Under the pieces are notes generated by a model. The model did no database searches. It worked only from the letters and a program-made list of their open reading frames with translations, and was not told the DNA's origin. A program made the translations under genes and the position numbers. Shown piece by piece: positions 1 to 64,000 of a stretch of 64,000 nucleotides of DNA. This DNA comes from Lepas anatifera (taxonomy: Eukaryota; Arthropoda; Thecostraca; Lepadidae). The stretch spans positions 310,001 to 374,000 of the forward strand of contig JAOTON010001129.1 in assembly GCA_034440635.1 (NCBI GenBank). The letters are read 5' to 3'. The first letter of the stretch is position 1, and every line of letters begins with the position of its first letter.

Positions 1-725
1 CAGTCAGAGGTAAAACCCTGCCAGTCGGCCCGCCGTAAGTTCCACTGCGGCGTTCTCCTGCCCGGATGTGGGGTCTCAGACCAAAGCCAGATCGGGTAGT
101 GATCGCTGTTGCACGGATGCGAATGAGTTCGCCACTTAAAGCGGTCGGCTATTGAAGCTGAACAGAGAGATAGATCAACTGCCGATGCTGTTCCAGAAGG
201 CAATGAGATGTGTGTAGGGTGACCTGTGTTTAAAGTGCATATGTTAAAGCGGTGGATTATTTCCTCCAAGCGCCGGCCTCGCCTATTTGTGCGGGGGCAG
301 CCCCATGTTGTGTTATAAGCGTTGAAGTCACCTAATATTATATAATTTGCTGGCAACTGTTGTATTAAATTTGTGAGTTCATCGCCAGGAAAGTCCTCAC
401 CGGGAGGGAGATATAGGGATACGATGGTTGCTTTAAATTGTTGTAGGTCAACGGTCGCTGCTACAGCCTGTAGGCTTGTTCTCAAGCGGAACGGATGGGC
501 AGCGACGCTAAAATGGGCAAGCAGCGCTACTCCTCCATGAGCAATTGTTGTGGAATGAACGTCGTATCGAAATGTTTTATAGTATATTTGCTGGCAATGA
601 TGGTCATGTTTTAGCTTGGTCTCCTGTAAGGCAACTACTACAGGAGTTTTCTGTGCTAACAATGTTTGGAGTTCCGTGTGATTTGCCCTAAAACCTCTCA
701 TGTTCCACTGTAAAATAAACGTCAT
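1..725 (-). CDS. LINE ORF2 endonuclease domain, cut by the window edge
   Basis: Reading leftward from an ATG at 725, the frame is open to the window edge (about 241 codons). It begins MTFILQWNMRGFRANHTEL and contains ALQETKLKH and LGDFNAYNTTWGC, which are APE-type endonuclease motifs of non-LTR retrotransposons (the QET metal-ligand motif and the GDFN motif). A Ser-Asp-His-Tyr block near 100-110 fits the C-terminal catalytic SDH motif. In such elements the domain nicks target DNA for target-primed reverse transcription. It starts about 60 bp downstream of the stop of the Gag-like frame at 785, the usual ORF1-ORF2 arrangement. The reverse transcriptase should lie left of the window. It sits in the downstream part of the SART3 locus, in the same orientation as the gene. 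Whether the element is still complete cannot be judged. Confidence 0.8.
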   Translation of the reverse strand, partial: MTFILQWNMRGFRANHTELQTLLAQKTPVVVALQETKLKHDHHCQQIYYKTFRYDVHSTTIAHGGVALLAHFSVAAHPFRLRTSLQAVAATVDLQQFKATIVSLYLPPGEDFPGDELTNLIQQLPANYIILGDFNAYNTTWGCPRTNRRGRRLEEIIHRFNICTLNTGHPTHISLPSGTASAVDLSLCSASIADRFKWRTHSHPCNSDHYPIWLWSETPHPGRRTPQWNLRRADWQGFTSD

Positions 726-784
726 TAAGTAGAGTACGAGTAGGGTGTGTAAAAACTTTCCTAGATTGAAACCTCGGTCGTCTA

Positions 785-2753
785 TCATGTTTCCCAACTC
801 CTCCCGTCGAACATCTCTGGTTCTCTCCAGGCAGCGCGGGAGTTCCAGTTCCTTGCCTCACGTGGAGGGTTATTAGGGTCCCTTGGGGGCGAGCGTTTAG
901 CAAACACTGGCCTCTCTACCATGTATGCATCGCCTGTATACCCCGGCCTCCCGTCATCTTGGGGGATGGGCCTTCGTATGCGCTGTCTGAGGTCTCCCGA
1001 GTTCCTTAGATCTGCTTGAGCTGGCCCTAAATTCTCCATGGATTGGGCACGCTGAGTTTGATTGAGTTTGATTTGTTGTTTTGGTGTTTTTACAGTGACT
1101 CGAGGAATTGATAGTTCGAGGCCTTTGCTGGAGCGGAAAGAGTGCTCCGGACGCTGTTTTTGTGTTATTTTTGTTGTGTCCTCGCTACTTTTGGTATTTG
1201 TTGTTGGAGATGTGAGCTTACGTTTCTTGCTTTGTGTTACAGTACTAGAAGCGACTTCGGCTGCCTGTTGTGGGTGGACTCTTTGACGTATTGGTTTGTC
1301 ACTGGTCGGAGGGGGCATCAGGGCAGACCCATCCACTTCCTCCGGGGCTTGGCCCTCACCCTCATAGGGGTTTGCCTTTGTGCCTGCGGCCTCCTCAGGG
1401 GGAAGCGTAGGAGTGATGTGTTCCGTCATGGAAGACGGCACGACTGGGCGTTGGGGAGGTGGTGATAGAGTTGGGGAGGCTTCCCGAGCTCTCTTGCCGG
1501 AGGTTTCAGTTTGAGGGGGATCACGGCTGACTGTGCAGCTCTGGGAGGCTGACTCGGCACTGAGCGCTCGGAATTCTGACGGGTCCGTCCCCACTGCAGC
1601 GTCTCGGTACTGTGGTGGTGGTGATGACGTTTGCGTCGCTGCGTCGACTTTCTCCCCACAGCCCATCTGTTTGCAGCTGGAGTCATCTGGTTGACTGGGT
1701 AGGAACTTAGCAACCAACGCGAGGAACTGGCGGAGGGAGAGATTCATGAACTGACCGATGTTCGAATCCACGGTAAGTGCAGGACGGGTCTCAGTGATGG
1801 TTTCAGCTGGTGCGACACTGTGCTGGGATCCCACCAGGGCATCTCGGTAAGGAGAGTGGTCGGTAGAGGGCTTTGCCCGGGGTGTTACGGGTGTGGCCGC
1901 CGGCACTGGTTTTGGAGGAAGTGGGACTTTTCTTTTCTGGGTCTCCTTAGCCTCAGTCAGTTTAGGGCACAACCTGCTCCATCGCCTCCACATCCAGCAC
2001 ACTTGGGTTTCTCTACCTCGCACGATCTGGAGCTGTGACCTACCTCTGAGCATCTACCGCATCGTTCCCTACCTCTGCAGCTGCCAGCGATATGACCGAA
2101 TGACTGGCACCTGAAACACCTAATGGGGCTAGGAACAAAGGGACGAACCTTAATGGTCATCCAGCCCACTCGCACCTTCTCAGGTAGGGTAGTCCCTGAA
2201 AACACGAGCATGAACGTGCCGTTGTCCGTCCCCTGGCTTTCCCCTCTCCGCAGCATACGTTTGGCTTCTGACACGCCCTGATCTCTTAGGCCTGAAAGGA
2301 TCTCCTCCTCAGAGACATCGCGTAGGTCTTTGCAGCTGATCACGCCTCTGCAGCTGTTTTTGGTAGCATGCGGAGAGACCTTCACCGGTACAGACAGAGA
2401 CCTGCTGGGTGTCCGGATTTCTAGGGAGGAGGTTGAGAGCAGCTTCTTAGCATCGGGCTCACTTCCCATTTCAACCTCGACTCGCCCATTCGGGTGTCTG
2501 TAAGTCCGTTTTGGATGGAACTTTCGCAGGGCTTCATGGATCTGAAATGGATTCACCTTAACCGTTCTATCCTCGAAGTCAATGACGAGAGTCAAGGGGG
2601 TGGTCTGCTCTGGTCGAGTTCGTGCGGGGGTTCAGTTTCCGAGAGTTCCATCGCGGCGGCGACGTCGGTGGGTGGACAAGAGGTGGTCGGCGTCAATGCG
2701 GGGGTCGGAGTCCGTGCGGTCGATTCAGTGGGTGTACAAGTAGGAGAGGCCAT
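785..2753 (-). pseudogene. LINE ORF1 (Gag-like, CCHC zinc knuckles), frameshifted
   Basis: A Gag-like ORF1 of the LINE whose ORF2 follows at 725. An ATG at 2753 opens MASPTCTPTES and runs to a stop near 2,600, where a run of C residues shifts the frame. The next frame (about 2595-1960) carries a conserved basic domain and zinc knuckles with the pattern CFRCQSFGHIAGSC, then CGRCSEVGHSSRSC and a third partial knuckle. A second frame change near 1,970 leads into a long Pro/Ser/Thr-rich tail that ends EMFDGRSWET. Gag proteins of this type bind element RNA and package it with ORF2 protein. The same C-terminal decamer recurs at 15,490, so the two copies belong to one family. The tandem zinc knuckles, and the RNase H seen in a related copy at 16.5 kb, favour the I clade over Jockey. 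Confidence 0.82.
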
Positions 2754-3720
2754 GATGAGTCAGTTTACCTTCGGCCCCCCGGGTTGCCAGCTGTCAATAG
2801 CTGGGCCCAGGGGCTGGTACAGTGCCTACGGGGGCAGGTGCGGCCGTCTCAGAGGGGCGAGAGATACTCACACAACCCCTCCGATCAGAACGCACCCACC
2901 CCCTTGACGCCATCAGCCCAGTGGGCCGGCAGGGCCATGAGTCGGGACTAAGCAAAACGCGGCAGCCCTCACGCAGCGGAGACTGCGGTCCACCAGGCGC
3001 GCGCAACAGGCCAGGGTCTCGAAAAACGACGGTTTCCGAAACCCCGGCCCGCGTCACGCCCGGCAAGAACTATCACAGTCCCCACTGCGAAGGGCGCCGC
3101 GCCGCACGCCCGAAACATAATCCCCCCTGCCCAGCTGGACCGAGCGACAGTGCCCGTAGACACTGCCGCGTAGCTAGGCCGCCCGCGGCAGCCTACGGAC
3201 GGCTTACCCCCGGTTGGATCGAGATATCTGGGCCAAAGGGGGCGTGTTGGAGCCCTCGGGACTGACCCGCCCGAGGGGGACCTCAACCCCCCAGGATCCC
3301 GTCAACCTCGTCGCCGGGGCTCGAGATAGGCCTCGAGTAGGCGCCTTACACCCATAAAAAGGCCGAAGAAGGCAAATAACTGTGGAACCAATAACTGAAG
3401 CGTAAAAAGAGGAAAGGAACTAAAAATAATCAACAAAATAAGAAAACAAAAACAAACAGGAGCTACATACTGGGAGGTGCAGGACACAACTGACCCGATC
3501 CAATACGGTTACCGACCAGGTAACAGAGGGCCCGTAAGGTAGTCATCAGCACTACCGCAGACCTCATCACCAGAGCCGCCGACGACAGACGCCGACTCTA
3601 ACCGACCGAGATCGGAAGAGCCGGCGGCCGCCGGAGAGCCAGACATGACGTGTCCGCGGTGATGCGTCGACATGCCTCCAAGGGCTGACTGGGGCCCCGG
3701 GCGCGTCACTCCCCGTTGCT
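2754..3720. other. GC-rich stretch upstream of LINE ORF1, no gene seen
   Basis: The first part is CpG-rich and lies directly upstream of the ORF1 ATG, so it is a reasonable candidate for the LINE 5' untranslated region and internal promoter. No ORF with recognisable content was found on either strand. The boundary between the minus-strand LINE and the plus-strand RNase H remnant beginning after 3,762 is not resolved. Confidence 0.4.
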
Positions 3721-3762
3721 CCAATCTTTACTTGCCGGACGAATCCGGCAAGTGAAGATTGG
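3721..3762. repeat. near-perfect hairpin, 19-bp stem
   Basis: The two 19-nt arms (CCAATCTTTACTTGCCGGA and its complement) match at 18 of 19 positions around a CGAA loop. It lies just before the 5' truncation point of the plus-strand RNase H remnant. It could be a terminator-like or fold-back insertion scar; its role is unknown. Confidence 0.75.
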
Positions 3763-4413
3763 TCCCCTGAGGGGGCCGCAATCTGGGAACTACTCCGGAA
3801 CATAACCTCCTCCGGCCGTCGATTCCACCTGCAGTGGGTGCCGTCCCACTGCGGTCTGCGGGGGAACGAGCGCGCCGATCGCCTCGCTGCCGAGGCATCG
3901 CGACTCCCGCAGGCGGACGTCCCGCTGGGCGTGCGCACTATCTACCGCGCGGCAGCACGGACAGCGCGCGCCGAGTCGGTCCGCCGCTGGCCGGACGGCT
4001 GGTACCGGATGCTTATGGGCGACCGTCTGCCGCGTCCGGTGACGGGACTCGCGCGGAATGCGGCGGTTGACGTGCATCAGCTGCGGGCGGGCCATTGGTC
4101 CGGCTCGACAGCTTACCTTCACAGGATTGGGCGACACCCCTCCCGGCAGTGCACCCAGTGCAGCGACGCTCACTGCAGGGCCAGCTGATGCCGCCTCTGC
4201 CGGGAGGAACCGGACACCCCAGCCCGCACCCTGTGCCGATGTCCGGCCCTGATGGCGGTGCGCCATCGTATCCTCGGGAACATCCACCCGAGAGCCGAGG
4301 AGGTGCGCGGCGACGAATACGTCGCGGCCGTGGCGACGGCCGCCAGCTCCCTCCAGAGCCGGACGGCTACGCCTCCCTAGGGAGACCGGAGGGACCTAAC
4401 AACAACAACAACA
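3763..4413 (+). pseudogene. 5'-truncated LINE: RNase H domain, C-terminal zinc finger, (AAC)n tail
   Basis: The reading frame from about 3769 gives an RNase H C-terminal segment including WVPSHCGLRGNERADRLAAE, the PSHxGxxGNExAD signature of RNase H domains in I/R1/Tad-type LINEs. It then continues into a Cys/His cluster (CTQCSDAHC, CRLCREE, LCRCPALMAVRHRIL) typical of the C-terminus of such ORF2 proteins. A TGA at 4186-4188 interrupts the frame inside the zinc-finger region and the frame ends at 4378-4380. A short AAC repeat (4398-4413) forms the 3' tail. Everything upstream of RNase H is missing, as expected for 5'-truncated target-primed insertion. It lies opposite to SART3, about 80 bp downstream of the exon 14 donor. 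The sequence differs from the other LINE RNase H at 16.5 kb, so it is a separate family. Confidence 0.85.
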
Positions 4414-4492
4414 AGCTCGTATACAAGTCCACACGGGTCACCGCGCTTTGGGCTCATCCACAGCCAACCTCGCAGAGCCAGCGCCGCCTCAC

Positions 4493-4626
4493 CTGGTCCT
4501 CGAAGTCCACATAGGCCAGTCCCTTAGGGTGTCCGTTGCGGAACGTAACGAGCCGTACGTCGGCGACAGTGCCGAACTCGGCAAACTTGGTCCGCAGCTG
4601 CTCGGCCGTGGCGCTGAACGGCAGAC
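4493..4626 (-). CDS. SART3: SART3 exon 14: most of RRM2
   Basis: The acceptor is CTGTCCGCAG and the donor is CAG/GTGAGG. The 134-nt exon completes the Gly codon begun by exon 13 and encodes GLPFSATAEQLRTKF and RLVTF, then the RNP1 motif KGLAYVDF, ending at DFEDQ in phase 0. It corresponds to human SART3 RRM2 (GLPFS, KGLAYVEY). The remaining RRM2 beta strand must be in a later exon to the left, not recognised before the window edge. Confidence 0.93.
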
Positions 4627-7600
4627 CTGCGGACAGGGCGGAGCAGCGTCACCCCGGGGGGACAAACACGGAAACGACAATGGGATACGGGACAGCAGAC
4701 ACGGACACAGGACAGCAGACACGGGACACAGCGGCAGGAAAAAATTGGCAAGACATGACCTGACCTAAAGTCAGGCCACAGGTAGCGAAGGCCATAATGT
4801 GTATCATTCGAACCGCAATGAAATGTCAAACAAGATGACGTCCAAATAAACGCGCTATCGTAATTTTCTGAGAATTTATCGCATTTACGCCAGTTTTCCC
4901 AGCATTTCTAACGGAGAAATCATGGCTACTGCCGGATTCTAGGCCACTGATATGAAGAATCCCGTTACCAAAAATTGTTGCACCCAGTGACTTTATTACG
5001 TGATGTGAACATCAGATCCATAGATTGAATTAGCCTCTCCAGGAGCGCTTCAAAACACCTTTTTGCATGTTTTCACTTGACCTGGACTGGTGACCTGACC
5101 TGAAATTATCTGGACCTAAAACTTTCTTAGAAGTTGCAAAAAGACCAGGTGACAGGAATAAAAGGTACGGTAGCAATGCGCGCTGCCGCTTTTGGACACG
5201 GGGTGTCAGCGATAACAAACTTCGAGGAAGGGGGCGGGTAGAAGCGTCCATCCGTTCCAGCGCGTGTTAAGCACAGCTAATGTACACAGACATTGGCGCA
5301 GCGCCCGTGCCGCGTCGCCGTCGTCAGTAGAGCGCACCTTTGACGAACAGCTTGTTGCGCTCGCGGCCGGTACTGTACTTGAAGCCGGGGGCGGCGCCGG
5401 CGCGCCGCAGACGAGAGACGAAGCAGGGCCGGCCGTCCACCGGGCTCCGGTCCAGCTGCAGCGCAGCCTCCGCCGCCGCCTGCCGCCGCACACGTCTCAC
5501 AACGCTGCACCCCACACACGGCGGCCAGCCTCTGCTGCCTCATCGTAGGTCCTGCACACACGAGTGACAGAAACTTAACATGTTTTTATCTCAGAACCAA
5601 TGTAAAACCCCGAAAGAGAGCATGGTAATCCATAAACAAAAACAGCACTCACGATTGAGGCGAACTCCACGTAGGCGAATCCCTTGGAGCGTCCTTTGTA
5701 GTCCGTGACCAGTCTGATGTCGCAGATCTGGCCAGCAGGGTGCAGCAGCCTCCGCAGAGCCTGTCCGTTCGTGTTGAACGCCAGATTACTCACGAACACC
5801 GTCCGAGAGTCCTTCTCCGCGTCCCCGGTACCGCCAGTCTCCGCACCGGCTGCCGCACCGTCCGTGTAAAGCACAAGGCGCCGCGCCGCCCGTCTAAAGT
5901 ACAAGGCGCCGCGTCGCCCGTGTAAAGTACAAGGCACCGCGCCGCCCGTGTAAAGCACAAGGCACCGCACCGCCCGTACACGTAGCCGGCGCCGCCCGTG
6001 TAAAGTACAAGGCACCGCGCCGCCCGCGTAAAGTACAAGGCACCGCGCCGCCCGTGATAAGTACAAGGCACCGCGCCACCCGTGTAAAGCACAAGGCACC
6101 GCACCGCCCGTACACAGTAGCCGGCGCCGCCCGTGTAAAGTACAAGGCACCGCGCCGCCCGTGTAAAGCACAAGGCACCGCACCGCCCGTACACCGTAGC
6201 CGGCGCCGCCCGTGTAAAGTACAAGGCACCGCGCCGCCCGCGTAAAGTACAAGGCACCGCGCCGCCCGTGTAAAGTACAAGGCACCGCGCCGCCCGTGCA
6301 CAGTACAAGGCACCGCGCCGCCCGCGTAAAGTACAAGGCACCGCGCCGCCCGTGCACAGTACAAGGCACCGCGCCGCCCGTGTTAAGTACAAGGCATCGC
6401 GCCGCCCGTGTTAAGAACAAGGCACCGCGCCGTCCATGCACAGTACAAGGCATCGCGCCGCCCGTGTTAAGAACAAGGCACCGCGCCGTCCGTGCACAGT
6501 ACAAGGCACCGCGCCGCCCGCGTAATGTACAAGGCACCGCGCTGCCCGTGTAAAGTACAAGGCACCGCGCCGCCCGTGCACAGTACAAGGCACCGCGCCG
6601 CCCGTGCACAGTACAAGGCACCGCGCCGCCCGTGTAAAGTACAAGGCATCGCGCCGCCCGTGCACAGTACAAGGCACCGCGCCGCCCGTGCACAGTACAA
6701 GGCATCGCGCCGCCCGTGTTAAGAACAAGGCACCGCGCCGTCCGTGTAAGTACAAGGCACCACGCCGCCCGCGTAAAGTACAAGGCACCGCGCCGCCCGT
6801 GTAAAGTACAAGGCACCGCGCCGCCCGTGCACAGTACAAGGCACTGCGCCGCCCGTGCACAGTACAAGGCACCGCGCCGCCCGTGTAAAGTACAAGGCAT
6901 CGCGCCGCCCGTGCACAGTACAAGGCACCGTACCGCCCGTCTAAAGTACAAGGCATCGCGCCGCCCGTGTTAAGAACAAGGCACCGCGCCGCCCGTGTAA
7001 AGTACAAGGCATCGTGCCGCCCGTGTTAAGAACAAGGCACCGCGCCGTCCGTGCACAGTACAAGGCATCGCGCCGCCCGTGTTAAGAACAAGGCACCGCG
7101 CCGTCCGTGCACAGTACAAGGCACCGCGCCGCCCGTGTAAAGTACAAGGCATCGCGCCGCCCCAGTGTTCTAACGGAGCCAAAAGTGGGGACATAATTCA
7201 ATAACTCAGGAAGTATGAATCCCAGATCAATAATTTTGGTATCAATCGAAAGCTCTTTCCCCACAGATTATGTGGACAATATATGAATGTCAAGACCTGA
7301 CCACCGCGGGCATGACTGTCAAGTATTTGACCCTAGGTCAGTAACAAAAATAACTAGATTTATATATGATAATAAGGGGGCTTTGCATGGATGTTCTAGT
7401 TGATTTCCAGTCACTTCAAGTGTATACGCGCGATATGCTTGACATCGAAGACGTTATTTGACCCTCGCTTAACACACGCAGTGGAGGGGCCCTTTAGTGT
7501 CCCCACCTATTTTCCAAAGTAGTCAGAGAACTGTTCGCCGCCGGAACACGCTACCCGGCCACATTTGAGAGCATTTGTGGCGTCGATTGGTTAATAAATT

Positions 7601-10600
7601 TTGAAAATCGGTCAGTATTTTTCTTTATAGGCCTTCACAGTCAGATCTATATTTGGAGGCCGTCGCACTCGGGCGGTCGCACCAGTTCGCCTGCACTGTG
7701 GACCGGGTGGTGACGTCATAACGTCATATAATCAGGTTATATGTCAATATTAACCCGCATGGAAGTCAAGGTCAAGGTCAAAGGTCTCATGTCAAGGTCA
7801 TTGACCGCAGTATTCCGGTCAGGCATTACTCAGTATAACGTATGTTATGCTATGAATTTATGGTTAAGGCTACTCAGGGTCAGGGTCACCGGTCAAGTTC
7901 AAAGTTATTTTTCAAGGTCAAACCCTCATTTTCGCCCAAAGGCTGTTATAGTTCCGGTTATTTTGTATATAACCACCCCTCCCCCTTGGGTGCGCTACTG
8001 CATGTAACCATGAAGACGAAATTTATCACATTGAACTGTGATACGTTTGTTCATACACCAGCAAAATGGTATCAGATTCCTGCAGAATAAATACGCAACC
8101 GTGGCTTGGTCCATGACCGGACTAAATTTTTTTACGGAATTGGCGTTGCGTCGATCGCACAGAACGATTTTTCCAATGAGCCTGCCTCACGTTTTATGTC
8201 ACTGTGTGTACTTACTTGGTAAAGATCACTGAGCGGCTCGTTCTCTTTTTCAATGAAATTCCTAAGTCCAAATGCCGTATCAGCTATAATCAGGTTTACC
8301 CGCGTTTCTGCACTAATTCGCACCTCCATGTTTACAGCGTTCAGTTCGAATCTCAAGTGACGATAAAAGAACATGCGACAAGTGCGTGTGCCTGCTGTGA
8401 GACTCTATTCTCTGATGTTATTTGAAGTAACCTTTGCAAACAAGGAAGGGTTAATTTGTGTATCTCGGTTCTCACCCCATCGAGAGGTTGGACAATGGCC
8501 TGTGCAAATACTAGCTGCGATTCTACGAATGGCTACTGGGCATGCTAGTGTCCTGAGTCATCAATTGAAAGCTTGGTTTTCCCATGCTGTAACCATTGCA
8601 CTTTTTCACAATTATTGGGTGAAGACGTCAACGACAGTAGGTTAAGTCCAGGCGACAAGCGATTTCAACAAGTGCTCATTTAATTCATTGTAACCAATTC
8701 ACTGCACTTTCGCCGTGCCCCGGCCCACCCCTCTCCAAGCCTCCAGGCATATCTTGCCGACGGTCGCCGCCCCCGACCGACAGCGCGCGCGACATGCCCT
8801 TGTATAATATGTCGCCATCACAACTGTAGCAGCGTGACGCAGCTGAAACTTGCAGGGCAAGTAGACGAAACATCTTACCATAGTTAAAAAGTGGTCTCAG
8901 GGTGGGGAGGCGACGCAATTTTTTGTGTGCTTATCGACAATTAACATAGTCTCAAAATATATGGGAAATGTATCTGGTACATGTTTTGCTCTCCAGATAT
9001 AGTTCTATTGATCACTGGAGAAAACTGTTTGCAAAATCGGATTCTTCATGCTTTAAGCTTTCTAATGAACCCTGGTTTGTCTCATCTTGTACGTTTTCTT
9101 AGCCTACAAAAAGGCACCGAAAGTGAGCATTGATCTTGGCCTTTATCGTGTTGTGTGGCGAGAGATTCAAAGGCAACAGTTTGATGCCTTGTTGCGTCGA
9201 CTTCAAAGGCCTCACATTTTTTTGTTTGACATTTTCTGACACTCTGATCATTTTGCTACTAGTTGCAAACATCAAGATCAGTTTTAAAAATAGTCAAAAT
9301 TCGAATAATGTCCCCATTTTGGCCTCCCTTAGAACACTGTGCGCCCGTGCACAGTACAAGGCACCACACCGCCCGTGTAAAGTACAAGGCACCGCGCCGC
9401 CCGTGCACAGTACAAGGCACCGCGCCGCCCGTGCACAGTACAAGGCACCGCGCCGCCCGTGCACAGTACAAGGCACAGCGCACACCCGTGCACAGTACAA
9501 GGCACCGCGCCGCCCGTGCACAGTACCCGGCGCCGCCCCACCCGCTTCTCAGAGGAAGTATACCCCACATTTCGAATAGTTCTTTGCCAGGAAGATTTAA
9601 ACTAGCCCATCCGATTGATCTCAAACGTGGCCCTTTTCAAGCCAGAGCGAGATAAGCAATCACTCAGATAATTTTCCAAATAAAATTCGCCGTTCCGTTC
9701 GGCCTCAAGATAGACTGTGAGTCACGGCTTAACAAATTGAGATCCTATACTCTGAGTATTTGTATATGTATCTGAGTGTTTGCCCACGAATCGTGGTCAA
9801 TCCGTTTCTACATAATAATGACCAAAGCAGTCATTCTGGTCCGAAACTGCCAAGGTTCTCTGACCAATCCCATCCCGTCCAATCCGCCGACGGTTCCGGG
9901 GTCCGTTCAGACATCCCCTCCGCCGACGGTTCCGGGGTCCGTTAAGACATCCCGTCCAACCCGCCCATGGTTCCAGGGTCCGTTCAGACATCCCCTCCGC
10001 CGACGGTTCCGGGGTCCGTTCAGGCATATCCCCTCCGCCGACGGTTCCGGGGTCCGTTCAGACATCCCGTCCAACCCGCCCATGGTTCCAGGGTCCGTTC
10101 AGATATCCCGTCCGCCGACGCACTGCCACATAGAGGTTGTGGAAGGCTGTTTTAATGCAGTATTGAGTTAATGTTAAAACATGTTTGAGGTGGCCTTTTT
10201 GCCTGCAAAAGGACCATCTAAAACATAGCACTACGACAAAGCTCACCTTTCGTCTGTTGGCTGCTTGCGGATTGAGCTGCGAGTCTGGTCGATGGTTCGT
10301 CTTCTGGCGGCGCCGGTGCTTTGAAGCCCGGCGGGGGCGGGGGCGGCCGCTTGTAGCCGGGTGGGGGTGGGGGTGGGGGTGGGGGTTTAAAGCCTGGTGG
10401 GGGTGGGGGTTTAAATCCCGACGGTGGCAGCGGGACGGCGGCGGGGGCGGTGGGCTCCGGTCCCGGGACGGCGGCGGGGTGGTGGGCTCCGGTCCCGGGA
10501 CGGAAGCTGCGACATCGGCCGACGCCGCAGTGCGCAGAGCGGGGGCGAGCCGCGCCGGCTCTTCTTCACCCTCCTCACCCAGCTGCCGCAGACCAGGGGG

Positions 10601-13600
10601 CCGTCGCAGTCAACCAAGACGGTCACACGCCGGCGCCACCCGCCGCACAGTTCTTACAGACTCGGCACATCACAGACAGCCACCGCTCATAGCACACGGC
10701 CACCGCACATCACACACACGGCCACCGCACATCACACACGCGGCCACCGCACATCCACACACGGCCACCGCACATCACACACGCGGCCACCGCACATCAC
10801 ACACACACACACAACCACCTCACATCACACACGGCCACTGCACATCACACACGGCCACCGCACATCACACAGGGTCACCGCACATCACACACGGCCACCG
10901 CACCTCACACAGGGTCACCGCACATCACACACGGCCACCGCACCTCACACAGGGTCACCGCACATCACACACGGTCACCGCACATCAAAAGGTCACGCAC
11001 ATCACAGGGTCACCGCACATCAGAAAGGGTCACCGCACATCACACAGGGTCACCGCACATCACACACAACCACCTTGCAATAGCTGGGATCGGTTCTGCC
11101 TTATTTGAGTTCGGCGTCTACACATTTTGCCACAACTCGTCCCAGAGAGATCATCGACCGACTCATGTCTGCTCTGGTTTAGTGCCTGACATCGTCACTC
11201 ACTGCTGTCGAAGTCAACACGACCCGGAAATGGCACTAATTAACCCTCGGTCACAGTCCCTCTGTGCAGCCTCGCGTCCCCGGGAACTCCGCCAGGGCAC
11301 CAGCTTAAGCAACCCTGGCTTTCGCGAGGGGTCGGAATTTACTAAGATACATCATATTGTTTTGCCTCTCAACATTGGACTGTGTGAGACAACATCTATC
11401 CCACCTATCATGTTTCTGAATTATATCAGGGGTATCTAGAACGAACTACAGAAGAAATCAGTATTCTCAGGGGATCGAGTTCTACCCCACGGACTCGACC
11501 CAAAGGTAGTTATCGCGCACGGCGTGAGACGACAGTTGCGCCCCCAGTCGGCAGGATGGGTTTAACCCCCGTCTTCGGGCGTGAGGCCAAATCGAAAGTG
11601 CCATCATCATCCTTTCTGAGCCTTCCTAACTTCAACTCCTACTAACGCCGTTAATTTTTCCCTCCCGTCATCAACTCCCTGTCTATCCATTTCGCTCCAA
11701 CCATATCCTTTCTGTCCACTCTTGAACACCACTCCCATCCACTGTCTGCGATGTCTACGCCGGCGTGTCTCCGCGGGTAGCGGGCGTGTGCGTGCTCCTG
11801 TCCACCTTGAGTGCTCACACCTCGGCTGCCTGTAGCGCGCGGCTGGGCTAGACAGCGTAAACCGGTCCACTTCCTACTCCCATTCATAACTCATCGTATG
11901 ACTTTGAGTATGGCTTGGAGCGAGAGATTGAGGGCTGATTGGTTGTGGGGTTTACCAAAGGCGAAAAATAAGGGGGGAAGAGCAGTGTAGTATGTTTAGT
12001 GTTGACCTCTTAAACATTGGTTTTGGCTATATCTTGGACTGAAGGTGTTGAAGTACGTTGCTGGGTTCCATCGGAACAGACGCATTCATTGGTCGCAGCT
12101 GTGTGGTGACTTCTGATTGGTTACGCCGGGTTCGCGCGGACTCCGGTTCCCGCCTTTTGACAGTTGTAAACTACCCGTCAGTAGTGGCGGTCCTGTTTCA
12201 GTCCAGTGCAGAAAGAGAGGGGAAATCCGATGATGTAACATCGGATGGCTAGCCTGGGGTCAGCAGGCAGCTCTAAAGCCAAACCAACGACGAGGACGGA
12301 CTCTGATAGTACACTGGGTAATCTTGTCGTGAAAGTGAAAGGGTTAGTTGAAAGTCAAGCACCGACCCCCAGTTGCTACGCCCCATACATACATCCCTCA
12401 TAGCTACAATATATCGCCCACAGCACAGTACTTATAGCTTCGGCGCGAACAATACAACATCTACCCGGTATATTTCTAACGCCAACCCAACTGAAACATT
12501 TTTCCAAGGAGGGGGAGGGGGGAGGAAGCTGCTTATCGACGTATCATCTGCCAAGGTTATAGAATGCCGTCAACCCTTTCCTTGTTGGAAGCAACCCAAC
12601 TCAACTGAAACATAACCAAAGGTGATCACCACAGGGGTATCCTAACTTCAGCCTACACTCATGGAGGTGTTTAAAACAAAGTATAGAAGAGCATATGGGT
12701 ACCTTTCGTTTCTGACCAGCTGATGATTCAACCGGAGCCTCGCCGTCAGGTATTTTATTCTTGACCACGTCCTTCAGCTGCTGTCGTTTGTTTTTCCGCC
12801 ATTCTTTATCCTTGAGTTTCTTCTTCTCGACCTTGGCTTGTTGCTGGAGCTGTTGTTGCTGCTCTTGCTCGGCCTGTTTGGCTCGCTGTGCTTCCACCCT
12901 CTTCATCCGCACGCGGTATCTGCGATCAGTCGCAGTGTTCAGTTCACAGCCCCGCTCGGAACACAAACACGAGTCCGCAGGACTGTCCACCGTAACTACA
13001 GTTCCACCGACAGCACAGCACACGGCCTGGACGGACATTCCAGCGTTGACAGCACCTCTACTGCTGTACCAATCTACCAGATAGTTTGAGGAGCCAGGGC
13101 TTCCCCCGGGTGCTGAGGGGAGGACAACTGCAGGCGGCGCGCGCTCACCGGTAGGCCACGTCGTCCCAGGTCTGCAGCGTGCCCCGTTCACATGTAGGCC
13201 ACGTCGTCCCAGGTCTGCAGCGTGCCCCGCTCACCTGTAAGCCACGTCGTCCCAGGTCTGCAGCGTGCCCCGCTCACCTGTAGGCCATGTCGTCCCAGGT
13301 CTGCAGCGTGCCCCGCTCACCGGTAGGCCACGTCGTCCCAGGCCTGCAGCGTGCCCCGCTCACCTGTAAGCCACGTCGTCCCAGGTCTGCAGCGTGCCCC
13401 GCTCACCTGTAAGTCATGTCGTCCCAGGTCTGCAGCGTGCCCCGCTCACCTGTAGGCCACGTCGTCCCAGGCCTGCAGCGTGCCCCGCTCACCTGTAGGC
13501 CACGTCGTCCCAGGTCTGCAGCGTGCCCCGCTCACCTGTAAGCCACGTCGTCCCAGGTCTGCAGCGTGCCCCGCTCACCTGTAAGCCACGTCGTCCCAGG

Positions 13601-16600
13601 TCTGCAGCGTGCCCCGCTCACCTGTAAGCCACGTCGTCCCAGGTCTGCAGCGTGGCCCGCTCACCTGTAGGCCACGTCGTCCCAGGTCTGCAGCGTGCCC
13701 CGCTCACCTGTAGGCCACGTCGTCCCAGGTCTGCAGCGTGCCCCGCTCACCTGTAAGCCATGTCGTCCCAGGTCTGCAGCGTGCCCCGCTCACCTGTAAG
13801 CCACGTCGTCCCAGGTCTGCAGCGTGCCCCGCTCACCTGTAAGCCACGTCGTCCCAGGTCTGCAGCGTGGCCCGCTCACCTGTAGGCCACGTCGTCCCAG
13901 GTCTGCAGCGTGCCCCGCTCACCTGTAGGCCACGTCGTCCCAGGTCTGCAGCGTGCCCCGCTCACCTGTAAGCCATGTCGTCCCAGGTCTGCAGCGTGCC
14001 CCGCTCACCTGTAAGCCATGTCGTCCCAGGTCTGCAGCGTGGCCCGCTCACCTGTAGGCCACGTCGTCCCAGGTCTGCAGCGTGCCCCGCTCACCTGTAG
14101 GCCATGTCGTCCCAGGTCTGCAGCGTGCCCCGCTCCCGTTCGTACGCCGCCCACAGCTGGTACACGCCCTCGGGCCAGTCCACCGTCCGCTCCAGGGCGC
14201 GGCCGAACAGCTTCCGCAGCTGCGCGCCGCTGCCGAACCGCCTGCCGCCGCGCCGCACACGCCGTAACACAGCCGTAACACAGCCGGCTACGGGGTGCCG
14301 TCTGTTGCTCATTGTTACATAAACATATTGTAGGTACAACAAGCAGTTACTGCGGCTACTTAGCAGCGTTAACTCCCCTCGCAACGAAGAGAAAATGCTT
14401 CATATCCTCACAAAATACTGATAAATATTAGCCACTCTGCGCTGATGGTTTTGGTTTCTGATAGTTACTCTGCGAGTACAAGCGTTGTAACGACAGACAC
14501 CCACAGGCGCAGATCTCTGATTAACTACATAAACAGTCGGTGAAGACAAGTTCTCTTACTGCACGAGCTGTAGGTACTGGAGCCACATTTGGGCGCTTTT
14601 GTCGTGGCCCTGGCTCATGATGTCGTTCCAGAGGGCGATGGCCTCACTCAGGGCGCCGTTGGCAGCCTCCAGGCCGGCCCAGTAGCGCAGCAGCACACAC
14701 TCGGGGTCTCCGTCCAGCCCAAACACTGCCGGCGCACCGGCGCACCTCACTGCCGACGTCACTGACACGGGCCAACCTGACCAGGACACACTCGGGGTCT
14801 CCGTCCAGCCCAAACACTGCCGGCGCACCGGCGCACCTCACTGCCGACGTCACTGACACGGGCCAACCTGACCAGGACACACTCGGGGTCTCCGTCCAGC
14901 CCAAACACTGCCGGCGCACCGGCGCACCTCACTGCCGACGTCACTGACATGGGCCAACCTGACCAGGACACACTCGGGGTCTCCGTCCAGCCCAAACACT
15001 GCCGGCGCACCAGCACACCTCACAGACTCCGGCCCACACTGCCGACGTCACCGACACAGACCAAACACTGCCGGCGCACTGGCGCACCTCACTGACTCCG
15101 GCCAACACTGCCGACGTCACTGGCACGGACCGACACTGCTGACGTCACTGGCACGGGCCGATACTGCCGGCGCACCAACGCACCTCACTGACTCCGGCCC
15201 ACACTGGAAGACACTGCCGATTAAGCGTCACTGACACGGACCTAACACTGCCGACGGCACTGGCACGGACCAACACTGCCATCACTGGCACGGACCAACA
15301 CAGACGTCACTGAGTTGTTGTTGTTTGGGGTTTTAGGGCGCCTCGACTGCAAGGTCATTTTGCGCCCATCTTAGTGTAAAAGAGCAAAAATTAGTGGTAG
15401 TCAGCAGTAACCGTTCGAAACATATCGAGAATGAAAACTAAGTGGATCAGCCAAAAACTTATAATGTGACGAACCAATTACCCAACACTGACTAGGTCTC
15501 CCAGCTCCTGCCGTCGAACATTTCAGATACACACCAGACTGGACGCGTGTTCCACTCTGCTGGTGGTTTGGCCATTCGTTCCGGGTATCTGAGACCCTTA
15601 GGCGGAGAGCGACGCACGAAAGTAGTGTCCCTATCCATGTAGGCCTCTCTGACTCTCGGCCCCGGATGCCTACCATCACTAGCGGGGATGGGCCCGGCAC
15701 ATCCTGCCAGACGTGCTGGACGTTTCCTATACTCTCGGTGGAGCCCGAGTGCAGCCTTGGTTGAGGAACCTCTTTTGTACCCTCGGTACCGCAATTCGCT
15801 TTCCCTTTGAATCCCGAAACACCAAATCTGTTTCCTATTCTCTGTCTTGGGATTTTCTTTCCTCGAAACGTAAGTTTGGAGAGGAGAGCCTGTGCTATCC
15901 TTCGTTAGTTAGTTATTTGGGCTTAAGGGGCGCACCAGCCTGGCAAGGCCATATAGCGCCCAGAACAGTACAGTCGCTAAAAGTGTTCCATCTGGAACAA
16001 GAAGAACGCCTGATTCAGAGACTCATTACCCCTTTCGGTGTCAATACTTCGCTGTGCGGGTGAATGGCAAAGCAAACAGAGAAGTGCACACACTACTAAC
16101 ATCAGTCCCTCCTGCACTGAAAAAAACCGACACCCCACAAGATCCACCAGGTAACGCCGCGCAGAGAGCGCCCGGCACGAGGCGTCGGGGCGTCAGTTCC
16201 GACGCCCACTCCTGTACCCCGGACCCAGGGGGCCCGGGAGTACGGGGAGTCCCTGAGTCCGCCCGGGCGCCCAGCAAACAGCTGGGCACCCAGGCGGACT
16301 CCCCTGCGCTGCCCCCTACGGAAGACGAGCGCAAGCCACATTTTCATGTGATCCACGCCCGCCCCCGCCGGACGGCAGTGTAGTCCCAGCATGGGGCGTG
16401 AGACTCCACAGGGGGGAGTCGGGCGCTCCGCGCCAGGCAGCCCTCCGCGCAGCGTCACCCGGAGGACCCCCAGGGTATGTGCACAAGGCATTAGGCTACA
16501 GTGTGCCAAACAGTGTTCATCTGAGATCCTCACAGAGCATGTTGTGCTTAACCAGGGTCATAGATGATTCTAAAATTGATGGCCTTCAGGAAAGTCAGCA

Positions 16601-19600
16601 CTTGTTCGATCAAACGGGAGTCGCGACCAACCATCTCTGACATAGCAAAAGGCTCCTGTCTCTCGCCAAAGTGTGTGGTTCTCTCTCCGTTATACCCAGG
16701 GCAGGACGTCAGCACGTGCCTGACTGACAAGGGTGCACCGCAACGCAGGCAGGGCGGCCTCGCTTCCCCACAAAGGAGGTAACGATGGGTGGCCAATGTA
16801 TGGCCGGTGCGTAATCTGCAGAGGGCCACCTCCTCTCGCCGACATCGGCGCGATGCACACTGCCACTCACCGAGTTCAGGCTTTATCTCGAACAGCTTGT
16901 TGCTCGCAAGCACCTCCCATGACTGCTGCCAGGCCTTGCGGAGGTGATACAATAGATGGGGGAATAAGTCCCTGGCCGGGATTGGAAGTCGACGTGAACA
17001 TGTTCTTTCCGCTGCACGCTTTGCCGCTGCATCTGCTGCCTCATTACCTCCTATTCCTACATGGCTGGGTATCCAACACACCTGAATCTTCTTTTGATTT
17101 TTCCCTAATCGTGAGATGTGTAGGCGTATCTTACGCACAAGACCATCGCTCGGGTTGAAGATTTTAATGCCTGCACGCTGCTGAGTGAGTCGGTGAAAAT
17201 TACGAAACGATTCTCTTCACACGTTTCAATATAACATAGAGCTTTTGAAATCGCGATCAATTCAGATGTGAACACCGATGCATACGATGGAAGCGAAAAG
17301 GTTCTGGTCGTGGGGCCCACAACGAAAGAGCATCCTACCCCAGCTCTCGTCTTCGACCCATCTGTGAATATTTTTACATATTCACTGTAATGTGAAATGT
17401 GCTCTAAGGCTAGAGCATTCATTTCTACCGGGGGGACACTAGATTTCGCGTAACCAGCAAGAGATGAGTCTGTCTCAGTTTCCGAAATCTGCCAAGGTGG
17501 GATTTCGGACGGTTCGTTAAGGGCAATCATTCGCCGTTGGACTCCACTTTCCAATGCTAAATTTCGCGCACGAACACAGAAAGGCAATCCCCTGCGAAGG
17601 TCATCAAAAAGCTGCACAACTCGGCGCGAAAAGACCATCTTATATGTTGGGTGGCTCGGAAGTTGTGCCAGCTTGTATGCGTACCTCTGGCCAAGAAGGC
17701 GACGCCGCATCGCCAGTGGAGGTTCATTCGCTTCGACAAGCAGGCTGCTTGTCGGTGTGGTGCGAAAGGCACCTGTAGCGATACGAACAGCACTATGGTG
17801 GATGGTATCCGCCAGCGCTTCGCGGAGTCAGACGCCGAATCGTACACAAAACAAGCATAGTCTATTTTGGAGCGAATGAGTGAGCGATATAGAACGAGCA
17901 GAGTTTTCCTATCCGCCCCATATGATGTCCTGGATACGCATTTGAGGGTATTTAAGGATCTAAAGCACCTGTCTCGAAGTTTTCTAAGGTGAAAGGTATA
18001 GGTCAGGCGCCTGTCGAGAAAGATTCCAAGAAATCTAGCAACCGGTTTAAACGGAATTTGGCTGTCTCCTAGCATTACTCTGGGATCAGGGCAGGGTCGA
18101 CGTTTTCGACAGAAGTGCACGCCGACCGTTTTCGTCGTCGAGAAATATAGCCCGTTCCGTCCACTCCAGGACTTTAGCTGGTTAACGGTCAGCTGGAGCT
18201 GGCGCGCGAGGGATGATGATGTAGACGACGTGGTCCATATAGCAAGGTCGTCTACAAAGAGCGAGCTTTTTATAGACTGTGGTAGATGGTCTGTAATGTC
18301 ATTAATGGCAAGCGCGAATAATCCTACGCTCATAACACTTCTCTGGGGAATACCGTCCTCCTGATAAAATACCCTGGAGTAGGTTCCTCCAACACGCACT
18401 CGGAAAGTCCTGTCAGTTAAGAAGTTCTTAATGAAAAATCCCAAGTGACCGCGAATTCCACACTGGAATACCTTCACGAGAATTCCATGACGCCAAGCAG
18501 TATCGTAGGCGGCTACGACGTCAAAGAATACAGCCCCTACATGCCGTCTTTCTTTGAAAGCACTTCGAACAGCAGTGTCAAGAGACACGAGGTGGTCAAC
18601 AGTGCTCCGACCCTTGCGAAAACCACACTGGTTGTTATTGAGAATACCTCTGGATTCTAAGAACCATGTGAAGCGAACATTTACAATTTTTTCAAAGAGT
18701 TTACACAAACATGAGGTCAATGAGATAGGCCGGAAATGAAGTGGATCTGAACCGGATTTGCCTGGTTTTAGAACCGGAATAATAACTGCCTCCCGCCATG
18801 CACCAGGAAATTCTCCCGATTCCCATAGTGCATTGAAAGTGTTCAACAGGGCATCCAGTGTACACTTCGGAAACATCTTAAACATGTTGTTATGGAAGAG
18901 ATCTGGGCCCTCCGCTACGCTGCGAAGACCACTAATTGCTGAGGTAAGCTCTTTTAGTGAGAATGGTGCGTTGTACGAGAGATTATCAGCTGTAGTGAAC
19001 TCATACTTTTCTGTTCGGACCTGGTTTTGTGCTGCATGAAATGTCTGTCTTCCCTTCTAGACCGGCATCGATAAGCAAACGCCTCACCCAGGGTGTTTGC
19101 TACCTCTGCCGGGTCCATGATTGTTCTGTCGTTTACACACAACACTGGAAGCGGAGCAGAAACAGAAATACCTCCAATGCGTCGAATCTGCGAAAAAATG
19201 AGTGAGGACGGGGTGAAACGATTTAGTTTTCCTAAGAAATCAACCCAAGACTTCCTTTGGCTCGCCGGATGGTGCGTTTGCAAACAGCGCGATATCGTTT
19301 GAAGGAAATAAGGTTTGTTTCCGTGCTATTACGTTTAAATTGTCTGTACGCTCGTCGACGAGCTCGGATGGCGTCCCGGCACTCATCAGACCACCATGGG
19401 ACCGGGGGGCGGCGAGGTTTTCCAGAAGTTCTCGGGATGTACTGATATGCAGCCTCTCTGACATACGCTGAAAATTGTTCAATGGACAGTGGTCGGTCCC
19501 CTTGCAGGCCAGCAAAGAGGTCGACTAGAAGACCTTGAAACTTTGGGATGTCGGCTCTAGTTAAGTTCCACCGTTGTGGCCTATTCCCTAGAAAAGCAGA

Positions 19601-22600
19601 GTCTCGGCAAATTAGAATAACAGGGTAGTGGTCACTGCCCAACGGGTCACTATGGGTTGACCACTTAAAGACAGGAGCCAATTCCGGACTACACAGACTG
19701 AGGTCAATGGCTGATTCGCGGCCCGAGGGCAAGGTTATGTGCGTGGCACTGCCGGTGTTTAAAACGCATAAGCTTTCGTCGGCTATAAAAGCTTCGAGGT
19801 AGCGACCCCGAGTGTTAGTACTTCTACATCCCCATGTAGTACCATGTGCATTAAAGTCTCCCAATAGGAGAAAAGGCCGGGGTAGCTCTGCCACCAGCAG
19901 AGAAAGCTCCACGCGGGGCATGTCAACCCCTGGAGGTACTGTGCTTTCCTTCATGGGTGCCTGTGCTCAGGTGGTCCCTGCCTGTTGCTTTAGCGGGAGG
20001 TGTTGGTGGAGGCGGGGGTGGTGGAGGGTACGGCGGCGGCATTAGCCCCGTGTCCCCGCGACCTGGAGATGAAACGGCTTCACCACGCACCTTGCGCATA
20101 CGACCCTTTGGAGGCGCCGACGAGGACCACTCTGACCCATACCGCTTGGTAACCACGTCTGAGGGTGCTGCTTTGTTCGATTGTATGGGAGTCTGTGGTG
20201 TTGAAGATTTGGCGGTGACAGGGGTGGATACTGTAGTTTCTGGTTGTTTGTGTGTGGATCCTAAGCTGCGAGCCGAAGCAGGATGTACCTCTGTGCCCGA
20301 AGAACTAGTATCTGTTTGATTGACTCGTGCGCGTTTTGCTGCAGGATGATCTTCCCACTGTTTTGCTGCTTTCTTAGTCTCAGTCACTGGCTGTATTCCA
20401 TACTTCTGTCAGCTCCTGCATTGTCCTTGGAAGAAACTAACCGTTGTTGTTGTAGTGTGACGTGCGCTACCGTTAGGGGTTCTTTGGCTGTGGACGTCTG
20501 AGCACCCCTTTCGGTTGTGTGGTTGCTCAGATCCTGACACAGACGTCACTGACACAGATCAACACTGCCGACGTCACTGGAACGGACCAACACTGCCGAC
20601 ACACGTCACAGACACGGACAAATACTACAGACACAAGTCACTGACGCGGACAAATACTGCGGACACACGTCACTGACGCGGACCAACACTGTAGACAGAC
20701 GTCACTGGCGCGAACCAACATTCAATAAGGTCTGCCCGCAAACATCACCGAGCAAGACCAAAACTAACGGCGTATCGTATCCCAAGACCAACACCAAGGA
20801 CAGCAGTGACAAAACTCGTCAGGCGGCACCAGCACGGTGGGCGCGGCTCAGTTCCTCACTCTGCGCCAGGTGTTCGCACGCCTTGTTGAACTGTTCTCGC
20901 ATGCTGAGCAGCAGGTCTGCGCTTTTGACGCCGTCGCGGGTGAGGCGGCGGCGGTAGTGGTCGAGCCAGGCCAGCCACACCAGCAGGTAGTCTCCAGCCG
21001 CCTGCAGTCCGGCCGCCAGCGCCCGCGACACCAGCTCTGTACGCAGGCAGGTCCGGGGTCACACATCGCACTGCACCCACCCCGGGCCAACCTCGGCGCC
21101 CGCGACACCAGCTCTGAAGGCAGGCAGGTGCGGGGTCACACATCGCACTGCACCCACCCCGGGCCAACCTCGGCGCCCGCGACACCAGCTCTGTACGCAG
21201 GCAGGTCCGGGGTCACACATCGCACTGCACCCACCCCGGGCCAACCTCGGCGCCCGCGACACCAGCTCTGTACGCAGGCAGGTCCGGGGTCACACATCGC
21301 ACTGCACCCACCCCGGGCCAACCTCGGCGCCCGCGACACCAGCTCTGAAGGCAGGCAGGTGCGGGGTCACACATCGCACTGCACCCACCCCGGGCCAACC
21401 TCGGCGCCCGCGACACCAGCTCTGAAGGCAGGCAGGTCCGGGTTCCACTGCACCCACCCCGGGCCAACCTCGGCGCCCGCGACACCAGCTCTGAAGGCAG
21501 GCAGGTCCGGGGTCACACACCCCCGGGCCAACCTCGGCGCCCGCGACACCAGCTCTGTACGCAGGCAGGTCCGGGGTCACACATCGCACTGCACCCACCC
21601 CGGGCCAACCTCGGCGCCCGCGACACCAGCTCTGAAGGCAGGCAGGTGCGGGGTCACACATCGCACTGCACCCACCCCCGGGCCAACCTCGGCGCCCGCG
21701 ACACCAGCTCTGAAGGCAGGCAGGTCCGGGGTCACACACCCCGGGCCAACCTCGGCGCCCGCGACACCAGCTCTGTACGCAGGCAGGTCCGGGGTCACAC
21801 ATCGCACTGCACCCACCCCGGGCCAACCTCGGCGCCCGCGACACCAGCTCTGAAGGCAGGCAGGTGCGGGGTCACATACCGCACTGCACCCACCCCGGAC
21901 CAACCTCGGCACCGGCAAAACAGGCAGACATAGGTCCACTGGGAACTATTCAACAAGATATGATCAAAAATTCCGATTCAGAAGGGTTCAGAACTGTAAA
22001 AAAACGAATTTCTAATGAATAATAAGTCTGCTCATAGGCTGAAATATCCGGTGCAGTTTCTTATCGGTGCTATACACGCGCATTTTAGGAGCACAGGGTG
22101 TTACCACGCAGACCTTAAATATTTCACTCATCTGTTTTTCTTTTTAATCTCAATAATATCACGACAATTTCGCGATGAGTTGTGCAAATACCGAATGATA
22201 AGGACTTGCTGCGCCACCTACCCTGCAGCTGTTGGGCCGTGCGTGCGGCCCGCTCGCTGGCGCGGATGTAGGCCTCCCACAGCTGGCCGCTCCAGGGCAG
22301 GTTACGCACCGCCCGCTCGTGCACGGCCAGCGTCAGCTCCGACGCCGGCTTCAGCTCAAAGTCCAGGTAGCGAGTGTAGGCTTGCCACAGCGGCAGCGAG
22401 AGACAGTGTTGTCGCAGCGCCCGCTCGAACACACACTGCACCCGCGCCGGCGTGCCCTCGGCCAGCTCGTGGCGCACGTACTCCTGGTAGACGGCCACCG
22501 AGGCCTCGGCGTCGTCGGCGGCGGCCGCCTGCCGACGACAGACGTCACTGACGCGGACCAACACAGACAACAAACGCCATTGGCCCGTCTCCCAGACACG

Positions 22601-25600
22601 GGGCGTCACCGCCACTGCACGGAACCACGCACTCCATAACGCTGAATATAGTGGGACAGGACCCGTGTAGTTCACCCTGGCTTTCAGACAGCGATCTGTA
22701 CTGCGACAGACGACCTGGTCCCAGCCGGTCAGACAATGGTCTGTACTGCGACAGACGAAATGGTCCCAGTCGGTCAGACAGCGATCTGTACTGCGACAGA
22801 CGACCTGGTCCCAGCCAGTCAGGCAATGGTCTGTACTGCGACAGACGAAATGGTCCCAGTCGGTCAGACAGCGATCTGTACTGCGACAGACGACCTGGTC
22901 CCAGTCAGTCAGGCAATGGTCTGTACTGCGACAGACGAAATGGTCCCAGTCGGTCAGACAGCGATCTGTACTGCGACAGACGACCTGGTCCCAGTCGGTC
23001 AGACAGCACAGTTAACACGCCAAGGATGGCATCCTTGCTACGCAAAGGTCGAAAACGCCCCCAGCATGCATATCCTGGTCAGTATCGCATGTCAGGTCAC
23101 CTGCACTTGCACCCCTCCAGTCACCGCTGGTTACAGAGCTGGAAAGTAGAGCGGCGAGCCTCACTACTCGCTACGGGGCTAGTGAGTGGGCAAGTGTGTG
23201 TGTTTTGGCTCTCAAGCGCACATCAGCTGGTGATGACTATATTGTGCCACACTGCAGAGCTGGGGAAGGAGCACGGACTCAGCAGTCCGGGGTTGGAGGA
23301 CAGTACTCACTGGGCGCTACAGAGCGGGGTTGGAGGGCGGCACTCACCAGCTTCTGTTCCAGGGGCAGGAGCTGTTCCAGCTGCTGCTGCGCTTGCTGGA
23401 ACTGGCGCCGTTCGTGCGGCTCCGGCTGCGCGCCGTCGGCCGCCAGCCAGGACTCCAACTCCGACCAGGCCCGCTCCACGCCGGCCAGCGGCAGCCGCAC
23501 CTGCCGCCGCAGCAGCAGCGCCACGCGGCCGCGGGCCGCACTAGTCGCCTGGCTGTCCGCCTGCTGCCGCCGACCAACGTTAGGCAGCGGCCTCAGCCAC
23601 CTCAGTCAGATGTTGTCACCTAGCTTCTAAAGTCAAACCGATTTAAAAAGGACCGGCAGTGCTTTAAGACTAGATCTAGACCACCAGCAGCGTGATGAAT
23701 GAAGTAGCACACCCAATCCACATAAGCAATGCGCCCAAACAATACAACAATACGCCTGATCAATCGAAATTAGCACTGGGTATCCTGGAAGTCGGGAAAT
23801 GTTGGACGTATATGTCAGCGGAAACCAGGCCCAGGTCCTGTATATGCTCTTGCACCGGGTGTGCTATCGAAATTCCAGCAAAAAAGCAAGTATAAATTCA
23901 TATTATTTGCAAAAAGGGCATGCACGCATATCCTAAAGCATGTACAAGCAATCGACTGTTAAAATCTAGGTCTTTAACAGAGGGAGCGGTAGTGGCGTGG
24001 TCAGCGAACCTGGCTTCCAAGCAGCCGACCCGGGTTCAAGGCCTGGCGGATTCCCTGAACAAGGAGCAAGCTGGCTCCCAAGAAACCTTTCATGGAAGGA
24101 GTTGGCGATGCCATATGACTGGCAGTTGGTGCGTCGGTAATCCCCAAAAATTAATGGGTCTGTATTAGTACCAGAAACAAATCAATGTGTGCACAATTTA
24201 ATGATGAAGAAAATATTCTGTTGAAAGCTGAACTTCTCTAGTTATCCACGTTTCGTATTCATTTAAGCAAAAGGTATCAGAGGCCCAGTCGCTGACTTTT
24301 ATCATTACAATACACAAAATTACAATATAACATTTAAAAAGTACGAATGGTACCCCATGGTAGCCAAATAAAGCTTGGGCGCTCTTTATTTCATACCAGC
24401 ATCATTAATAATGTCAAAAATTAAGTTTTACGGCGTCGAAACCGGTGTGCTTCTGGGGAGAAACTCCACGGCTTTCAGGACATTGGCGCGGACTACCCTC
24501 CTCTGGCTTAGAGTCATTATTTTCTGTGAAATCTGACACTTGCAAAGAAATGGCGCACTGCTCAGAGTTGAGTTTTTTTAATGAAGGAATTATACATAAG
24601 AACACAAAATTGAAGTCCATTGATAAACGATATAACCGGTCCCGACTTCAGTTGGTACCGTCTCGTCTTCACGCGCAAAATGATCCCGATTTCAGTGATT
24701 ACTAGTTTCTGAATAATTGCGAAGGCAACCAACGAGTGGGCAGTGTATAGCAGCGGCAGGCAGTGAGCAGTATGATTCCGGGGTATCATACAATTAAACT
24801 AAAGGTACAATCTAAAGGTCATAAGAAATCATGGAACCGACGGAAATCACAACACAATCAAAGCTTATGTAATCACCAAAGCTAAACTATTACGGTGGCA
24901 CTGGTGAGAAGGCATTATTTACGAGGTGCACCGTTTAACCCAGTATGGCAGGGGCGGGTAGTAGAGGGTAGCTGGGGCGAGCGACAGAGGGTACCTGGGC
25001 GCTGGCGGCGCAGAGGGCGGCCTCGAACTCGCGATAGGCCTCCCAGAGCAGGGCGCCGTCGGTGACGTGGAGGCCGGCAGCAGTGAGTGCCCGTTCAAAC
25101 ACGGCCCGAGCCCGCTCGGCGCCGTCCTCCTCCGCCAGTCCGCCGAGGGCCAGCTGGCAGAACTCCAGCCAGACCTCCACACCTGCCAGCACAGCCTCAA
25201 CTGCCGGTACACTGTACAGCCACACCTCCACACCTGTCGGTACACTGTCCAGCCACACCTCCACACCTGTCGGTACACTGTACAGCCACACCTCCACACC
25301 TGTCGGTACACTGTACAGCCACACCTCCACAACTGTCGGTACACTGTACAGCCACACCTCCACACCCGTCGGTAGACTGTACAGAAACAACTCCACACCT
25401 GCCGGTGAACTGTACAGCCACACCTCCACACCTGTCGGTAGACTGTACAGCCACACCTCCACACCTGTCGGTAGACTGTACAGCCTCAACTGTTGGTACA
25501 CTGTACAGCCACACCTCCACACCTGTCGGTACACTGTACAGCCTAAACTGTCGGTACACTGTACAGCCACACCTCCACACCTGTCGGTAGACTGTACAGT

Positions 25601-28600
25601 CACACCTCCACACATGCCGCCACACTGTACATCCACACCTCCACACCTGTCGGTACACTGTACAGCCTAAACTGTCGGTACACTGTACAGCCACACCTCC
25701 ACACCTGTCGGTAGACTGTACAGTCACACCTCCACACCTGCCGGTACACTGTACAGCCACACCTCCACACCTGCCGGTAGACTGTACAGCCTCAACTGTC
25801 GGTAAACTGTACAGCCACACCTCCCCACCTGCCGGCACACTGTACAGCCACACCTCCACACCTGTCGGTACACTGTACAGCCTAAACTGTCGGTACACTG
25901 TACAACCGCACCTCCACACCTGTCGGTAGACTGTACAGCCACACCTCCACACCTGCCGGTACACTGTACAGCCACACCTCCACACCCGTCGGTAGACTGT
26001 ACAGACACACCTCCACACCTGCCGGTAAACTGTACAGCCACACCTCCACACCTGTCGGTAGACTGTACAGCCACACCCCCACACCTGTCGGTAGACTGTT
26101 CAGCCTCAACTGTCGGTACACTGTACAGCCACACCTCCACACCTGCTGGCACACTGTACAGCCACACCTCCACACCTGTCGGTACACTGTACAGCCTAAA
26201 CTGTCGGTACACTGTACAGCCACACCTCCACACCTGTCGGTAGACTGTACAGTCACACCTCCACACATGTCGGTACACTGCACAGCCACACCTCCACACC
26301 TGTCGGTAGACTGTACAGTCTCATCTGTCGGCACACTGTACAGCCACACCTCCACACCTGTCGGTACACTATACAGCCACACCTCCACACCTGTCGGTAC
26401 ACTGTACAGCCACACCTCCACATCTGCCGGCACACTGTACAGCCACACCTCAACATCTGCTGGCACACTGTACAGCCACACCTCCACACCTGCCAGCACA
26501 GACTAAACTGGCGGTACACTGTACAGCCACACCTCCACACCTGCTGGCACACTGTACAGCCACACCTCCACACCTGCCGGCACACTGTACAGCCACACCT
26601 CCACACCTGCCGGTACAGCCTCAACTGTCGGTACACTGTACAGCCACACCTCCACACCTGTCGGTAGACTGTACACAGCCACACCTCCACACATGTCGTT
26701 ACACTGTACAGTCACACCTCCACACCTGTCGGTACACTGTACAGCCACACCTCCACACCTGCCAGTACACTGTACAGCCTCAACTGTCGGTAAACTGTAC
26801 AGCCACACCTCCAGACCTGTCGGTACACTATACAGCCACACCTCCACACCTGTCGGTACACTGTACAGCCACACCTCCACATCTGCCGGCACACTGTACA
26901 GCCACACCTCCACACCTGCCAGCACAGACTAAACTGGCGGTACACTGTACAGCCACACCTCCACACCTGCTGGCACAATGTACAGCCACACCTCCACACC
27001 TGTCGGTAGACTGTACACAGCCACACCTCCACACCTGTTGGTACACTGTACAGCCACACCTCCACACCTGCCGGTACACTGTACAGCCACACCTCCACAC
27101 CTGTCGGTACACTGTACAGCCACACCTCCACACCTGTCGGTACACTGTACAGCCACACCTCCACACCTGGCGGTAGACTGTACAGCCACACCTCCACACC
27201 TGTCGGTAGACTGTACAGCCACACCTCCACACCTGGCGGTAGACTGTACACAGCCACACCTCCACACCTGTTGGTACACTGTACAGCCACACCTCCACAC
27301 CTGTCGGTACACTGTACAGCCACACCTCCACACCTGTCGGTAGACTGTACAGCCTCAACTGTCGGTAAACTGCACAGCCACACCTCCAGACCTGTCGGTA
27401 CACTATACAGCCACACCTCCACACCTGTCGGTACACTGTACAGCCACACCTCCACATCTGCCGGCACACTGTACAGCCACACCTCCACATCTGCCAGCAC
27501 AGACTAAACTGGCGGTACACTGTACAGCCACACCTCCACACCTGCTGGCACACTGTACAGCCACACCTCCACACCTGCTGGCACACTGTACAGCCACACC
27601 TCCACACCTGTCGGTACACTGTACAGCCACACCTCCACACCTGTCGGTAGACTGTACAGCCTCAACTGTCGGTACACTGTACAGCCACACCTCCACACCT
27701 GTCGGTACACTATACAGCCACACCTCCACACCTGTCGGTACACTGTACAGCCACACCTCCACATCTGCCGGCACACTGTACAGTCACACCTCCACACCTG
27801 CCAGCACAAACTAAACTGGCGGTACACTGTACAGCCACACCTCCACACTTGCTGGCACACTGTACAGTAGGGGGGCCCTTTTGGCAACTTTTTCTTCAAT
27901 GTTTCGGGACCAGTGGGTTTCTGATGTTCTCGGACCCACTGATTTTGAATTTGACCTTGAAATTTTGTATTTCTAATTTTTTCAGCCCGCCCCTGCGCCT
28001 TCAAGTTTTCGAAAAACAGAGAAAATGCAGGTTTTTGCATCCCCAAACAGCAATCACTGAGAATAGCAAAATAAAATTTAATTCATCAGTTAGAACAGTT
28101 TCTTACCTACAGATCTGCTCAAACTGCATGTTCATGGGGGTTCTTATGCCTTATTTATTGCGCCTCAAATATTGCGATTTTTTGCCTAACGGTGGTATAC
28201 TGTGCCGCACGGCACCTTACGGCGCGTTGCTCTCCGGGCAGTCCAGGAAGCATGCCAACTTAAAATATGGTACTTTTACATTATATTTCGCATGAATTCG
28301 ATGAGGAATGCCAGTTTACATGGTTTTCTTTTTTAAAAGGTGACAGAGGTGGATGTAAGCAATTATTTTTTCGGGAGAAAATTAGCGAAAATAGTGAAAA
28401 ATCCCTTATTTAGAAAGAAAGTGAGGCAAATCGGCAAACCTTGGCGACCGACCGGTTTCTGTAGGTGGTGCCACTCTTGATTAGGGGATACCACGTTATC
28501 AGAAAATTAAGCATTATGTCAAGAACTGTAGTTAAAAGGCATAAAAACAAAACATTATCAGAGTACCTTCATTACTCGATGAAGAAAGACGACAGCCTTC

Positions 28601-31600
28601 CACTGTCATGAGCTACAGGGACAAGGACTGAACCGAAAGCAGAATCGACTCTGGGCACCACTCGCGTCTATTTTCCCTGACGGCAGCGAAACGTATCTTG
28701 TTAAGCGCCTTGCCATCTTGTCAGCGCACCACACGCTGGCAACTGACTCGCTGTCAGTTTTAAGGCCCTCTATTGACTGAGTGTGGCACGGAATGCCTGT
28801 CCGGAGAGATGACCCGACTAAAGTCCTGAGTTGGGTCTGCGTAAAGCCGTTCAGGAAGGGTGGCTCCACATTGGGTGCATGGCAGACCCGTTTTACGCTG
28901 CTGTGCAGCTCCATGTAGCTGGTCGCACACCGCTTGAGCTGCCTCGGCAGCACCTGGTAGCACCGGACACAGGCACCATGCGCTCGGCCCTTCAAAGTTG
29001 GACCTGTGCGCCCACCAGAGGAGCTGTCCGCCGGCTGCTGGGTGGTGCTGGGAGAGCACTGGCCGCTCTCAGAAGCGACGTGCTGCTCACTGCAGGAGGT
29101 GTTGGGTGTACGCGCCAGATTGGGACTTGACTTGACGCGCCAGATAGGGACTTGAGTCGCTCTTGACTCTGGGGAAGTTGGCGATTGGCAGCAAGTGCAC
29201 TGCCCCAGAGATTTCTCGCCCTATTCAGCTGGGATCTGAAGCTAGCGTACCTCTGTGCAAAGACGGGATACGGGAATGCTAGTGCTGTCGCCCATAAGGC
29301 ACACGGCAAACTGCACCAGGCGCGGTGGTACACGGCCCAGAGTTACCTGCTGCGTCTGTACATGTCCAGGGCTGAGCCATCGCCTGAGATACAGGTACTG
29401 GCGCAGTACCTGGTCTGTGTCTACGTGCCAATGACAGTCCGAATCAAGTACGAGTGGGACGCTGTCCACGCTGCGCGCCATCTGGCAGAGGAGCTGCGGC
29501 TGCAGCGAAGGTATGTACATGACCTGTGACGCACTGACAGTTTTGCAGGATAGCGTGGCGAAGGACGCTCTCATGGCGCATACGGAAAGCATCATTTTGG
29601 CGATGCTGGGTGACGACGACCAGAAAATCAGAGCTGCAGCTGTCAGTAAGATCGTCTCGTCCCGGAGCGCGAGGTTAACACAAGCACAGATGAAGCCGGT
29701 CCCTATCCAGTGCGTACACCCAACGCCTCCTGCAGTGAGCAGCACGCCGCTTCTGAGAGCGGGCAGTGCTCTCCCAGCACCTCCCAGCAGCCGGTGCACA
29801 GGCCCAACGTTGAAGGGCCGAGCGCATGGTACCTGTGTCCGGCGCTACCAGGTGCTGCCGGGGCAGCTCAAGCGGTGTGCGACCAGCTACATGGAGCTGC
29901 ACAGCAGCGTAAAAAGGGTCTGCCATGCACCCAATGTGGAGCCACCCTTCCTGAACGGCTTTACGCAGACCCAACTCAGGACTTTAGTCGGGTCACCCCT
30001 CCGGACAGGCATTCCGTGCTACACTCAATCAATAGAGGGCCTTAAAACTGACAGCGAGTCAGTTGCCAGCGTGTGGTGCGCTGACAAGATGGCAAGGCGC
30101 TTAACAAGATACGTTTCGCTGCCGTCAGGGAAAATAGACGCGAGTGGTGCCCGGAGTCGATTCTGCTTTCGTTTCAGTCCTTTTCCCTGTAGCTCATGAC
30201 AGTGGAAGGCTGTCGTCTTTCTTCGTCGAGTGATCAAGGTACTCTGACAATGTTTTGTTTTTATGCCTTTTAATTACAGTTCTTTGCATAATGCCTAATT
30301 TTCTGATATCGTGGTATCCCCTAATCAAGAGTGGCACCACCTACCGAAACCGGTCCGTCACCAAGGTTTGCCGATTTGCCTCACTTTCTTTCTAAATGAA
30401 GGATTTTTCACTATTTTCGCTAATTTTCTCCCGAAAAATAATTGCTTACATCCGCCCCTGTCACCTTTAAAAAAGAAAACCATGTAAACTGGCATTCCTC
30501 ATTGAATTCATGCGAAAAATAATGTAAAAGTACCACATTTTAAGTCAGCATGCTTCCTGGACTGCCCGGAGAGCAACGCGCCGTAAGGTGCCGTGCGGCA
30601 CAGTATACCACCGTTAGGCAAAAACCGCAATATTTGAGGCGCAATAGATAAGGCATAAGAAACCCCATGAACATGCAGTTTGAGCAGATCTGTAGGTAAG
30701 AAACTGTTCTAACTGATGAATTAAATTTTATTTTGCTATTCTCAGTGATTGCTGTTTGGGGATGAAAAAAACCTGCATTTTCTCTGTTTTTCGAAAACTT
30801 GAAGGCGCAAGGGCGGGCTGAAAAAATTTGAAATTCAAAATTTCAAGGTCAAATTCGAAATCAGCGGGTCTGAGAACATCAGAAACCCACTGGTCCCGAA
30901 ACATTAAAGAAAAAGTTGCCAAAAGGGCCCCCCCTACTGTACAGCCACACCTTCACACCTGTCGGTACACTGTACAGCCACACCTCCACACCTGTCAGTA
31001 GACTGTACAGCCTCAACTGTCGGTACACTGTACAGCCACACCTCCACACCTGTCGGTACACTGTCCAGCCACTCCTCCACACCTGCCGGCACACTGCACA
31101 GCCACACCTCCACATCTGCTGGCACACTGTACAGCCACACCTCCACACCTGTCGGTACACTGTACAGCCACACCTCCACATCTGCCGGCACACTGTACAG
31201 CCACACCTCCACACCTGCCAGCACAGACTAAACTGTCGGTACACTGTACAGCCACACCTCCACACCTGCTGGCACACTGTACAGTAGGCCATGTCGTGAT
31301 CACCACTTTTTCACAGGGTCTTTGATTTCCGGGTGTTTTCTAATGTATTAATGGTCGCTGATCACGATTTTCTGGTCGAAAATGTCGAATTCGAAAAATA
31401 TTTGCCCGCGCAAGCCGTTTGAAATTCTTCCGGTTTGCCAAAATTTCGATGTTTTCATATCTCACGGACAATAAAGTGCAACTTATGTATGGAAAGGGCC
31501 ACAGAACTTTTAAACCATTGAATGTGAACAATTTGAAACCTTTTTGACTCCTTAAAGTATATACTTGCCTGATAAAGTACCGTGGAAAGACGGGGATGTT

Positions 31601-34600
31601 TGAGCTTAAAAAGATGATAATAGATGGCGCGCATGACGCAGCCGTCAACCACTGTCCCGCTACGTCGCTTATGTCAAGAAGCTATTAGCCAAAGGAGCTG
31701 GATATAGGATTTGAGCCTATTATGGATTCGATGAATGAACATTTACCTCACAAGATGATCTAGATTTCTCTCGCTTGCAATTTTAAATATTTTTGGTAAT
31801 GGTTGCTTTCAAAGCAGGTACAATTAAGATCAGCCAGCCATATATAGATTAGGTATCTAAGTATGTAGTCACTGCGGATCAATTTCAAGTATAAAAATGT
31901 ATGCAAGAGCCAGTCGATTATATTTAAATTAGTCTTGCTATCACTAGCAAGGAGAATACCGCATTTCGGGAAAAATGAAGCTACACCACACCTAGCGCCG
32001 CCGTCAAGCCATGTATGCTGCCGCTTAACCAGCTCTCGACTGGGGCTGACGTTGTTGGTCACATTATGATGCTGCAGCTTGAAGAGATGGAGGCCAGTGA
32101 AGTGGACCAATTTCACGTTTCAATAGCTTGAAAATTCGAACCGACCACTGATGAAGTTACCTAGACTTACAGAAGAGCATCTGTGACAGCAAGAAACAAG
32201 TACAAAGTTCGCTGTGAAATAAGGAAGCATTTAAACCTGAAGGAAGCGATCAGAAGGCGCCTACAAAACATGAAGATATTGTAAGCATGGACAAAGCATG
32301 ACAACATTGTTTGACATATAAAGCAGAGTTTTACCATCAAAGGCATCGGCAAACAGAACATTTCTGGAAGACCAGCGAGAAGCGCAGAGGTTGTTATCTT
32401 GGCGGCTTGGATGCAGTCGTGACGGACCATTGGAGACGGCAGCAGCTGCGGCAAGCCACTGCTGCTGTTGTTGTGGCTACCAGGAGTTCTCCGGATGTTG
32501 CGTTCTGACGGAGCTGAAGCTGCGTCAGAACGCAACGGCACTATTGACAGCGACCGCTGGTGGTATATGCAGCAGCGAGCTTCCTATTTGTAGCATCACA
32601 CCAGCTGCTGACAGACGCCGCACGCGAACAGGCTCTGGCAGGCATAAGTCAATCTCGGAAGGAAAACTTATTTTTAAATGCTACACGGAAGTGGTTTGTA
32701 GACTTGTCCGGGTGATTGTCATATTATTGTGCTCGAATGCGGACGAGCCGGCTTCTCGATCAGACCTTATTGGCGGCAGCAGCAGTGGCTTGCCGCAGCT
32801 GCTGCCGTCTCCAATGGTCCGTCACGACTGCATCCAAGCCACAAAGATATAACTTCTGTGCTTCTCGCTGGTGTTCCAGAAATGTTCTGCTTGCCGATGC
32901 CTTTGATGGTAAAACTCTGCTTTATATGTCAAACAATGTTGTCATGCTTTGTCTATACTTAAATATCTTCATGTTTTGTAGGCGCCTTCTGATCTCTTCC
33001 TTCAGGTTACAATGCTTCCTTATTTCACAGCGAACTTTGTACTTGTTTCTTGCTGTCACAGATGCTCTTCTGTAAGTCTCGGTAACTTCATCAGCGGTCG
33101 GTTCGAATTTTCAAGCTATTGAAACGTGAAATTGGTCCACTTCTCTGGCCTCCATCTCTTCAAGCTGCAGTATCATAATGTGACCAACAACGTCAGCCCC
33201 AGTCGAGAGCTGGTTAAGCGGCAGCATACATGGCTTGACGGCGGCGCTAGGTGTGGTGTAGCTTCATTTTTCCCGAAATGCGGTATTCTCCTTGCTAGTG
33301 ATAGCAAGACTAATCTAAATATAATCGACTGGCTCTTGCATACATTTTGATACTTGAAATTGATCCGCAGTGACTACATACTTAGATACCTAATCTATAT
33401 ATGGCTGGCTGATCTTAATTGTACCTGCTTTGAAAGCAACCATTACCAATAATATTTAAAACTGCAAGCGAGAGAAATCTAGATCATCTTGTGAAGGTAA
33501 ATGTTCATTCATCGAATCCATAATAGGCTCAAATCCTATATCCAGCTCCTTTGGCTAATAGCTTCTTGACATAAGCGACGTAGCGGGACAGTGGTTGACG
33601 GCTGCGTCATGCGCGCCATCTATTATCATCTTTTTAAGCTCAAACATCCCCGTCTTTCCACGGTACTTTATCAGGCAAGTATATATTTTAAGGAGTCAAA
33701 AAAGGTTTCAAATTGTTCACATTCAATGGTTTAAAAGTTCTGTGGCCCTTTCCATACATAAGTTGCATTTTATTGTCCGTGAGATATGAAAACATCGAAA
33801 TTTTGGCAAACCGGAAGAATTTCAAACGGCTTGCGCGGGCAAATATTTTTCGAATTCGACATTTTCGACCAGAAAATCGTGATCAGCGACCATTAATACA
33901 TCAGAAAACACCCGGAAATCAAAGATCCTGTGAAAAAGTGGTGATCACGACATGGCCTACTGTACAGCCACACCTCCACACCTGCCGGTACAGCCTCATC
34001 TGTCGGTACACTGTACAGCCACACCTCCACACCTGCCGGCACACTGTACAGCCACACCCTCCACACCTGCCGGTACACTGTACAGCCACACCTCCACACC
34101 TGCAGGTACAGCCTCAACTGTCGGTACACTGTACAGCCACACCTCCACACCTGCCGGCACACTGTACAGCCACACCTCCACACCTGCTGGCACACTGTAC
34201 AGCCACACCTCCACACCTGCCGGCACACTGTACAGCCACGCCTCCACACCTGCCGTTAGACTGTACACAGCCACACCTCCACACCTGTCGGTACACTGTT
34301 AAGTCACACCTCCACACCTGCCGGTACACTGTACAGTCACACCTCCACACCTGCCAGCACACGGTCAAGTTGGTGTCGAACAAAAAACAACTCAACAAAA
34401 CCCCTTTATCCTTATCCAGCTTCCAGGGTTAATCTACTAAACAGCAGCAGCGTCTGAACCGCATCGTAGAACAGTGCGGGAGATATTGGCGAGATTTCAT
34501 AATAAATGCCAGCTGGCTGAAACTGCACTTGGCAGCCTATTGCAGACGTAAGAAATTAATAAATGAACGCCACCAACACAGAATAGAGGACAGCTGTAGC

Positions 34601-37600
34601 ATCGTGTCTTATTGCAATCCCGACTACCGAGTCGGCGCCGCCCGGCCGAGCGAGTGCAGCGGTGCCGGCCCCGCCGCTTGGCTCCACTTACTAGTGTACT
34701 CGGCGACAGCGCGGTCGCACAGCGCCAGCGCGCGCCGCCGGGGCTCCGGGCCGTCCTCACTGGCGTCATCAGCCGCCGCCTCGTCCCGAATCCAGTCCAG
34801 CCACAGCTCTGCCGGGCACAAACACTGTCCAGCCACAGCTCTGCCGGGCACAAACACTGTCCAGCCACAGCTCTGCCGGGCACAAACACTGTCCAGCCAC
34901 AGCTCTGCCGGGCACAAACACTGTCCAGCCACAGCTCTGCCGCATAAACACTGTCCAGCCACAGCTCTGCCAGGCACAAACACTGTCCAGTCACAGCTCT
35001 GCCGGGCACAAACACTGTCCACTCCAGTCACAGCTCCGCCGGGCACAAACACTGTCCAGTCACAGCTCTGCCGGGCACAAACACTGTCCACTCCAGTCAC
35101 AGCTCTGCCGGGCACAAACACTGTCCAGCCACAGCTCTGCCGGCACAAACACTGTCCAGCCACAGCTCTGCCAGGCACAAACACTGTCCAGCCACAGCTC
35201 TTCCGGGCACAAACACTGTCCAACCACAGCTCTTCCCGACACAAACAATGGGGGCATTCCAGGACAAAACGACCAAAAAATATTTCAATTTGACACCACC
35301 ATGTCTAGAAAAAGTCTGAAACTTTGTGTCCGGGGTATTTTTGGGCCAGAAACACGCCTGTGAGAATCTTAGCCTCCTCTGACCAACGGTGACCGAGTTA
35401 TAGCCCGAGGCATTTTCGGGAGGTCACCTTGTAGATTCATGTTTGATGCTTCATAACTCAAAAACGCATTGCCTGATTAACAAGTGATTAAACTCGTCTT
35501 GGACCATATATTATTTTGAAAATAGAAAATTTTGAAATTTTAAAAAAATTTACTTTTAATTCGTTTGACCTTTTCTTTTGTGACCTAGCTTGACCAGTTG
35601 GCGGTTGAAATGGACCTTTCTGACGCCTCAAAAATTTTGCTTCATAAATCATCTTTCGATAAAAATTTTAAAAAATGCCTTCTTGCTTTAAATTCCAAAT
35701 CTTTACCACCTAAGGCAGGTATACAGACGGTTTTTGACCACTGCAGTAGCACAGCTTTATGTTTAGCACTGCAAACAAAGCGATTGCTTTTGGAATCGGT
35801 TGCTTGCAATGATATTGCATTATCTTCACAAAATTTTCATCGTGCAAGTGTCAAAGTGTATGAGAATTAACACGCGCCCACACAGGGGGTGGGCAACCGG
35901 CCTCTTCAGGTTTCCACAGGTAGTAAAAAACATCATCGCCCAGCGCAACCGTACTTCATCTACCTCTAACTCGACATTTTTGCAACTTCTTGCAAAATAA
36001 TTTAGGTAAACTGGCGGGTGGTAGGTACCGTAAATACCGTAGGTCAGCTGGCAACTAGCTGGTGAGAGGGTGACCTAAGGTAGGCAGCCGTCCTTAGGCT
36101 TTGTGGGACGTTCAACTTTGGTTCCTTAATTAACCCTTCGTCGTGGGAGTTGCTCGTTTGCGTGGTGGGGTTGGGGTCTCCGTGAAAAGTTCCTTGATGA
36201 CTCTAGTGAGACTCCGAGTCCTAAAACTGAACTGGGAACAGCTTGGACATGATTTATAGATAAAGAAAAATAGCAGCCATTAAAAGTGATAGAAAAAGAT
36301 ATATTGTTTCGAGGGAGACGAGGGCAAATGAACTTATTAGTAACGGGTTATTTAGCCTTCCACCCTTAAACAAAAATTTACAAAGATGTCGCGAATTTAT
36401 CAATAATTTAAATAAGTATAACTTATCCTGTAAGCACCACTAACTCACACAATTACTTTGTTCCCGGAGATGGAAAAATAGTTTTGATACAAGGTGACTC
36501 AGTGAAGCACAGCATACGTTTGAGAGGATTCATACAATGTAAAAAGAGTGTCTAAAGGCATTCATTCCCAGGGGGTAATTTGAATCTGCTCATATATGCG
36601 ACCAAATGTTGTTCTGAAATCATAACGCGTTCGACTTGGTCACTTGAACAGGGTGCCTTACATAATATTTTTAAAAGGTGATTATTTTATAGCCGACACT
36701 GCTCCCAGTTCAAACACCACTTCAAAAGGCTTTTTATTTGTGTTTTTTAATGATTAGGGGTGGAAAAATTTGAAACAATATCGAGAGCCACTACGTGAAA
36801 ATAAATAGCAAATTGTATCATGCCCTCTCACAGGCCGTTCAAATTGCATTGAACCAAGAAGTAGTGCTTGAAATGAAAAAAGAGAACATTCAAAGGATGT
36901 TTTACCATTTTTACCACTGTTTCCACGTTTCATTGGAGGTGTTCGAGCACCCACAAATAGGTATAATTCCACACTCCTGGTGCCTTGTGTTATCATTGAA
37001 GAATAAGGGAATACACTGAGATGACTTCAATACTGACCCTGACTTTGTCCTGCACAAACACATTCATTCACCTGCAATGATGGCCGTCAGATCACTCGTT
37101 ACTTAAGCCAAATAATCTATACCAGTATATTTAATATTACCTTTGTATTGGACATTCACCAGGACTAATTTTCGATCATTCACGCAGCACTCATAAAAGA
37201 AAGTCTTCTTGCACAACACGACACTGTTTGATTCAAACATAGGTATACGAAATCCGAACCTCTCTTCCTTTGTTTGTAGATATTTCATGAACAGTGATGG
37301 ATGGCTTATTTATCGCTGGTATTCCATGAAACTTTTGATTCATTTTTCTATAATTGCATTGGCGAACAGACTTTGGAGCTGCCTGGCAACATTGGCTATG
37401 CTTGATTGTGGAATATGCAAGAACTTAATCGTGCTGAAAAATGTATGCGTACGAAAAGCATATGTGCCTTTGGTATCACGTATTTGATCTTTCACTGGAC
37501 TTTTTAAACCATCGTGATATGTTGCTGGTTTGGCCGTGCTCTCGATATAGTCGCAGGCGCCCTTGCTGTGAGACGTAGTGAAAACGCTTCATTCACATTA

Positions 37601-38100
37601 TTGAATTTTGTTTCGATATAACTTTTTACTGGAATTAAACCTTTGCATTGCTTTAAAATCGTGTGAATGGCAGCACAATTTGATGTAGTTAATATTTTTG
37701 CATTGTGCAGCACAGCTCTCCGTCAGTTGATGTACATTCTTCAGTCATTTCTCTCGCTTTCATGCTCCAGGCATAAGTTCTGAAGAAAAAACACGAGCCA
37801 TCGCAGGCTCCGTGATATCACACAGGCTCTGTGGCCGAATTGTTGGTTACCTCTGCTGATCAGTAAACCATGAAGAATGAACAGTGCACTGAGAGCGCCG
37901 GCGCCAAATAGCCCTTTTTAATCTCTACCGACAATGTTACACACAATCTTTTGGTCGGGTCACCCTTGAGGCCGCTCGAGATCAAGGTATTCCTCACAAG
38001 AACACAGTAAAAACCTAAATTTTGTGGCATAATAGCTGACAGAGCAGAGCCGTATAAAATGTTTTAGCGCTATTGAAATGCTCTTGTCCTGCCCGATCGG

Positions 38101-38144
<44 letters not shown>

Positions 38145-38195
38145 TATTATTATTATATTATTATAGTAAGTATTATTATATTATATCATATTATA

Positions 38196-38242
<47 letters not shown>

Positions 38243-38253
38243 ATATATATCTA

Positions 38254-38286
<33 letters not shown>

Positions 38287-41200
38287 ATAATAATAATTTT
38301 GTCAAGTCAAATTTCAGAATTAACCTGCTTTGACCCAGAGCCGGGCCTAGGTCTGTATGGTAAAAAGAATATTAATCAAACTGCAGTGGAAAGTCAGACA
38401 CGGCAACGTAAAAATAAAACCTCCATACCAATTCTCGACAATTATCAATTCTCGCAAGTTATCAAAATTTACCAATTGCCCCATGCATTTCTAATGGAAA
38501 GATCGTGACCTTGTCCCAGGTGATCGATATGGAAATCCTGGTACGAACAATCATATTGCCCGTTGACCTTACAATGTGATGTGAATCTAAGTACGATAGG
38601 TTAAATTTGATCTTCATGATACACCTCCAAAGTTTTTTCCAGGTTAGGTCTCTTGACCGGGGTTGACGGTCAGACCTGATATGACCCAAACCTAAAATGT
38701 TGACAGAAGCTGCAAAAATGTCGAGTTAGAGGTAGATCAAGTACCGTGGCACTGGGCGATGATGTTTTTTTTACTACCTGTGGAAACCTGAAGAGGCCGG
38801 TTGCCCACCCTCTCGCGTGGGTGCGTGTTGATTCTCATAATATTTGACACTTGCACGATGAAAATTTCGCAAATACAATGCAATATCATTGAAAGCAACC
38901 GATTTCAAAAGCAATCGCTTTGATCACGGTGTTAAACATAAGGCTGTACTACTGCAGTGGTCAAAAACCGTCTGCATACCTACCTTAGGTGGTAAAAATT
39001 TGGAACTTATAGCAAGAACGCATTTTAAAATTTTTCATCGAAAGATAATTTAGGAAGCAAAATGTTTGAGGTGTCAAAAAGGTCCATTTCAACTGCCAAC
39101 AGGTCAAGTTAGGTCACAAAAGAAAAGGTAATAGGTATAGGAAAAGGTAAAAGGAATAGGTATAGGAAAAGGTAAAAGGAATAGGTATAGGAAAAGGTAA
39201 AAGGTAAAGGAAAAGGTCAAAATTTTTAAAGTTTTCTTTTTCAAAACAATGTATGGTTCAAGACGACTTCAATGATATACAGAACTGGTTCATCAGGCAA
39301 TGCGTTTTTGTGTTATGAAGCATGAAGGATGAGTCTACTAGGTGACCTCTCAAAAATGCCTCGGGCTATAACTCGGTCACCGGTGGTCGGAGGAGGCTAA
39401 GATTCTCACAGGCGTGTTTCTGGCCCAAAACTACCCCGGAGACAAAGCTTCAGATTTTTTCTAGAAATGATGGTGTCAAGCCTTGGTCAATCTGTCCTGG
39501 AATACCCCAATGTTCAGCTACAGCTCTGCCCGGCACAAACACTGCACAGCCACAGCTCTGCCGGGACAAACGCTGTCCAGCCACAGCTCTGCCGGGCACA
39601 AACACTGCCCAGCCACAGCTCTGCCGGCACAAACACTGCCCAGCCACAGCTTTTCCGACACAAACTCTGTCCAGCCACAGCTCTGCCGGGACAAACACTG
39701 TCCAGCCAAAGCTCTGCCGGGCACAAACACTGACCAGCCACAGCTCTGCCGGCACAAACACTGTCCAGCCACAGCTCTGCCGGGAACAAACACTGTCCAG
39801 TCACAGCTCTGCCGGGCACAAACACTGCCCAGCCACAGCTTTTCCGACACAAACTCTGTCCAGCCACAGCTCTGCCAGGCACAAACACTGTCCAGTCACA
39901 GCTCTGCCGGGCACAAACACTGCCCAGCCACAGCTTTTCCGACACAAACACTGTCCAGCCACAGCTCTGCCGGAACAAACAATGTCCAGCCACAGCTCTG
40001 CCTGCCACAAACACTGTCCAACCACAGCTTTTCCGACACAAACTCTGTCCAGCCACAGCTCTGCCGGCACAAACACTGCCCAGCCACAGCTTTTCCGACA
40101 CAAACTCTGTCCAGCCACAGCTCTGCCGGCACAAACACTGTCCAGCCAAAGCTCTGCCCGGCACAAACACTGTCCAGTCACAGCTCTGCCGGGACAAACG
40201 CTGTCCAGCCACAGCTCTGCCGGGCACAAACACTGACCAGCCACAGCTCTGCCGGCACAAACACTGTCCAGCCACAGCTCTGCCGGCACAAACACTGTCC
40301 AGCCACAGCTCTGCCGGCACAAACACTGTCCAGCCACAGCTCTGCCGGGCACAAACACTGTCCAGTCACAGCTCTGCCGGGCACAAACACTGCCCAGCCA
40401 CAGCTTTTCCGAAACAAACTCTGTCCAGCCACAGCTCTGCCGGGCACAAACACTGTCCAGTCACAGCTCTGCCGGGCACAAACACTGCCCAGCCACAGCT
40501 TTTCCGACACAAACACTGTCCAGCCACAGCTCTGCCGGAACAAACAATGTCCAGCCACAGCTCTGCCTGGCACAAACACTGTCCAAACACAGCTCTGCCT
40601 GGCACAAACACTGTCCAACCACAGCTCAGCCGGCAACAATCAGTTCAGCGTTCTGCCGGGCCAGCCGTCCCCCTGCTGCCTCTCACATAACGTCAGCCGT
40701 CACCCTGCTGCCTCTCACGTAACGTCAGCCGTCACCCTGCTGCCTCTCACATAATGTCTGCCGTCACCCTGCTGCCTCTCAGGTAACGTCAGCCGTCACC
40801 CTGCTGCCTCTCACGTAACGTCAGCCGTCATCCTGCTGCCTCTCACGTAACGTCAGCCGTCACCCTGCTGCCTCTCACGTAAGGTCAGCCGTCATCCTGC
40901 TGCCTCTCACGTAACGTCAGCCGTCACCCTGCTGCCTCTCACGTAACGTCAGCCGTCATCCTGCTGTCTCTCACGTAACGTCAGCCGTCACCCTGCTGCC
41001 TCTCACGTAAGGTCAGCCGTCACCCTGCTGCCTCTCACGTAACGTCAGCCGTCACACTGCTGCCTATCACGTAAGGTCAGACGGCATACCGCCGGCTCTC
41101 ATGTAGTTAGCCGTCACCCTGCTGCCTCTCACGTAACGTCAGCCGTCACACCACCACCCGTCCGATGACATCAACTGTCACTCTATAACCTAGCAGCTGA

Positions 41201-44018
41201 CGTCACACCACCACCTGTCATCTGACAGCAGACGTCACACCACCACCTGCCATCTAACAACTGACGTCACATCACCGCCTGTCAGCTGACAGCTGACGTC
41301 ATATCCCACCTGACCTCACCGCCAGCTACGCCATTCCGCTGGAGCGGGGACAATCAGCATGTGAAAGCTGAGCTTTAGCTTCAGCTGAAGTTTTGTAGCT
41401 TGGAAAAGCACAGGAGCACAAAGGCGTCATTGTATCACTGTTACTAGCCAATACGTTAGCACATTCGGCGGCAGGTGGGTCCGAAACGCTAAAATTACAG
41501 CCCACCATTAATTGAGATGCGCCTAAGAAATTACATGCGGAGGGAATAGGGAATCCACGACTTTCCAATCGTTCATTACATATTTTCTTTTCCTGGAAAA
41601 CAAATAAACTGAAGGGATAGCAGAGAAGCTCCCAATGAGGAGAGGAAATAAATTCGCTGACTATATTAGCAAAATAAAATCATTCGTTTTGTAATCTAGA
41701 ATTTACATCAAAATTGAGCATCCTTTAATTTGAAAGAACGAAAACCGGCTGATACGATAGGCAGCGCCACAAGGAGTAGGCGAGAGGACAGAGGGTGAAC
41801 TCCCCTCCCTGGAATCAGACAATTTACAACAAACTCTTAGGCAGTGACTACAAATACATGGGTATTTTAGCTACTCACCGCGGCCTCTACCAAGACACGA
41901 AAAGAAAATATACATTAAAGTCATCTAAACAAAAGAAAATATTAAAACATATAGGTACAATTGGTTCACAGAGCAATGCACACATATACAATAAAATGAA
42001 GCATCAACATTAGAATATAATTCAGCCACAATGAGCACGAGTTCGTCTTTCTGTACGTACGGGACGGACGTTGCTCAGACCTTGCCTGCACTCACTGGGC
42101 GACAGCGGGGGGGGGACGGACACACTTCCCTCCGGCCCCGTCCCATACTCACCGGGCGACAGAGGAGGGACGGATACACTTCCCTTCGGCTCCGCCCCGC
42201 ACTCACCGGGCGACAGAGGGGGGGGCGGACACACTTCCCTCCGGCTCCACCCCGCACTCACCGGGCGACAGAGGAGGGACGGACCCACTTCCCTCAGGCT
42301 CCGCCCCGCACTCACCGGGCGACAGAGGGGGGACGGACACACTTAGCTCAGGCTCCGCCCCGCACTGACCGGGAGACAGAGGGGGACACACTTCCCTCAG
42401 GCTCCGCCCCGCACTCACCGGGCGACAGAGGGGGACGGACACTCTTTCCTCAGGCCCTGCCCCGCACTCACCGGACGACAGCGGGGGGACGGACACACTT
42501 CCCTCAGGCTCCGCCCCGCACTCACCAGACGACAGCACGGGGGAGGGGGGCAGACACACTTCCCTCCGGCTCCACCCTGTCTCACCGGGCGACAGTGGGG
42601 GAGGGACACACTCCCCTCAGGTTCCGTCCCGCACTCCCCGGGCGACAGTGGGGGAAGGGACACACTCCCCTCAGGTTCCGTCCATTACTCCCCGGGCGAC
42701 AGAGGGGGATGGACATACTTCCCTCAGGTCCCATCCCGCACCCAACGGGTGACAACGGGTGGGGGTGGCGGACACACTTCCCTCAGGCTCTGCCCCGCAC
42801 TCACCGGGCGTCAGCGCGGGGGGCGCGGACACACTCCCTCAGGCCCCGTCCCGCACTCACCGGGCGTCAGCGGGAGGACGGACACACTTCCCTCAAGCTC
42901 CGCCCCGCACTCACCAGACGTCAGCGGGGAGGGGGGCAGACACACTTCCCTCAGGTCCCGTCTCGCACTCACCGGGCGTCAGCGGGAAGACCTTGTTCAT
43001 GTTTTCGCGTGCCTCCTGCAGTACCTGGTGGCTGCCGGCGGCGCGGAGCAGGCCGATCAGACGCACGTGAGTGTCGTAGCTGTAGGGCGCCGCCTCCACC
43101 TGCGGGCCGCGCTAGCCTACGGTCAGACGGCAGGACTGTCGACGGTCACCTCCGGGCCAGCGCGGGCCGGCGGTCAGGCTGTCAACAGCCAGCTGAACGA
43201 CAATGCTCTATCCCGTATCCAACAATATCAACCAGTATAGTCAATCGAAAGACGTGCGATTCAAACCATGACGTCGTAAATTTGCTTAATTAATAAACAT
43301 GCTGATTATTGTTCCTCACTCAACTATTCGTTGATCAGCAGTCCCCCCCTGCGCGAAACATCATCCCTGAATGGGCGCGGGTCGGATGACCAGAGAAAGA
43401 AGCAGCCAAACCAATTAAAGGGAACGTAGAACCTTCACAATAGGATTTGAATGACAATAGCCATGTGATATAGTAGGCTCACTTGGCCGATGTTTCAATT
43501 CTTCCCAGGAATTTTCAATCGGGGAGAAAAAAGCAAACAAAAAACAGCCCCGTCTTACCCGCGTGGTCACGTGATGTAAGGCAGCCTATGGTAGCCACGG
43601 CAAAATGACGTAATGCTCACACCTCGCGGAGCAAACAAGGTAATGGGGCTTTAAAAGCTCCTTAAAACCTATGTGCTAGGCGTGACATTGGTACTTTTGG
43701 TTGTAAATGCGCATAACTTGTTTAAATGACTAACAATTTGACCCAATTTGACAAAATGTGAGCAGTGACTAGCTTAAATGACCAGCAGCAGAAATTCTAA
43801 CAATAGAAAAACATACAAAAACAATGTACATAACCATATGAGCCAGTCGCAAGCAATGAAACTAGTGAAATCGGCCGCCGCTCGTTAACCAACATAGTTA
43901 CCTCTTGCAGGAGTTTGGCAATCTCATCTTCCTCTCCACTCTCCATTGAATCATCGCTGTCTGAACTGTCACTCGACATTTTAGCGTCTTCCAAATTATC
44001 CTTCATATCGAAACCTGT
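4493..44018 (-). CDS. SART3: SART3 / Prp24 orthologue, U4/U6 snRNP recycling factor (14 exons, C-terminus outside)
   Basis: The 14 exons, each listed separately, join with consistent phases into 811 codons. Order: acidic start; HAT tetratricopeptide-like repeats (about residues 36-510) with typical pieces such as WLEFCQLAL, VFERAL and LLWEAYREFEAAL; a Gln/Lys-rich basic stretch (512-584); a Pro-rich linker (585-653); RRM1 (about 670-740, RNP1 KGFAYVEF); RRM2 (from about 762, RNP1 KGLAYVDF, 801-808). This order matches human SART3 (963 residues) without gaps in the HAT region. From the family: the protein binds U6 and U4/U6 snRNA, promotes their re-annealing after splicing, acts in the nucleus and Cajal bodies, and in vertebrates recruits USP4/USP15. 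Missing here are the end of RRM2 and the C-terminal LSm-binding tail. All introns are GT-AG. Many splice sites are embedded in minisatellites that repeat them. Confidence 0.93.
4750..5266. mobile_element. partial copy of a TTAA-flanked MITE in intron 13
   Basis: The stretch matches the right half of the 867-bp element at 57,420-58,286: blocks containing GACCTGACCT, an ATTCGAACCGCAA-like block, AATAAACGCTCTATC-like and CATTTCTAACGG-like blocks, and the end CGCGTG followed by TTAA at 5267-5270. The left half is absent. It fills most of the 711-bp intron 13. The short segment 4,640-4,740 before it holds a small GACAGCAGACACGG tandem repeat. Confidence 0.65.
5338..5479 (-). CDS. SART3: SART3 exon 13: end of RRM1, linker, start of RRM2
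   Basis: The acceptor GCGGCGGCAG and donor AAAG/GTGCGC bound 142 nt that begin in phase 0. The exon encodes AAAEAALQLDRSPVDGRP, matching the RRM1 C-terminal helix and strand (human ALEMDRKSVEGRP), then GFKYSTGRERNKLFVK, matching human FRYSTSLEKHKLFIS, which carries the RNP2 strand of RRM2. One base is left over, completed by exon 14. Confidence 0.93.
5653..5849 (-). CDS. SART3: SART3 exon 12: RRM1
   Basis: The acceptor is GGTGCGGCAG and the donor is ATC/GTGAGT. The 197 nt complete a split Ala codon, give a short acidic lead (DAEKDSR), RNP2 TVFVSNL, and RNP1 KGFAYVEF, ending in phase 0. The minisatellite starting immediately upstream stays open in the same frame, which creates a misleading long ORF running into this exon. 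Confidence 0.94.
5855..7162. repeat. 28-bp minisatellite, intron 11, proximal block
   Basis: About 45 tandem copies of a unit close to GCCGCCCGTGTAAAGTACAA plus GGCACCGC. Variants (GTGCACAG, GTTAAGAA) recur in local groups, so several amplification rounds are likely. The array abuts the acceptor of exon 12, and the unit resembles the 20-30 nt before that acceptor, although the AG itself is not clearly included. Three 28-bp units equal 28 codons, hence long spurious ORFs on both strands. Confidence 0.92.
7163..9339. mobile_element. 2.2-kb DNA element with about 40-bp TIRs, inserted in the 28-bp array
   Basis: Terminal inverted repeats start CAGTGTTCTAA then an S-GGAG block, a CCAAAA block and TGGGGACAT at both ends. 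The element splits the 28-bp array into 5,855-7,162 and 9,340-9,540. No transposase was recognised inside, so it is probably non-autonomous. The CAGTG start would fit a hAT-type end, but no clean target duplication is visible because both flanks are satellite. Confidence 0.72.
9340..9540. repeat. 28-bp minisatellite, distal block
   Basis: About seven more copies of the same 28-bp unit as at 5,855-7,162. They are separated from the main block by the TIR element and end in degenerate copies. Confidence 0.88.
9870..10110. repeat. minisatellite in intron 11 (about 37-bp unit)
   Basis: About six or seven copies of a unit with GACGGTTCCGGGGTCCGTT and CAGACATCCC, alternating with a variant containing CCCATGGTTCCAGGGTCC. 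It lies about 140 bp downstream of the exon 11 donor in gene orientation. No splice-site copy is seen. Confidence 0.8.
10247..10454 (-). CDS. SART3: SART3 exon 11: proline-rich linker
   Basis: The donor AAAG/GTGAGC is clear and leaves one base that fits exon 12. The coding frame gives three GFK/GYK plus poly-proline motifs (GFKPPPPPGFK, GYKRPPPPPPGFK) and then an acidic and Ser/Gln-rich end. The acceptor is less sure: GGACCGGAG/CCC at 10,455 gives phase 0 and 208 nt, matching both neighbours, but the acceptor region is itself duplicated in tandem. Human SART3 has a linker here without this poly-proline motif. Sequence similarity does not establish this exon independently; phase and position do. 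Confidence 0.7.
10690..11075. repeat. short minisatellite (about 20-23 bp), intron 10
   Basis: Tandem units of the form CACGGCCACCGCACATCACA, with an AGGGTCACC variant at the right end, about 17 copies. No splice-site copy was seen. Confidence 0.85.
11076..12702. other. intron 10 body, no gene seen
   Basis: Mostly unique-looking sequence. A plus-strand stretch at 12,248-12,400 could be the start of a LINE ORF1 (MASLGSAGSSKAKPTTRT and so on), but it is short and unsupported. Nothing else was recognised. Confidence 0.4.
12703..12919 (-). CDS. SART3: SART3 exon 10: basic Gln/Lys-rich, nuclear-localisation-like region
   Basis: The acceptor GATCGCAG and donor AAG/GTACCC bound 217 nt that complete the Arg codon of exon 9. 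The sequence YRVRMKRVEAQRAKQAEQE leads into a Q-rich coiled-coil-like stretch, then KKKLKDKEWRKNKRQQLKD. Human SART3 has a corresponding segment (RMKAAEKEAALVQQEEE, then a Lys-rich block) that acts as its nuclear localisation signal. The exon ends in phase 0. Confidence 0.9.
13146..14136. repeat. 43-bp minisatellite carrying the exon 9 donor (about 23 copies)
   Basis: Each unit, read on the gene strand, contains GCACGCTGCAGACCTGGGAC, a GAC-G/ATGGCCTACAG block and the donor GTGAGC. This is the last part of exon 9 plus its 5' splice site. The exon-proximal unit (through 14,095) is the real exon end; the rest lie in intron 9. Copies vary at GGCC/AGCC/AGTC and at CAC/CAT. Confidence 0.95.
14095..14241 (-). 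CDS. SART3: SART3 exon 9: last HAT repeats
   Basis: The acceptor GCGGCGGCAG and donor TACAG/GTGAGC bound 147 nt. They encode RFGSGAQLRKLFGRALERT, then VYQLWAAYERERG and TLQTWDDMAYR, matching human THCRKALHRAVQC, VCEVLLTMERTEG and SLEDWDIAVQKT. The last 41 nt of this exon and its donor are the founding unit of the 43-bp array, so about 22 further donor copies follow downstream. Confidence 0.93.
14560..14725 (-). CDS. SART3: SART3 exon 8: HAT repeats
   Basis: The acceptor CCGGCAG and donor GTGCA/GTAAGA bound 166 nt. They encode MFGLDGDPECVLLRYWAGLE, then IALWNDIMSQGHDKSAQMWL and LQLVQ, matching human FNESGDPSCVIMQNWARIE and MTRGNAKYANMWLEYYNLE. The Met codon is split with exon 7. The first 37 nt are repeated with the acceptor in the upstream 91-bp array. 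Confidence 0.94.
14690..15318. repeat. 91-bp minisatellite carrying the exon 8 acceptor, plus degenerate units
   Basis: Three to four units of 91 bp repeat GGCAG/TGTTTGGGCTGG and the next exon bases up to GAGTGTGT. They are followed (15,020-15,318) by shorter degenerate units with GGCAGTGTTTGGTC and GTCAGTGACGTC. The same degenerate units resume at 20,525, so the LINEs between interrupt one array. Confidence 0.9.
15319..15903 (-). mobile_element. LINE derivative: Gag C-terminus joined directly to the 3' end
   Basis: A minus-strand frame at 15,492-15,794 (open further upstream to about 15,900) ends EMFDGRSWET, identical to the Gag end at 785, so it is the same family. Instead of ORF2, about 110 bp later comes a 3' terminal block GGGCGCAAAATGACCTTGC, a GCGCCC block and an (AAC)n end at about 15,319. 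ORF2 is lacking, so it is an internal-deletion, non-autonomous copy. It is cut at its 5' side near 15,900, where the next LINE ends. Confidence 0.75.
16548..17405 (-). pseudogene. LINE RNase H domain and ORF2 C-terminus
   Basis: The first part reads FTDGSKTRAGVGCSFVVG, SELIAISKAL and IFTDSLSSVQAL, which are RNase H motifs with the catalytic Asp and Glu positions. A frameshift near 17,140 moves to the frame with CWIPSHVGIGGNEAADAAAK. A Cys/His element (CLRCGAPLSVRHVLTSCPGY) follows, then a stop at 16,548. RNase H would remove template RNA after reverse transcription. The frameshift shows it is inactive. Confidence 0.85.
17557..18885 (-). pseudogene. LINE reverse transcriptase domain
   Basis: A 442-residue open frame includes the RT finger and palm blocks: AVIIPVLKPGKSGSDPLHFR, then RPISLTSCLCKLFEKIV, GFRKGRSTVDHLV, AAYDTAW (motif A) and SSLFVDDLAIW (motif C, FVDD), and the thumb region FLGIFLDRRLTYTFHLRKL. 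The catalytic Asp pair is intact in this piece. The frame is separated from the endonuclease and RNase H parts by frameshifts, so the ORF2 as a whole is broken. Confidence 0.9.
19232..19954 (-). pseudogene. LINE APE-type endonuclease domain (C-terminal two thirds)
   Basis: The frame reads LLLGDFNAHGTTWGC, LCVLNTGSATHITLPSG, AIDLSLCSPEL and SDPLGSDHYPVIL, the GDFN and SDH catalytic blocks of LINE endonucleases. A linker with WWSDECRDAIRARR follows. The N-terminal third (with the QET motif) is missing or in another frame, and the following linker (18,954-19,283) overlaps in a different frame, so a frameshift lies near 19,250. Confidence 0.87.
19923..20525 (-). pseudogene. LINE Gag C-terminal remnant
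   Basis: A Ser/Thr/Pro-rich frame (KSSTPQTPIQSNKAAP, KGRMRKVRGEAVSS, and a poly-Pro run) directly upstream of the endonuclease in element order. It has no zinc knuckles, so the 5' part of ORF1 is lost. Identity rests on position and composition only. Confidence 0.55.
20526..20820. repeat. degenerate exon 8-acceptor satellite, upstream block
   Basis: Six to eight degenerate units with GACGTCACTGACGCGGACCA and AACACTGC (read on the plus strand). They continue the array interrupted at 15,318. A small unstructured stretch separates it from the exon 7 donor. Confidence 0.75.
20860..21036 (-). CDS. SART3: SART3 exon 7: HAT repeats
   Basis: The acceptor GCGTACAG and donor GCAGA/GTGAGG bound 177 nt. 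They encode ELVSRALAAGLQAAGDYLLV, WLAWLDHYRRRL and then MREQFNKACEHLAQ, matching human VTFEKALNAGFIQATDYVEI, WQAYLDYLRRRV and LRAAFTRALEYLKQ. Phases at both ends fit. The first 18 nt with the acceptor form the core of the 77-bp array upstream. Confidence 0.94.
21019..21905. repeat. 77-bp minisatellite carrying the exon 7 acceptor (about 11-12 copies)
   Basis: Each unit, on the gene strand, contains GCCTGCSTWCAGAGCTGGTG then TCGCGGGCGCC. This is the acceptor with AG plus the first 18 nt of exon 7, then GAGGTTGGCCCGGGGTGGGT and a filler. Unit spacing is 77 bp between the first two copies. Some copies have internal deletions. Confidence 0.94.
22222..22528 (-). CDS. SART3: SART3 exon 6: HAT repeats (largest exon)
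   Basis: The acceptor GTCGTCGGCAG and donor TGCAGG/GTAGGT bound 307 nt. They encode SVAVYQEYVRHELAEGTPAR, VQCVFERALRQHCLSLPLWQ, then YLDFELK and VHERAVRNLPWSGQLWEAYI, matching human RLAEYQAYIDFEMKIGDPAR, IQLIFERAL and VHNRAIRNCPWTVALWSRYL. This is the best conserved part of the gene. One base remains for exon 7. Confidence 0.96.
22690..23010. repeat. 45-bp minisatellite in intron 5, alternating dimer
   Basis: Seven units of 45 bp, of two alternating types (GCGATCTGTACTGCGACAGA and AATGGTCTGTACTGCGACAG), form a 90-bp higher-order repeat. On the gene strand each unit has CGTCTGTCGCAG/TAC, which resembles the exon 6 acceptor CGTCTGTCGTCGGCAG, but no exon bases are clearly included. Confidence 0.88.
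23348..23548 (-). CDS. SART3: SART3 exon 5: HAT domain, less conserved
   Basis: The acceptor ACAGCCAG and donor AAGCTG/GTGAGT bound 201 nt in phase 0 at both ends. They encode VALLLRRQVRLPLAG, then WSELESWLA and a Q-rich QFQQAQQQLEQLLPLEQKL. Human SART3 at this place has VHSLFRRQLAIPLYD, FAEYEEWSE and NKALQQLEKYKPYEEALL. No array adjoins this exon. Confidence 0.88.
23982..24056 (+). repeat. tRNA-Gly(TCC)-derived SINE head or tRNA pseudogene
   Basis: The anticodon arm (CTTCCAAGCAG, anticodon TCC at 24,016-24,018) and T arm (CCCGGGTTCAAGGCCTGG) follow the tRNA-Gly(TCC) pattern. They include a B box GGTTCAAGGCC (24,033-24,043) and an A-box-like AGTGGCGTGGTCAGCG. The acceptor stem does not pair well, so it is a derived sequence and not a working tRNA. 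The rest of intron 4 (24,060-24,994) shows no recognisable feature. Confidence 0.72.
24995..25182 (-). CDS. SART3: SART3 exon 4: HAT repeats
   Basis: The acceptor GCTGGCAG and donor GCCCAG/GTACCC bound 188 nt. They encode SVEVWLEFCQLALGGLAEED, GAERARAVFERALTAAGLHV and ALLWEAYREFEAAL, matching human NIWLEYGQYSVGGI, VRSVFERALSSVGLHM and ALWEAYREFESAI. The first 23 nt are repeated with the acceptor throughout the 33-bp array of intron 3, and that array is open in the exon's frame for about 450 bp upstream. Confidence 0.95.
25160..27867. repeat. 33-bp minisatellite carrying the exon 4 acceptor, main block (about 80 copies)
   Basis: Each unit on the gene strand is close to GTGTGGAGGTGTGGCTGTAC plus AGTGTACCGACAG, that is, acceptor CAG followed by the first bases of exon 4. 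The units keep an 11-codon frame (GVEVWLYSVPT). Frequent shortened units (ACAGCCTCAACTGTCGGT type) break the regularity. Every full unit contains the 8-bp palindrome CTGTACAG. Confidence 0.96.
27868..30936. mobile_element. fold-back DNA transposon 1 (3.07 kb, 1.25-kb inverted arms)
   Basis: The ends are TAGGGGGGCCCTTTTGGCAA and its complement. The arms 27,868-29,127 and 29,693-30,936 are about 95% identical inverted copies by eye. Both sides are flanked by CTGTACAG (27,860-27,867 and 30,937-30,944). An 8-bp duplication of the form nTnnnnAn and a TAGGG end fit the hAT superfamily. The 565-bp centre holds a possible coding fragment. No complete transposase was seen. Confidence 0.82.
29185..29679 (+). 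other. possible coding fragment in the centre of fold-back element 1
   Basis: An open frame gives FSWDLKLAYLCAKTGYG, ARWYTAQSYLLRLYMS and VLAQYLVCVYVPMTVRIKYE, ending HLAEELRLQR near 29,510. A GTATGT...TTTTGCAG stretch of 38 nt follows. If removed as an intron, the frame continues DSVAKDALMAHTESIILAML and AAAVSKIVSSR. The composition looks protein-like and I have a vague memory of similar uncharacterised element proteins, but I cannot name a family. The arms (28,606-28,995 minus; 29,800-30,199 plus) carry a related open frame in inverted copies. Confidence 0.35.
30937..31284. repeat. 33-bp exon 4-acceptor minisatellite, middle block
   Basis: About ten units of the same 33-bp repeat, isolated between the two fold-back elements. 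Confidence 0.94.
31285..33959. mobile_element. fold-back DNA transposon 2 (2.68 kb, 1.2-kb inverted arms)
   Basis: The ends are TAGGCCATGTCGTGATCACC and its complement. The arms are about 31,285-32,466 and 32,771-33,959, nearly identical in inverted order. They are flanked by CTGTACAG at 31,277-31,284 and 33,960-33,967. The 300-bp centre contains a 14-bp-stem hairpin (32,497-32,536) and no recognisable gene. The arm sequence is unlike element 1 apart from the TAGG start, so these are two different families. Confidence 0.85.
33960..34375. repeat. 33-bp exon 4-acceptor minisatellite, distal block
   Basis: About twelve units, more degenerate toward the right end, closing the array of intron 3. 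About 315 bp of unremarkable intron follow up to the exon 3 donor. Confidence 0.92.
34692..34808 (-). CDS. SART3: SART3 exon 3: first HAT repeat continued
   Basis: The acceptor CCCGGCAG and donor ACTA/GTAAGT bound 117 nt. They encode ELWLDWIRDEAAADDASED, then LALCDRAVAEYT, matching human EELWLEWLHDEISMAQD and YDLFEKAVKDY. The Glu and Ser codons are split with exons 2 and 4 and the phases agree. The first 16 nt recur in the 32-bp array upstream. Confidence 0.93.
34795..35245. repeat. 32-bp minisatellite carrying the exon 3 acceptor, proximal block (about 14 copies)
   Basis: Units on the gene strand read TGTTTGTGCCCGGCAG/AGCT then GTGGCTGGACAG: acceptor plus about 16 nt of exon 3. A 32-bp unit is not a codon multiple, so use of an upstream copy would change frame. 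Confidence 0.95.
36035..36250 (+). repeat. 5'-truncated SINE, second copy of the family at 47,285
   Basis: It shares blocks with 47,405-47,625: GGCTTTGTGGGACGTT and TTAACCCTTCG (TTAACCCTTCA in the other copy), GTGGGAGTTGCTNGTTTG, GTGAGACTCCGA and CTTGGACAT. The tRNA-like head is missing here. Confidence 0.7.
38101..38290. repeat. TA dinucleotide microsatellite with interruptions
   Basis: About 190 bp of nearly pure TA/TAT repeat. The Tyr/Ile ORFs over it are artefacts. Confidence 0.95.
38480..38702. repeat. fragment related to the TTAA MITE family
   Basis: It contains CATTTCTAATGG, a GGTGATCGATATGGAAAT block and a CTTGACC...GACCTGATATGACC block in the same order as 57,940-58,170. Confidence 0.5.
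39510..40645. repeat. 32-bp exon 3-acceptor minisatellite, distal block (about 35 copies)
   Basis: The same unit as 34,795-35,245. A TTTTCCGACACAAACTCTG variant (in place of CTCTGCCGG) alternates in local groups, marking secondary amplification. Confidence 0.95.
40655..41325. repeat. 32-bp minisatellite of a different sequence, then degenerate units
   Basis: About 15 units of GTCAGCCGTCACCCTGCTGC plus CTCTCACGTAAC. From 41,150 they grade into looser CTGACGTCACACCACCACCTG-like units. No splice-site copy was seen. Confidence 0.88.
41326..42070. other. intron 2 unique stretch, nothing recognised
   Basis: AT-richer sequence with no ORF or repeat that I can support. Confidence 0.5.
42075..42985. 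repeat. 50-57-bp minisatellite carrying the exon 2 donor (about 17 copies)
   Basis: Units on the gene strand contain CGCCCGGTGAGTGCGGGGC followed by a GGAGCCTGAGGGAAGTGTGT block. The first part is the last nucleotides of exon 2 (CGCCCG) with its donor GTGAGTGC. Unit length varies through runs of G. The last unit is the true exon-intron junction at 42,972. Confidence 0.93.
42973..43099 (-). CDS. SART3: SART3 exon 2: start of the HAT domain
   Basis: The acceptor GCCCGCAG and donor CGCCCG/GTGAGT bound 127 nt. They encode VEAAPYSYDTHVRLIGLLRA, then ARENMNKVFPLTP, matching human INVYDYNCHVDLIRLLRLEG and MARQKMSEIFPLTE. One base remains for exon 3. Confidence 0.93.
43100..43901. other. intron 1, no array
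   Basis: About 800 bp without minisatellite. It contains CACGTG near 43,567 and TGACGTAA near 43,605, which resemble E-box and CRE sites, but single matches are weak evidence. No gene was seen. Confidence 0.45.
43902..44018 (-). CDS. SART3: SART3 first recognised exon: acidic N-terminus
   Basis: The donor CAAGAG/GTAACT closes the exon in phase 0. An ATG at 44,006 gives MKDNLEDAKMSSDSSDSDDS and then MESGEEDEIAKLLQE, an acidic Ser-rich start of 35 codons like the acidic N-terminus of human SART3 but shorter. A good acceptor (GTCGTTGTTGCAG) lies 12 nt before the ATG, so at least one more upstream exon, untranslated or coding, is likely. A second in-frame ATG is at 43,979. Confidence 0.75.
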
Positions 44019-45568
44019 CTGCAACAACGACAGCGAGCTGAGTCACTGTTTCAAACCGACTGTATATTTTTTTAATGTAGCGCAGACATGGGTAGTGGCC
44101 AGCTAATGCACCTCCTCACTCAATCCTTCCTGGCGTGGGAAGTATATCGAGATAGTTCTATACTCAGGGATGTGGCTATTAGCTCAGTATGATGTCCAGT
44201 CCGGGAGCGGGGACCAAGGTGGGTGATGGCACAAACAAGGAGAGCCCGAGAACAACATTGGTGTGGTAGCAAAGCTAACCACTGAGCTCACCCCACATAC
44301 ATCACCATGCACATCCGAGTGGCGAGGGAGTCCGACGTGTTTGTCAGCTGGAATGCCCAAGGGGTCGTGGGCAAGCGCCTCCTCCCCGCGCGTTACAGTC
44401 AGGCGTTTGTTACCTTGTTCAAGCGGTACAACACGACCATCTCCAGTTGGGCCGCAAAAGAGAGGGTGTCAGCAATAGGATGGAACATTTCGAAAACCGA
44501 GAGCCCCTTACACCCCTAGATCCATGAAGCTAAAAATGTGTGTTGAATACCCACATTTACATTACTCATGGGCGCAACTTTCCAAATATTTGGAGAGGCT
44601 CGAGTCCCACCCATGCTCGGAGAAGCCCCATCAATGAGCCGCTGAGCCCCACAAATCCGGAACCGGGCCCACTTAGCCGACGAAAACTGCCTATGGGTGA
44701 TACAGTTTCTAGATAGGGGAACAGTGACTACGAGGTATGGGGACCCAGTTGTAGCCCCAGGGACCGTTGATAATGGTAGGGGACCCGGTTGGGCCATAGG
44801 GATCCAGGATTATGAGAGGTAGTTTGGCTGCGGCCACCGGAGACCAGCGTTCGTGGAAGTAGGCTGGACCGCAGGAGGTCCGCAATTATGTTCGATCTAA
44901 CACATGTCTTGGGACTTCACAAAGGTATATGAAATACTCAGGGCATTATTATAGTAACCTCTGCATGATAAATCTAGGAATATACAAAAATCACTATCCG
45001 TACAACTTGCAAGTATTAGGTATATGAGAGGCACACAAATGGACGTGAGCACATCGTATTCCGTACATAATGCACGCCATGCTGACCAAACTTGCTTTCA
45101 AAAAAGCGCCTTAAGTCCTCGCGGGCCTCATGGGAACTGGGTCTTCCTGGAGCAATGGCACTCCCGTGTCCAAAAACTGGTTTTACGCGAGAATGCTGAG
45201 CATAAAATTAATATGGAAAATATACATAAGTAAAAATTCAAAAGATACAATAATTGTAAGTTCACACCCTCATTGAAACCCATATTCAAAGTTCAGGGAA
45301 AAACTCGTACATACAATTCTCATAACGACCCTACTTTTGAACAGGGTTGCCAGCTGCAGCCGGCAGAAAGTGGTTTAAACCAGTTTAAGCCGGCTGGCAT
45401 AAACCCAGGTGGCAAAAGTGGCAAACAACTATGAAATACTAAATATTAGCTGTTATTCCCATTGGATATAAATGTAAGGGCACATTCTGGTGTGAAAACG
45501 TATCCTAACGTGTATTGAGAAGCTTTAGCACTCTCTTCTTCCAATTTATCCCGCAACTCCAATGATCT
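44019..45568. other. upstream of SART3, nothing recognised
   Basis: Any promoter and first exon of SART3 would be expected from here rightward. I could not identify a core promoter, a CpG-rich block or another gene. Confidence 0.4.
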
Positions 45569-45576
45569 GCTCAAAC

Positions 45577-45809
45577 CATAAGCGTCGCCACCGGCAAAAA
45601 AGCGGGGGGCAGCCAAACTTCAAACTGACGCTGACCAAAAAACTTTCCACGTTAGGACCACATACTGTTCGAATTTGGGCTCCTCGTTGCCTTCTACAGC
45701 GGCTTGTTATAAGAATGTCCGGTTTTCTCTCATTTTGACTGAGATCAGGAAATTTTTGGTAAAAAAGTGGGGGACCAGGCCCCCTGCCCCCCCCGTGGCG
45801 ACACCCCTG
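45577..45809. mobile_element. 233-bp hAT-like MITE with perfect 8-bp target duplication
   Basis: The element is flanked by GCTCAAAC at 45,569-45,576 and 45,810-45,817. The ends are CATAAGCGTCGCCACC and, on the other strand, CAGGGGTGTCGCCACG, imperfect inverted repeats continuing into a GGGGGGCA block. Length, 8-bp duplication and CAGGGGTG end fit non-autonomous hAT elements. No coding capacity. Confidence 0.88.
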
Positions 45810-45817
45810 GCTCAAAC

Positions 45818-47284
45818 CAAATGGTCTTCTATGGCTGGAACCAACCCATTGGAGATCCAGAGGGGGAAGAAGGCGCCCTCCCAAAGTCCAAAATAATGTT
45901 ATCCCCCAAACGGCTGGCAGTAAGAAATTTTAGAGGCAGTCTTGTTCGTTTGTATTGCCCCTTCTGCACTAGTTAAATCTTACCAGCTTACATTTAGACC
46001 GTGTGACATTTTTTGCTCATTGACTTGTTTCCGATCAGTTTGCCCCGCGCCCCACACGGACCGCTTGGATCCGCCAGTGACCTCACCTTTCTGATATGAA
46101 GGACTTTTACAATGAAGGAATTGCCATTGCTTATACTGTTTGTTAGGAACCGGCACATTGTAGATGACGCCACAAGTGTGTGGGCTGACGGGGCATCAGT
46201 AGCAGGCTAATTATATTAAGTGAACAGTGGGCTCTGATTCATGTTTAGAAGCCTTTTCTCGACTCACGCAAAACGAGTATCCATAATCGATATCAGTTCT
46301 TATTTCTGATGTAGGTTTGCCATTATAAATATTTGTTCTCTAATCGCAAGAAATCGCATGCATGTTATTAAACAACAGTTTAGACCGTTCAACATTAACA
46401 TATATTTTATTCCGAGAGATAAATGTATGGTATAATCGACCACTGGGAATACAGGCCACTACGTTTGAGGGCTTCTGCTCAGCGGATATAAACAAAGTAG
46501 TTTGAGGAGATAACATGTCTGAAAAACTTGAATGTGTTAACCAGAACAGGTCAGTCAAGGTTGGTTCTTCACTTGATAAGTAAAAAAAACGTTAAACCGA
46601 GTACGGTCTAGCTTACAGAAGCTCAAAAGTACTGCTAACAATGCAGTTTCCAGTTTTCATGCATTCAGGCTGAAATTATATCCTTCGCCGAAAAAAAATG
46701 TAGCAAACCAGGCACTCGGAGGGGCTTGGGAAAACCCAGCTTCTACCCTTTCTTATGTCCACCACGGTTCGGCATTGTGAAACACTCAAAAGTACAAATA
46801 AGACACACGTAAAGTAATACGGTCTTGGCAGTAACACACCGTGCACCTAAAGGGCGCTTGCGTAACACCGACAGAGAACTGCATCGCAGACCTCGCGCGC
46901 GGGCTGGATTCTTACAGCGCTCGATCGGCTTGTCCCTTGCTATAAAAACCGCCTTATTTCATCTAGACTACTGCCAGACATCAGAATTAGCACCTGTTTG
47001 ATTCAGCTGTTGATATTATCGAGGATTAGCAATTGAACTGATTGAACTGTGGATGGCATGCGATCCTATATGCGTTTTCTGCCGGCCCTTGAGGCTTAAG
47101 ACTAAGACTAGAGGATACATGCCATATTATATGGATATGATACCAAATAAGGTGATCAGAATACCGAAAATACAGTGCAATTATCTGCATGATGTTGGTA
47201 AGCAATATTGGAAAAGGCTTTAAGTTCAGTTTCCATAAATAATGAAAAACTTGACCTTCCCAAGTTTTTGCCACTTTTGCCGCA
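45818..47284. other. intergenic, nothing recognised
   Basis: No ORF, repeat or RNA gene that I can support. Confidence 0.4.
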
Positions 47285-47630
47285 CCCGTAGCCAGTTGGT
47301 AGAGCGTTGGGCTCCGGCTCCCTGCTAAAAAACATGCAGTGGCAGTGCATGTACAGGCTTGGGATCGGTTCCCCTGAGACGCTCCGACGCTCAACAGTTT
47401 ACCCAACGTAGGTCGGCTGGCAACTGACCGGCGAGAGGATGACCTGAGCAGGGCGGCCATCCCTGTGCTTTGTGGGACGTTAAACTTTGGCTTCCAAATT
47501 AACCCTTCATTGTGGGAGTTGCTAGTTTGGATGGTGGGGTCGGGGTCTCTGTGACAAGTCCCTTAGTTTCTGCAGTGAGACTCCGACTCCAGTAGCTGTA
47601 CAGGAAACTACTTGGACATTTATTTTAAAA
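47285..47630 (+). repeat. SINE with tRNA-like head
   Basis: It starts with a tRNA-like segment (GTAGCCAGTTGGTAGAGCG, an A-box pattern). The B-box region is less clear (GGGATCGGTTCCCCTGAG). A body is shared with the copy at 36,035-36,250. It is a candidate RNA polymerase III-derived short element. Confidence 0.7.
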
Positions 47631-47829
47631 AACCGGCTGGCGGCAGAAACCCCTCTCAACTGGAAAAAGTGCCAACCCTGCTTTTTAAGAGTGTATGTAT
47701 ATACACCGGGCTTAACGGATTGATTCAACTTAAGTGCAAGGCTTTGGCTGTGTCCAATCAGAACATCATATCTTAAAGTTTCTTTGCATCTTTATTAGCG
47801 CAGGAAAAATTTTATAGGTTGATGTCCCT

Positions 47830-49400
47830 TAATACAGATTTAATACAGCAAAATAATGAAGCAGGGCTGGGGATATTAAAGTAAGCTTTAAGAATTACCA
47901 AATGCTAGTCCGATGATAGGAGGCTGCTCTTCATTATTTAACCAACCCTGTAGTGTTTTCTTTAACCTCTTGCCTCTGGAGGAAGAAAATGGCACATCCA
48001 ATCCTAACTTTGCGAAACTGACTTGTGGCCATGCTCAACAACAGCCTATCAGTTCTAGGCTGAACTGTCTCAAACTAAGTACAAAGCGCTATCTATGTCT
48101 TCTAAAAATTTCCATGCTCTATATGCCTTTATTTAGCCAGCAACACCTTTGCAAGTATGCATGTTTAAAACAGGTTTAATACAGTACAATCATTAACCAG
48201 AGCAGGGGGCATGAAAATAAGCTTCAAGAATGCTCAAGAGCTTACCAAGTAAAGCCAGGAGTGTTTTCATTATACAATCCTCTCTGTAACATTTGTTTTG
48301 ACCGCTGGAATATTGTCAAGAGATACACAGCTCCCTCAAACTTCTTGGACAATATCAAAAGCAGGAAATATTTTGGTCTCGATCTCCAAAAATCTATCAA
48401 CTATGTAGCAATACAGTTTTCCTCAAGCAAAGTAAACAGCCAGTTTGCAAAGGGTGGCACTTTCGATGAGATATCATCTGTGCGAGTGCCCTTGGAAACA
48501 GGAGCGAGTGGTGCAAATTTTATTAAAGGGAATGTGGCACCTTGGTCGAATCCTGGAGTTTAGTGAAATTAGGCGTACTTTTAGCAAAAAATAATGAAAC
48601 CACTCATGATTTCTCTGAAAAAATGTACAATAAGCTCAATAGTTTGTTTTTAAAAATACTCCTCTAGAAAAAGAAATAAATATCAGCCTGTGAATGATGT
48701 AGATCTGGCAACCACTACCATACTTGAAACGCTTCAAGGGCTTCGATTGGCTGATGCTCATCGTGACATCAGCATATGTCGTCACACCAGTAGCTCACAA
48801 CAATGGCCGCCCGGCGACGGGGGGGCTGATGGGGGCTGGTGTCAGGTAGGTTTTAGCTTTTTTTCTACGGAAATATCGAGTTCCAAGACAAATGAAATAT
48901 GGAGTACCAGGTTTTCCGACTTGCTTTACAACTTGGCTATCTCAGTTAAAATCACGTTGTGAAGGTGCCACATTCCCTTTAACCTGGTGCAAATTTGTGA
49001 GACTGGTGCGAGGGCTCAGCCACTGAAAACCAAACAAATAATGGATGAATGGTTATGAAACAGGAGGGGGCTTATAAAACTAATCAACTAATAAGGAGAG
49101 GCAGCATTACATTGTGTATGTAGGGATAGGCCCGTTTTTCGCCCTGGTATATTGTGGATTGGTGGCTGGTGTTTAAGGTCGCTACGAGAGTGACTTTGTG
49201 CAAGAATTCTAGATGGCTGGTGCAGCTCATCTGGCCTGCTGCCATACTTTGCAGACTGGGTAAACAGCATTGCCTACCTTCACATATAAGTCCAAAGCTC
49301 TCTGCATCTTTAATAATCCAGGAACCATGTCAAGATGCTGTGTTTAATATGGTTTTAACACAGTAAAAACAGTCAAACAGCATTAAAGGCATTAGGATAT
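47830..49400. repeat. three diverged copies of a long repeat
   Basis: Blocks at about 47,835, 48,165 and 49,340 share TTTAATACAG-like starts, then ACAGTAnAA and, 40-60 bp on, ATAAGCTTCAAGAATGCTCA-like sequence. They are too diverged to define ends. No coding sequence was seen. Confidence 0.45.
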
Positions 49401-49984
49401 GCTCCAAGAAAGCTCAAATCAGAGGAAGCTAAGATTCTGCTTCAAATAATGTTAATAATATATGTGTCTGTAGCATGTTGAAAACCATGATAATTTTCTT
49501 TAACTTTGTGTAGACACACAATACCAGTCTAAGCCTACTGCCTGACCTGCAGCCGTCTTGCGATATACAGGTTTTCAACCTGTCCTGGTATACCTTCCTA
49601 GCAACCTGGCCAGGCAGGGAACCCCATCAGGCGATTGCATGTCAATGTTGCTGGGCATACCATAGCCTAGATGCTAAAGCGCCCTTAAACCACAAAACAC
49701 ATGAAACCCATGTTGCAACCTGCAAGTTGCAGTGTTTAATACAAGTTTATCTGACTAATATAAAAAGATGAGTTTTCCTAAAGTAAGATATATGCCTGTA
49801 TGGAGATTTATTATGGAGAACCCTGGCCTGTGGTGAGAATATAACCTGCCCCAAACTTTATTTAACATGAGCAGAAACAGTCAATAATGTGGCCCTGCCT
49901 GCCAAAAACTTATCATATCTACAGTAATGTAGTTTTAGGCAAACTAAGTATAGATCATTGGCTACATTCACACAAAATTTCATA

Positions 49985-50335
49985 TATACCTTACCTTACC
50001 TAACGATTTCGGAAATTTTGGGGACCACAATGGCCCGCTGGCTCCGATTCTCCGACGAGCTCAGGATATTAGTGTCTCGGCGCGATCCTCCTCAAGAAAA
50101 GACCTGAGGGTGACTAAGAAGTTGTCCTCCTGAGGCAAGAGGATAGGATGCATCGGTATCAGACAAGTTCAGGAACTTGGTACATGAAGGTGGCCCAATG
50201 AGTGTCAAGCCGATTTTTGAACTGATTCAGGCTTTGAGCTGCGACAACCGACAATGGTAGAGAGTTCCAATCGTTGATCACCCTGGCACCGAAGAAGTTA
50301 CGCCTAACCCTGGAGACTGCATTCGGCTTAACCTT
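49985..50335 (-). pseudogene. 3' end of a CR1/L2-type LINE with (TAAGG)n tail
   Basis: The C-terminal frame SRVRRNFFGARVINDWNSLP and SLNQFKNRLDTHW matches the end of the RT protein at 62,486 (RSRRNSFGVRVINNWNSLAS). A 3' UTR and a GGTAAGGTAAGGT tail (about 49,988-50,001) follow. The coding part is cut at 50,335 by a MITE fragment. Confidence 0.85.
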
Positions 50336-50805
50336 CGCCCGGGTGGGGGGGTCTTTTAGACCCCCTCGGGTTTTTCCGAGGTGACCAAAAAACGGCGGCA
50401 AACTTGGTCTAGCTGTTCCTTCATCATTTTTACATCTTTCCTGAAAATTTTGGCTCAAGGTCATATCACGTCAGGTCACTGGGCCAGGTGAAGTGACCTC
50501 ACCTCAAAAAATACTTAGGACCGCATAACTAAAAGAAGGGTTAATCGATCAACTTGAAACTCATACCACATATTGGGCACACCAAGAGCTACAACATTTT
50601 GTTCCGGGATTTTTGATATTGGTGACCTAAGGTCATGTGCAGAGCATGACCTCCCCATTGTAAATACATGGGGAAAATCACGGAATGAGCTTTTCTCAGA
50701 AGTATGGATGGAATCAACTTCAAACATCGGTTGCGAATTGCTCTTAGCCCATTTCTGAAGCTGATAGTGATGTAGATGCGTCATGAAGTATCCGAGAGTG
50801 GACCT
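50336..50805. mobile_element. TTAA-MITE family fragment, inverted
   Basis: It matches the complement of 57,930-58,286: CCCCCTCGGGTTTTTC, an AAAAACGGCGGC block, ATCATTTTT, a CAGGTCA...AAGTGACC block and a CATGACCTC-CCATTG-AAATACATGGG block. It lacks the terminal CACGCGC. Confidence 0.65.
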
Positions 50806-53800
50806 GGGCCCCATTTCATAAAAGTTGTAGAGATGCGGCGTGTTTTACACCACACTCACCTGCAAAGTTACGCCGTACTCAGAATCAGACCACGTTCAAG
50901 TTTTTGGCAGCATTACGTCATCATGGCTGGAGAGGCACAACAGTTACTATTCAGGGCATAGGAGAAATTGCACTTTTTCGAAGCTCTAAATAACCTATTT
51001 TAGAACTGTATCAATAAAACTTATATGGTTGAACAGAAAGCTAAATGAGTTTTATTTGTGAAACCATCAGACGTTATGCAAAAACTCCAGTGAAGAATAT
51101 TATTTTTACAAATTTTCTAGAGCGTGTCAAAATAAGGACAGGTTCAGCACTAACAGCTGATGGCAGAAAGACTAATCTCGATTTTGATTGGCTGTTGATT
51201 TCTGACCTTTGATTGGCTGCTGGTGGCACCTGCAGCAGAAGACGATAAACACCCGTGATCTCTCGAGCGAAGGTAAACTTATTTCTCTCGGCTATTAAGT
51301 AGGCCTGAGTTGATCAAATAAATGCATGCCCTTTCAACAAATTTTTTGAAGATTTATGATTTTTTCATTAGATTTACGTAAAATACGCTGCTCGCCGTTG
51401 AGATCAAGTTTACTGTCAAATGGGTGAAACAAGTTGATTTCGATTTATACTAGATTGCTGCCAAATACGCCCAAACTTGGTATGTTCCAGCTGATCCTTC
51501 CAAAAACTTAGTAGAATCTCCTAGAGCTTAGTAGGAAAGGGCGGTGACGTCATCATGGGAGGACTATATTTAGTAGGAAACTTGGTTGTACCCGTAGTTA
51601 AAGTACCCTGCTCAGAATCACGTTTCACAAAGAGCGGTGACATTCACGCGAAAGCGGCGTAGATGTCAAATGCAGCATGAATTACGCCCAATTCCAGAAT
51701 GGAATTACCCCTTTCAAATATGGCATATAACTGCTTTATTAACATTAAAAAGGGCATTTATATTTTTCAATAAATAAGTTAAATGACAATTATCGTACTT
51801 ATTTGCTCTTATTCGATTTTTAAGTTTCTTATGCACTTTTACAAATACTGCGGAGGAAGATGTATTAACAGATGACGCAATAAAAATACGACATATTTGT
51901 TTTTGGCAGTACCCCATTTTTTTAGGTCGTTACTGTCAAGAAGGCACTAAAAAGGTTATTGTATTGTTGTGCGAGGGTAGTTCAGTGGAATTCGAGGTGA
52001 ATTGTGTTTACTAATCATGAGTGAACCTTATAATTTCGTGAAACTGGGAAAGGAATAGTGAGTAAACATCTTTGAAGAATAACTAGATCAAGATGCCGGT
52101 ACTTGGGTACCTAGGTATATCATCATTTTCGCCAGAGGACTCAGTAGAGATACTTGGATTTTGTTGCGGACAGGCACCTTAAATTGAATTTTTACCCTCC
52201 ATAGACTCCATATAACACTGTCAGTGCCAGCCTAACTAGGGTTCTGTCGTCACTAGATTGTAAAATAACAATAATGGCAGAAAGACAAAGTAAAAATCAA
52301 TGTCAGCTTTCCCGTGTATTTGCATCAATAGCTATCATCATTTTTGGCATACCAAATGGCCATAGAACTCTACATATCAGCTCAATTTAGCATGTGCAAC
52401 TTGCACTTCATACCTGTGCAAGGAAGAACTTCCACACCTGTTTTAAGTTTATTTTATCTTCATGACTCTTTTTTATTTTTCCTTCACTACACTACCTAAT
52501 TTTGCCTCAGATTCAGAATTTCATAAGAAATTATATATTTTTCATGTTGTGCTTCATTGTCTGATAAATTTTACGCTGCTATATCTTGCATAGCTTTTCA
52601 GGAGTGTTTTACATATTCAACGTACATGTTGTCTGTTATATGAAACATTATTGGCAATATTCTATGCTGCATTGCAGTACAGCGTAGTTTAGAGCAGCGT
52701 ATATTTGCAAGTAGTTGTATTTTACGCTGCATTTTTTGTGAAACAAGATTGTGGTGTATTATTCACTTCTTATGCTGCATTATGCTACTTCTACGCTATA
52801 AGCATAAGTTACGCATTTTATGAAATCGGGCCGGCTCCTTTTCATAAAAGTTGTAGAAATGCGGCGTGTTTTACACCACATTCACCTGCAAAGTTACACC
52901 GTACTCAGAATCACGTTTCACAAAGAGCGGTGACATTCACGCGAAAGTGGCGTAGATATCAAATGCAGCGTGAATTACGCCCAATTCTAGAATGGAGTTA
53001 CCCGTTTCAAATATGGCGTGTAACTGCTTTATTAACATGAAAATCGCATGAAAATATTTTTCAATAAATTATTTGAATGAAAATTATTGTACTTATTTGC
53101 TCTTATTCGATTTGTAAGTTTCTAATGCACTTTTACAATGTTAAAGTCCTCCAAAATGTTCACATCGTTATAAGCAAGGATGTTTGGGGCTTCTTCACTG
53201 GTGTACAGGAACAGGAGTAAACACACTGGAGAAAAAAGCAGAAAGGATCGCAGCCTTCTCTGAGTCACTTGTAGCTGTTGTACCATCGGGTCGCTGTAGG
53301 TCTTGTACCTTGTCCCCAGTTTTGATCTGGGAGCGAGAATAGGACCAGAAGACTTTATGATTTTCCTTCACTTGACTGGCGACCTTCTTCTGATACTCTT
53401 TACGCAGTCGCCGTGAGAATCTCCTCAGGTCGTTTCTCCTCCTCCTGCAGTTCTCCCAGAGAGTATCTCGACCTCTTACTGTAGATGCTACCTTGTAGTT
53501 GTGCCAAAGCCTTTTCTTCTATTTAATAATCTGCATGGCTTGCCTATTGATATATTGTCTTCGATTCTTGCGTTGAGGTAGCCTGGTAGGTATACGTAGA
53601 TGTCATTCTATTCACTTGGTGACAAAAATGGTTATATTCCTCCTCCATCCCAAAGTCATGAGCTCTCTGCCAGTTAACCTCTTGAACCAGGTCCCTCAAC
53701 TTGGAATAATCTCCTCTGTATAATGCTAACTTGGGATGGACGACTAAATTCCTGGACTGTTTTCGGCAGGAAAGCTTCATCAGGAGGCAAAGGTGATCGC

Positions 53801-55704
53801 TGCTCCCTAGACCTGGGAGGTAAATCAAATCTTCAATCATGTCTTCATTCAGTGAGAAAGCAGGGTCCAGGACGTGAGGAGTTTCACCATGTTTATACCT
53901 GGTTGGTTTGGTAACATGCTGAACTAAGAAGCTGTCTCTGATGGTTTCAAGAAATGCATGTGAGATGTGGCTTGAAGAATCGAGAGACAAACCAACTTCC
54001 CAATCAATATTTGTAAAATTGAAGTCCCCAACAAGAAGCGGGTGCTGAGGTCTTGTTGCAGCTACTGCTTCAATAAGGTTACAGAGAGCAGCATTGTTCA
54101 CAGGAGAGCAATTTGGACTCCTATAAATGCACCCTGCCAGTAGTGACTGACTGCCAGTAAGTCCAATCTTCACCCATAGCTGTTCAGAATACTCCACTTC
54201 AGAAAAAGAGACCTCCTGGCAGTGTAGAGCTTCATTAACAAAGATAGCCAAGCCTCGGACAGAAGAAGGGCCAGATCTTGATTTTGTAGGGTTAAAGTTG
54301 AGGTGCATGGCATAGATGGGTAAACCAATACAGGCATGTGCAATTGGAGCAGTACTTGCTTTTGGAAGCACTTCAGATATCATGATCAAGTCTGGCCCTT
54401 TTTGGGAAATCAGCAATAACAGTTCATCCCTCTTGTTTATAAATTGATCTGCATTGGTGTACAACACTAAAAAATCACCACCATACTTATGTCAATGCTC
54501 GGCCTGTCGACCACCGCGACGAGAGCCAGGACTAACTGCAGCTGGGGGAGGTTCTGCACCTCCGTTAGGGGCTCCAGAAGTAGCCTGGCTGGCCTCACCA
54601 AAGCCTGTAGTGACTGTAGAGAGATCCCCACCAGAGCCGATGGTACCCTCAACAGTCTTTGGAACTGTGTTGGAGACTGGATCATCTCGACCTACCCACC
54701 TAGAAGACTCAACTGAGGCAACTGATGAAGCACCAGTAGCCGTAGTGACGGATTTGTTTTTGGCCGTACTTCATTTTTTTAGGTAGTGACTGTCAAGAAG
54801 GTACTTAAAAGGTTATTGAATTGTTGTGCGAGTGTAGTTCAGTAGAATTTTAGGTGAATTGTGTTTACTTATCATGAGTGAACTGTGAAAGGTCTGTGAA
54901 CCTTATAATTTCGTGAAACTGGGAAAGGAATAGTGAGTAAACATCTTTGAAGAATAACAAGATCAAGATGCTGGTACTTAGGTACCTAGGTATATTATCA
55001 TTTTCGCCAGAGGTCTCAGTAGAGATACTTGGATTTTGTTGGTGACAGATACCTTAAATTGAATTTTTACCCTGCATAGACTCCATATAACACTTTGTCA
55101 GTGTCAGCCTATCTAGGGTTCTGTCCTCGATAGACTGTAAAATAACAGTAACGGCAGAAAGTCTAAAGTAAAAATCAATGTCAGCTTTCCTGTGTATTTG
55201 CATCAATAGCTATTTTCATTTTTGGCATACCAAATGGCCATAGAACTCTACATATCAGCTCAATTTGGCATTTGCAACTTGCACTTTATACCTGTGCAAG
55301 GAAAAACTTGCACACACTTGCATTTACGTTCATTTTACATTCATGACTCTTTTTGTCATTCACTACACTACCTTATTTTGCTTCAGATTCAGAATTCCAT
55401 AAGAAATTATATATATTTCATCATTTCTTTCATTGATAAATGTTACGCTGCTATATCTTGCATAGCTTTTCAGGAGTGTTTTACATATTCAACGTACATG
55501 TTGTCTGCTATATGAAACAATATTGGCAACATTCTACGCTGCATTCCAGTACAGCGTAGTTTAGAGCAGCGTAACTTTGCAAGTAGTCGTATTTTACACT
55601 GCATTTTTGTGAAACAAGTTTGTGGTGTATTCTTCACTTTCTACGCTGCATTATGCTACTTCTACGCTATAAGCATAAGTTACGCCTTTTATGAAATGGG
55701 GCCC
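50806..55704. mobile_element. composite: two adjacent TIR elements (GGGCCCCATTTCATAAAAG ends)
   Basis: Outer ends at 50,806 and 55,704 are inverted copies. At about 52,832 a right end (TTTTATGAAATCGGGCC) directly meets a left end (GGCTCCTTTTCATAAAAG), so copy A (50,806-52,832) and copy B (52,833-55,704) are head to tail. Shared interiors: 51,605-51,840 with 52,905-53,138, and 51,900-52,830 with 54,750-55,700. Copy B contains a LINE piece. The composite interrupts a LINE frame at an SSPGPD codon block at 55,708. Confidence 0.78.
53139..54750 (-). pseudogene. CR1/L2-type LINE fragment: endonuclease and linker
   Basis: The open frame 53,544-54,467 reads LYTNADQFINKRDELLLLIS, then IMISEVLPK, GCIYRSPNCSP, LLVGDFNFTNIDW and GLGSSDHLCLLM, the full set of APE endonuclease blocks. 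A degenerate linker follows to 53,139. Upstream (54,495-54,750) is a Gly/Ser/Thr-rich frame separated from the endonuclease by a TGA at 54,492-54,494. There is no RT; it is truncated where it meets element B. Confidence 0.85.
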
Positions 55705-56650
55705 TGGTCGGGGCCCGGGGAACTTGTTATCTTGAGTGACCTAAGTTTGTGGCTAATAATATCCTGTGAAATGGTGATGTCTTCCAGGAATGGACCAGTG
55801 CATCTTGTTTCGAATGTTGGGAAACTTGACATGTCTTCTGTTGTGAATACACTAGCAAAATACTTGTTCAATAGCTTTGCTATAGCGCTGTCCTGTTTCC
55901 AGGACATCTCTATCATTAAGAAGCTCATCAATTGAGCTTCTTGTCTTTAGTCTTGAGCCCACATACTTCCAGAAGGCCTTCGGGTTTGATCTAATATCAG
56001 TCGCTAGGCTGTGTTCAAAGTCTTGGTGCAGTTTCCGGGTGAGAGTCCTCAACCTATTGCCACATGCCTTAAGCCTGGCCAAATCAATAGCATCCTGAGT
56101 GTGGAAGAAGGTTCTGGTCAGCTGGTGTTTCTTGTCTTTAAGCTTCAGAGCTGCACGTGTCATGTATAAGTTCTTTGAGTTCCTTCTAGCAATAACCTTT
56201 GGGATGCATGTGCCAGTGACCTCTGTTAATCTGGTCAGGAACAGGCTGTAAAGTGATTCCACAGTCATGTTCTCCATACATGTCTAGTCAGTTTCAAGAA
56301 TCATGTGGTTAAGGAGCTCAAAATTGGCTCTCTTGAAGTTCCATACAGATGCACTGTTCTCTTGCCGAAAGACATAGCACTTCAGGCGAAACTGCAGTAC
56401 AACATGGTCGCTTCTACCAATGCTCGGTAAGTAGTCAAGATTGCTCACCATGGCTTCTTCATTGGAGAAAATCAAGTCTAGAATATTTGGACTCTGACCT
56501 GGGGAGAAGCGTGTAGGTTGGTGACATGTTGAAAAAGTAAGCGATCATGAACAATATCCAGAAGTCTGTGAGAGGGATGTCCTTGGCTGGCTTAAAGCCA
56601 TATACATGTATTAGAGAACAGAACATGAGAACAAAGCACATACACAATCC
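55705..56650 (-). pseudogene. CR1/L2-type LINE fragment: endonuclease end, linker, start of RT
   Basis: Pieces in order: an endonuclease end with LDYLPSIGRSDHVVLQFRL, an in-frame stop near 56,284, a linker MTRAALKLKDKKHQLTRTFF and AFWKYVGSRLKTR, then in another frame LNKYFASVFTTED and KLRSLKITSSPGPD, where the composite TIR element begins. It is broken by stops and frameshifts. Confidence 0.85.
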
Positions 56651-57415
56651 TCCGTAATACGAGGGGTGGCGAGCCGGCTCGGGGGGAGGGTGATGACATT
56701 AAAAAAACAATGACATAAAAACAGCTAGGTAGGTAAACAGTCACAGATCAATTCAAGCAGTCACATTTCGAAGTTCACCGGGCCCCACATGCCCCGCCAA
56801 CCAGTCAATACCACAGCCTTCTGAGTAGTTACCTGCCCAGTTGATTTGAGGGAAATTAAAGTCACCTGTAAGCAATAAATGTGATGGTGATGACTCTCCA
56901 ACAGTTGGTACCGTGCACGTTTATTGTTACACACTACATTGCATTCATTACATTCACTCGACATAAAACAGAGCTGTAAATGATGAAATTCGTATTCACT
57001 GACACTATCAGACCTTCCAGTAACACATATAGCATATAGACACAATTTGCTCGGAGTTTGCTCACCCACCACCACACGTCGAGAATGCACCACACTAACC
57101 CAGCCCACAGTGCCAATCGAACCCAAAAGCACTCATCTTCAGCATTTGCATTGGATTCTCAGGCCAGACATAAATAACCGAACACTACAGGTCACCTGTT
57201 TTGCCGACTTGTGAGACCTAATGGGCCGTACAACCTCACGTAACGCCAGGAGAAGCCGGGGCTTGGAGACGCGCTTAAGAAGCCGAATGAGATGAAGACA
57301 AGCATGGGAAGTGCAGGGATGTGGCAGGATGTGGAGAAGAAAGAGCAGGGAGTGCGACAGAGTGCATCAGTGCCAGATATCTTTATCGGAGCAGTGTAAA
57401 TCTTCTTGTTGTGGC
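56651..57415. other. no gene recognised
   Basis: Nothing that I can support on either strand. Confidence 0.4.
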
Positions 57416-57419
57416 TTAA

Positions 57420-58286
57420 CACGCGCATTGACGGGGGTCTCAGCCACCTTCGGATTGACGAGGGGGGCGGGATCTTAGGGGGTTTTGATCTCGTTTTGAT
57501 CCCCCTAAGATCTCGAGAACCACGGTAGGTAGAAAAAACGTTAAATGGCGTTGGGTAGCCCATCCGCTTCTCCATCGAAAATATTTGAACCATTTTTTTG
57601 TCAGGTCACATTTAAGGTCACCAGAGATCAAAAACATGCCGTCACATGCCGTCATAGGGATAACATGTAAATGAAGTTTTTTGGCCATTACATCTGAACA
57701 AGTAAAGATAGAGCAAAACGACTTAAACTCTATGAATCCTCGTAGCAAGCCGAATCGAATAATATATGATTTGACCTTGCTAGGTCAAATCAAAGATTTG
57801 ACCTGACCTGAGGTCAGGTCAGGGTCAAATTATATAAAATGCATATCATTAGAACCGCAAAGCCAAGGCGAGTCTAATGAAGCTAAAATAAACGCTCTAT
57901 CACCATCTGTTACTGAGTTATTCAGTAAAAACCATACTTCCCATGTATTACCAATGGAGAGGTCATGCTTCGTACCTGACCTTAGGTCATCGATATCAAA
58001 AATACCGGAACATATTTTAGAGAACTCGGTGAGCCCATTATGTAATATGAGTTTAGGATAAGTTCACCCTGCTCCGACTTATGCTATCTTAAACTTTTTT
58101 GAGGTCGGGTCACTTGACCTGTACTGGTGACCTGACCTGAGATGACCTATCCTTAAAATTTTCACATAAGTTGCAAAAATGATGAGGGAAAAGGTATACC
58201 AAGTACGGCGGCGCTGCGCGCCGCCGTTTTTCTGCTGTCTCCGAAAAACCCGAGGGGGCGGGTACCCGCCCCCGTCAATGCGCGTG
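57420..58286. mobile_element. 867-bp MITE with TTAA target duplication
   Basis: The ends CACGCGCATTGACGGGGG and their exact complement are flanked by TTAA at 57,416-57,419 and 58,287-58,290. TTAA duplications are typical of piggyBac and Kolobok elements. It has no coding capacity. Relatives occur at 4,750-5,266, 50,336-50,805, 38,480-38,702 and inside 35,249-39,509. Confidence 0.87.
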
Positions 58287-58290
58287 TTAA

Positions 58291-61140
58291 GGCTTCGAAG
58301 GCAACTTCGATTCTGGGGCCTCCAGTCCAGCTCTGCATTTTCACTACGTCGGAGAGTGCACGAAAGGAGAAGCGGAAGGCTGCGCTTGAAGGCACAGCTG
58401 AGGGACTCCTGCAACTGAGCTCAGATGACGCTTGCCTGAGTGCCGATACATTTAACGAACACTTCCGAAAACAATTCATCGTCCTCAACATCTTTCGGCA
58501 GTGCTTCAAATACTGGCCGACCATCTGTTCCGAGACAGGAGGTCTCTGTGGGGTTAGCAGCTAACCTCCACAGCCGTTGAGCCGTTTCCAGATCTGTGAG
58601 CTACCTGCAGACACTCGATGGCTTCAATGAGAGCAGCACGATTTTGGAACTGTCATGTTTCCTTTCGAGGACACTGAGTGGACGTCTCTCCCTTCGGCCT
58701 CACCATCCCGGAGAGGCTCTCAATGGTGACTATGATGACTGATGTTGCGGCTCACTCTCATCAATGAATGAATGAATGAAGCTCCCCGTCTGACCCAAGC
58801 AGCTACACTTCTCCGTGCTTCTTGCAGGGAGGAAACTTGCTGCGGGAGTTGCGTTGTGGCGGCATGTAATGGGACGATTACAGTTCTAGGAGACTGGTCA
58901 AGTCACATTGGGATGAGTCCGGAAGTGGGAAGTGAGAGGAGGAATTTATGGAAAGGCAGTGCAAGTCTCATCTCAGAGAAATCAGACAAAAGGTGTACCC
59001 CCTGGAGATAGCGGGGGGACACGAAGATGAATGGACATGGTGATTTCTTTGGCGTTAAAATCAGCGGGCATGGACCCCTAGGCTGTCTGTGTACCAGCTC
59101 AGAACACAAGTTAAGTAACACACATGCGGTCTGCAGAAAGACAGTCACGCGAAAAAGGACAGCAACGAATTTAGGTCTAACGTTGATGACTGAGCCAACT
59201 GAGGGAGGCAAAGGGAATGCAACGTCACACAACAGGGGCGCAGCATCGCTACAAGGTTCTAACCCGGTCCAACGGCGATTCAGACGTTGCACCCCGACCC
59301 CACGCACAACGCCCTCCACCAGCACCGCTCTTTACATGAGTGTGTACTCCAACAGATAACCTACAGTTTCTTGTAACTGTGTAATCATGTTAATATGGCC
59401 AACAGGCCTACAGATCTACAAATCCCTAGCTCTATGTTTGCATGATAGGGCTGCCAACCGGTTTTACCGTCGTGTATGATCTGAGGGGCATCGGAACAGA
59501 ATAAATCAGTTGAACGGCGTTGACAGTTTTTCCCCGTCCACAGATCTCAGGATCGGTCGGCACTGATAGCAGCATAGCCCGTGAAGGCTAGAACAGGTAG
59601 ATACAGTCAGCATCGGTAACCGGGAGGCTGTCAAAGATCATCCACAAAATCCCTCAACAGTGCCCACCTCATCACAGGGCACCTACTGGGGTTCAGCATA
59701 AAAATCGCCGCCACAGCGACCACCTCACCGTCGACATCGGGCAGACCTTAAACATCCAGAGGGTACTCGGGGTCCAACAGCTTGGTCAGTAGCAGCCACG
59801 TCGCCCCCACCAGTTCCCTGTAGCACTCCGGTGCTTCCAGACTGCTCAGAGACTCTCTCAGCCCCTATGATGCGATCTGCTCCGTCGGTAGGGCCATCTT
59901 CAGCGGGCCGGGGCTGTCAGCCGGCTCCCGCTTCTGCCGATTCAGAACGCGCTGGTTTCGGCGACGCACCTCTCCGAAGGCGGCGTCGTACTGATCACCT
60001 GTGTACAGCTTTGCTTCAATGTGAAGTTGCGCGTGGTCGGCCAGACTGTCAGCGCGACGGACGCACCTAATGTATTCACCGCTTAGGTACGGTTTATCGC
60101 CTGTGAGCATGAGCGCGCTAATGTTCTGCGCGCCTGAGACCCTGTCCGCACACATCGTAGGTCACAGGGCAATGAGATAGGTAGACGTCGCAACGTCGGC
60201 GTCGCACCCGAAACCGCCGCGCGAACAGTCGGTCACAGATGCGGTGCAGCGCGGCAGCGGCGCGCGCCGAAGCGCGACGCCGGAGTTTGGAGCCGGAAAC
60301 AAAGGCGAGACTGCATCTCTCGCACAAGAGGTGCGTCTGGGCGTCCGGTTAAGCAGCGTGAATACGCAGCTGGTCGAACAGGTAGGCTGGATCCAACATT
60401 ACCCGGTGACAGATGGGCAGGCGGGCCGCTGTCCAGGAGAGACAGTTCGGTGTCGCGTCAGGGCGAAGACGTTAGTATAGCTGTGTCCATAGGCGCTGCA
60501 GCCGCCGCGCGGCTCCACGTGCGCCAGCGCGTTGGGCGCCTTCGCCACTCCTGCTCCCAAACAGCATCGGACACCGTCCACTTCGCCATCCGAAGCCACA
60601 GCCGCGACATCCAGACGATCCGTTGCTACAGCAGTGATGTTTAGACCTCTGGCGCTATTGCAGCGACAACGGCTACTGGAGATGCCCGAGACAAATTAGC
60701 GACTGGCAAGGTACAGGCTGATGTGGGGCGGGCAAGGCCGGCCGAATGGGGAGGGGCCACTCAGGACCATGAGGGGGTGGGGGAGGTTGGACAGGTGATC
60801 CGAGATTGATATTCGGAAGTGTGGCACAGGTGTTAGAGTGGGAGATATGAATGCTAGTTATACCAGATGAGGACAGATCATAGTGTGGCCAACGTGACAT
60901 GGGAAGGCTGGAAAAGCCTGACTTCGCCCCTCGTTAAACCTTAATCTTTACGTTAGTTAATAAGTTAGAGAAATCAACCACTCTGGCCCGCGCACAGTTC
61001 TCCGAGAAAAATGAATTGTTTACATAGACATTTCTGCCTCGACTGTGCATAATAGAGTACATAGGACAACTGATCTGAGGGGGTATGGGTAAAAAGGAGC
61101 ACAGAGACTATTGATGTCTGGCTTCAAACACGAGGTAGAT
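58291..61140. other. no gene recognised; GC-rich part at 59.8-60.6 kb
   Basis: A GC-rich, CpG-rich stretch near 59,830-60,640 has overlapping short ORFs on both strands (one of 96 codons at 59,865-60,155 minus). None shows a family motif that I recognise. The rest shows nothing. Confidence 0.35.
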
Positions 61141-61144
61141 ACAT

Positions 61145-61760
61145 TCAGGAATCAGTTGAGAGCAAGTCAGAAAAGGAAGATATGCTGAGGTGGCCATCAC
61201 CCGTGGGACTACGATAGAAGCATCCCAAGAACAGAACATCATTGCAAAGCAACCTTATTTGAACAAAAAGTTGTTCAATATAGGGAGAATGTGTTAGCTT
61301 AATCTGTGATGCCTTGATTGTGTTGCGGACATAGATGGTGATACCTCGCTGCCCGCTGCTTCCTAGATTTACTTGATGTGGATCAAAACTTGTGAATGTA
61401 TTGAAATTTGGTAGAGCCAGAAGAGCAGGAGAAATTGGGAGACGCTGTGCCTTTGGAATTACCTCAGTAACCATAATGATGTCTGGCTCAATTCCACTAA
61501 TTACCATGGCAAAATCTTCACGTTTGTTAACAAATTGGTCACAATTTGTATACCACACCTTGAGGTCCTTCATTTCCTGCATCCTTGGACGTCAATCTTG
61601 TTTTGGATGATTTGGTAGACTCAGGTTGGTAGCAGAAGCTGTGTTCCCTACACGGGCTTGGGAGTTGAGGCCCGGTGTCGCAGATCCCTCAGAGCCTGTC
61701 CCTGTTTCAGCTATTCCCTTGTTGGAGGAACCTCAGCAGGGGATGCAGATTTTGCCCCAT
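61145..61760 (-). pseudogene. CR1/L2-type LINE fragment: ORF1 end and endonuclease start
   Basis: The frame 61,145-61,582 reads LKVWYTNCDQFVNKREDFAM, DIIMVTEVIPKAQ, GQRGITIYVRN and GCFYRSP, the N-terminal endonuclease blocks. It is truncated after about 145 codons. Upstream, a Gly/Ser/Thr-rich frame ends with a TGA at 61,592-61,594, close before the endonuclease start, as at 54,492. Confidence 0.83.
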
Positions 61761-62309
61761 CAGAGTTGGAATCAACCACAGTCTTAACAATGGTACTGCA
61801 TGCTTCTGCTAATTGACCTTGCTGCTCAGCTGCCCCTGGTGCATTCTGCCTCCTAATAGAGCTTGCTTGATGGGCCTGTGCCATACCTGATGGGACAATC
61901 CTTTCACGCTTGATGGTGAGGTTATTTTCACCAGCCTTGCGACGTCTCCATAACCCAGTCTGCAGAACGTGGCAGATTTCGACGAGATCTCATTGGGGCA
62001 GCCTCGGGGCAGACCTACCGATTTGGGGCAGCTTTTGGTCGATCTTGGGGCAGATGGGGCTCTTGGGGCAAGAACTAGTGCTTGGGGCAGCGGTCGGTAC
62101 GGGTAATCACCGAGGGAAGAAGAAAAATAATGAAAAGAAACAACAATCATTAGCTATAGTTGCGCTGTAGAAGCTGAATTGTCTCAAAAGCGTCATATTT
62201 GTCATCTGGAGAAATATGGTTAAAAAGATACCAAACAAAGGAAATTTTTAATAGATGTAAAGTCAAAGTTCCTGGAAGTGAATAAAAAATCAGGCAACAG
62301 GCGCCTTTC

Positions 62310-64000
62310 TACCTACCTTACCTTACCTAGGGATTTTGGAATGTGAAGGCCTTATCAGCCTGCTGGCTCCGTTCACTGGCGAGCTCAGCTAAGGGAAATC
62401 CATAGTTACTCTTCCCAGGCCATGAACCTGAGCAAGGTCTGTGTCCAGGGCTCTGTGGAGCCCAGGACAAGGGTGTCTAGGTCAGTTAGTCAGGGGTGTC
62501 ATACCTGGTATGTATCCAATGACTGTCAAGCCTTGCCTTGAAGAGGTTTAGTGAGGGTGCCTCCACTACACTCGAGGCCAGGGAATTCCAGTTGTTAATG
62601 ACTCGAACGCCAAATGAGTTCCGTCGAGATCTGGTAACTGCTTGAGACTTAAGCAGTTTCCATCGATGACCACAGGTACGAGTGGAAGTATCCAGGTGAA
62701 AGAATTGGTCAGGATCCTGATCTATGGCTCCACGAAGAAGCTGATACACGCGTACCATGTCACCCCGACGACGTCTATAGTATAGCGACGGTAGCTCGAC
62801 TTTCCTTAACCTAGTACTGTATGGGAGACCTCGGAGGGAAGTAACCATGCGGGTAGCACGACGCTGAACCTGTTCTACTGAATGCTCATCCTCGCGGTTA
62901 AAAGGTCCCCAAGATGCGTTCCCATACTCCAGCAAAGGTCGAAAAAGAGTCTTGAAAAGAAGTGGCAGGGTGACATCATCAATGTGAGCATATGAGCGCC
63001 GGATGACTGCCAAGATTCTAGTTGCCCTCGAAACTGCTGCTGCGGCCTGTTCTCTAAACTTTAGGTCTCTGTCGATAAGCACCCCGAGATCCCTTTCCAC
63101 ATCAGATTGCATGAAGAGTGTGCCATTCATAGAGTATGTGTGATTGTCATTACGGGAGCCAATATGGAGCACTACACACTTGCTTACGTTAAATGGTAGC
63201 TGCCAAACAAGCGACCATCTCAGTGCTCGGTCAATATCTGCCTGGAGTGTGTTTGTGCATGTGGGATCATTTGCAGAACTGTAGAGCTTGGTATCGTCAG
63301 CAAAGATTTTCACGTGCAATTTCACATTGTCAGCTAAGTCGTTGATAAATACAAGGAATAACAAGGGCCCCAGGACGGAGCCCTGAGGCACTCCGCTAGT
63401 CACAGCCGCCCAGGAAGAGACTGAGCCATCGACACAAACACGCTGAGCTCTCTGTGAGAGGGAGGCCTCTATCCACCTTAGCACCTTGCCACCTACCCCA
63501 TATGCCTGTAATTTCCTCAGGGGACGCTGATGGGGGGGACACTATCAAATGCCTTCTGGAAATCTAGGTAAACAGTATCCACACAGAGGTTTGATTCTAG
63601 ATAGCAAGTCCAATCCTCCAACGTTTCCAGGAGTTGGGAATCGCAAGAGCGCTTTGGGCGGAAGCCGTGCTGTGCACTGGACAGCAGCTGGTGTGTGTTG
63701 AGGTGCTCTAGGATGCTGTCTTTCACAATGGACCCTAATACTTTGCAGGCAACAGAAGTAAGGCTAACTGGGCGATAGTTGGAAGGCTCTTGTTTGCTCC
63801 CCTTCTTGTGTATCGGGACAAACCGTCCCCAGTTCCCAATCCTTAGGGAGTTTGGCCTCATCGAGAGATTTCCTAAAGATAATGGATAGGGGGACACACA
63901 ATGATGAAGCAGCATCATGAAGAACTCGAGGGTGGACTAGATCAGGGCCTGGTGAGCTGGAAAGTTTGAGATCCATGAGTTTGGACTGGACAGTCTGAGG
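62310..64000 (-). pseudogene. CR1/L2-type LINE reverse transcriptase to 3' end, frameshifted
   Basis: From the right edge: SSPGPDLVHPRVLHDAA, then (frame change near 63,810) NYRPVSLTSVACKVLGSIV, QHGFRPKRSCDSQLLETL and VYLDFQKAFDSVP (motif A). A C-run frameshift at about 63,530 leads to the frame 63,484-62,486 with SGVPQGSVLGPLLFLVFIND, then KIFADDTKLY (motif C, FADD), LGVLIDRDLKF and the C-terminal VINNWNSL. The 3' UTR ends in a TAAGG-type tail at about 62,311-62,330. The 5' part lies outside the window. Confidence 0.9.

Follow-up and report, generated by a model that had tools for sequence, protein, structure and literature searches.

Tandem repeats that span an intron-exon boundary, termed 'mirage' minisatellites, are described in the amphioxus gene Adh3 and globin genes BflGb6 and BflGb9 (PMC3087553), a set to which PGBD5 and troponin C were added (PMC3902484). 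According to the passages on these genes, the repeats lie at 5' and 3' boundaries, have units of 10-72 to ~160 bp, and are reported to leave splicing undisturbed (PMC3087553, PMC3902484). In the human UBC and VCX3A genes, introns are described within tandem repeats whose AGGT splice sites are dual-specific (PMC10809524). Tandem repeats averaging 30 bp occur in human segmental duplications and, where they fall at exon-intron boundaries, may in that account create new introns (PMC2812944). An earthworm metallothionein gene has large intronic minisatellites, which the passages that describe them do not place at exon edges. Within the open-licence literature, titles and abstract openings on barnacle minisatellites and intron tandem repeats revealed no work on exon-edge arrays, and the splice-site minisatellite literature offered nothing beyond the amphioxus, UBC/VCX3A and segmental-duplication works. 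The human IFI6 (6-16) gene has, at a single locus, a minisatellite with a 12-bp unit that repeats donor-like sequence at an exon end.

Boundary-spanning arrays are present at six exon edges of one gene, SART3, in the barnacle Lepas anatifera. The window, which is the whole stretch of 64,000 nucleotides that was analyzed (positions 310001-374000 of contig G000:C1065 in a 1.04-Gb assembly), includes most of this gene on its minus strand; 14 exons reside there, and two more lie to the left. In the gene model, GT follows exons 1-14 and AG precedes exons 2-14. Exon 11 (10247-10582) contains a coding minisatellite of ~32-36 bp in which the reading frame is broken: its start is read correctly in frame 0, and the conserved GFKPPPP run is in another frame. 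Because of this break, the protein used was the conceptual translation of exons 1-10, which matches human SART3 (5ctq_A) with 352 bits (E 3.7e-104). The closest listed proteins are those of Pollicipes pollicipes and Amphibalanus amphitrite, which share 64% identity with the window SART3 and, over the same columns, 73% with each other. Rfam gave no match over the window. The 20 kb upstream of SART3 (44100-64000) contain no TRF row scoring at least 50, and retrotransposon-like fragments are found there. Long arrays on this contig occur inside SART3 and also at 211-260 kb, around two other genes.

The 50 bases around each of 26 internal SART3 exon edges were aligned to the adjoining intron. Junction-spanning copies were detected in the own intron of two donors and four acceptors, with best scores of 59-100; for the same six edges, scores do not exceed 31 against all other SART3 introns or 25 in ten shuffles each. 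The remaining 20 edges have no junction-spanning array at the threshold of this alignment, and the E14 donor, both edges of E15 and the E16 acceptor have no adjoining array as judged by TRF and eye only. Read in junction register, a unit consists of an exon end, the splice site and part of the intron, with an exon share of 14-37 bases. All six array-bearing exons are short (117-188 bases). The exons and arrays are as follows.

42973..43099, minus strand: exon 2, whose donor end forms the opening unit of the E2 donor array
42088..42986, minus strand: E2 donor array, ~53-54 bp unit; 11 spanning copies; 16 units, GT in 13/16
34692..34808, minus strand: exon 3 (gene model)
39511..40635, minus strand: E3 acceptor array, distal block, 31-32 bp unit
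34795..35247, minus strand: E3 acceptor array, exon-proximal block; 43 spanning copies at this edge; both blocks 49 units, AG in 41/49
24995..25182, minus strand: exon 4 (gene model)
33959..34362, minus strand: E4 acceptor array, distal block, 33 bp unit
30936..31217, minus strand: E4 acceptor array, middle block
25201..27867, minus strand: E4 acceptor array, exon-proximal block; all blocks 59 spanning copies by edge alignment, AG in 84/90 full units
20860..21036, minus strand: exon 7 (gene model)
21019..21910, minus strand: E7 acceptor array, 77 bp unit; 11 spanning copies; 12 units, AG in 12/12
14560..14725, minus strand: exon 8 (gene model)
14691..15312, minus strand: E8 acceptor array, 91 bp unit with 4 spanning copies, together with diverged repeats on its upstream side
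14095..14241, minus strand: exon 9 (gene model)
13142..14135, minus strand: E9 donor array, 43 bp unit including 37 bp of exon; 22 spanning copies; 23 units, GT in 23/23

A first-pass annotation of this DNA had assigned the gene to SART3 and described six of its exon edges as the terminal units of tandem arrays, at donors (E2, E9) as well as acceptors (E3, E4, E7, E8) and with differing unit lengths. The protein match and the edge alignments bear this out, as do the unit lengths (~53-54, 32, 33, 77, 91 and 43 bp from E2 to E9). The annotation's likening of the arrays to the 'mirage' kind also holds, in that 6 of 26 edges have boundary-spanning repeats, both boundary types are represented, and the terminal unit is the authentic boundary. 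The E9 donor array is mostly outside the interval it gave, 14095..43099.

Further repeats lie elsewhere in the gene, and one of them covers its stop codon.

40662..41149, minus strand: 32-bp array internal to intron 2, away from exon edges
22684..23007, minus strand: 45-bp array internal to intron 5, away from exon edges
20539..20720, minus strand: diverged intron 7 repeat with a relationship to both the E8 array and the acceptor region of exon 6
10665..11067, minus strand: 20-bp array internal to intron 10
9342..9544, minus strand: distal block of a 28-bp repeat in intron 11 (TRF)
5853..7162, minus strand: 28-bp intron 11 array directly adjoining the E12 acceptor, with exon sequence not clearly included
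-23833 to -23525 on the window scale, left of the window on G000:C1065: 27-bp stop-codon array
-24354 to -23971 on the window scale: 50-bp array after the stop-codon array, with repeated GGGTGAGA

The 27-bp array has ~12 copies and begins in the last codons of exon 16, such that the stop codon is inside the first unit. No splice site is involved in this array, which, as a single case, favours the involvement of constrained-sequence edges in general.

Similar arrangements recur elsewhere in the genome. A search for two AGGTGAGT within 22-52 bases led, among the matches listed, to 15 distinct places on contigs C36 to C135, of which 12 are arrays and three (L036, L045 and L046) are not. Nine of these 12 arrays begin where an open, exon-like frame has its donor, and they copy at least the final 12 bases of that frame (L029, L030, L031, L032, L033, L037, L041, L043 and L044), and three are not at a donor (L034, which starts inside an intron with an exon adjoining, L038 and L042). 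The AGGTGAGT motif itself favours true donors, and therefore 9/12 reflects recurrence rather than frequency among all arrays. Four of the nine exons are backed by homology: INTS1 (E 9e-10), Indigoidine_A (E 1.3e-18), a PDE5-like exon (E 0.005; E 7e-9 for the preceding exon) and 7tm_1 (E 2.1e-5, below its cut-off); the remaining five are open frames only. These nine donor arrays, on other contigs, confirm that more than one gene is involved. At L044 (position 2886, gene strand) and L040, the exon-proximal donor is GC (AAG/GCGAGT), and some inner copies read AAG/GTGAGT.

An ERM-like gene ~83 kb left of the window has one acceptor array among the edges seen, with ~3 copies and a score of 47 versus a maximum of 22 in 500 shuffles. 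Two exons of this gene, neither of them the array exon, match ERM_helical with E 3e-6 and 4e-5, below the cut-off. The neighbouring gene CTNNBL1 (E 5e-63), whose exons were partly mapped, has no recognized junction array. As a sample not selected for arrays, four exons were read out of 79 myosin-head matches; ~60-200 bases of flank at their eight edges contain no minisatellites, and a TC microsatellite is upstream of one acceptor. Myosin copies on G000:C431 and G000:C1554 have near-identical match scores, and their corresponding intervals measure 6298 versus 6295 and 12,022 versus ~4,770 bases, which suggests two haplotypes that differ by a large insertion.

When the terminal copies are taken as splice sites, the conceptual protein aligns without gaps to Pollicipes P0001 and Amphibalanus P0002 at five joints, which cover all six array edges, at ~65% identity with both. 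Judged from these alignments, the exon-proximal copy is the one yielding the conserved protein, and it is this conservation that points to its use by the spliceosome. Among gene predictions, on which no conclusion is based here, Amphibalanus P0003 carries 15 additional residues where E6 meets E7, and parts around E9 and E10 are missing from both P0003 and P0004. Classical in vitro splicing often prefers the site nearest its intron partner, which here is the innermost copy, and this counts against exon-proximal use. Inner copies match the terminal copy across the full 50-base window in E8 and E9 and across 38 bases in E7; the sequence near these junctions therefore cannot mark the used site, and position must decide. 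We infer that the spliceosome chooses by exon definition. The copies closest to the exon are the more exon-like in E2 (rho -0.53, p 0.04); the corresponding trend is not clear in E9 (rho -0.38, p 0.07), and E3 and E4 have none.

Mobile elements reside within two of the arrays.

35248..39511, no strand assigned: 4.3-kb inverted-repeat element that splits the E3 array, arms ~89% alike, ends approximate
31285..33959, no strand assigned: hAT-like element inside the E4 array, palindromic with 98% alike arms, CTGTACAG at 31277-31284 and 33960-33967
27868..30936, no strand assigned: another hAT-like element inside the E4 array, palindromic with 96% alike arms, CTGTACAG at 27860-27867 and 30937-30944

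Both elements in the E4 array have the identical 8-bp flank CTGTACAG, which is itself part of the E4 unit, and the unit may be a landing site presented many times over. They exhibit 8-bp target duplications and short terminal inverted repeats with ends TAGG/CCTA, which we take to be hAT-like traits. Palindromic arms occupy most of the nested elements. Between the intron 7 repeat blocks, at 15313-20538, is a non-LTR-like retrotransposon with endonuclease-like and reverse transcriptase-like frames recognized by eye.

We propose, with a probability of about 0.58, that the SART3 arrays are duplications tolerated at the edges of constrained sequence in combination with exon-proximal splicing. The seed would be a small duplication arising by chance where conserved exon gives way to free intron, tolerable to the cell because splicing would use the exon-proximal copy; seeding would not be aimed at splice sites. 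A duplication could survive where its copies extend outward from a constrained edge, such as a splice site or stop codon, into freely changing DNA. Slippage or unequal exchange would then extend each array on its intron side, and sequence would occasionally pass from one array to another. Exon definition would select the copy joined to the short exon, even where inner copies can match the terminal one in quality and, in introns 6 and 9, would give a much shorter intron. Transposons inserting into the arrays would lengthen the introns further. This proposal is supported by the stop-codon array, by the nine of 12 donor arrays elsewhere and by the SART3 edges (6/26 with arrays against none of the other 20), together with the gap-free protein alignment, the splice dinucleotides that are neither lost nor favoured in five arrays, and exon shares of varying length (14-37 bases in SART3, at least 12 at the other loci). 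The 1.8 of 12 junction arrays expected with present introns count against it, and the numbers are comfortable only for introns of ~100-170 bases at seeding.

The main rival, which had been the first-pass suggestion, is that exon-intron junctions are themselves hot spots of duplication, for example through transcription-linked breaks, R-loops or splice-site repair. When arrays are placed at random in introns of present core lengths, 1.8 of 12 families are expected at junctions and six are observed (P>=6 = 9e-4), and on adding three short TRF rows that this set leaves out, seven of 15 are at junctions versus 1.9 expected (P>=7 = 1.4e-4). These P values are lenient towards the hot-spot idea, because SART3 was picked for its arrays, and they depend on ancestral intron length: P>=6 is 0.41 for introns of 100 bases, 0.26 for 120, 0.09 for 173, 0.035 for 222 and 0.01 for 300. 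The expected number is 3.5-5.2 of 12 for 173-100 bases and 0.9-2.2 for 816-300 bases (P 1e-4 to 0.01). Random duplication within introns could therefore explain six of 12 if introns had 100-170 bases at seeding, though not at 300 bases or more. Genome-wide, the donor pattern yields fewer raw pairs than its reversed control (1413 versus 2133), a control that is inflated by an interspersed element and whose pattern also overlaps GTGAGTGG; counting distinct tandem arrays by eye on the listed contigs up to C126 gives 11 donor versus 4 control arrays (one-sided P 0.06). Two more edges, the E2 acceptor and the E5 donor, count for the hot-spot view, each with one diverged second copy (scores 30 and 31), but scores of at least 28 are reached at 10.8% of exon-interior positions and at 1.5% of non-array intron positions. 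A 2-copy TRF row also crosses the E9 acceptor (14220-14263). An array over a stop codon involves no splice site, and the eight myosin edges are free of minisatellites within ~60-200 bases of flank. Strand composition offered a hint of R-loops: all 12 listed window families have a G-rich coding strand (mean skew 0.28 versus 0.03 in the null, p 5e-4), a list that left out the C-rich array 4682-4731; once the omitted rows are included, the skew is positive in 16 of 17 non-exonic window arrays. Across the whole gene, however, only 14 of 20 families are G-rich (p 0.10), and the idea was dropped. Hairpins were also considered; five units folded as DNA gave z from -1.2 to +1.0, which is no signal. 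On balance, the suggestion that junctions are duplication hot spots is not established, and we regard it as unlikely.

A further rival is that the arrays came from a dispersed satellite, or from an intron-carrying mobile element that brought the splice site. One clear relationship speaks for it: the repeat in intron 7 is 82% alike over 51 bases to the acceptor region of exon 6 (fitted p ~2e-7). The E3 and E4 arrays may have a common core (fitted p ~5e-5 among 325 pairs with mononucleotide shuffles), yet the array-array score was also reached by the best of 300 shuffles, and some of the shared sequence consists of exon bases that code for the same Trp-Leu motif in both, so that this relationship appears doubtful. 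These are the exceptions to a likeness otherwise confined to the own intron (59-100, versus at most 31 in other introns), and no one sequence recurs in many introns of the gene as in an introner-like family. Every unit holds the coding sequence of its own exon, and the units of the nine other loci differ from one another by eye. A dispersed source is thus highly improbable, and the earlier statement that the arrays arose independently stands for most of them, with the intron 7 repeat excepted and E3/E4 perhaps related. Selection could maintain the arrays if splice-site copies gave robust splicing or tuned isoforms, and many copies do have intact splice dinucleotides, and the E4 unit, at 33 bp, would keep a reading frame divisible by three. 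But in five arrays (E8 left out) these dinucleotides are neither lost nor specially retained, lying within ~0.1 of the median dinucleotide, and for that reason selection on decoy sites was rejected. Exon parts of units are not significantly better retained than intron parts in any of five arrays (p 0.08-0.52). Only the E4 unit and the exact 54-base E2 units are divisible by three, and other inner copies would often shift the frame, which leaves maintenance by selection scarcely probable. Misassembly comes to mind given that tandem arrays are difficult to assemble and that a frame break is present in the coding repeat of exon 11. It is barely credible as a source of units that are non-identical (TRF matches of 72-98% over the main rows of the six arrays), of two elements with 8-bp target duplications inside the E4 array and a third splitting the E3 array, and of a like arrangement at loci on other contigs.

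Returning to tolerated duplication, we advance a broader form of this proposal more tentatively, at somewhat less than even odds. Any constrained edge, whether splice site or stop codon, might act as a permanent starting point for the growth of introns and 3' ends by outward copying of the edge; transposons would settle in the copies, exon definition would hide all of this, and intron length would evolve as the exon's own border is copied. The arrays suggest a route for intron lengthening and, following the proposal of the amphioxus authors, for intron origin. They also amount to natural experiments in splice-site choice, with 4 to ~90 competing copies among which the exon-proximal one is probably favoured, to judge from protein conservation. 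Gene prediction in such genomes should anticipate splice-site decoys.

Mirage repeats were earlier known from a handful of lancelet genes, and they are now found at six edges of one arthropod gene. As in amphioxus, to the extent that those repeats are described in the passages cited, the SART3 arrays repeat intron-exon boundaries at donors and acceptors. Unlike the amphioxus cases, they have an arthropod host, are concentrated at six edges in a single gene, reach up to ~90 full units per array, contain nested transposons and are accompanied by a similar array over a stop codon. SART3 shares tandem splice sites with UBC and VCX3A as described, including AGGT at the E4 and E9 junctions, but AGGT is present at only two of the six array junctions and missing from four. 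Moreover, in the human genes, by that description, the unit is coding and the intron is a multiple of it, whereas the SART3 arrays are within introns of an otherwise ordinary gene. About half of the repeats described in human segmental duplications are coding, and they occur in recent paralogues, whereas the SART3 arrays leave the exon unchanged. The SART3 donor arrays resemble the single-locus IFI6 minisatellite in repeating donor-type sequence at an exon end. Against these systems, the arthropod host, the density of arrays in one gene, the stop-codon case and the recurrence on other contigs look new.
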